In this document: one piece after another, positions 1 to 34,795 of the stretch
Layout: the number at the start of each line of letters is the position of its first letter
Position numbering within the stretch: position 1 is the first letter of the stretch
Assembly: GCA_003249105.1 (NCBI GenBank)
Contig: QBLT01000018.1
Coordinates: forward strand, 1-34,795
Length of the DNA: 34,795 nucleotides
Origin: Leptolyngbya sp.
GTDB lineage: Bacteria > Cyanobacteriota > Cyanobacteriia > Phormidesmidales > Phormidesmidaceae
Direction of reading: 5' to 3'
Translations under genes and position numbers: made by a program
Notes under the pieces: model-generated
Databases searched by the model: none
Told to the model about the DNA's origin: nothing
Seen by the model: only the letters and a program-made list of their open reading frames with translations

Positions 1-2036
1 CCCCCTTTCCCTCTAACTCCGCCATCGCCATACAATCGCTCAACTACCTCTGCCAGCTCCTCGCTTTGCTCAACCAGGGCAAACTTGCGCACGGTAGACC
101 AGTAGGGGAAATGGCAGTTGGCGCTGTCGATCAGGCTTTGGTAGAGGGCAGTAACGCGGGGCTGGTGCCACCAGTCGGGCTGGGTGAGGTCGAGGCCCCA
201 ACCCTCAACCTGGTGGCGCAGGGCATCGAGGTCAGGAACGATCACCATGGCGCAGAACTTGTGGTTGGCACCAACGGTAATGGCCTGGGCCACCAGGGGG
301 GAGGCCGTTAATTCTTGCTCTAGGGGACGGGGGGAGACGTATTTGCCGGTGCAGAGCTTGAACAGGGCTTTTTTGACCCCGGTGATGGTGAGAAAGCCGT
401 CGGCGTCGAGGATGCCGAAGTCACCGGTATGCAGCCAGCCCTCGGGGGTGAGGACGGCGACGGTGGCGACTGGGTCGCGGTAGTAGCCCTGCATGAGAAA
501 GGGCGCGCGCACCAAAACTTCTTGGTCGGGGGCGATCGCAACTTCGACGCCGGGGATGGGCAGGCCGACGGTGCCGGGGCGGTTATAGCCCTCGCGGGTG
601 TAGGTGAGCACGCCGCTGGTTTCGGTGAGGCCGTAGCCCTGGTAGACGGGCACCCCCGCCGCCGAGAAGAATTTCACCAGATGGCCAGAAAGGGCGGCAC
701 CGCCACAAATACAGGCTTTGAGCCGACCGCCAAACACCTCGCGCCATTTTGGGAAGACCAGCCGTTCGGCCAGCTGCAGTTGCAGACGGTAGAGCTTTTG
801 GGGCGGCTGAGCCGGGTTGAACCGAGCCGTGAGCTGGATGGCCCAGATCAACACCCGTCGGTCGAAGCGGCTGAGGTGGTGAGCGTGATCGAGAATGCGC
901 TCATGAATTTTCTCTAGCAGCCGGGGCACGGTAATTAAAAAGGTGGGCTTGACCCGACGCAGGTGCTTGATCAGGTGGTTAGGGTCTGAGAAATAAATGC
1001 TGTGGCCCCAGGCCAAGTGCCCATACAAAAACACCCGAGCAAAGATGTGGTTGAGGGGCAAGAACAGCAGGGCCACTTCGTCGGGGCCAGGTTGAAGGTT
1101 GGGATAGCTCGAAAACGAAGCCAGCACGTTGGCAGAAATGTTTTCGTGGCTGAGCATTACTCCCTTGGGGCGCTTGGTTTCGCTGGCAATGTAGATGATG
1201 GTGGCCAAATCGGCGGGGGCGATCGCATCCGCTAACGCCTGAACCGCCTGAGCTGACCACCGCTGGTTCCCCCAACGGCGCACTTCTGCCAGAGAGCACA
1301 CCCGCAACGCCTGGGGCATCGGCATCGGCGGACAGGGTTGCTGCGCCTGAGCCTCACACAACAAGTGAGGAATCTGCAAACAAGCATCAGGGGACGGGAT
1401 AGGCTGAGCATCTCCAGGGTTTGCCCCCCCACCTTCCCTATCGCCCCAACTCCCCAACTCCATCACTCCCCAATTAGCACCAGCCTGCCAATCGTCGGGC
1501 ACCTCGGCCACAATCACGGTTTTGAGGGTGGGCACCTCCCACAGGTAGGGGCGAATCTGGTCGAGGAGATCTAAGTTAGACACCACCAGCAGCGGCGCTT
1601 CGACCTCTTGCAAAATCAGCAGCATGTTTTCGATGGTCTGGGTGAGGTCGATGGGCACGTTGACAAACCCGGCCAGCAGGGTACCGAGGTCGGCGATCGC
1701 AAACCCCACATCGCTGTGCATGATCAGCGCGACGCGATCGCCCCGCTGCAACCCAAAAATTTCTAACCCCAGCGCCACCTCTTCCACCATCCGACGAAAG
1801 GCATCGGTAGAAAAGGATTGCCAGCTTCCCTTGCGCCACTGGTTAAGGGCGCGATCGTTGGCAACAGTTGAGCCATGGACACCATTGAGTAAAGACGGCA
1901 GGGTGCGGTGAAGCATGTCAGGGCTGGGGCTGGCAATTTCCGCCGGGATACTCGTTTCGAGCCGGCTTCCATTTTTGGCATGCCATAGGCTATGCGCTTC
2001 GCGAAACGCGAGATTGAAGAGAATTGGATTAGTCAT
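1..2036 (-). CDS. AMP-binding long-chain acyl-CoA ligase/synthetase family protein, C-terminus cut by the window edge
   Basis: Manual reverse-strand translation from ATG at 2036 (MTNPILFNLAFREAHSLWHAKNGSRLE...) stays open to position 1. Adenylate-forming motifs: IIYIASETKRPKGVMLSHENI, YQGYGLTETSG, GWLHTGDFGILDADGFLTITGVKKALFKLCTGKYVSP. Missing from the ORF track because it runs off the window. Confidence 0.9.
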   Translation of the reverse strand, partial: MTNPILFNLAFREAHSLWHAKNGSRLETSIPAEIASPSPDMLHRTLPSLLNGVHGSTVANDRALNQWRKGSWQSFSTDAFRRMVEEVALGLEIFGLQRGDRVALIMHSDVGFAIADLGTLLAGFVNVPIDLTQTIENMLLILQEVEAPLLVVSNLDLLDQIRPYLWEVPTLKTVIVAEVPDDWQAGANWGVMELGSWGDREGGGANPGDAQPIPSPDACLQIPHLLCEAQAQQPCPPMPMPQALRVCSLAEVRRWGNQRWSAQAVQALADAIAPADLATIIYIASETKRPKGVMLSHENISANVLASFSSYPNLQPGPDEVALLFLPLNHIFARVFLYGHLAWGHSIYFSDPNHLIKHLRRVKPTFLITVPRLLEKIHERILDHAHHLSRFDRRVLIWAIQLTARFNPAQPPQKLYRLQLQLAERLVFPKWREVFGGRLKACICGGAALSGHLVKFFSAAGVPVYQGYGLTETSGVLTYTREGYNRPGTVGLPIPGVEVAIAPDQEVLVRAPFLMQGYYRDPVATVAVLTPEGWLHTGDFGILDADGFLTITGVKKALFKLCTGKYVSPRPLEQELTASPLVAQAITVGANHKFCAMVIVPDLDALRHQVEGWGLDLTQPDWWHQPRVTALYQSLIDSANCHFPYWSTVRKFALVEQSEELAEVVERLYGDGGVRGKG

Positions 2037-3342
2037 AGCGGCTGGGAAGTGAGGGGATGTAGACCGAAAGCGGTGACCCGTTCGCGTTTGTGTGACTTGA
2101 TTAACTGAATTAAAAATGGGAAAAATTGCCAAACGTTTTCCTTCGCCAGCAGACGACGGAGGAACTAGAAGAATGGACAAACTATCGGTGACCTAACCCT
2201 AGGTAAGCCAACTGCCGTGTTTAATGGCTTTGAAGCGGGGGCGATAGCTAAAGGATTAGGCCTGATGCGTGGGGCATTTATCCCTTAGCCTATTTCCTGA
2301 TGTTTTGAAGTCGGCAATTGAAGTTTAAACTCTCCATACCTCAATCAATCCTTTCAGCATCGGTTTTAGTCGATTACCGGCAATATTTGATTGAAGCTGG
2401 CGCAGGAGATTTTATTATTTAATTGTCTTTGATCGTCTAACCCACGGCTCAAGGGAGCCATATTCTGTCAAAGGTGCCACAAAAAAGCCTGTTCACTCCT
2501 TTGAAGACATCCATTATTTCACTTAATTATAGCTTTCCAATATCTGCCCCACCCATAATTGAAATCTATCGCAAATAACTTTTGTAAAGATTGGACTGCC
2601 AGATGTTTTGAATCTGCGCAAATGCTTAGACCAGCTCTCAGATGCGTTGCCAAACCCTTTGGGATCACGAGGAAAGAATAGAAAAGTTCACTTTTCCACA
2701 CTACTCACTCAGTCTTTTGGATAGGTGATAAATAGAAACAGCCATCTCAAATTGAATGTCTCCAAGGCAAATTGCCTATACCGAAAGGAGTAAGCTGACA
2801 ACGTATGGTTTTTTGCTCCATTAAAATCTCATTTTGAGACCAGCTTGCCCAAATATCAGTCTTAAATCAAGACTTAAGGGACTTGCTTTTGAGAATTGCT
2901 GCTTCTGGATGTAGCGAAGAGAGAGGCTGAAGGCGTTGGGGTGCGATCGCGTCTACGCAAACACTTCCCCTGGCCTTAGCTAAACCGCATGGATCGATCC
3001 ACCTATTCTTGCCTTAAGACCCATTAATCTTATTGCCAGTCTTGCCAGAAAGCCCGAAGGACTAGTGGTGAGACAATGTACTCTTGATGATTCTTGTAGT
3101 GCCGCTGCGAGTCGAGCTGAGGCGTGTCGGCTACCCTTGTGTAATGACAAAGCGCACCTCCTGGAGCTTAGTCGCCCGATGCGAGACACCTCAATGGGGT
3201 TCGAAAAGGCCCAAAAATTTAGTCCAGATTTAGTCCTCTAAAAAAATCAGAACACCCACAGGCTTCTTTTTGCGAGGGTTTCGGGCGCTTGATTGTTTGC
3301 GTGATAGGCAACTATTCAAGCCCGCCGCTTCAGGGCTTCCGT

Positions 3343-3367
3343 TGTGATTTCTAGCATATTTTGTCCG
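3343..3367 (+). repeat. Left terminal inverted repeat of the Tn7-like element
   Basis: TGTGATTTCTAGCATATTTTGTCCG; 21/25 match to the reverse complement of 27465-27489. Confidence 0.7.
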
Positions 3368-3390
3368 TTCTGGACAAAATATGCTAGAAA
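3348..3390. repeat. Perfect 19-bp inverted repeat with 5-nt spacer, made of two head-to-head putative TnsB sites
   Basis: TTTCTAGCATATTTTGTCC-gttct-GGACAAAATATGCTAGAAA. A third copy, AGACAAAATATGCTAGACA, follows at 3399-3417. Confidence 0.85.
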
Positions 3391-3428
3391 AAGTACGCAG
3401 ACAAAATATGCTAGACAAAGTTCTGGCA

Positions 3429-4226
3429 TCACTGTTGAGGAAGCAAACTCTCTATTATATCCCCTGTGCTATAGCTAGAGGTCAGCACTCTCTCAAGGGT
3501 TGGAGGTCTATTTTGTTTGCCGGGTTCAAGCTTGTTCCACCGCGTAAGCAGATCGCCTATGGCGTCAGCTTTCCAAGCTTCGTCGAAGGTTGGGCCGTAA
3601 GGGCGCGTATTCTCTGTGTCGAACTCTATGCCGCACCTTCCACATTGACCAGGCTGAGACCAAAATCTGAGAACTGGTTGCCTAGAATTGCACCAGTAGC
3701 AAGATAACCGCAACCGCCGTTCATGGCGGCGGCACATACAGACATCGCGGAAGGACCAAATCAGTAAGTCATGTACTGGCTGACCCAAACTCCTTTGCTC
3801 CTGGTAACAAGCAGGACACCAAGCACGCTGTAAACGTAAGACCGAATCTTTTTTTACATATCCTTTCAGAGGAAGCGTCGTGAGCAAGTGGAGATCTTTT
3901 CGCTTGGTCAACTCCGCTAGCGCAGATACAGTTGCTTCGGTTTCCTTCGACATATCGAGCCACTTGCCGATATGCACATGGGCAGGAGTGACATTGTTTC
4001 TGACTACTGTATCTATTTTATAGACGCTCCTTTGAGAGCGTGTGTTCTTCCACTCAGAGCCAATTAAAGGATGGACAAAACGGTAAATTAGGACACATAT
4101 ATCAAGGCAGTGAGCTTCTGCCAGGCGCATGGCATAGCTTGCAAGACTTTCACAATATGGGGTTCCCAGGCCTTCTGGCTTCAAGGAGAAGAGCTTACTA
4201 GGCTCTGGAATATCAAGCTTCTGCAT
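3429..4226 (-). CDS. tniQ: TniQ family transposon targeting protein, short form (265 aa)
   Basis: N-terminal TniQ-like GTPYCESLASYAMRLAEAHCL; zinc-ribbon cysteines CPACYQEQ, CMCRRHERRLRLSCYWC, CGRCG; downstream of TnsC and TnsAB. Confidence 0.85.
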   Translation of the reverse strand: MQKLDIPEPSKLFSLKPEGLGTPYCESLASYAMRLAEAHCLDICVLIYRFVHPLIGSEWKNTRSQRSVYKIDTVVRNNVTPAHVHIGKWLDMSKETEATVSALAELTKRKDLHLLTTLPLKGYVKKDSVLRLQRAWCPACYQEQRSLGQPVHDLLIWSFRDVCMCRRHERRLRLSCYWCNSRQPVLRFWSQPGQCGRCGIEFDTENTRPYGPTFDEAWKADAIGDLLTRWNKLEPGKQNRPPTLERVLTSSYSTGDIIESLLPQQ

Positions 4227-4279
4227 CGTTGGATCTAGGTAAAGTCAACCCGTTACAGACTGGGGCTCAACAGAATGTT

Positions 4280-5419
4280 CTAGCTGGCATTTTTGTCATC
4301 ACCAACTTTCCGACGTTTGGGCTTGGGCTCTCCTACTCGCCGGGGTTTGGGGGACTTGGCGGCAGATGGTGCGCTGCTTCTCACCTCGGGTTTTAAGTCG
4401 ATGATTGGATCAAGCCCCAGTTCAATACGAAAAGCATCTCGTGAAATAGACGCTTCCAGAACTTGTTCCCCTTGACGAATCTCACGCTCCATAGTTGAGC
4501 AGGCATTGAGTGAGTAGGCGTATTTCTCTAGATCAGTCAAATTTATGGTTTTAGCGTTACTTTTGTTGTACAAAGTGCCTGCAAAGGTACGTAGCAGCCA
4601 ATCCTTCAGAATGCCAACGCATCCAAGACTTCTTTCGTAACAAAAATCCCAATTAGCTATAAGGTCTGGCTCTTCTTCTAGGGGTAAATGTCTTTGAAAA
4701 GTACAAATAATGTTTTTGAACACTTTTACGTCACTAGAAGACTTTGCTCGATAGCGAGGATAATGAATTTCTGTACTGCGACGACACAACTGACCACTAA
4801 GATTTCGTAAGTGAAGAAGCTCATAAGTGCCTACTAAGAGTATGGGAATTCCAGCCGAATTGGCAATAGACTTAATGCAATCTGCTTGCTCGTGTAAATG
4901 TCTCGCAGTAGAAACTCTGCCAAGATTTTGGGCCTCATCAACGTAAAAAAGTTTAGGTTGTCGATATTGCAAGTTTTTTTCGAGAAGCAGTCGTAATCTT
5001 GCCTTGGTAGCATGATGAACATTCATTCGAGCTAATAAATGATCATCACGATCTACAAGAGGGTCGTTTAATACCTCAAGTGCCCTCACATAGAAATCTT
5101 TCCAATTGAAATTACGCAGATCTGGTGTGGGAGCTTCAAAGCCAGCAAACAAGATCTTGCCTTTATTCTCTTCGTATTCTTTTATAAACTCACTAGTTAA
5201 CCTTTGAACTGTTCTTGACAGGAGAGTGGTTTTTCCTACGCCAGTCGGGCCAAAAAGGAAAGTAACTGCTGACCCGGCAGGCTCACTTAATGATGTCACC
5301 AGTCTTTCTGCTGCCTTGATTAAATTAGGATGTGCTACCGTGAAATCTTGAAAATACTTCACTTTATTCTCAATTGAATCTTTAATAAGATCTGGGGGGA
5401 AGCGATCTTGAATTGACAT
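4280..5419 (-). CDS. tnsC: TnsC/TniB-like AAA+ ATPase, transposition regulator
   Basis: Walker A FGPTGVGKTTLLS; Walker B KLFYVDEAQNLGR; gene context; end-to-start overlap with tnsAB at 5419. Confidence 0.88.
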   Translation of the reverse strand: MSIQDRFPPDLIKDSIENKVKYFQDFTVAHPNLIKAAERLVTSLSEPAGSAVTFLFGPTGVGKTTLLSRTVQRLTSEFIKEYEENKGKILFAGFEAPTPDLRNFNWKDFYVRALEVLNDPLVDRDDHLLARMNVHHATKARLRLLLEKNLQYRQPKLFYVDEAQNLGRVSTARHLHEQADCIKSIANSAGIPILLVGTYELLHLRNLSGQLCRRSTEIHYPRYRAKSSSDVKVFKNIICTFQRHLPLEEEPDLIANWDFCYERSLGCVGILKDWLLRTFAGTLYNKSNAKTINLTDLEKYAYSLNACSTMEREIRQGEQVLEASISRDAFRIELGLDPIIDLKPEVRSSAPSAAKSPKPRRVGEPKPKRRKVGDDKNAS

Positions 5420-8217
5420 TAGTATTCTCCATAGATTTCAAATTCTTCTTCGGCTTCATCTTCAAGGTATCGTTCTACCGTTGGCAAAATTTGGGAATGA
5501 TTTTGCTCTATGTCTGGCAGCACATAGAGGCGGACTTCCTCAGAATCATGAGGTTGAGTTTCTTGGGTGTCATGGGGTATAGGCAAAGTCTCTGAAAGAC
5601 CACCCTCAATCACCCGTAGCACAGTTTGATTGTCAAGCGCCTTGAGTCGTTGCTTCAGTAAGACTTCGTGTTTGTCTATATCTTTCAAGAACTGGGCAAG
5701 CTCTCTGTCCGAGATCTCTGTATTTTTTCCGATCTGCTTTTTTCGCTTTTTAACTTCCTCACTAGCTAATTGGACTTCTTTTTCTGTACGGCCATTTAAG
5801 ACGGAAAAGTAACCAGAAGTACATTTAACCCATTGATTTCTTGCGTACGCGTAAGCAATCCCGATATTGAAGGGATCGTACCTCACCTCAATTTTTTGCT
5901 TCTCCAACATGGGGTCTCGAAAAATATCGTTCCAATACCAAATGTTGAAAATTTTGATCCCTCTAGTGGGCTGAATTTTGCGTGTATCTGGCTTTGGGGC
6001 AGCTAGAGTAAGAATTTTGAAGTTCTCGTTATACTCAATGCGACGATGTTCACGCTGTCCACCGATCGCTAGACCGCTGGTATAGGCATCACAAGGGCTT
6101 TGATCCAGAGCTGGGTGCTTTTCTTGGTCGTATACTTCGTACAACCAGGTGCAAAGGAATTTGTAGAGGTCAGGCAAGTTCCACAGGGCATTTCGCTTAG
6201 GGTCAACGGTTTTAGTGGTTTGCCGATTTTTTCTTCCCTGAGTATTGCCCTGAAGGTTGTACAAAAACTCCTGGTTATTAGTGCCAAACATCCGTTCGAC
6301 CAAGGTGCCGAAGCGGGCAAAAGCAGGAGGGCGATATTTAAGGGTGATCTGGTAGAAAGCAGCTAGGTTATTGAAATAAATGCTGTGAAATTCTGAGCCA
6401 TTGTCTACGACTATGGTTTGGGGTAGACGCTTGAAACGACTTACGCAGATGCGCATAACCATCATGCAGGTGCGGTAGCTGGGCGACTCATAGGTCACGT
6501 AGGCTGCCAGAATGCGGCGACTGTAGGCGTCAATCATCAGTGTGAGCCAAGCTTGGTTAGCAAGTTCTTGGGGCTTACTCAGTTTGTCAACGCTGATGTT
6601 GCAAAGGCTCAGCGATTCCAAGGAGCTGAGTAGCTCAATATCCATTGGAGTGTGGTCGATATGGACAATCTCAAAGGGGCGGCTGCCGTGCTGTGGGGTG
6701 GTCCGAGTCAACTCCCAGTACATGAGCTCTTTTTGGATTGCGGCGCGTTTGCCCTGGCGCGATCGCGTTTGCTCTGCTCCAGATCGTCGCTTTACCGCGT
6801 TATAAAACGAAGCCCGGCACGGCAATACCCAGTCGGGGTGCTCTTCGGCAAAGTCAGCCTTAAACGTCTTGAAAACACTGTGGGCGTTCCGTTGCTTGAT
6901 AGTTTCGTAGTGCTTTTGGATGTAGGAATCCATATACGCCAGGACTTCGGCGCTAATCTTAGGGACTCGATTGCCCTGTAAGCGGCGGTTAGGGACAAGC
7001 CCTACAAGACCATTGCCGTATTTCCTCTCAGCTGCCCTATAGCGATCGCGCCATCGCTTGACCGTTCTTGTGGGGCATATAGGTGCAGATTCACCTAGGT
7101 AAGGTTGAATGGCCTGGTAACGCTCGTAGGCATCTTCCATTGCTTTAGGGCTGGCCTGACGCAGAAGGTCGTTGACGGCTGCTTGAAGTTCGTCATGGTG
7201 GCTTACCTGATCGACAGCGGTGATTTCTCCCCGGTCGATCAATGCATCGAGCTGTTCGTTATTGAGGGAGACCATCTGCCCATCAGCCTGCTGAAGCGAG
7301 GTTTTATTAGTTCCGGTATTGCTGATCTCCCAAACTTCACCATCCCAGTTGAGCCTGACGCCAATGGAGATCTGGATGCGCTGGAAACCATCAGGGGAGG
7401 TAGGGGCCTGAATCAGCTGGGCCTGAACGTAGGCCAAGGCGATCGTCTCATTTAGAAAGACTTTGACCGCGTGATGGTTAGAGAGCTTGCCGCTGTAGAG
7501 GTCAACGTAGATCTGCCGGGTGGCAATCAGGATGTAAATGTCGTCTGGGGTAGCCCCGGTATCGGCCCCCAGCAAATCAGCTAGGGAGAGCCCTCGGCGC
7601 TCTTCAACCAGGTTTTGCACAGCCGCCACAGTGGTCGGTTCAATGACTGGGCTGTCAAATCGCAGATAGTCGTCTAGCCAGGCTATGTTGTCCTGGAATT
7701 CCCATGAGACCTCGACATCTGACCAGACGCGGAAGGTTAGGCCAAAGCGGGCGGCGTACTCCTCCCCTGGTGGGCAGCGCCAGACGCCATCTTCGTCGCG
7801 ACAGTAACGGTTGGGTTGAGTCTGCGCCAGCTTCTCTAACTCGGCTTCCGGCTTGCACTCCTCCCAGCTAGCCCCATTGGCCCTAATTACAAAGAGATCA
7901 GGGGTGCTGACAACGCGACAAGGCCTCCCGCTCCTGGCTTTGTAGATGAGCTCCACGCCGCCATGGGGCTGGTCGTAGTATTCCAAAACTTCGTCATCAA
8001 ACTCTAGCTGGATGATGCGGGCTAGCTCAACTCGGTGCGACTCAAACTGAATCGTCACTCCCATCTTTTTGCTGGGGTAGCGGCCAGAAACGTTTTTGCG
8101 CCCACCCTGCACCGCTCGGGCAGGGGGATTATGGCGTATGGCATCAATACGCTGCTGGACCTCTGGGTTGAGCCCTTGTTGGTGGTACCAAATACGAAGA
8201 TCTGAGTCAGTCAGCAT
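5419..8217 (-). CDS. tnsAB: TnsA-TnsB fusion transposase (TnsA-like endonuclease plus DDE integrase core)
   Basis: N-terminus SKKMGVTIQFESHRVELARIIQLEFDDEVLEYYDQP...TPDLFV...WEECKPE fits the TnsA PD-(D/E)xK pattern. C-terminal DDE: EIVHIDHTPMD, TIVVDNGSEFHS, FGTLVERMFGT. Confidence 0.88.
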   Translation of the reverse strand: MLTDSDLRIWYHQQGLNPEVQQRIDAIRHNPPARAVQGGRKNVSGRYPSKKMGVTIQFESHRVELARIIQLEFDDEVLEYYDQPHGGVELIYKARSGRPCRVVSTPDLFVIRANGASWEECKPEAELEKLAQTQPNRYCRDEDGVWRCPPGEEYAARFGLTFRVWSDVEVSWEFQDNIAWLDDYLRFDSPVIEPTTVAAVQNLVEERRGLSLADLLGADTGATPDDIYILIATRQIYVDLYSGKLSNHHAVKVFLNETIALAYVQAQLIQAPTSPDGFQRIQISIGVRLNWDGEVWEISNTGTNKTSLQQADGQMVSLNNEQLDALIDRGEITAVDQVSHHDELQAAVNDLLRQASPKAMEDAYERYQAIQPYLGESAPICPTRTVKRWRDRYRAAERKYGNGLVGLVPNRRLQGNRVPKISAEVLAYMDSYIQKHYETIKQRNAHSVFKTFKADFAEEHPDWVLPCRASFYNAVKRRSGAEQTRSRQGKRAAIQKELMYWELTRTTPQHGSRPFEIVHIDHTPMDIELLSSLESLSLCNISVDKLSKPQELANQAWLTLMIDAYSRRILAAYVTYESPSYRTCMMVMRICVSRFKRLPQTIVVDNGSEFHSIYFNNLAAFYQITLKYRPPAFARFGTLVERMFGTNNQEFLYNLQGNTQGRKNRQTTKTVDPKRNALWNLPDLYKFLCTWLYEVYDQEKHPALDQSPCDAYTSGLAIGGQREHRRIEYNENFKILTLAAPKPDTRKIQPTRGIKIFNIWYWNDIFRDPMLEKQKIEVRYDPFNIGIAYAYARNQWVKCTSGYFSVLNGRTEKEVQLASEEVKKRKKQIGKNTEISDRELAQFLKDIDKHEVLLKQRLKALDNQTVLRVIEGGLSETLPIPHDTQETQPHDSEEVRLYVLPDIEQNHSQILPTVERYLEDEAEEEFEIYGEY

Positions 8218-8280
8218 TCAGCCAAGCTCAAATGCAATGCCCCACTACCATAGCAAACGCAGGGACGCTTTGCCACAAAT

Positions 8281-8360
8281 ACGCTAAAGCGCAAAAGGGC
8301 TAAATGGCTAAATGGCTAAAGTGCAAAAAAGCTAAATAGCTAAATGGCCAAAGCGCTTAA
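8281..8360. promoter_or_regulatory. Octamer-period tandem array (about 10 units, nnGCTAAA), candidate operator between tnsAB and the RHH gene
   Basis: Read in 8-mers: acgctaaa gcgcaaaa gggctaaa tggctaaa tggctaaa gtgcaaaa aagctaaa tagctaaa tggccaaa gcgcttaa. Confidence 0.75.
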
Positions 8361-8439
8361 CTCGAAGTTGACCTGAATTTCGCTAACACCCCGTCTTTAT
8401 CGCCTATCGGCGCTAAGCCTTATACTTGCCAAGGAAGGG

Positions 8440-8456
8440 TGTCGCATTATGCGACA
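8440..8456. promoter_or_regulatory. Near-perfect palindrome TGTCGCATTATGCGACA in the tnsAB/RHH intergenic region
   Basis: 8-bp arms around a single central base. Confidence 0.6.
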
Positions 8457-8585
8457 TGTACCAGGCTTAGGTGCTCGCACCGGGAACTGCTTATAGATCC
8501 ATGTAAAGTACAAAGTTTCCATGCGGGTTGATGGGGTCTCTGGGATCCCCTAGGTATTTTGGAGAGTAGACAAAGGTTCATTCCG

Positions 8586-8789
8586 ATGGGCAAACCGATT
8601 CGCGAAGTTAGGGGACGCATTCCTCAAGATCTCAAGATTGCTTTTGAGGTAGCCTGTGCACGCCTAGAGGTTAGCCAGGCCAATGCGCTTGAGGATGCTA
8701 TTAGAGAATGGCTACTAAATCGAAGCCTTCCCATTAGCGAGCAGCCCCTAGAAGTAGAGTCAGCTAAAAAAACTTCTTCGAGCCCTTAG
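8586..8789 (+). CDS. Small ribbon-helix-helix-like protein, candidate transposon regulator
   Basis: MGKPIREVRGRIPQDLKIAFEVACARLEVSQANALEDAIREWLLNRS resembles an RHH/Arc-type fold. ATG at 8586 chosen over the ORF-track start at 8559. Divergent from tnsAB. Confidence 0.55.
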   Translation: MGKPIREVRGRIPQDLKIAFEVACARLEVSQANALEDAIREWLLNRSLPISEQPLEVESAKKTSSSP

Positions 8790-8924
8790 ACTCATCCGTA
8801 TCTTCCTGAGTTTGTACATAACTCTCATGGCTCATGATCAATTGACAGCATTACCGTGAATCCCTTACGGGGCGCGGCTAAGCTGCATTGATTGCTCGGC
8901 GTTTAGAGAGGAAACAAGACAGAG

Positions 8925-9668
8925 TTATTTCAAAACTACGATGTTGCTATCTAGGCCCTGACGAGAGATTTCAAGTCGAGAGTTGTGGGATAGCTTACCC
9001 ACAGCGATTGGTTCGACGTTGAATGGGAAGAGGGTAGGGGCTTGAACAATAATGTTGAGCGGGCTAGAGCTAACATCGCTGGCTCGTAGTGATGCCTCTA
9101 TCAGCCATAGAGAAACTTGGCTGTCTGCTATGGGGTAAGGCGAGACAGGGTGATACACCCCTTTTTCTGGGGTGTCTTTGAGGACTTGCCAGTCAATGAA
9201 GGTTCGGAGTACACGCCGGGCAGCACGGGATACCGTCGAGCGTTCTCCTAGCTGCTCGTAGATGCGTCGATAGACTTGGGATGCGGCTACGGAACCCTGC
9301 AAATTGATCAGGCGACCCACAGTCTCAGCCATGAGCTGAAAAAAGGGATAGGCGACCATAGCCATGCCCCAATGAATCGGCAAATGCTGGTCAGAGGGTA
9401 GAGTCTGTAGGTGCCGCAAGCCTTCATCCCTAAGGGGTTCCAGATCAGATGGGACTGAAACCCAAATCCGCATCAGATTGTTGATCGCTTTGCGACGATT
9501 GGTTTGGGCTTTGGATGTTGTCCCCACAGAGAGGTGTTTCCGCAACAGCAGATCCAGCTCGCCTCGAATTTCTGCTTGAGGGGCGCTGTTGAGTTGAAGC
9601 TGGGCTGTTCGCTCTAGCCAATCAAGTTGGAGCCGCTGGCTTAATCCGACCGAGACAGGTTTGTTCAT
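8925..9668 (-). CDS. brxA: BrxA-like protein (DUF1819 type), BREX
   Basis: MNKPVSVGLSQRLQLDWLERTAQLQL...; last gene of the operon after pglZ; ATG overlaps the pglZ stop (ATGA). Confidence 0.75.
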   Translation of the reverse strand: MNKPVSVGLSQRLQLDWLERTAQLQLNSAPQAEIRGELDLLLRKHLSVGTTSKAQTNRRKAINNLMRIWVSVPSDLEPLRDEGLRHLQTLPSDQHLPIHWGMAMVAYPFFQLMAETVGRLINLQGSVAASQVYRRIYEQLGERSTVSRAARRVLRTFIDWQVLKDTPEKGVYHPVSPYPIADSQVSLWLIEASLRASDVSSSPLNIIVQAPTLFPFNVEPIAVGKLSHNSRLEISRQGLDSNIVVLK

Positions 9669-11677
9669 GCTGGGGCAAGATCGAGCTGAATGTAGGGGAC
9701 AATGACTTCTTCTAGGGAAATACCGCCGTGGCACACGATGGTTTCCTCAGTATTTACAAAGGCTCGCCTGGAGGGTGCGAATAGGGCTTTGTAGTCATTG
9801 GGCAGTCCAGTAGAAGGCCACTCGATAGTATCAGGATACTGAACTTTGATTTGGTCTCTCAGCTGGGTGTTCGGGTAAACCCTGACGCGCTCTCCCCGTT
9901 TATCGGCGATCGCCCCCTCTTTGGGGTTACCCATCCCCGTTGCCTCGATGTTGCCATGGTCAGCGGTGAGGAATACCTGAAACCCCTGCTCAAATAGCAT
10001 CGTCAGCAGATCGCGCATAAAGCCCGTTTCTGCCCAGAGTTTCACCTGGTTGTGCATACCTACGGTGCCTAGGGTCATGCCATGCATGATGTCATCGACC
10101 TGGTTAACCACCAAACCTACGGCTCGGAGCTTGGGGGACGCCAATAGCCTTTCTACATCAGCAAGGCTTTCCAGATTGCCCAATGCCTTGAGATAGCCAA
10201 CATTTTGAGGCATCAGTCCTTCGTTGACCCAGAATTTTTGCCACTGGTCGGGCTCTTTGCCGGTGTGGTGGATGCTGGCTGGAAACTCATCGGGCTTACT
10301 CCCAGAGAACAGGGCCTGTCGCGACACCGAAGTGGTGGTCGGCAGCCAGGCGAAAACCCCGGTTTCTTGGATATTGAGATGGGGCATCTGCTGCCTTAGC
10401 ACCCGTCGCAAGATAAGCCATTGGTCGAAAGCCAGACCGTCGAGCACTAGGAGAGCAACTTTGGCATCCTTTTTCCCCATGGCACCTCGGCTCAGGCTCT
10501 GGGGAACGTGGTGTAGCATCACAGGCTTATTGGTGAACTGAGAATAGAGTCCCTTGTACTTCTCATGCACCCAGGTCAAAAAACTGGCGTCAACATGGCT
10601 CTGTAGTGTCTTGTAGTCTAGTGCCAGTGCTGCTCTTTGCCCGTGAGAACTTTGATGCCACAGCCCGATTAGTTCAGCCCAGCTTTGGACAAAGGCAATC
10701 CACCGCTCATAGCGGGCATGAGGATCTGGAATTTCTTGCTGGAGGGTTTGTAGTAGCTTTTCGAGTCTTTCTTGGCGATCGCTAGCTGGATCTAACCTGA
10801 GCCCAGCCCTGAGCCAGATATTGTCGGGAATGGTTCGGGGCTTGCCGTGGAGATTCGTGAGGCTAATGGGCTGGAGAAAGCCTTCTAGGAAGAGATTATC
10901 CACGTAGACCCTGACAGGCTCATGGTCGAGGGGGAGCAACACGGGTTCTGGGATGCCGTAGAACCCTGGTAGGTCTGAACTGATGCCATTTTGCACCAGC
11001 TGCCGTTGAACGAAGGGCAGCCAGCGGTCTTGCAGGAACATAAAGAAGGCTGCCCGGTTCGGCAAAATCTCTTCCAGGGGCCACTGGGCTAGCTGGGGAT
11101 TTTTTTGTAACTGCTCGATCAGCCGCGAGTCCAGGAGAGAAGGCACCGTCAGGTTTTGGTAGTGGCGCTTCAGCAGCTTTTCTAGCAGGTCGGCGGGCTC
11201 TTTCACCCGCTCCGGCACCCAATCAAACACATGCTCTAGCAAAAAATCTTTGGTGGCGTTCTCTCCCAGTGGCTTGGAGAGTATATTGGCTCCAGCCGCT
11301 TCTAGAGCATCAAACTCGGCTGGATTGAGGGTTTTGATAACGGGATAGCTGAGCTTTGGGAACAGGGCTGGCAGAGAAAGAGTAATTTGACGACTAGATA
11401 GCACTAAGTCGTAGGGAAGATTGCCGAGTTCGGCCTGCGCCCCCAAGAGAACAACAACCAGGTTAAACGAGCGGTTGGCCTCCCACTGGGGCCGGTATTT
11501 GGACTCCAGAATGAACCGGAAGGTAATGGCATCGCCATAGGGCACCAGCTCCAAGCCTCTATGCTCTAGGGCTTGCTGCATGGATAGCTCAGTCAACAGC
11601 CGATCTTGATCGGCCACCCAGGTAATGGGCGAAACCTCGGTAGCAAATTCATTCAAGATGAGATCGCGCCAAGTCAT
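9665..11677 (-). CDS. pglZ: PglZ, alkaline-phosphatase-superfamily BREX protein
   Basis: KVALLVLDGLAFDQW, WLPTTTSVSRQALFSG, FLTADHGNIEATGMG; typical PglZ motifs and size. Confidence 0.92.
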   Translation of the reverse strand: MTWRDLILNEFATEVSPITWVADQDRLLTELSMQQALEHRGLELVPYGDAITFRFILESKYRPQWEANRSFNLVVVLLGAQAELGNLPYDLVLSSRQITLSLPALFPKLSYPVIKTLNPAEFDALEAAGANILSKPLGENATKDFLLEHVFDWVPERVKEPADLLEKLLKRHYQNLTVPSLLDSRLIEQLQKNPQLAQWPLEEILPNRAAFFMFLQDRWLPFVQRQLVQNGISSDLPGFYGIPEPVLLPLDHEPVRVYVDNLFLEGFLQPISLTNLHGKPRTIPDNIWLRAGLRLDPASDRQERLEKLLQTLQQEIPDPHARYERWIAFVQSWAELIGLWHQSSHGQRAALALDYKTLQSHVDASFLTWVHEKYKGLYSQFTNKPVMLHHVPQSLSRGAMGKKDAKVALLVLDGLAFDQWLILRRVLRQQMPHLNIQETGVFAWLPTTTSVSRQALFSGSKPDEFPASIHHTGKEPDQWQKFWVNEGLMPQNVGYLKALGNLESLADVERLLASPKLRAVGLVVNQVDDIMHGMTLGTVGMHNQVKLWAETGFMRDLLTMLFEQGFQVFLTADHGNIEATGMGNPKEGAIADKRGERVRVYPNTQLRDQIKVQYPDTIEWPSTGLPNDYKALFAPSRRAFVNTEETIVCHGGISLEEVIVPYIQLDLAPA

Positions 11678-11681
11678 TCCG

Positions 11682-14498
11682 TCACCCCTCCACGATGCCC
11701 AGCATCAGCAAGGGAGACAGCTCTGGCTGAACATCTGCGGCACTGTCTAGCTTAGCTAACCAATCGGCTTCTTCCTGGGTCAGTTGCTTTAGGCGATGGT
11801 CGCGCACCTGGGCTAGCCCAATCCGCTCGATTGCCTGTCGTCGCGAGGCAAAAGCATACTCCCCTTTCTGGCGTTCCTGCTGAAGGTGAGTAGTGTAATC
11901 GGCCAGCAGCGTTTCGTACAACTCCTGGCCCTGTTGCTCTGCTGCCTGCCAACTGGCTTGAAACGCCGCCGAAGATGCCTGACTGGATAAGATTCCCAGC
12001 ACCTGAAGATCCTGGGTCAGCAGCTGTTCCCAAATGTGTCGGGCTGTAGGTAAAAATGTCTTACCGGTATGGCTGATAAACAGCGGCATAAAATGCTGGC
12101 GCTGTCCGTCAGGGCCAGCCAGGGCAATTTTCCACAGCGACCAGACACCCTGAATCGTAGCGGGTAGGTCGGGGATAGCCACTTGGGGAATAGGATGCCC
12201 CGGCAACAGGGCTGGTAAGCGCAGGGTTAAGCCTCGAATTTGGGGCGACTCCAGATTGAGCGAGATGGCCACATCTGGGGCGGACTGGGGCGTGAATGTA
12301 ACATTGTGCTGGCGCTCGCCCGTGGGCCAGGTTAACTGCCAGGCACCCCCAGCGCACTCCGCTTGACCGCCATTTGCCCTTAGGTAGGCTACCGTCATCC
12401 GCTCGACCCAGTGAGGAATCGGATGATTGAGCACCGCCTGGGCCACCGCTGGGTCGAGGGGGGCGTCATCCTGATAGACAGCTTCCATGTCTTTAGCCGC
12501 TTGGGCCTGGGTGATCACTTCGCTGACCACAGCCTCTAACCGGGTAGTGAGAGCCTCAGGGTTCAGCAGGGTCTCTACATACAGCTCGTCGAAAAGCTCA
12601 CTGGCCTCAGCGGAGTCTAAGACATCGCCAGTTTTGTCGATGCCAAATTCCTTTAGAATCACCGCCAGCTTTTCTTCTAGCACTTCCCGCACGCGGAACT
12701 CCACCGTGTCTTCTAAAACTAGGTTAAGGGCTTTAACCGGGTAAGCCTGGCCAATGCGGTCTACTCGCCCAATGCGCTGCTCCAGTCGCATCGGGTTCCA
12801 GGGAATGTCGTAGTTGACGATGACATGGCAAAACTGAAGATTGAGGCCCTCTCCCCCGGCATCGGTGGAAATCAAAATTTGGGTGTCTTCCGAAAAGGCT
12901 TTCTGCACCTGCTTGCGCTCTTCTAGCCCCATGGAGCCATTCAGGCAGACCACCGACATACCCCGATCGCCCAAAAACTCCCGTAGCATATCCTGGGTAG
13001 GCACAAACTCGGTGAAGATCAGCACCTTTAGGTCTGGGTTGGTCTCTTCCTGTTGCAGGCGATAGATCCAATCCAGCAGGGCCTCAGCTTTGGCGTCAGC
13101 CCCAGCCGCCTCGGTGCGTCGAGCCAGCTCTAGCAGTAGTTCTACCTCGGCTTTCTCGTTTTTAAGGGCTTTGAGCCGGGTAGAGAGAATGGCATCGACC
13201 TGTTCCTGCCCATCCATATCCACCCAGTCGTCGCTGACGGCAAAGGCGGGAAACAGGCTGAGCTGTTCTTCGGGTTCCCGTAGGGCGGCTAGCCGCCGTT
13301 CTAGGGTAGTGCGAATGGCGCGGGTGGAGGAAGTCACCAGCCGCTGCATCAAAATCAGCAGGAACCCAATGTAGGTCTTCTTTTGCTGCATGGCCTGGTT
13401 ATAGCCGTCGCGCACGTAGTCGGTGACTGAATCGTATAGGCGCTTCTGGTCGCGGTTTTTGGTTGACCAGGCAACGGGCACCAGTTGCGTATGGCGGGGC
13501 TGAAACAGCGGCTCTCCCTGGGCATTGATCGCTCGGCGCTTTTCGGTGCGGATCACGTAGGGGCGCACTTGCCCTTGGCTAATGCTGGCAATATCTGGGA
13601 AGGCCATGGGGTCGAGCAGCGCCATCAGCCGATGGAAAGCATCGGTTTTGCCCTGGTGGGGAGTGGCCGAAAGCAGCAGCAGGTAGGGGGCGGCCTCTGC
13701 TAACCCTTGCCCGAGGCGATAGCGGGCCACCTGGTCGGTGCTACCCCCCAGACGGTGGGCTTCGTCTACCACAATCAAATCCCACCCAGCAGAAATCAGC
13801 CCTTCAAAGCGATCGCGGTTATGAGCGGCCACCTGCTCCACCGACCAGCCCTTGCGCCCATCCATAGGCTTGACCGAGTCCATGGGGCACACCACCTGGT
13901 CAAATACCCGCCAGGGATTCTCGGCTTCTCCTGACTCCCTATTCCCGGTGCCCGACTCTCCGCCGACCATCCGCTTCAGCGTTCCTAGATCTTCTGGCAG
14001 CACCAGATGGAATGTCTCGCTGAAGTGCAGCGCCATTTCGCTTACCCATTGGGAGACTAACCCTTTGGGAGCGACCACTAAAATGCGTTGTACCAGCCCC
14101 CGCAGCTTTAGCTCGCGCATCACCAGCCCAGCTTCGATGGTTTTGCCCAGGCCCACTTCATCGGCCAGCAGGTAGCGAATGCGATCGCCCGCCACGGCCC
14201 TAGAGAGTGCCTTAATTTGGTGGGGCAGCGGAATCACCGATGATTCAATGGGGGCCAGCAGCACGTCTTGGGTAAGGGCATCGGCAATGCGGGCTGCCGT
14301 GGCAATGTAGGTGATTTGGTCGGCACTGGGGGGCTGGGCGGCGGAGAGGGGTTTGAGCTGGGTGGACGACAGCCGCACAACCACATCCTGGGTGGGGAGC
14401 CAGACGCGGTAAGTGGTGTTGCCCCAGAGTGTCTGGGCTTCGATCACCTGACAGCTCTGGTGATGTTCTATGCTCCAAACCCAGTTGCCAACGTTCAT
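11682..14498 (-). CDS. brxHII: BrxHII-like DEAD/SNF2-type helicase, BREX type 3
   Basis: LLADEVGLGKTIEAGLVM, LIVVDEAHRLGG, ILISTDAGGEGLNLQFCHVIVNYDIPWNPMRLEQRIGRVDRIGQ; adjacent to pglZ. Confidence 0.9.
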   Translation of the reverse strand: MNVGNWVWSIEHHQSCQVIEAQTLWGNTTYRVWLPTQDVVVRLSSTQLKPLSAAQPPSADQITYIATAARIADALTQDVLLAPIESSVIPLPHQIKALSRAVAGDRIRYLLADEVGLGKTIEAGLVMRELKLRGLVQRILVVAPKGLVSQWVSEMALHFSETFHLVLPEDLGTLKRMVGGESGTGNRESGEAENPWRVFDQVVCPMDSVKPMDGRKGWSVEQVAAHNRDRFEGLISAGWDLIVVDEAHRLGGSTDQVARYRLGQGLAEAAPYLLLLSATPHQGKTDAFHRLMALLDPMAFPDIASISQGQVRPYVIRTEKRRAINAQGEPLFQPRHTQLVPVAWSTKNRDQKRLYDSVTDYVRDGYNQAMQQKKTYIGFLLILMQRLVTSSTRAIRTTLERRLAALREPEEQLSLFPAFAVSDDWVDMDGQEQVDAILSTRLKALKNEKAEVELLLELARRTEAAGADAKAEALLDWIYRLQQEETNPDLKVLIFTEFVPTQDMLREFLGDRGMSVVCLNGSMGLEERKQVQKAFSEDTQILISTDAGGEGLNLQFCHVIVNYDIPWNPMRLEQRIGRVDRIGQAYPVKALNLVLEDTVEFRVREVLEEKLAVILKEFGIDKTGDVLDSAEASELFDELYVETLLNPEALTTRLEAVVSEVITQAQAAKDMEAVYQDDAPLDPAVAQAVLNHPIPHWVERMTVAYLRANGGQAECAGGAWQLTWPTGERQHNVTFTPQSAPDVAISLNLESPQIRGLTLRLPALLPGHPIPQVAIPDLPATIQGVWSLWKIALAGPDGQRQHFMPLFISHTGKTFLPTARHIWEQLLTQDLQVLGILSSQASSAAFQASWQAAEQQGQELYETLLADYTTHLQQERQKGEYAFASRRQAIERIGLAQVRDHRLKQLTQEEADWLAKLDSAADVQPELSPLLMLGIVEG
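13925..13962. repeat. G-rich short-repeat tract inside brxHII coding sequence
   Basis: Minus strand GGAGAGTCGGGCACCGGGAATAGGGAGTCAGGAGAAG, encoding roughly GESGTGNRESGEA. Confidence 0.55.
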
Positions 14499-14507
14499 AG
14501 GCTATTG

Positions 14508-14612
14508 AGAGAACCATTGATGAATAAGCTCATTAGTCCTGCTTATTGAGCCACCCTCTTCTTGGGTGGTTACCAGGCTACTAGGGAATAGCTTGTCATA
14601 CCTGGTTCTCTT
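14508..14612. other. Highly structured intergenic block upstream of brxHII
   Basis: Outer GAGAACCA...TGGTTCTC arms; internal hairpins AATAAGC/GCTTATT, CCACCC-tcttctt-GGGTGG, ACCAGG/CCTGGT. Confidence 0.5.
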
Positions 14613-14838
14613 CCTTTTAGTCAAAATTGCGCCCCTTATTAAATTATCTATCCGGGTGGGAGAACTAGCTAACGCAGTAGGTATTGACTCTGGATGCTTG
14701 CAGACGTGGCTGTTGCAGCTACCAATGCGCTAAGCAACTCAAGCGGAAAGGTTTTCATAGTGGTGTCCTTGTTATAAAGCAAAACAGAGAAATAATATGC
14801 TTTTGAATTCAAGAAGTACTCCAAAAATACTCGGCAAT

Positions 14839-15133
14839 TTAACTCTCAGAACCAGAATCAAAATTTTCTTCTTCTAGCTCATCTTCTAACGGCATATTCT
14901 CTTCAGATGCAAGAGTATAATTAGAAAGAAGCTCTTTACACTCATCACTTAAAGCTTGAAAGCTTGAATATCTCGTGAATAAAAGATTTACTTGCCCTCT
15001 AAATTTTTGTCCTATTACTGACTCGCTAGATCTCCATTCATGCTGCAAATCGCCATTTAGCAAGGATATAAGAGTAGTGTTAAATTCTTCTGGAATTAGA
15101 AGATGATTCCTCCTAGCTAGCTCTGAGGCAGAC
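14839..15133 (-). pseudogene. Detached 3' remnant of the upstream HEPN-like gene
   Basis: Open frame ...LFESASELARRNHLLIPEEFNTTLISLLNGDLQHEWRSSESVIGQKFRGQ...FDSGSES-stop just past the MITE; the tracked 74-aa ORF is only its end. Confidence 0.6.
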
Positions 15134-16507
15134 TCAAATAATATATATAGCGGTTCTCACTGGCATGAGGTACCTTGAGATGCCTGGAACGCTTATTAAA
15201 CAAGACTTTTTGGGATCGGGCTGTACCTCATCAGATAGAGAACCGCTATATATATCTTCAGGATTATCTTCACTGCACTCAAGAACAAAATCTTCTGACA
15301 GTGTTAAAAATTGTTTTAATACTCTATCTTTCCAAGATTCTATAGTTAACAAGACATCACGGTAGTCTGTTTCTTCTGAGAATCGAAGTACAATTTGCCT
15401 CAAAACTCGCTTACTATTCTCATCCGTAGTTTCGCCTAGATTTGAAGCTAGCAGTCTCTTAAGAGCAATCGTAAAATCTCTCGATGTTGAATCATCTTCG
15501 GCCATTTCTGCAAGCAAAGTGAAAATATCTTCTCTCCTAGCATCGAGAAAATCCGAAGGAAGATATCTTGAAAAAATACCTAATCGCCTTCTTAGAAGAG
15601 ATATATCTTCCTCTTCTAAGGCATTCAGACAAAGGGTAGCCCAAGATTCTACATTATACGACTTTAGCTGAGGTGCAGGAAGGGCAGCCAATATGGCTCT
15701 AGCCTCATCTCGTTGTTGCTTGCCACAATAATCAGAAACCCGCACATCCAATCCAACCAAAACAGCAAAAAAATCTGGAGCTTGTGCTGCAAAACCTTGC
15801 ATCCCATCTGCAATTCTGCTTACCAAGCTGCTATCACTACAATGATTCAATAAGATTTTAAAGAAGGTAAGCGCATTCTTTCGCCAAGTTTCATTGGAAG
15901 CATTTGGCCTTTCCTGAGCGGCGAGAGAAGGAAAGAGATGCCATAATCTCGCAGGAACTTGATCTAAAATACTTTTGCAACTCTCCGCAGCACGTTGATC
16001 AGAAGGGAGAAAAAAGGAACTTGAAAAGCGATTTGTTACTACATCTTTTATAAAACTCGATCCCCTATAACTACTTCTACAAAGCACTATTTGGGAACAA
16101 ATTTCAAGTATATGCCTCACTGCTTCTGCAGATGGAATTGCTTCGCTTGGATGAGCGCACTTTGAGCGAATATCTCGTGCAAATCTCAGGCATTTCTCTT
16201 CATAAGTATCGAAGAGCTCACATTCTCTGCACGAGATAATAAGTTTCTCTTCATAAGAGGCAGTATTCTTGACTTCCTCTAGAGCATTCCAGGAATTTTG
16301 GGCAACTGGATCTGCTTCAATACTTAACTTCTCTAGCCTTCGTTTTAAACAATCTGCAGTTGCTATCCAGCCAAGAATAATCGCTGCTCTGTGAGAGCCA
16401 ATGTGATAGCATCTAACTGCTTCCCGAAACATTTCTCGATTACCACTATCGAGAATTTGCTCTGTAACTATATCAAGATCTAGGAACTTAGTTTCTTCTC
16501 TATACAT
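15134..16507 (-). CDS. Putative HEPN-type protein, C-terminus replaced by MITE-encoded residues
   Basis: CLRFARDIRSKCAHPSEAIPSAEAVRHILEICSQIVL contains an Rx4H (RSKCAH) pattern in a helical context. The last ~38 residues (YSGSLSDEVQPDPKK...AIYII) are encoded by the inverted-repeat element. Confidence 0.55.
   Translation of the reverse strand: MYREETKFLDLDIVTEQILDSGNREMFREAVRCYHIGSHRAAIILGWIATADCLKRRLEKLSIEADPVAQNSWNALEEVKNTASYEEKLIISCRECELFDTYEEKCLRFARDIRSKCAHPSEAIPSAEAVRHILEICSQIVLCRSSYRGSSFIKDVVTNRFSSSFFLPSDQRAAESCKSILDQVPARLWHLFPSLAAQERPNASNETWRKNALTFFKILLNHCSDSSLVSRIADGMQGFAAQAPDFFAVLVGLDVRVSDYCGKQQRDEARAILAALPAPQLKSYNVESWATLCLNALEEEDISLLRRRLGIFSRYLPSDFLDARREDIFTLLAEMAEDDSTSRDFTIALKRLLASNLGETTDENSKRVLRQIVLRFSEETDYRDVLLTIESWKDRVLKQFLTLSEDFVLECSEDNPEDIYSGSLSDEVQPDPKKSCLISVPGISRYLMPVRTAIYII
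15141..15255. mobile_element. MITE-like element, about 115 bp
   Basis: Perfect 18-bp terminal inverted repeats ATATATATAGCGGTTCTC (15141-15158) and GAGAACCGCTATATATAT (15238-15255); imperfect extension inward (ATGAGGTAC on both arms); TA-rich edges. Confidence 0.82.
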
Positions 16508-19360
16508 TTATATATCTCCAGCTCTTGTCACAGATTGGTCGTAGTACATAAGTAACTTTGGATCTTCTTGAAGTACGGTTTCAGGAATTTTCTGAGAAAT
16601 ACTGATAATCGTTTTATAGTCTTTGTCTTGCCATAAGCGCTTGAAACCTGATCTCATAGCCTCTATTCGAAAGACTTTGAGCTTGTTCTTGGCTTTTCGA
16701 TACTCCTCAAACTCTCTCAGCAAAGCTCTATCTCGTAGTTTTTCGAGATCTGCTTCTTTTCGCGGATCGGGCATGTACCATCGATCCTTTGCGGCAACGA
16801 CGAGACTAGTATCGTGGGTTTCTAGACCAGAATCGGATACTCCAGCGAGTAGGTTACTATTAGTATCACTGCTGTTTATGCCTATAATTTCGACAAGTTT
16901 AGCTCGATAAGTAGATGATTTTGCTAGCCAGGAGACGATTTGCTTGGGAATAGTGCCACCGTCATAGCGGAGGTAATTTTCCTCTAGTAAATCGGAGAGT
17001 TCAAGATTCTTTTCATGTTTTGCCCAACCACCGATAACTTTAAGGAATTGGGGATGTAGCTCTTGAAATGTCTGAGGTTTTTTGATGAGCTGCTGGCGGA
17101 GCCATTGCACGGCGGTAAACTCGTCATTAACAAAGAGATCGAGCTGTAGCACTTCTTTGACGGTCATGCGCTTGCGATCGTATTCAGCGATCTGCTCGGG
17201 GAGAAAGTACATGCCGTCGCGGTGGGGAAAGCGCTGATCGAGCCCGGCATAGAATTCGGAAGCAGAGAGGGGAACGGTGATGCCACGTTGAATATGGAAG
17301 GCGACCATGCGATCAAACAGCATATAATTTTGGCGTTCAACAATGGTCTCAGCTTGGCTATTAACAGCCACAAAAACAGGGAGTTGCTGGAGATGATTCT
17401 CAACAAACTCCCAAGCCGCATCAGCTTTACCAGCTTCTAACTCAAATTTCTTGTCAAACTCGACGCTGGTTTTATAGGCTGATATAACCAAATCTTGTTT
17501 GACAGCCCCAGCAGCATTTACTTGCTTAAATGTTTGAAGCTGTTTATCTAAAACCCTCACATCAGCTATCACAAACCCTGCCTGCAAGATGGATTCTTGA
17601 ATGGAATTCCATACACTATTTTTGGAATTATGAAATTCAACTGTGATCCATCTTCCAGGCTTTAGAATTCGAGCCATTTCCGAAAAACAAAGGCTCATCA
17701 TTTTTGTGTAATCATCAATTCGGCTAGGATTTTCTTTCTTTCTCCTATGAATTACTGCTTCAGATTCAGTATTAGTTTTCACAGAAATCCATGCTTCCCA
17801 TAGAAGACTCAAATCTGAATATATGATATTGCTTCCAAATGGTGGATCTGTAAATATATAATCAATTGAAGAATCAGGGATCGGCAACCTACTAGTTGTA
17901 GAACTAGAAACACATGCTGCAAATTCCGAAAGATAATTTAATTTGGCCAAGCGATTTAACTTTCCTGACAAGGAATACCAAGGGCTAACCTCCGATTGCA
18001 TTGAGCCAATATAAAGCGTTCCACTTAGAATTCGGTTTACCTGAGAGAAAGCATTTTTGAGATATCGATTTAGAAGAGAAAACCCCATCAAAACTGACTG
18101 AATCCAAAACCAACATATTGTTCTTTCTCGGCCATCTAGGCTCATGCACTCCTTCTTGAAAAAGGAAAGCATGATCAGGCTCCTTCTTGAGAAAAAGTCG
18201 TCAACACTAAATACACCAAGACTTCTATAGTCTCGCTCATACCATAAATCTATATCCCGATCTATACGTTCGGTTGGATACCACTCTGGAATAGGCTCAG
18301 ACTCTATTCTCTCCAAGACTTGAAGGTCTTTATTGTCAAGTTCTTTTTCAAACTTAGTGTTCCCAACCGAATAATTAATGTAAACTGGGATACGCTTTGC
18401 CTTGACTATAGGCTTGTTTCTAGATTCATCAAATACTGTTGTTGTCACTCGACTTAATTGTCGCTTGTCTAGCGCTGCAGAACAGTGAGGACAAACAACC
18501 TTATCTTTAATTTCGCCGTCAAGAACAGCGTCATACCAAAAGTTTATTTCTCCTTGGCAGAAATTACATTGAAAAATATCCGACCAGACAACATAGTTGA
18601 TTCTTCCAAGTGTCTTCAGGTCTGAGTGCAGTGTTTCATACATCCATCCATAAGACTCTTCAAATTTTCCAATAATTTTTTGAGCAGCATGACGAAATTT
18701 TTCGCTGTCAAAAGGAGTGTTATAGTTATAAGAAATAAACGATGCGGCAGGAGAAAGATCATTAAGCAATGCTTTTCTTCTTCCTAGACTAGAGAAGAAA
18801 TTTCCATGTCCATCGCTTATTTTTTTGCTTTTCTCAATCTTGTATCCTAAAGACTCAATTACAGCCCTGTCTCCGCATAACTGAGCCGCCACCCCAGTCA
18901 TTCCAGTTCCACAAAACCCATCAAAGACAATATCCCCTGGTTCTGTGTAGTGCAGAATGTACCGCATAATTGCCTTGTGCGGCACCTTGGTGTGATACGA
19001 GTGAGCATTATAAATCGGGTCATTTTTTCCCTCACTCACATCCGCCGCAAACGGTTCCCGGTGGTAATCATCCGTCTCTGGGTCATAGGGCTTGCCATAG
19101 CACCGAATAAAATCTTCCAAAAACGGGTTTGGGCAGGCCGTGTAGTAGGGCGGGTCAGACAAAGCCAAAATATCCTCATCTTCCCCAATCGGAAACCCCT
19201 CAATTTTCCGAAACTCTGGGTCTTTCAGCTTCTCCCGCAAAATCGCTAGAAAATGCTCCCGTCGTGCATCATCATTCTCAAACGTCAGCCCCAAACACTC
19301 CACAGGCCCAGTTGTTTGACTACCAGATTCAAATAGATTTTGTTGAGTAGAACTATCCAT
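16508..19360 (-). CDS. pglX: PglX/PglXI-type DNA methyltransferase, BREX type 3
   Basis: DIVFDGFCGTGMTGVAAQLCG SAM-binding motif; DPPYYTACPNPF and FTDPPFGSNIIYSDLSLLWEAW catalytic-type motifs; zinc-finger cysteines CNFC/CPHC; BREX context. Confidence 0.85.
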   Translation of the reverse strand: MDSSTQQNLFESGSQTTGPVECLGLTFENDDARREHFLAILREKLKDPEFRKIEGFPIGEDEDILALSDPPYYTACPNPFLEDFIRCYGKPYDPETDDYHREPFAADVSEGKNDPIYNAHSYHTKVPHKAIMRYILHYTEPGDIVFDGFCGTGMTGVAAQLCGDRAVIESLGYKIEKSKKISDGHGNFFSSLGRRKALLNDLSPAASFISYNYNTPFDSEKFRHAAQKIIGKFEESYGWMYETLHSDLKTLGRINYVVWSDIFQCNFCQGEINFWYDAVLDGEIKDKVVCPHCSAALDKRQLSRVTTTVFDESRNKPIVKAKRIPVYINYSVGNTKFEKELDNKDLQVLERIESEPIPEWYPTERIDRDIDLWYERDYRSLGVFSVDDFFSRRSLIMLSFFKKECMSLDGRERTICWFWIQSVLMGFSLLNRYLKNAFSQVNRILSGTLYIGSMQSEVSPWYSLSGKLNRLAKLNYLSEFAACVSSSTTSRLPIPDSSIDYIFTDPPFGSNIIYSDLSLLWEAWISVKTNTESEAVIHRRKKENPSRIDDYTKMMSLCFSEMARILKPGRWITVEFHNSKNSVWNSIQESILQAGFVIADVRVLDKQLQTFKQVNAAGAVKQDLVISAYKTSVEFDKKFELEAGKADAAWEFVENHLQQLPVFVAVNSQAETIVERQNYMLFDRMVAFHIQRGITVPLSASEFYAGLDQRFPHRDGMYFLPEQIAEYDRKRMTVKEVLQLDLFVNDEFTAVQWLRQQLIKKPQTFQELHPQFLKVIGGWAKHEKNLELSDLLEENYLRYDGGTIPKQIVSWLAKSSTYRAKLVEIIGINSSDTNSNLLAGVSDSGLETHDTSLVVAAKDRWYMPDPRKEADLEKLRDRALLREFEEYRKAKNKLKVFRIEAMRSGFKRLWQDKDYKTIISISQKIPETVLQEDPKLLMYYDQSVTRAGDI

Positions 19361-19362
19361 AA

Positions 19363-19986
19363 CTAAGCTGTAGGGTTAATTAATTCTTCAATACAGTTAA
19401 AAAGCTTGTCACAATGCTCCGCCTTACTTCTCACCAGTGGCACACTTACTTGACCTAAAATATCTGGCCCATGGCGAATTTTATGATATCGGCCTTTCTG
19501 AGTATTTTTAGTAGCATTCTCTAAAGCACTTTCAACCGAAGACTTAGAAATCATCTCAACATTAGGATTGGCGGGAATTGAGCCTCGGCTAAATCTAGCC
19601 CCGTAATAAGCTGCCAATGTATCCACATCCGCAATCAACCAGTTTTCCATTACCTCTATCATCAAATGCACATGAGCATCATCAATGCCAGTCATATCCC
19701 ATCTGTCCCGTGCTGTTAAATGTTCAGAACAGGTAGGTCTTGTGATCGGATCTTCAGAATCCACCAATAAAATATTCGCCGCTTGAGGATGATCGACTAA
19801 CGCATTGCAATAGTCCTCATAGGTAGAATCTCTTCCACCACAGGCAATAATTGACCATTTGATCCTTTTATTGCAGGCTTGTTGTCGCAGACTATCCAGA
19901 AACTTGCCTACTCCCTCACGAAACTTTTGCTTACCCCTAGCTTGATCACCTCCCCCTTCCACATAAATACGAATTTCCCTTACCAT
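19363..19986 (-). CDS. DUF4276-like, TOPRIM-like protein, partner of the AAA ATPase
   Basis: MVREIRIYVEGGGDQARGKQKFREGVGKFL...NILLVDSEDPI; acidic EG and DSED positions fit a TOPRIM-like fold; start overlaps the end of the upstream AAA gene. Confidence 0.7.
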   Translation of the reverse strand: MVREIRIYVEGGGDQARGKQKFREGVGKFLDSLRQQACNKRIKWSIIACGGRDSTYEDYCNALVDHPQAANILLVDSEDPITRPTCSEHLTARDRWDMTGIDDAHVHLMIEVMENWLIADVDTLAAYYGARFSRGSIPANPNVEMISKSSVESALENATKNTQKGRYHKIRHGPDILGQVSVPLVRSKAEHCDKLFNCIEELINPTA

Positions 19987-21212
19987 CGTGTTGCCCCAAT
20001 TTCACCCATACTCCAAAGCTCACCCAAGCTATACTTCTCTAACCATTTTTCTAAGCGCTCTGGAGATAACCTTTGCAAGTGAGTCCCCTCCGGAGTTCGC
20101 TCACACACCATCACCGCTTCGGGCATCTCACTCAACTCCGAAACCAGCGTCTCCGAATGAGTCGTCACAATCAGTTGAGTCCTTTGCGATGCTGCGATTA
20201 GCAACTTCGCCACCGTCGGCAAAATATCCGGGTGTAGTCCCAGTTCCGGCTCCTCAATGCACACCAGCGGCGGCGGGTTAGGGTGACATAAAATCGTCAA
20301 CAGACATAAATACCGCAGCGTCCCATCTGAGAGCCGGGTTGCTGGAATTGGCTGTCTTAAACCTTTCTCTCGAAAGAAAACTTGAACGGTTCCCCCTTGT
20401 ATGCGAGGGATGATTTCTTCAATGTCTTCATAAAAATCTCGAAATCTTTCAATCAAAAATTGACTTCCGATTTGATGCTGTAAATTATTTATTACTAAAC
20501 CCAAGTTGCTACCATCTTCCAGTAAAAAATCTTCAGGAAGGTCTGTCTGTTGAGGACTTCGAATTTTTGAATTTCTACTAACATCTAATTCTCTGTACAC
20601 ATAGAATTTTCTGAAGTTTTCAGCTAAATAAGATATTTCTGGATAGCTAAAAGGATCTTTAAGCTGACTCAGAATTGATTCATTAGATAATATGTCAAGG
20701 TTTTTTGCTTCTTCTCTCCTGCTAGTTTGCCCTGGGTTTACAGAGGCATCTATAATTTTGCTTGCAAATGCATTCCCATGTTCGAATCTATAGAAGTCTC
20801 TAGTAGAGAAGTCTCCAAGCATGGAGGTTTGGGAGTTGGGAGGACTATCTTCTGTAGGGTAAATTCTTTCGAAGATGATTTCAGTCTTTTGGCCTGAACT
20901 AGTGAATTTCAAAAGATAACTTAGTGAATCATCTCCTATAGAGAAATTCATCGAGCAGCCTAACTCCGCGATAGGAGATTCATTCCCACCTTTCCAAAGC
21001 CATTCACTCACACCACCTCCCGCACGAATTCGTCTGTGAATGTCTTGCGGAAGAGCGCGAAAAAGTTTTATAGCCTCAATCAAGTTCGATTTACCAGAGG
21101 CATTGGGGCCAATAATCACATTCAAGGGTTCCAGTTCAATCGTTTCCCCTTCACTGCCATAGGAGAGGAAATTCTTTAGGGTCAAACTATGAATAAAGCG
21201 ATAACCATCCAC
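19980..21212 (-). CDS. AAA_21/RecF-like ATPase
   Basis: LNVIIGPNASGKSNLIEAIKLF, LSDGTLRYLCLLTIL, PPLVCIEEPELGLHPDILPTV, LIVTTHSETLV. Confidence 0.88.
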   Translation of the reverse strand: MDGYRFIHSLTLKNFLSYGSEGETIELEPLNVIIGPNASGKSNLIEAIKLFRALPQDIHRRIRAGGGVSEWLWKGGNESPIAELGCSMNFSIGDDSLSYLLKFTSSGQKTEIIFERIYPTEDSPPNSQTSMLGDFSTRDFYRFEHGNAFASKIIDASVNPGQTSRREEAKNLDILSNESILSQLKDPFSYPEISYLAENFRKFYVYRELDVSRNSKIRSPQQTDLPEDFLLEDGSNLGLVINNLQHQIGSQFLIERFRDFYEDIEEIIPRIQGGTVQVFFREKGLRQPIPATRLSDGTLRYLCLLTILCHPNPPPLVCIEEPELGLHPDILPTVAKLLIAASQRTQLIVTTHSETLVSELSEMPEAVMVCERTPEGTHLQRLSPERLEKWLEKYSLGELWSMGEIGATRW

Positions 21213-21296
21213 AGCGGGTTCTCAAACAACACTAGTTCGCATCTTAACGAAAGGTAGGATTCTCAGCGTTCTGCTGTTGGTACAAGCCTTGCACCC

Positions 21297-24200
21297 CTAC
21301 TCCACCACAATCCTCACCTTACTAAAATCCCGCCCCTTCGTCTGCTCCTTCAAATAAGCCTCAAACCGCCGTTCAATCTCCGCCTTGGTGGCAGGCATCC
21401 CCCCCTCCAGCAGCGCCCCCTTCACCGCATCAATCGACAGCACCACCTTATCCAACCCCGACAACACATCCTGCAACGCTTGAATAAACCCCTGGCTCAA
21501 CGACTCCGGCAGCACCCGCTTCGCCAAAAACTCACTCACCGGCTGGCGCTGGGCCTGGCCCAACAGATCCAGATTCGCCTGGGTAATCGGGTCTTCCAGG
21601 TTATCCAGCAGCGTCTTCGTCCATTCCTCCACCATCTGGTCGAGCCGCTCATCCACCTGGCCCAGCACAGACCCCGCTGGCCAATCCACCACCTCATTAG
21701 CCGGTCTAAAGCCACAGTGGGGGCAGGTAGGGGCCGCCTCCAGTTCCGCCGTCGTCAGCGCAAAACACGCTCTCAACTCGCCTAACTCGTTCTGTACCTC
21801 CGTCAGCTGCCCCTTCGGCATCAGGTCAATCGTCGCCAGCCGCTTCAGACTATCTAGCCGCCCATCCCCCAGCAATCGCTCCTTCTTGCTAGCGTCATTG
21901 GCCCCCAACCGGGCCTGGCCGTGCAGCTTTACATACTCCTGAATGTACCCCTGCTTCAACGCCGCCAGCTTTTGCACCGTCTGCTGCCGAAACCCTGATT
22001 GGCTGCGCTTCTCACTATCCAGCAGCTCCGACTGAATGCCATCCCGCACCTCCCGCATCTGCTTCAACCAGGGGTGATCCATCGGCAGCAGCGCCTCCGC
22101 CGTCGAGAGATACGAGGCTAACGACCCCAGCTCGCTAGTCAGCTCCCCCAAGGCTTCAATTTCATCCAGGGTTTGCAGGCCCCCCTGGCGGTTCTTCACC
22201 TCCTGGGCGCTAAAGCGAAAATTCTTCAGCTTGCCGGGGCTGCTATAGCCCTGCAACGACTCTAAAAACGCCTTGCCATCTGCAAGTCGCCGCCGAAACT
22301 CATCCTGCTCTGGGGTGCTCAGCAGCGGCTTGCCCCAAAACGGCAAGCCATTTTGCAGTTTTTGCTGGGCCACCACCAGCCGGTTCACCGTCGCCGTCAC
22401 CCCACTCTGAAGCTGCTGAATCGGTTCCACCTTGCCATAGGTCACCAACTGGGCTAGCCCCGGTGCCAACCCCAGCAGCTCAAACAGCGCCTTCAGCGCA
22501 GGCAGGTTCCAATCCTTCGGCGGTTCAACGTGCTTAAAGTTTTGCAGCCTCTCTACCGCCGTACTGGCCAGGGCATCCAGATTATTCGCGTCAAACTTAT
22601 CTCCCGGTATGGCCAGCACCACATCGCCGCTGTAGACCAGCGCCGCCAGCAGCACCACCACCAGCTCCGGCTCCAGTCGGTACCGCCCTGGGGCCATGTA
22701 CTCAATTCCCTGCACATCCGCAATCAGCTCCGAGCGGTTGAGCACCTGCCCCGGCCCCTTCTGGGCCAGCAAATTGCGAACGTATTCAGCGTACTTAGAC
22801 TGGTAGGGGTCAGTGCGATCGCCATCCAGCAGATTCAAGGCATCCAGCACCGCTGTCGCCTGTTGACTGCGCGTGCCCCCCCTCAGCGCCCGCAGTGCCG
22901 CCTCCACCGCCTGGGCACGGTTCTGCTGAGTCAACAGCACCGAAAACACCGGATACTCCGGCGCATCCTGCTCAAAGTGCTGGGCCAAACAGCTGGCCCC
23001 CACTAGGTTCACCATATCCCGCGTGTTAGCGCGATTGCCCGTGCTAAAAGCTTTACCTTTGACCCATTCCAGCAAGGGCTTGCTCTGTCCCTGGTAAGTG
23101 ACAGTAAAGGCAGTGGTGAGGCGATCGCGCAGCCATGCCGTCACCTTGCGCAGAGATTCCATCGCCTTGTGGTCGTAGGCTGCCCGCGCCTGCCCTGAGG
23201 CCGTCGAGGCTAAATCTACTGCTGCGGCGTAGAGGTGTAGGGCATCGTCAAAGTCTTGATCGGGCTTGGCCAGCTTAAAGAACACCTCGTCAGACAAGTG
23301 GTCGTCGGTGTAGTGGGGCGGGTCGTAGGGCTGAATAAAATACAGGTAGAAATCCCGCTGAGGCACCGCCGTGGCCCGCTCATTCGGTGCCCCAAAGAAA
23401 AGATAGCCTTGGCGAGTGGTGCGGCGTTCCTTCCATTCCAGATCATCGTGCTGCCAGATTTTGTAGCCGGTGAGGTAGGTCTGGTCTTCGCACTCCAGAG
23501 CAATCTTCAGCGCATCGTAGTAGTAGCGATCGAGCTGGGCATCCTCCAGGCTTTCCGACCGCTTCTCGATCAGCGCATCAAAGTCGTCGCTCTTCTTTAG
23601 GTCTAGAAAATACTGCCGGTTATCCGGGTTTGAGGAAATAAACTGACCGCTAACGGTCTTGTGAATTTCCCGCAGTACCGTTTCCACCTGGGAGCGCAGG
23701 TCATCCGCCGAGTCGCCCCCCAACTCTGCCACCATAGGGTCATACAGGGCCAGGGCATCCCGCAGTTCCTCTGGCGATGCCCCAATGGGCGAATAGATAT
23801 CTCCGGTAGTCAGCCGGTGCACCGACAGCCCGTAGACAATCCGCAGGGCCATAGGCTTGTAAGCTGGGCGGGTAAACGCCTGCTGCACCCGCGACTCCAG
23901 CACCTGGGAGCAGTCGATCACCGCCTTAATTTCCGGCACCGCCCGAAAGGACGGGTTTTCCTTCAGCGTAGTCCAGTAGCTGTCGTAGGCAATCAGCCCC
24001 GGCTCATTTTCCGGCACATCTTGATCAAGTCGCTGCTTCATCGCGATCGAGAGCGACTTCAACACCTCTCGCTTCTCCGCAAAAGAGATCCTCCCAAAGG
24101 TATCGATATAGTCGGGGTGAATAGGGTAAAGGTTGACGTAGTCCTCCATCCGCTCATTCAAGTTGCCGTAGAACCGGGCAAAGGGAGTCAGATGCTCGCG

Positions 24201-25010
24201 AATTTTGACCTGCTGCTCGGCGGTCTTCTTCAGCAGCCGCTGGGCCACCACATACTTCACATCGGTTTGGGCAATGCGCACCTGCTCAAAGCGATCCTTC
24301 ACCCGCCTCACCGTTTCCGCCACAAAGCTAAAGCGGGGGTTGTCAAACAGGGTCTCTTGCAAGCCCCCCACAAACCGAAACCGCGTATTTTTACAAATTT
24401 CGCCCACTTCCCGCAAAAAGCTCAGGTCTAGGATGAGTTCTTGATCCTTCCTAGTGCGTAAGTACTCCAGCAGCTCATCCACAATCAGCAGTAGGCCATG
24501 ATCGGGATACTCGCTTTGAAAGGCCTGCATCATGTCGCCAAAGGCCCCCTTGTGGTTAGAGAGCTGGTCTCGGGCTGGAAATTTATAGGAAACCCCCATC
24601 GCAAATAGGGCTTCCTCTAGCTCTGAGCAGACAAATTCCCGAAAGTCTCTTGTCGTCGAGCCCAGCTCTGTGCGAATGACCTTAAATTTGCCCGCGATCG
24701 CCCCCGCCGCCTGGGCTACCGTTTCGTTTTGTAACGTCTCTACTAGATCGCCGTGCTCTGCCAGGGCCGACAGCACCGACATCAAGTGAGACTTACCCGT
24801 GCCGTAGTTGCCCACAATCAGCAACCCCTTATTGTCGCTGGGCTCATCAAATTGCAGGTTCGGGAACACCGTCCCCACCAATCGCTCCCCCATCTCCTCA
24901 GAGATCACGTAGGTGCGCACCAGCGATTGAGCTTCCGTCAGCTCATTGGCATCCCGCAGCTGCACAACGGTTTCAATCGGGTCGAACTGGATCAGGTCGC
25001 GATATTTCAT
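21297..25010 (-). CDS. brxC: BrxC-like large ATPase (DUF6079 type), BREX type 3
   Basis: [22 protein letters not shown] Walker [18 protein letters not shown] Walker B; 1237 aa; lies between brxF and the other BREX genes. Confidence 0.9.
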
Positions 25011-25040
25011 GGGGCTTGTAGACAGGGGGGCGGGGCAGAG

Positions 25041-25526
25041 CTAAGCAGACGGAAAAACGATTAGATCCTTGGCAGGGTAGCGACAATATTCAGGATGCCA
25101 AGGCTCGGCGTAGGCCAGATAACGTCCATCGTAGGTGCCGGGCCAGACCACCAGCAAATTATGGCGACGGGCAATCTGCTGAAGGCTCTTGAGCGGATCG
25201 AGCCGCAGCTGGGGGTCAAATAGAACCTCTATGCAATGGAGAACCGTCACCCGCAAATCTGTAGACAGCACAACAGCATCGATTAACTCCATAACTTTGT
25301 GAGGCCACTGCCGTTGGGGAATATCCAGCAGACGCTGGCTTAGGGCCAGATTCAGGTTGAGGTAGTGACCATCCAGAGCAACGGCAACCGACCGCCAGTA
25401 GGCCGTTGAGTCAGCCTCAACCGTAGCAAACACCAGCTGATGATACTGACCCTGGGCGATCGCTAGCAGGTCGGCCAAAGGAGCGATCGATGGCGCGTAG
25501 TTCCCCATACAGTCGATATTCTCCAA
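25041..25526 (-). CDS. brxF: BrxF-like small BREX type 3 protein
   Basis: HYLNLNLALSQRLLDIPQRQWPHKVMELIDAVV...IEVLFDPQLRLDPLKSLQQIARRHNLLVVWPG; directly upstream of brxC. Confidence 0.82.
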   Translation of the reverse strand: MENIDCMGNYAPSIAPLADLLAIAQGQYHQLVFATVEADSTAYWRSVAVALDGHYLNLNLALSQRLLDIPQRQWPHKVMELIDAVVLSTDLRVTVLHCIEVLFDPQLRLDPLKSLQQIARRHNLLVVWPGTYDGRYLAYAEPWHPEYCRYPAKDLIVFPSA

Positions 25527-25664
25527 TTGTCCACCGGCTAGAGCCCCAAAAGACTTGGCTCATGGCACTGCTACTTACTCTAGGTTGCCCAATTCTCGGG
25601 GATTTCACTGAAGATTCCGGTCATTTTGGTGAAACCTTAACGACTCTAGGGCTCAAAACAGACT

Positions 25665-25910
25665 TCAGCTGAGATTATCAGGATCAACTAGCTCCCCAAG
25701 ATAGAGCTTGATAAACGCCTGAGCCGCTTCAGGATTTACAGAATTTAGCGCCTTCACAATCTCAGAGACCGTTTCCGCCGTAGGGTCACGCTGCTCGTGA
25801 AACCACCGAAACACTACCGACCGACGCACGCCCAGCAGCGTCGCCAATTTGTTTTGGCTGATGTCGTAGGTCTCTAGAACCGTTTTCAAGGCGTAACCTG
25901 CTCTTCCCAT
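25665..25910 (-). CDS. XRE-family HTH regulator, candidate BREX/cargo regulator
   Basis: MGRAGYALKTVLETYDISQNKLATLLGVRRSVVFRWFHEQRDPTAETVSEIVKALN; internal ATG at 25910 preferred to the tracked start at 25985. Confidence 0.8.
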   Translation of the reverse strand: MGRAGYALKTVLETYDISQNKLATLLGVRRSVVFRWFHEQRDPTAETVSEIVKALNSVNPEAAQAFIKLYLGELVDPDNLS

Positions 25911-25946
25911 GCCCTGAATGATCTCAGAGGGAAGAAAAGTCGTAAA

Positions 25947-26006
25947 TGGACACTTAATGGCGTACACCCGATATATGATGGCCAAATGTAAGCCAATGAG
26001 TGTCCA
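25947..26006. promoter_or_regulatory. Extended inverted repeat in the divergent HTH/small-ORF promoter region
   Basis: TGGACACTTAATGGC (25947-25961) versus reverse complement of GCCAATGAGTGTCCA (25992-26006); 13/15 matches. Confidence 0.55.
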
Positions 26007-26008
26007 TC

Positions 26009-26263
26009 ATGATCTCTAGTTTCCAGGCCACTGATACAAAATCCGAAGTTCTGCACCCCCTTGAGCAGCCAGCTCCCGCACTCCAGCCCCATCAAGAAAC
26101 CGTTCGCATTACCGTGACCAGCTCTCCTGAAGGGGTGAAAGCCGTCATCCACGACTTGCACAGCCGCCGCTTTGCCGAAGCTAACGACTGGTGTCCCCCA
26201 GTACCCACCGGCAAGGTGGGCGAAGTCATGACAGTTCTAATGAAGCGAGTGTGGGTCAATTAA
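26009..26263 (+). CDS. Small conserved-looking hypothetical protein
   Basis: MISSFQATDTKSEVLHPLEQ...ETVRITVTSSPEGVKAVIHDLHSRRFAEANDWCPPVPTGKVGEVMTVLMKRVWVN; divergent from the HTH gene. Confidence 0.6.
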   Translation: MISSFQATDTKSEVLHPLEQPAPALQPHQETVRITVTSSPEGVKAVIHDLHSRRFAEANDWCPPVPTGKVGEVMTVLMKRVWVN

Positions 26264-26337
26264 TTGTGGATGGAGATGCCCTTATCGCTTTAGCTGTAAG
26301 GGCTGCCAGTCACCAAAATCAATGAAGGCTGTCAAAT

Positions 26338-27167
26338 AATAATAGAGGGGGCTGCCTCGCCGTATCTCACCCCCACACGATACAACTCGGCCAGGTTATT
26401 TAAGCCGGTGGCCACTTCGAGTGATCGGCCCCAAATTATTGCTCTCGGCGTTGAGCAGCGTTGCGGTAAGCAACCTCAGCATCGGTATAGCGAAATTGGC
26501 GTTCGTAGGCTTGTCCCAAGCTGTTATACAAGCTAGCGATCAGGGGGGAGTCTGGGTCTTGGGCCAGTAGGTCATCAATTTGCTGCTGCACATCGGTAGG
26601 ATTGGCGGTGAGCAGGTTTTGACTCTGGGGCTGCTCTGGACTCTGGCTACCCTCTGGGGCAAGTGCCCAATCTATCGGCTGTAAAAACTCAAACACACCG
26701 CCTCGCCAGCTCCAAAAGTCAGGCGCTTGGTCAGCCAATTGTGTCGCAATGCGCGGTGTCAGCCACAGCACCAGCGGCAGCTTAAACTCCCGCAGCGATT
26801 CCCTCGTCCACTGCAATGAAAAGAGAAAGCGCTCTAGGGCCGATTTGTCTTCGTTTAGGCGCAGCCCTAGCAGCTCATCGGCTCCCAAAACAGTAACTAC
26901 GGCAGCCAGGCTAGTAGACAGCTCAGGCTGTTGCTCCAAGTGTTCTTGCAGACTGCGCTTGAGGCTTGGCTGGGACAGGTCGAGGCAAATGCGGTCGCAC
27001 CTCGTCCCCTTTTCCCGCAGCTCCGCCTCGTAGCTATCAACAATTTCATCGCGATACCTCCAATTATCGCAGATCGCCATCAGCAAATTCAGCCGCCCAT
27101 AGCTTGACTGTATCGACCACACCAACCGGCGCAGCTGATAATGATTTTGGGCTGCATCGTCGTCCAC
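26338..27167 (-). pseudogene. Truncated paralogue of the TPR gene at 27457-29109
   Basis: The 243-aa ORF (26436-27167) closely matches the N-terminus of the neighbour. After its stop a frame-shifted TPR remnant remains (ATGLNNLAELYRVGVRYGEAAP), then homology ends. Confidence 0.8.
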
Positions 27168-27325
27168 TAGCTACATCACTACAATCTAGATTTTGTTCGA
27201 TTGAGCAAAGCTAACACGATTAAATACCCTTAAATCACAGCTGACCAAAGCAAAGCCCATCGATATACCCCTGATTGGAAGGGGCAAATCGCTAAGCACT
27301 TGATATGTCTAGCTTTCAGCCGTCT

Positions 27326-27385
27326 CTGCACGATTGGACAAGATATCCTAGAAAACTGCACGATTGGACAAAATATCCTAGAAAC
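27326..27385 (+). repeat. 30-bp tandem duplicate holding two putative TnsB sites
   Basis: ctgcacgattggacaagatatcctagaaaa / ctgcacgattggacaaaatatcctagaaac. Two further sites at 27443-27461 and 27466-27484. Confidence 0.8.
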
Positions 27386-27456
27386 AAGGGAGAATAGGGC
27401 TTTGAGGTTCAACGAGAGATCAGGGCTTTCGGCGATCGCTTTGGACAAAATATGCC

Positions 27457-29109
27457 TTACTCGTCGGACAAATTATCCTCGAAGTCACAGATTTTCTGGG
27501 TCATAGGGTGGTCAGAGAGTTGATCGGCTTGTCCGGCCTCTAGGGCGGCCTGTATCAAGTCATTGAAGTTGTTGTAGCCAGTTTTGTTGTAAGGGTGATT
27601 TTCAGGTAATGTTTTCGCAAAAATAGAAAGTGCGCGTAGATAGAGGGGTTCTGCTTCGTCATACCGCCCCGTCGAGTAGTACAACCCAGCTAGATTATTC
27701 AGGCTAGTAGCAACGTCAGGATGATCAGTTCCCAACCGCTGTTCTCGAATGGTAAGTGCTCGCAGATAGAGGGGTTCTGCTTCGCCATACCGCCCCATTA
27801 AGTCGTATAGCCCGGCCAGATTATTTAGGCTGCTGGCTAATGAGGGATGGCCAGTTCCCAGCAGCTGTTCATAGATAGCGATCGCTCTTTTGTAGAGAGG
27901 TTCTGCTTCTTCATAGCGTCCCATCGACTCGTACAACCTAGCAAGATTGTTCAGGCTAGTAGCAACGTCAGGATGATCTTTCCCATAAGCTTGTTCATCA
28001 ATGGCAAGTGATCGCTCATAAAGGGGTTCTGCTTCTTCATAGCGTCCCATGACACGGTACAGGCCAGCCAGATTATTCAGGCTAGTAGCTACAGAAGGAT
28101 AGTCGGCTCCCAGACGCTGTTCTTTAATAGCGAGTGATCGCTCGTAAAGAGGCTCCGCTTCCCCATAGCGTCCCATCGACTCGTACAGTAAGGCCAGATT
28201 ATTCAAGCTAGTGGCTACATAGGGGTGGTTAGCCCCTAGCTGTTGTTTGTATATAGCGAGCGATCGCTCGTAGAGGGATTCTGCTTCTTCATAGCGTTCC
28301 ATCAACTTGTACAGCAAAGCTAGATCATTCAAGCTAGCGGCCACATCGGGGTGGTCGGCTCCTAACTGATGCCCTCGGTGGAGAAGGGCATTTCGGTAAG
28401 CAACCTCGGCCTCAGCATAGCGAATTTTGTCTTGGAGGGCTTTGCCTAGTTCGTTGTACAAGCTACCTAAAAGAGGCGAGTCTGGGTCGTGGGCCAGCAA
28501 CTCATCAATCTGCTGCTGTAAATCGGCGGGGTCGGCAGCAGGTTGCTTAGGGATCTGCTCTAGATTCTGGCCCTGACTACGCTCTGGCTCAAACGCCCAG
28601 GCGATCGGCTGCGAAAACTCAAATACGCCCCCCCGCCAACTCCAAAAATCGGGCGCTTGGTCTGCCAACTGTGCCGCAATACGCGGCGTCAGCCACAGCA
28701 CCAGCGGCAGATGAAAATCCCGCAGCGATTCCCGCGTCCACTGCAACGAAAACAAAAACTGCTCCAAGGCCGATCGCTCTTGGTTCAGGCGCAGCCCCAG
28801 CAGCTCATCGGCCCCCAAAATAGTTACTACCGCAGCGGCGCTAGTCGCCAACTCCGGCTCTTGCTCTACATGCTCTTGCAGACTTTGCTTCAGGCTGGGC
28901 TGGCGCAGGTCAAGGCGAATGCGATCGCACCTCGTCCCCTTTTCCCGCAGCTCTGCCTCGTAGGTGTCAATAATCTCATCGCGATACTTCCAGTTATCGC
29001 AGATCGCCACCAGCAAATTTAGCCGCCCATAGCTCGACTGTATCGACCACACCAACCGACGCAGCTGATGATGATTTTCGGCAGCAACATCATCCACAAG
29101 ATCCATCAC
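27457..29109 (-). CDS. TPR-repeat protein (kinesin-light-chain-type ~42-aa repeats) with a cyanobacterial N-terminal domain (PDFWSWRGGVFEF)
   Basis: Repeated units of the type LGADHPDVATSLNNLAGLYxxMGRYEEAEPLYERSLAIxEQR; the last ~10 codons lie inside the right transposon end. Confidence 0.88.
   Translation of the reverse strand: MMDLVDDVAAENHHQLRRLVWSIQSSYGRLNLLVAICDNWKYRDEIIDTYEAELREKGTRCDRIRLDLRQPSLKQSLQEHVEQEPELATSAAAVVTILGADELLGLRLNQERSALEQFLFSLQWTRESLRDFHLPLVLWLTPRIAAQLADQAPDFWSWRGGVFEFSQPIAWAFEPERSQGQNLEQIPKQPAADPADLQQQIDELLAHDPDSPLLGSLYNELGKALQDKIRYAEAEVAYRNALLHRGHQLGADHPDVAASLNDLALLYKLMERYEEAESLYERSLAIYKQQLGANHPYVATSLNNLALLYESMGRYGEAEPLYERSLAIKEQRLGADYPSVATSLNNLAGLYRVMGRYEEAEPLYERSLAIDEQAYGKDHPDVATSLNNLARLYESMGRYEEAEPLYKRAIAIYEQLLGTGHPSLASSLNNLAGLYDLMGRYGEAEPLYLRALTIREQRLGTDHPDVATSLNNLAGLYYSTGRYDEAEPLYLRALSIFAKTLPENHPYNKTGYNNFNDLIQAALEAGQADQLSDHPMTQKICDFEDNLSDE
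27465..27489 (-). repeat. Right terminal inverted repeat of the Tn7-like element
   Basis: Reverse complement TGTGACTTCGAGGATAATTTGTCCG; see the left end. Confidence 0.7.
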
Positions 29110-30392
29110 TCAATCAAGTTCTTTTGCTTCAGCAAATCCACCACAATCGGATGCACGTCATACCACAGCGCATCGTTTTCATATTCCAACACCATCAGGC
29201 CGTGGAGCAGTTTTACAAAACCTTTGCTGCTGGCATCGGAGGTTTCAGCAGTTTTATACACCCCCACCAAAAGATCATACAAATCGCTGCCAATCTGCCG
29301 GGCAAAGTCGTGACGCAAATTTCACAGCGCTACCGTCAAAATCTCATCGTTAATTTTAACGCTGTCGCTGTCGGGCTCAATTTCGAGCTGCACCATACAC
29401 TCCGTGCAGCATTCGCGGGCAATGCGCACCAGTTCTCGCATTACGCCCCCGCTTTTTAGCACTATCTGCCGGGCCGTCTGCGGATCGACTAGCTCGTTGG
29501 GCAGCCGCTTAGCCAGCACCGTCAAAAAAACATCGAAATTTTTGGCAACTGGCTCTGCATCAGGTTTGTGGCAGTCTACCTTGGCAAAAAACTTCGCCAC
29601 CGGAAACAGGTGCGGCCGCACAATGCCCTCAGAATTGAGCGCCCCCATCACCTGCGGCTCTTGCACCGCCGAGACTGGAATGGTGAACACCACCCGAAAC
29701 TGGGGTGAAAACAGCGACTTAATATTATTGCGATAGATATCTTCGACCAGGGGCAAATCCAGCTTATCCAGGTCGTCAATAATGACTAAAATTGGCTTTT
29801 TAGTGGCCGTTTGAATCGCCGCCGCCAGGCGATCGCACTTGCCCACCAGGTCAGAAATCCGCTTTTCAAACGTCTTCTCTAGCTCATCGCGAAAGCTCTT
29901 TTCTTGCTGAAGTTTGGCCGTCACCACATTGATGTCTGCCCCCAGCGCCATTTCCCCTGAGGTGGCCTGGCTTGAGGTTTGGGTACGCACCGTTGTATTG
30001 CAACCCAGCAGCGATTGTTTAATATCTTCCGCCACCGGAATGCTGCGTTTAGTGGCCTGGCTTAGCAGCTTGAGCGCGATCGCGTAGAGAATATTGACGT
30101 GGGTAATGCCGCTCATCTCAATCAAATCTGCGATCGAGAAAAACACCACCGAATGGTTGGGCTGCATCTCAATCGCTAGGCGCTTTAGCAGCGTAGACTT
30201 GCCGCAGCCCCGATGGCCCGCAAAAATAAACTTGCCGTTTTTAACCGACGCCTCAATCTCGCGCTTGAGCCGCACCATCACCGGCAGGCCATAGTCTACG
30301 CGAAACTGCTCAATGGTTTTTGATTCCACCAGGGGGAACAGGTCTAAATCTTTGTAGGCCTGCTGAAATCGCTCTAAAAGTGCCTGATCCAT
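29106..30392 (-). pseudogene. P-loop AAA ATPase gene interrupted by an in-frame TGA at 29322-29324
   Basis: FIFAGHRGCGKSTLLKRLAIE, KPILVIIDDLDKLD. ...EILTVAL-stop-NLRHDFARQIGSDLYDLLVGVYKT...KNLIE continues in the same frame to 29106, where it overlaps the TPR gene start. ATG at 30392 (MDQALLERF) preferred. Confidence 0.72.
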
Positions 30393-30689
30393 ACCACCTG
30401 ACACTGACGAAACCCCTCCATAGTACCGCCTTAGCCCAAGACCAACTAAAGCTCTGGGGTTCAACGAAGAATGTAGGGCTTTTAGCGATTGCATTAGACA
30501 GCAAGGCTTGACGTAGACAGCCTCCACTACGGAATGGTCAACATCTACCCTTCTAGGCACGGCTGAGGAAGCAGAACGGTGCGCCACCCTTTGACCCTCT
30601 CAAGACAAGACTCGTCCTTCTCTTTTTTGGTCTTCTGGAGACTTGTTCGAGTCTCAAGAAGAGACAGCTGCTCGCGGTTTGAACGTTGC

Positions 30690-33600
30690 CTATCCAGGCT
30701 GCAAACTGGCGTCATGGCTCTGAGGGCAGCAGCGGTTCCAGGCTTTTGGCACCACCTCTGGCCTCAGCGGTCGGCTAAAGAGATAGCCCTGGGCTTCGTG
30801 GCAGCCCTTGAGTTTCAGGAAAGTCACCTGGGCTTCCTCCTCGACACCCTCGGCAATAATAGTCATGCCCAGGGCTTGTCCTAGGGCGATTACCGCTGCG
30901 GCGATCGCCATGTCGTTGGCATCGTGGGGAATATCGCAGACAAAGGACTTGTCGATTTTGAGCTTGTCGATGGGCAGCAGCTTCAGGTAGCTCAGCGACG
31001 AATAGCCCGTACCAAAATCATCGATCGCAATTTGAATGCCCAGCCGCCGCAGCTGTTTCAGCTGCTGAATTTTGGCCTCAGTGCGCTGCATTACCAGGCG
31101 TTCGGTCACCTCTAGCTCCAGGTGTTGGGGGGGCAACCCGCTTTTGCGCAGCACATCCTCAACCACCTGGACGAAATTTTCGTGGTTGAGCTGCGAGGCC
31201 GCCACATTGACGGCAATGCGGCCAAAGTCGAGCCCCTGGTCGAGCCAGGTCTTGGCCTGGCAGCAGGCCGACTGCAGCACCCAGGTGCCGATTTCGTGAA
31301 TCAGGCCGCTTTGCTCCGCGATGGGGATAAAGTGGGCGGGGGAGATCTCCCCCAGCTCTGGATGTTGCCAGCGCAACAGCACCTCTAGCCCCACCCACCG
31401 CTGTGTCTGGAGGTTGATTTGGGGCTGATATACCAGGTGCAGCTGCTCCTGCTGGAGGGCTTTGCGCAGGGCATTGCCAAACAAGACATGCTCAAAGGCC
31501 GTGGCGGTCATTTCTTCGGCATAGAATCGGTAGGTGTTGCGGCCTTCCTCCTTAGCTTCGTACATGGCCGTGTCGGCGTAGCGCAACAGCGTCGCCGCTT
31601 CGCTGGCGTCGTCGGGAAACAGACTGATGCCAATGCTAGAGGTCATATGCACGGTCTGCCCTTCGAGTTTAAAGGGCGCTTCAAACACCGTCATCAGTCG
31701 AGCAATCGCGGCACCAATGTGGGCAATGTCTTTAACATCTTCGAGCACGATGACAAACTCATCGCCACTGATGCGAGCGATGCAGTCGTTGGCCCGCAGG
31801 ACCTGGCGCAGGCGATCGCCCAGCTGCTGGAGCAAACTGTCCCCAGCGCGATGGCCCAGGCTGTCGTTGATGTGCTTGAAGCGATCGAGATCGACAAACA
31901 ATACCGCTAGCCTAGTCTTTTGCCGAATGGCCTGCTGAATACTTTGCTCCAGGTGGACGTTGAGCCACAGCCGGTTGGGCAACCCGGTGAGCGGGTCGTG
32001 GTGGGCCAGGTGGTGCAGTCGCTCTTCAGACTGTTGCAGGGCGGCCAGGCTGCGGGAGAGTTCGGCAGTACGCTCGGCCACCCGCACTTCCAGGGTTTCG
32101 TTGTAGCGTTGCAGGGCCGCTTCCGCTCGCGCCCGCTCCAGACGCGGAAAAATTTGATTGGCCAGTTCACTCACCAGATCGATTTCGTCGGCGCGCCACT
32201 GGCGAGGGGTGGCATTGTAGATGGCCAGCAGCGATCGCAGTTGCCCATCTTGATGAAACGACACGGTGCAGAAGGCCTGAATGTTGAGGCTGGCGTAGCT
32301 GGCAGCATTGGTGCGCGGATCGATCTCCGTATCGCAGACCACGAAGGGTTTACCGTCGTGGGTATCGCGCAAAAAGTCGGGGGTCAAAAAGTCGGAGAGA
32401 CGATACACCCCAGTTAGGGGTATGCCATCCCCTAGGTGCCAGTCGCAGGTGATAGTTGCTTCCTGGGCGACGTGATCGAGCACAACAAAGGCGCAGGCAG
32501 ATAGCTGTAGGTAGGCTCCCAATTTTGCCCCGATGGTTTGCATGATTTCATTCGCGGTGGTCAGGCGCGACAGATCGACCGTGACTTCGGCCAAAAAAAC
32601 CGTATTTGCCTCGTGGCGCTTGCGATCGCTAATATCTCGGCAAATGCAGAGCTGCAAAAACTCATTGTCTGTATCGACCGCACTGACGGTAATCTCAACG
32701 TCGTAGGTAGAGCCATCCCGGCGGCGATGGACGGTTTCAAAGGTGCAGCCCACGAACTGTCGCGAGGCCACAATGTGGCTGAGCTCTGCCGGGCTCCATT
32801 TGGCATCCCAGTCAGAGACATGGAGCGTTAGCGTCTCCTCTAGGGTGCGTCCCAGCATGCGAGCGTAGCTTTCGTTGGCTTCGACCACGTTGCCCTGCCG
32901 ACTCAACACCACAATGCCGTCGGAGGAGCCGTCTAGGAGCGCCTTGCGGCGGTTGAGTTCCCGCGTCAGTTTTTCTTGGGCCTGTTTGCGATCGGTGATA
33001 TTAGTAAAGAGCACGGCAACGATGCCACTCCCTGCGCCGCCGTAGCGAAACGCCGAGGTCTCAAACCACTGCTCGCCCAGCCCCTCAACCACATGCTCTA
33101 ACCGCACCGGCTCGCCGGTCATGGCGACCTGGCCATACTGGTCGAGCCAAAACTGCTCGAAGTTGGGCACCAGCTCACGAATGCGTTTGCCCGCCATGGG
33201 CTGCCCCGCATGGTGCACAAAGGCGGGGTTGGTTTCTAAATATAGAAAATCGACCGCCTGGCCCTGCTCGTCAAAGATTATCTCGATCAGACAAAAGGCC
33301 TGATCAATGTTTTGGAACAGGGTGCGATATTTTTCTTCTGACTGGTGCAGGGCCGCCTCTGCCCTGGCTCGCTCGACCGCCGCCCAGGTGCGTTCAGCGG
33401 TTTCTTCCGCCAGTTTCACCTCCGCCTGGGTCCAGGTGCGGGGCGTTGTGGAATGGACCGCCAAACCGGCAACAAAATTGCCGGCTTTGACCAACGGGAT
33501 GCCCACGTGAGCGACAACTTGAACCGATGCGTAGGTAGCTCGCTCGGCGGGCGAGAGCTGGAGGTCATGGCGGACATCGGCCACAACCACCGAGCGACCG

Positions 33601-34277
33601 GCACAGAACTCGACAAAGATGGCCAGGCCAAACCCGGTGACAGGGTAACAGCCCGCAATGGTGTCAATGCCGCTGACGTAGTCCCGTTCGACACAGTACA
33701 GGTCATCTCGGCACTCAAAGTACAGGGTGCGGCTGGCGTTGAGATATTCGCCCAAAATGCGGCTGGCCGTGACTTGAATTTCGATGGGGTCAGCCAGCGA
33801 TCGCAGCGCATCAGACAGCCTCACCTGAAAGGCATCCAGTTCAGCGCTTCGGTGCAGCATGGGTTTAAGCTCTAGAGCCTGATGTAGGCGAGTGGGGGTA
33901 ATTTGCCCTGACACCCAGTAGTCGGTCGCCCCTGCCTTAAAGGCCTGCGCTGCTGCGTCAGCATCGCTGGGGCCGATCGCTATGATGGGCGGGCAGCGAT
34001 CGCTGAGCTGGGTTTTAAGCTGCTTGAGGCAATCAAATCCTCGCGGATCAGGCTGGTCAACGGCTAAAAAAATGAGCCGAAGGTTGTGGGCGTGGCACAG
34101 CTCTAAAATCGGCCCGTCGTAGCCCACCCCCAGCACTGGCCCCAAACCCTGGTCAGCCCGCTCTAGCAGGTGCTGGAATGAACTTGCAGTTACATCTGCA
34201 TCATTGATGACTAAAACAGTGCAGTCGGAGGGTGGCATAGAGGCATCGCCGGGGGCAAGGATCGGGGTTGGCGGCAT
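30690..34277 (-). CDS. Multi-sensor diguanylate cyclase/phosphodiesterase (receiver-like, GAF, PAS, PAS, GAF, GGDEF, EAL)
   Basis: FVDLDRFKHINDSLGHRAGDSLL...ISGDEFVIVLED; LEVLLRWQHPELG; IAIDDFGTGYSSLSYLKLLPIDKLKIDKSFV; GVEEEAQ. Confidence 0.93.
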   Translation of the reverse strand: MPPTPILAPGDASMPPSDCTVLVINDADVTASSFQHLLERADQGLGPVLGVGYDGPILELCHAHNLRLIFLAVDQPDPRGFDCLKQLKTQLSDRCPPIIAIGPSDADAAAQAFKAGATDYWVSGQITPTRLHQALELKPMLHRSAELDAFQVRLSDALRSLADPIEIQVTASRILGEYLNASRTLYFECRDDLYCVERDYVSGIDTIAGCYPVTGFGLAIFVEFCAGRSVVVADVRHDLQLSPAERATYASVQVVAHVGIPLVKAGNFVAGLAVHSTTPRTWTQAEVKLAEETAERTWAAVERARAEAALHQSEEKYRTLFQNIDQAFCLIEIIFDEQGQAVDFLYLETNPAFVHHAGQPMAGKRIRELVPNFEQFWLDQYGQVAMTGEPVRLEHVVEGLGEQWFETSAFRYGGAGSGIVAVLFTNITDRKQAQEKLTRELNRRKALLDGSSDGIVVLSRQGNVVEANESYARMLGRTLEETLTLHVSDWDAKWSPAELSHIVASRQFVGCTFETVHRRRDGSTYDVEITVSAVDTDNEFLQLCICRDISDRKRHEANTVFLAEVTVDLSRLTTANEIMQTIGAKLGAYLQLSACAFVVLDHVAQEATITCDWHLGDGIPLTGVYRLSDFLTPDFLRDTHDGKPFVVCDTEIDPRTNAASYASLNIQAFCTVSFHQDGQLRSLLAIYNATPRQWRADEIDLVSELANQIFPRLERARAEAALQRYNETLEVRVAERTAELSRSLAALQQSEERLHHLAHHDPLTGLPNRLWLNVHLEQSIQQAIRQKTRLAVLFVDLDRFKHINDSLGHRAGDSLLQQLGDRLRQVLRANDCIARISGDEFVIVLEDVKDIAHIGAAIARLMTVFEAPFKLEGQTVHMTSSIGISLFPDDASEAATLLRYADTAMYEAKEEGRNTYRFYAEEMTATAFEHVLFGNALRKALQQEQLHLVYQPQINLQTQRWVGLEVLLRWQHPELGEISPAHFIPIAEQSGLIHEIGTWVLQSACCQAKTWLDQGLDFGRIAVNVAASQLNHENFVQVVEDVLRKSGLPPQHLELEVTERLVMQRTEAKIQQLKQLRRLGIQIAIDDFGTGYSSLSYLKLLPIDKLKIDKSFVCDIPHDANDMAIAAAVIALGQALGMTIIAEGVEEEAQVTFLKLKGCHEAQGYLFSRPLRPEVVPKAWNRCCPQSHDASLQPG

Positions 34278-34708
34278 GGGGGAGGTGAGGCTGTCATGAC
34301 CAAGGGCGCAGCATTAGAGAGCATTAGAGCGTATGTCCCATTTTGCCCAGGTGAAACTCCCTAAATACTCCAGATCTGCTTTTGAACACAGATATTCAAA
34401 CTCCGGGTTCGCGCGGATTAGCCCAGGGGCTATTTCCTCAGCTGCCCTTTAGCTTGCCAGTTGGCCAGCGCCCCAGTGACGTATCATCACGGGAACAACA
34501 CTTTCTATAAAATTGCCGATTTTGCTAAATTAGCGTTTAAATTGCCAGCGATCGCCTCCTCCCTAGCCCTTTCCCGCAGGGTTGGGGGGTGGGAGGGATC
34601 GAGATCGAGGCATATCACCCAGATCCAGTTGTGTATCAGCGGCAGAGAGGGAACAAGCGGTGGAAATTGGCGTGATAATGAAGCCTAGTTACCCACCAAG
34701 GCAAGCCT

Positions 34709-34795
34709 GTGACCTCAGAAAAATCAGACGCGCCAGATGCGCCAAACGCGATCGAGCATCAGAACGTCCCCGTTGAGCATCGCAGTCTCCACGAC
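34709..34795 (+). CDS. Start of a protein truncated by the window edge, function unknown
   Basis: GTG start: (M)TSEKSDAPDAPNAIEHQNVPVEHRSLHD, open to the window end; weak RBS. Confidence 0.4.
   Translation, partial: MTSEKSDAPDAPNAIEHQNVPVEHRSLHD

Follow-up and report, generated by a model that had tools for sequence, protein, structure and literature searches.

The DNA analysed here (the window) is 34,795 nt of contig QBLT01000018.1 from Leptolyngbya sp. (GCA_003249105.1), and all coordinates are window positions on the forward strand. It contains a Tn7-like transposon of 24,147 bp (3343–27489, no strand assigned) with 24-bp terminal inverted repeats of the TGT...ACA type and several TnsB-like repeats. 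The left terminal repeat, TGTGATTTCTAGCATATTTTGTCC, lies at 3343–3366 (plus strand) and supplies the outer arm of a left-end palindrome (3348–3390); two inner TnsB-like repeats follow at 3372–3390 and 3399–3417 (plus strand). Repeats 2 and 3 face the opposite way from repeat 1, which makes the left end a palindrome, and this form recurs in every left end of this transposon group that we read (window, G010, G019, G011, and G008). The right end (27336–27489, plus strand) has four TnsB-like repeats, at 27336, 27366, 27443, and 27466, and finishes in the terminal repeat GGACAAATTATCCTCGAAGTCACA (27466–27489), an imperfect reverse complement of the left terminus. Allowing up to three mismatches, the repeat GGACAAAATATNCTAGAAA occurs six times in the window, three times per end, against 0.00 expected from shuffled sequence; the same scan found no end repeats between 3417 and 27336. 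An earlier sequence-only reading of this DNA had described a TGTG-starting terminal repeat beside tniQ-tnsC-tnsAB, an inverted match 24.1 kb away, and common repeats clustered at both ends. It placed the ends correctly, and the clustering holds.

Three genes on the minus strand form one operon encoding a TnsB-type DDE transposase, a TnsC ATPase, and TniQ. The first, tniQ (3429–4226), encodes 265 amino acids with Cys clusters (Pfam TniQ, 1.3e-10; nearest PDB structure PmcCAST TniQ, 8fcu, 2.4e-35), and its product has no TnsD-like C-terminal extension. The AAA+ regulator gene tnsC (4280–5419) matches Pfam TniB/AAA, carries Walker A (GPTGVGKT) and Walker B (VDEAQ) motifs, and has PmcCAST TnsC as its nearest PDB structure. 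The tnsAB fusion (5419–8217) matches Pfam rve and Mu-transpos_C (nearest PDB 9bw1, 1.6e-246), and both its TnsA nuclease (E, D, ExK) and DDE (IDHT, VVDNG, VER) motifs are intact. These genes place the element in the TnsAB-fusion branch of cut-and-paste Tn7-like transposons, with PmcCAST (type I-B2) as its nearest solved relative, and it is predicted to be capable of transposition. The window contains no second, long TniQ (TnsD), no Cas protein (Cascade genes), and no tRNA gene, and we identified no resolvase gene in the element.

A perfect 17-bp palindrome, TGTCGCATTATGCGACA (8440–8456, no strand assigned), separates tnsAB from a divergently oriented small ORF; it is kept at the same place in the G010 genome with one mismatch and is likely an operator. 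An operator common to the tns and BREX genes was considered and rejected; the palindrome is present only once in the window. The small ORF (8587–8790, plus strand) encodes a 67-amino acid protein of predicted ribbon-helix-helix (RHH) class, with 77 per cent identical DNA in G010, and we assign it to the shared transposon core. An XRE-type helix-turn-helix (HTH) regulator (25665–25985, minus strand; Pfam HTH_3, 3e-9) has 90 per cent amino acid identity in the G010 element.

The element carries a BREX type 3 operon on the minus strand: brxA (8925–9734; PADLOC BrxA, 6e-78), pglZ of the BREX-3 type (9665–11677; NCBIfam BREX_PglZ_3, 733 bits), the helicase gene brxH (11682–14498; top PADLOC profile BrxHI/BrxHII, 1470 bits, with an ambiguous subtype label), the adenine methyltransferase gene pglXI (16508–19360; PADLOC PglXI, 1326 bits), brxC/pglY (21297–25010; PADLOC BrxC, 1873 bits; Pfam DUF6079), and brxF (25041–25526; NCBIfam BREX_3_BrxF, 122 bits). 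Two further modules are embedded in it. One is an inserted defence-like gene (15134–16507, minus strand) with N-terminal similarity to PD-T7-3, covering residues 10–147 only (PADLOC, 3.5e-9). The other is a HEC-01-like pair (19363–21212, minus strand; PADLOC) composed of a DUF4276 gene (19363–19986; HEC-01B, 1.2e-71) and an AAA ATPase (19980–21212; HEC-01A, 9e-162). The set BrxF, BrxC, PglXI, BrxH, PglZ, and BrxA is thus complete, as the sequence-only reading had proposed along with the extra modules, and the operon is predicted to act as defence cargo of the transposon. Inside the right end, the N-terminal part of the flanking TPR gene is present as a second copy (26436–27167, minus strand; 79 per cent DNA identity to that gene). 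The flanking gene itself (27457–29109, minus strand) now has its last codons encoded by the transposon end.

Comparison with two related species of the same genus (G012 and G022) showed what the locus looks like without the element. In both, window positions 1 to 3321 or 3323 are joined to 27489 onward, and the two flanks are 16 bp apart in G012 and 14 bp apart in G022. A third genome, Nodosilinea nodulosa PCC 7104 (G010), carries at the same place a TnsAB element that is 88 per cent identical, and its right end is 80 per cent identical to that of the window although it lies beyond different cargo: type III-B Cmr, RT-Cas1, and a CRISPR array (genes read by eye). Cargo has therefore been exchanged at one site, with BREX-3 in one species and type III-B CRISPR-Cas in another. 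These results confirmed that 3343–27489 is one mobile unit. The earlier claim of a Tn7-like transposon of about 24 kb stood up at both junctions, neither of which was displaced from 3343 or 27489, and the sister element that it suggested looking for, with the same ends and TnsAB, exists in G010.

We also considered whether the transposon might be only the 5.4-kb tniQ-tnsC-tnsAB part, with the BREX operon an unrelated neighbouring island. BREX-3 does occur without tns genes in G044, and the window element has no matching target duplication. Against this, G012 and G022 have the two flanks side by side with none of the 24.1 kb between them, the same right end is found past different cargo in G010, and end repeats are absent from 3417 to 27336. 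The empty sites and the shared right end led us to reject this 5-kb alternative, which is extremely improbable.

A 5-bp target duplication is expected at a fresh Tn7-like insertion but need not survive later recombination or serial insertion. The window element lacks a matching one (TCCGT on the left, GATTT on the right), and so does the G010 element; neither insertion was thus a clean single event. We assume that serial or tandem insertion and recombination lie behind the missing duplications. In G010, a second left end lies 5 bp past the right end. Ends, genes, and empty sites give one consistent picture and duplications are erasable, so their absence does not exclude the element from the Tn7-like group.

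BrxC matches were found in only four of 390 genomes. Three of these also contain TnsAB, adjacent to BrxC in two and on a separate contig in G222, where BREX-3 is probably inside a TnsAB element spread over two contigs. In the unrelated genome G083, BREX-3 lies within a TnsAB element flanked on both sides by CTTTA, a perfect 5-bp target duplication. This element belongs to the same TnsAB branch and adjoins tRNA-Leu. G044 has a BrxC that is 86 per cent identical on a 5-kb contig without tns genes, which contradicts an obligate linkage between BREX and the transposon: the BREX genes are cargo and are not bound to it. The pairing that the earlier reading emphasized recurs in G083 and probably in G222, and does not extend to G044. 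Defence cargo in Tn7-like elements, which that reading called a known theme, is indeed published; Benler et al. (2021) list forty Tn7-like elements with BrxC and include Cyanobacteria among the host phyla (PMC8649781). On that account, BREX inside such an element is the ordinary part of this locus.

Just outside the left end, and missed by the sequence-only reading, is a conserved intergenic site of about 104 bp (3214–3317, plus strand), delimited by matches to models R1/R2 and by alignments. Two TAGTCC arms (3220–3236) are followed by an inverted repeat of 11-5-11 bp, GATTGTTTGCG-TGATA-GGCAACTATTC (3291–3317). The core palindrome is 83 per cent paired, compared to 21–44 per cent when slid, and the inverted repeat is perfect in G056, G064, G121, and one G002 contig. 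A small RNA gene was rejected: across the full block RNAalifold gave an energy of −3.2 kcal/mol and no compensatory pairs, and the window has no Rfam match. Given the core pairing, a DNA palindrome at the core is the better fit. A tRNA attachment site for the window element was ruled out by the absence of tRNA genes from the window.

Our sequence model found this site in 79 of 145 relatives. In Leptolyngbya sp. BL0902 (G016), each of six replicons has exactly one strong match; the five plasmids are circular records with one intergenic site apiece, including a plasmid of only 26 kb, and no recombinase is annotated within about 3 kb of the site in the four plasmids examined. Among ten single-contig chromosomes, using dnaN as a proxy for the origin, the site lies at a distance of 0.376–0.500 of the circle. 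The seven strong matches are at 0.477, 0.465, 0.477, 0.484, 0.500, 0.450, and 0.376 (simulated P about 3.5e-6) and the three weak matches at 0.439, 0.491, and 0.477. The model finds no site in several complete cyanobacteria (G071, G076, G080, G063, G362, and G383), and the chromosomes of some others have extra, weaker matches. Because it occurs nearly once per replicon and opposite dnaN, the site is most likely a dimer-resolution (dif-like) site, in a phylum where published dif prediction failed (PMC3025954; PMC6416890).

Another single-copy replicon feature that is also homed to, such as a partition site, a terminus-organising site, or the site of another recombinase, is rather unlikely but deserves weight. 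The TAGTCC arms are foreign to classical 28-bp dif sites, and additional weaker matches occur on some chromosomes (G056, G029). Partition sites, however, usually lie near the replication origin, and this one lies opposite dnaN; its presence once on each of the six BL0902 replicons, down to the 26-kb plasmid, and its 11-5-11 core also argue for the dif-like reading.

Tn7-like left ends or their remnants adjoin six of the twenty genus-level sites that we read, all in the same orientation. The distance from core to left end is 25 nt in the window, 26 in G010, 33 in G019, 25 in G011, and 24 in G008. G011 has a left end only, G008 has a 235-bp remnant left by deletion, whose right end is of the same family, and G027 has a degraded Tn7-like left end; intact elements of this lineage number two among those read. 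No left ends were found beside the sites read in other genera. Tn7-like elements have thus inserted repeatedly, and not at random, beside the conserved site.

Two other accounts of this pattern were weighed. Gene ends are frequent homing targets of Tn7-like elements, and the right junction falls within the final TPR codons, which the empty site reads through. The window could then hold an ordinary defence-island transposon attached at the 3' end of the TPR gene, with the conserved site incidental. We find this improbable: the site persists without the TPR gene in G009, G002, and G023, the left ends in G008, G011, and G027 adjoin it next to other genes, and the core distance hardly varies from one gene context to another. 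Equally improbable is a single old insertion inherited by Nodosilinea species, with later replacement of cargo and no repeated homing. The tns genes of the window and G010 are about as similar in DNA (81 per cent) as the flanking ligase gene (79 per cent), as common descent would have it. Yet G022 and G012, whose flanks resemble that of the window more closely (87 and 82 per cent), are empty without a scar. The left ends at the site, 24–33 nt from the core, fall into three or more sequence types, and G008 and G027 have other genes around them.

We therefore return to repeated homing beside the dif-like site. Judging from its family, TnsAB would attach to the end repeats and cut the element out, and TnsC would connect it to a target that TniQ marks. 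In our proposal, TniQ does not find the dif-like site unaided: a host protein sitting on the site either mediates the recognition or shares in it. Tn5053, which uses res sites occupied by resolvase, offers the analogy, and a Xer-type recombinase is the probable partner. We propose this partner because the only TniQ is short and neither TnsD nor a Cas effector is present; a short TniQ is regarded as indicating an additional target selector (PMC10293859). That a host protein at the site recruits the element is plausible; the choice of target may instead lie with TniQ on its own, or with the RHH or the HTH protein. As a whole, a Tn7-like BREX-3 element that homes beside a dif-like site, its TniQ proposed to be aided by a site-bound host protein, is the reading that we consider quite likely.

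More tentatively, it is possible that this TnsAB branch swapped TnsD or CRISPR targeting for a short TniQ that reads a dif-bound host recombinase, so homing defence elements to the terminus, and that the same site is the missing cyanobacterial dif of chromosomes and plasmids. If so, a Tn7-like family that needs neither TnsD nor a guide RNA to insert repeatedly about 25 nt from a resolution-like site would represent a new target-selection pathway, and would lend itself to testing how short TniQ proteins locate their targets. The site itself is a concrete candidate for the cyanobacterial dif that went unpredicted in earlier surveys, and makes chromosome dimer resolution testable in these multi-copy genomes.

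Among known systems, PmcCAST (Tn7744, type I-B2 CAST) supplies the nearest solved relatives of TnsAB, TnsC, and TniQ, and the tRNA-Leu position of the G083 element matches that of I-B2/I-D elements. The window element differs from it in having no Cascade with guide array and none of the long TniQ (TnsD) that directs homing to tRNA genes, only a 265-amino acid TniQ and a location beside the dif-like site. Tn5053/Tn402 res-site hunters share the single TniQ and the use of replicon-resolution sites as targets, as described in PMC11406308, citing Minakhina (1999). Tn5053, however, lacks TnsA, is replicative, encodes its own resolvase, and targets plasmid res sites of the Tn3 family, whereas the window element has a TnsA domain in TnsAB, no identified resolvase gene, and a chromosomal dif-like target. 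The elements of Benler et al. (2021) likewise carry BREX defence cargo and include cyanobacterial hosts; their table (PMC8649781) is based on BrxC (NF033441) and, as far as we read it, names neither a type 3 operon nor a dif-like attachment site. It is the target site that we read as new. The site differs from known XerCD/dif in sequence, in its 5-bp centre, and in its TAGTCC arms 76 bp upstream, and resembles it in occurring close to once per replicon, opposite the origin marker, with an imperfect inverted-repeat core of about 27 bp. Finally, the cargo has BrxF, BrxC/PglY, PglXI, BrxH, PglZ, and BrxA in one operon, as in BREX type 3, and departs from that system in embedding the HEC-01-like pair and the PD-T7-3-like gene.

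The 24.1 kb between 3343 and 27489, read from sequence alone as a single Tn7-like transposon, has empty counterparts in two genomes of the same genus as the window. In G012, window positions 1-3321/3323 join 27489 onward with 16 bp between them, and in G022 the same flanks are contiguous with 14 bp between. These empty sites show that the full 24.1 kb was inserted, and they place the junctions where the ends had been predicted. The element entered the final codons of a TPR gene (27457-29109), which now ends in codons from the transposon end; no matching 5-bp duplication was found in the window. Just inside the right end, 26436-27167 duplicates the N-terminal part of this TPR gene at 79 per cent identity. 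The copy is absent from the G010 (Nodosilinea nodulosa PCC 7104) element and looks like captured neighbouring host DNA.

The sequence-only reading also held for the contents of the element. The two terminal repeats were confirmed at 3343-3366 and 27466-27489, and the reported clustering of repeats corresponds to a 19-bp repeat found six times in the window, three per end (chance expectation: none). The tniQ, tnsC, and tnsAB genes occupy the left end, and their direction of transcription is toward that end; the TnsA and DDE motifs are intact in TnsAB, as are Walker A and Walker B in TnsC. BREX-3 is complete (BrxF, BrxC, PglXI, BrxH, PglZ, and BrxA), with the extra modules inside this set: an HEC-01-like pair and a PD-T7-3-like gene. 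The interval separating tnsAB from a divergent RHH-like gene holds a perfect 17-bp palindrome (8440-8456), also kept in G010, which is likely an operator controlling the transposase.

A search for sister elements identified one in G010, with a TnsAB 88 per cent identical and with ends and left flank as in the window. Its cargo differs: at the same site it appears to carry type III-B CRISPR-Cas (L038-L041, G010:C2), with a Cmr-type effector, RT-Cas1, and a CRISPR array (proteins identified by eye). A second left end, TGTCAAGC, lies exactly 5 bp (TTTAA) beyond the right end of this element; elements therefore stack at this site.

BrxC of the window type was detected in only 4/390 cyanobacterial genomes. 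G083, from another family, has BREX-3 as the cargo of a TnsAB element that encodes two TniQ proteins; homology identified no BrxH there. This element has ends TGTGACTG...CAGTCACA and a perfect CTTTA duplication, and adjoins a gene reading as tRNA-Leu. G222 appears to have the same arrangement divided between two contigs (BrxC 93 per cent and TnsAB 81 per cent identical to G083). In G044, a 5-kb contig (L210, G044:C336) carries BREX-3 brxF-brxC, with proteins 64-86 per cent identical to those of the window, an adjoining UmuC-like fragment, and no tns genes. The contigs come from public assemblies; that of the window belongs to a 412-contig draft genome.

Immediately beyond the left end, outside the element, is a conserved block (3214-3317). 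Its neighbours vary by genome: one flank has an AMP ligase, AraC regulator, SGNH hydrolase, or pentapeptide gene, and the opposite flank has TPR, HsdM, FolE, or other genes, so the block is not part of one gene. An AAA/KAP-like ATPase gene (29322-30587) lies upstream of the flanking TPR gene, and this pair recurs near the block in related genomes. Tn7-like left ends were present at six of the twenty sites read in the genus and at none of those read in other genera. They comprise at least three sequence types, all facing the core of the block, and the distance from core to palindromic left end is 25 nt in the window, 26 in G010, 33 in G019, 25 in G011, and 24 in G008. The left end in G027 is degraded. 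The G008 left end belongs to a gene-free 235-bp deletion remnant (L284:11054-11288, G008:C471) beside the site, which has left and right Tn7-like ends, each directly flanked by ACAG.

A 103-position model found the site in 79/145 relatives (E <= 0.01); several complete genomes had no match, and some had additional weaker ones. An 11-5-11 inverted repeat forms the core, and about 76 bp upstream of it are two TAGTCC arms. In Leptolyngbya sp. BL0902 (G016), the chromosome and five circular plasmids each have one strong, intergenic match; no recombinase gene is annotated within about 3 kb of the site in the four plasmid regions examined. The plasmid copies (L255-L259) share a conserved downstream stretch (ATCAACGAG..TTCAAGG) that chromosomal copies do not have and that might resemble the accessory sequences of plasmid resolution sites. 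The distance to the site from dnaN, which is only a proxy for the origin, is 0.376-0.500 of the circle in ten single-contig chromosomes (P about 3.5e-6 under a uniform null for the seven strong matches). Copy number, position opposite dnaN, and core fit a candidate dimer-resolution (dif-like) site. An earlier published prediction of dif sites was unsuccessful in every cyanobacterium it covered (PMC3025954), and according to a subsequent genome paper none is predicted (PMC6416890).

How the site is chosen may involve TniQ, which is 265 aa in this element. Faure et al. (PMC10293859) proposed a small TniQ as the mark of an additional target selector. Tn5053 targets res sites (PMC11406308, citing Minakhina 1999), and the title of Minakhina 1999 describes those sites as occupied by cognate resolvases. 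We therefore propose that TniQ would read a host protein bound to the dif-like site. The target may instead be chosen by TniQ alone, or by the RHH or HTH protein; the core common to the window and G010 elements comprises the tns genes, the small RHH-like gene, an XRE regulator, and the palindrome. TniQ reading a host protein is proposed here for an element with neither TnsD nor Cas effectors, which in this differs from PmcCAST, the nearest among solved structures for TnsAB, TnsC, and TniQ.
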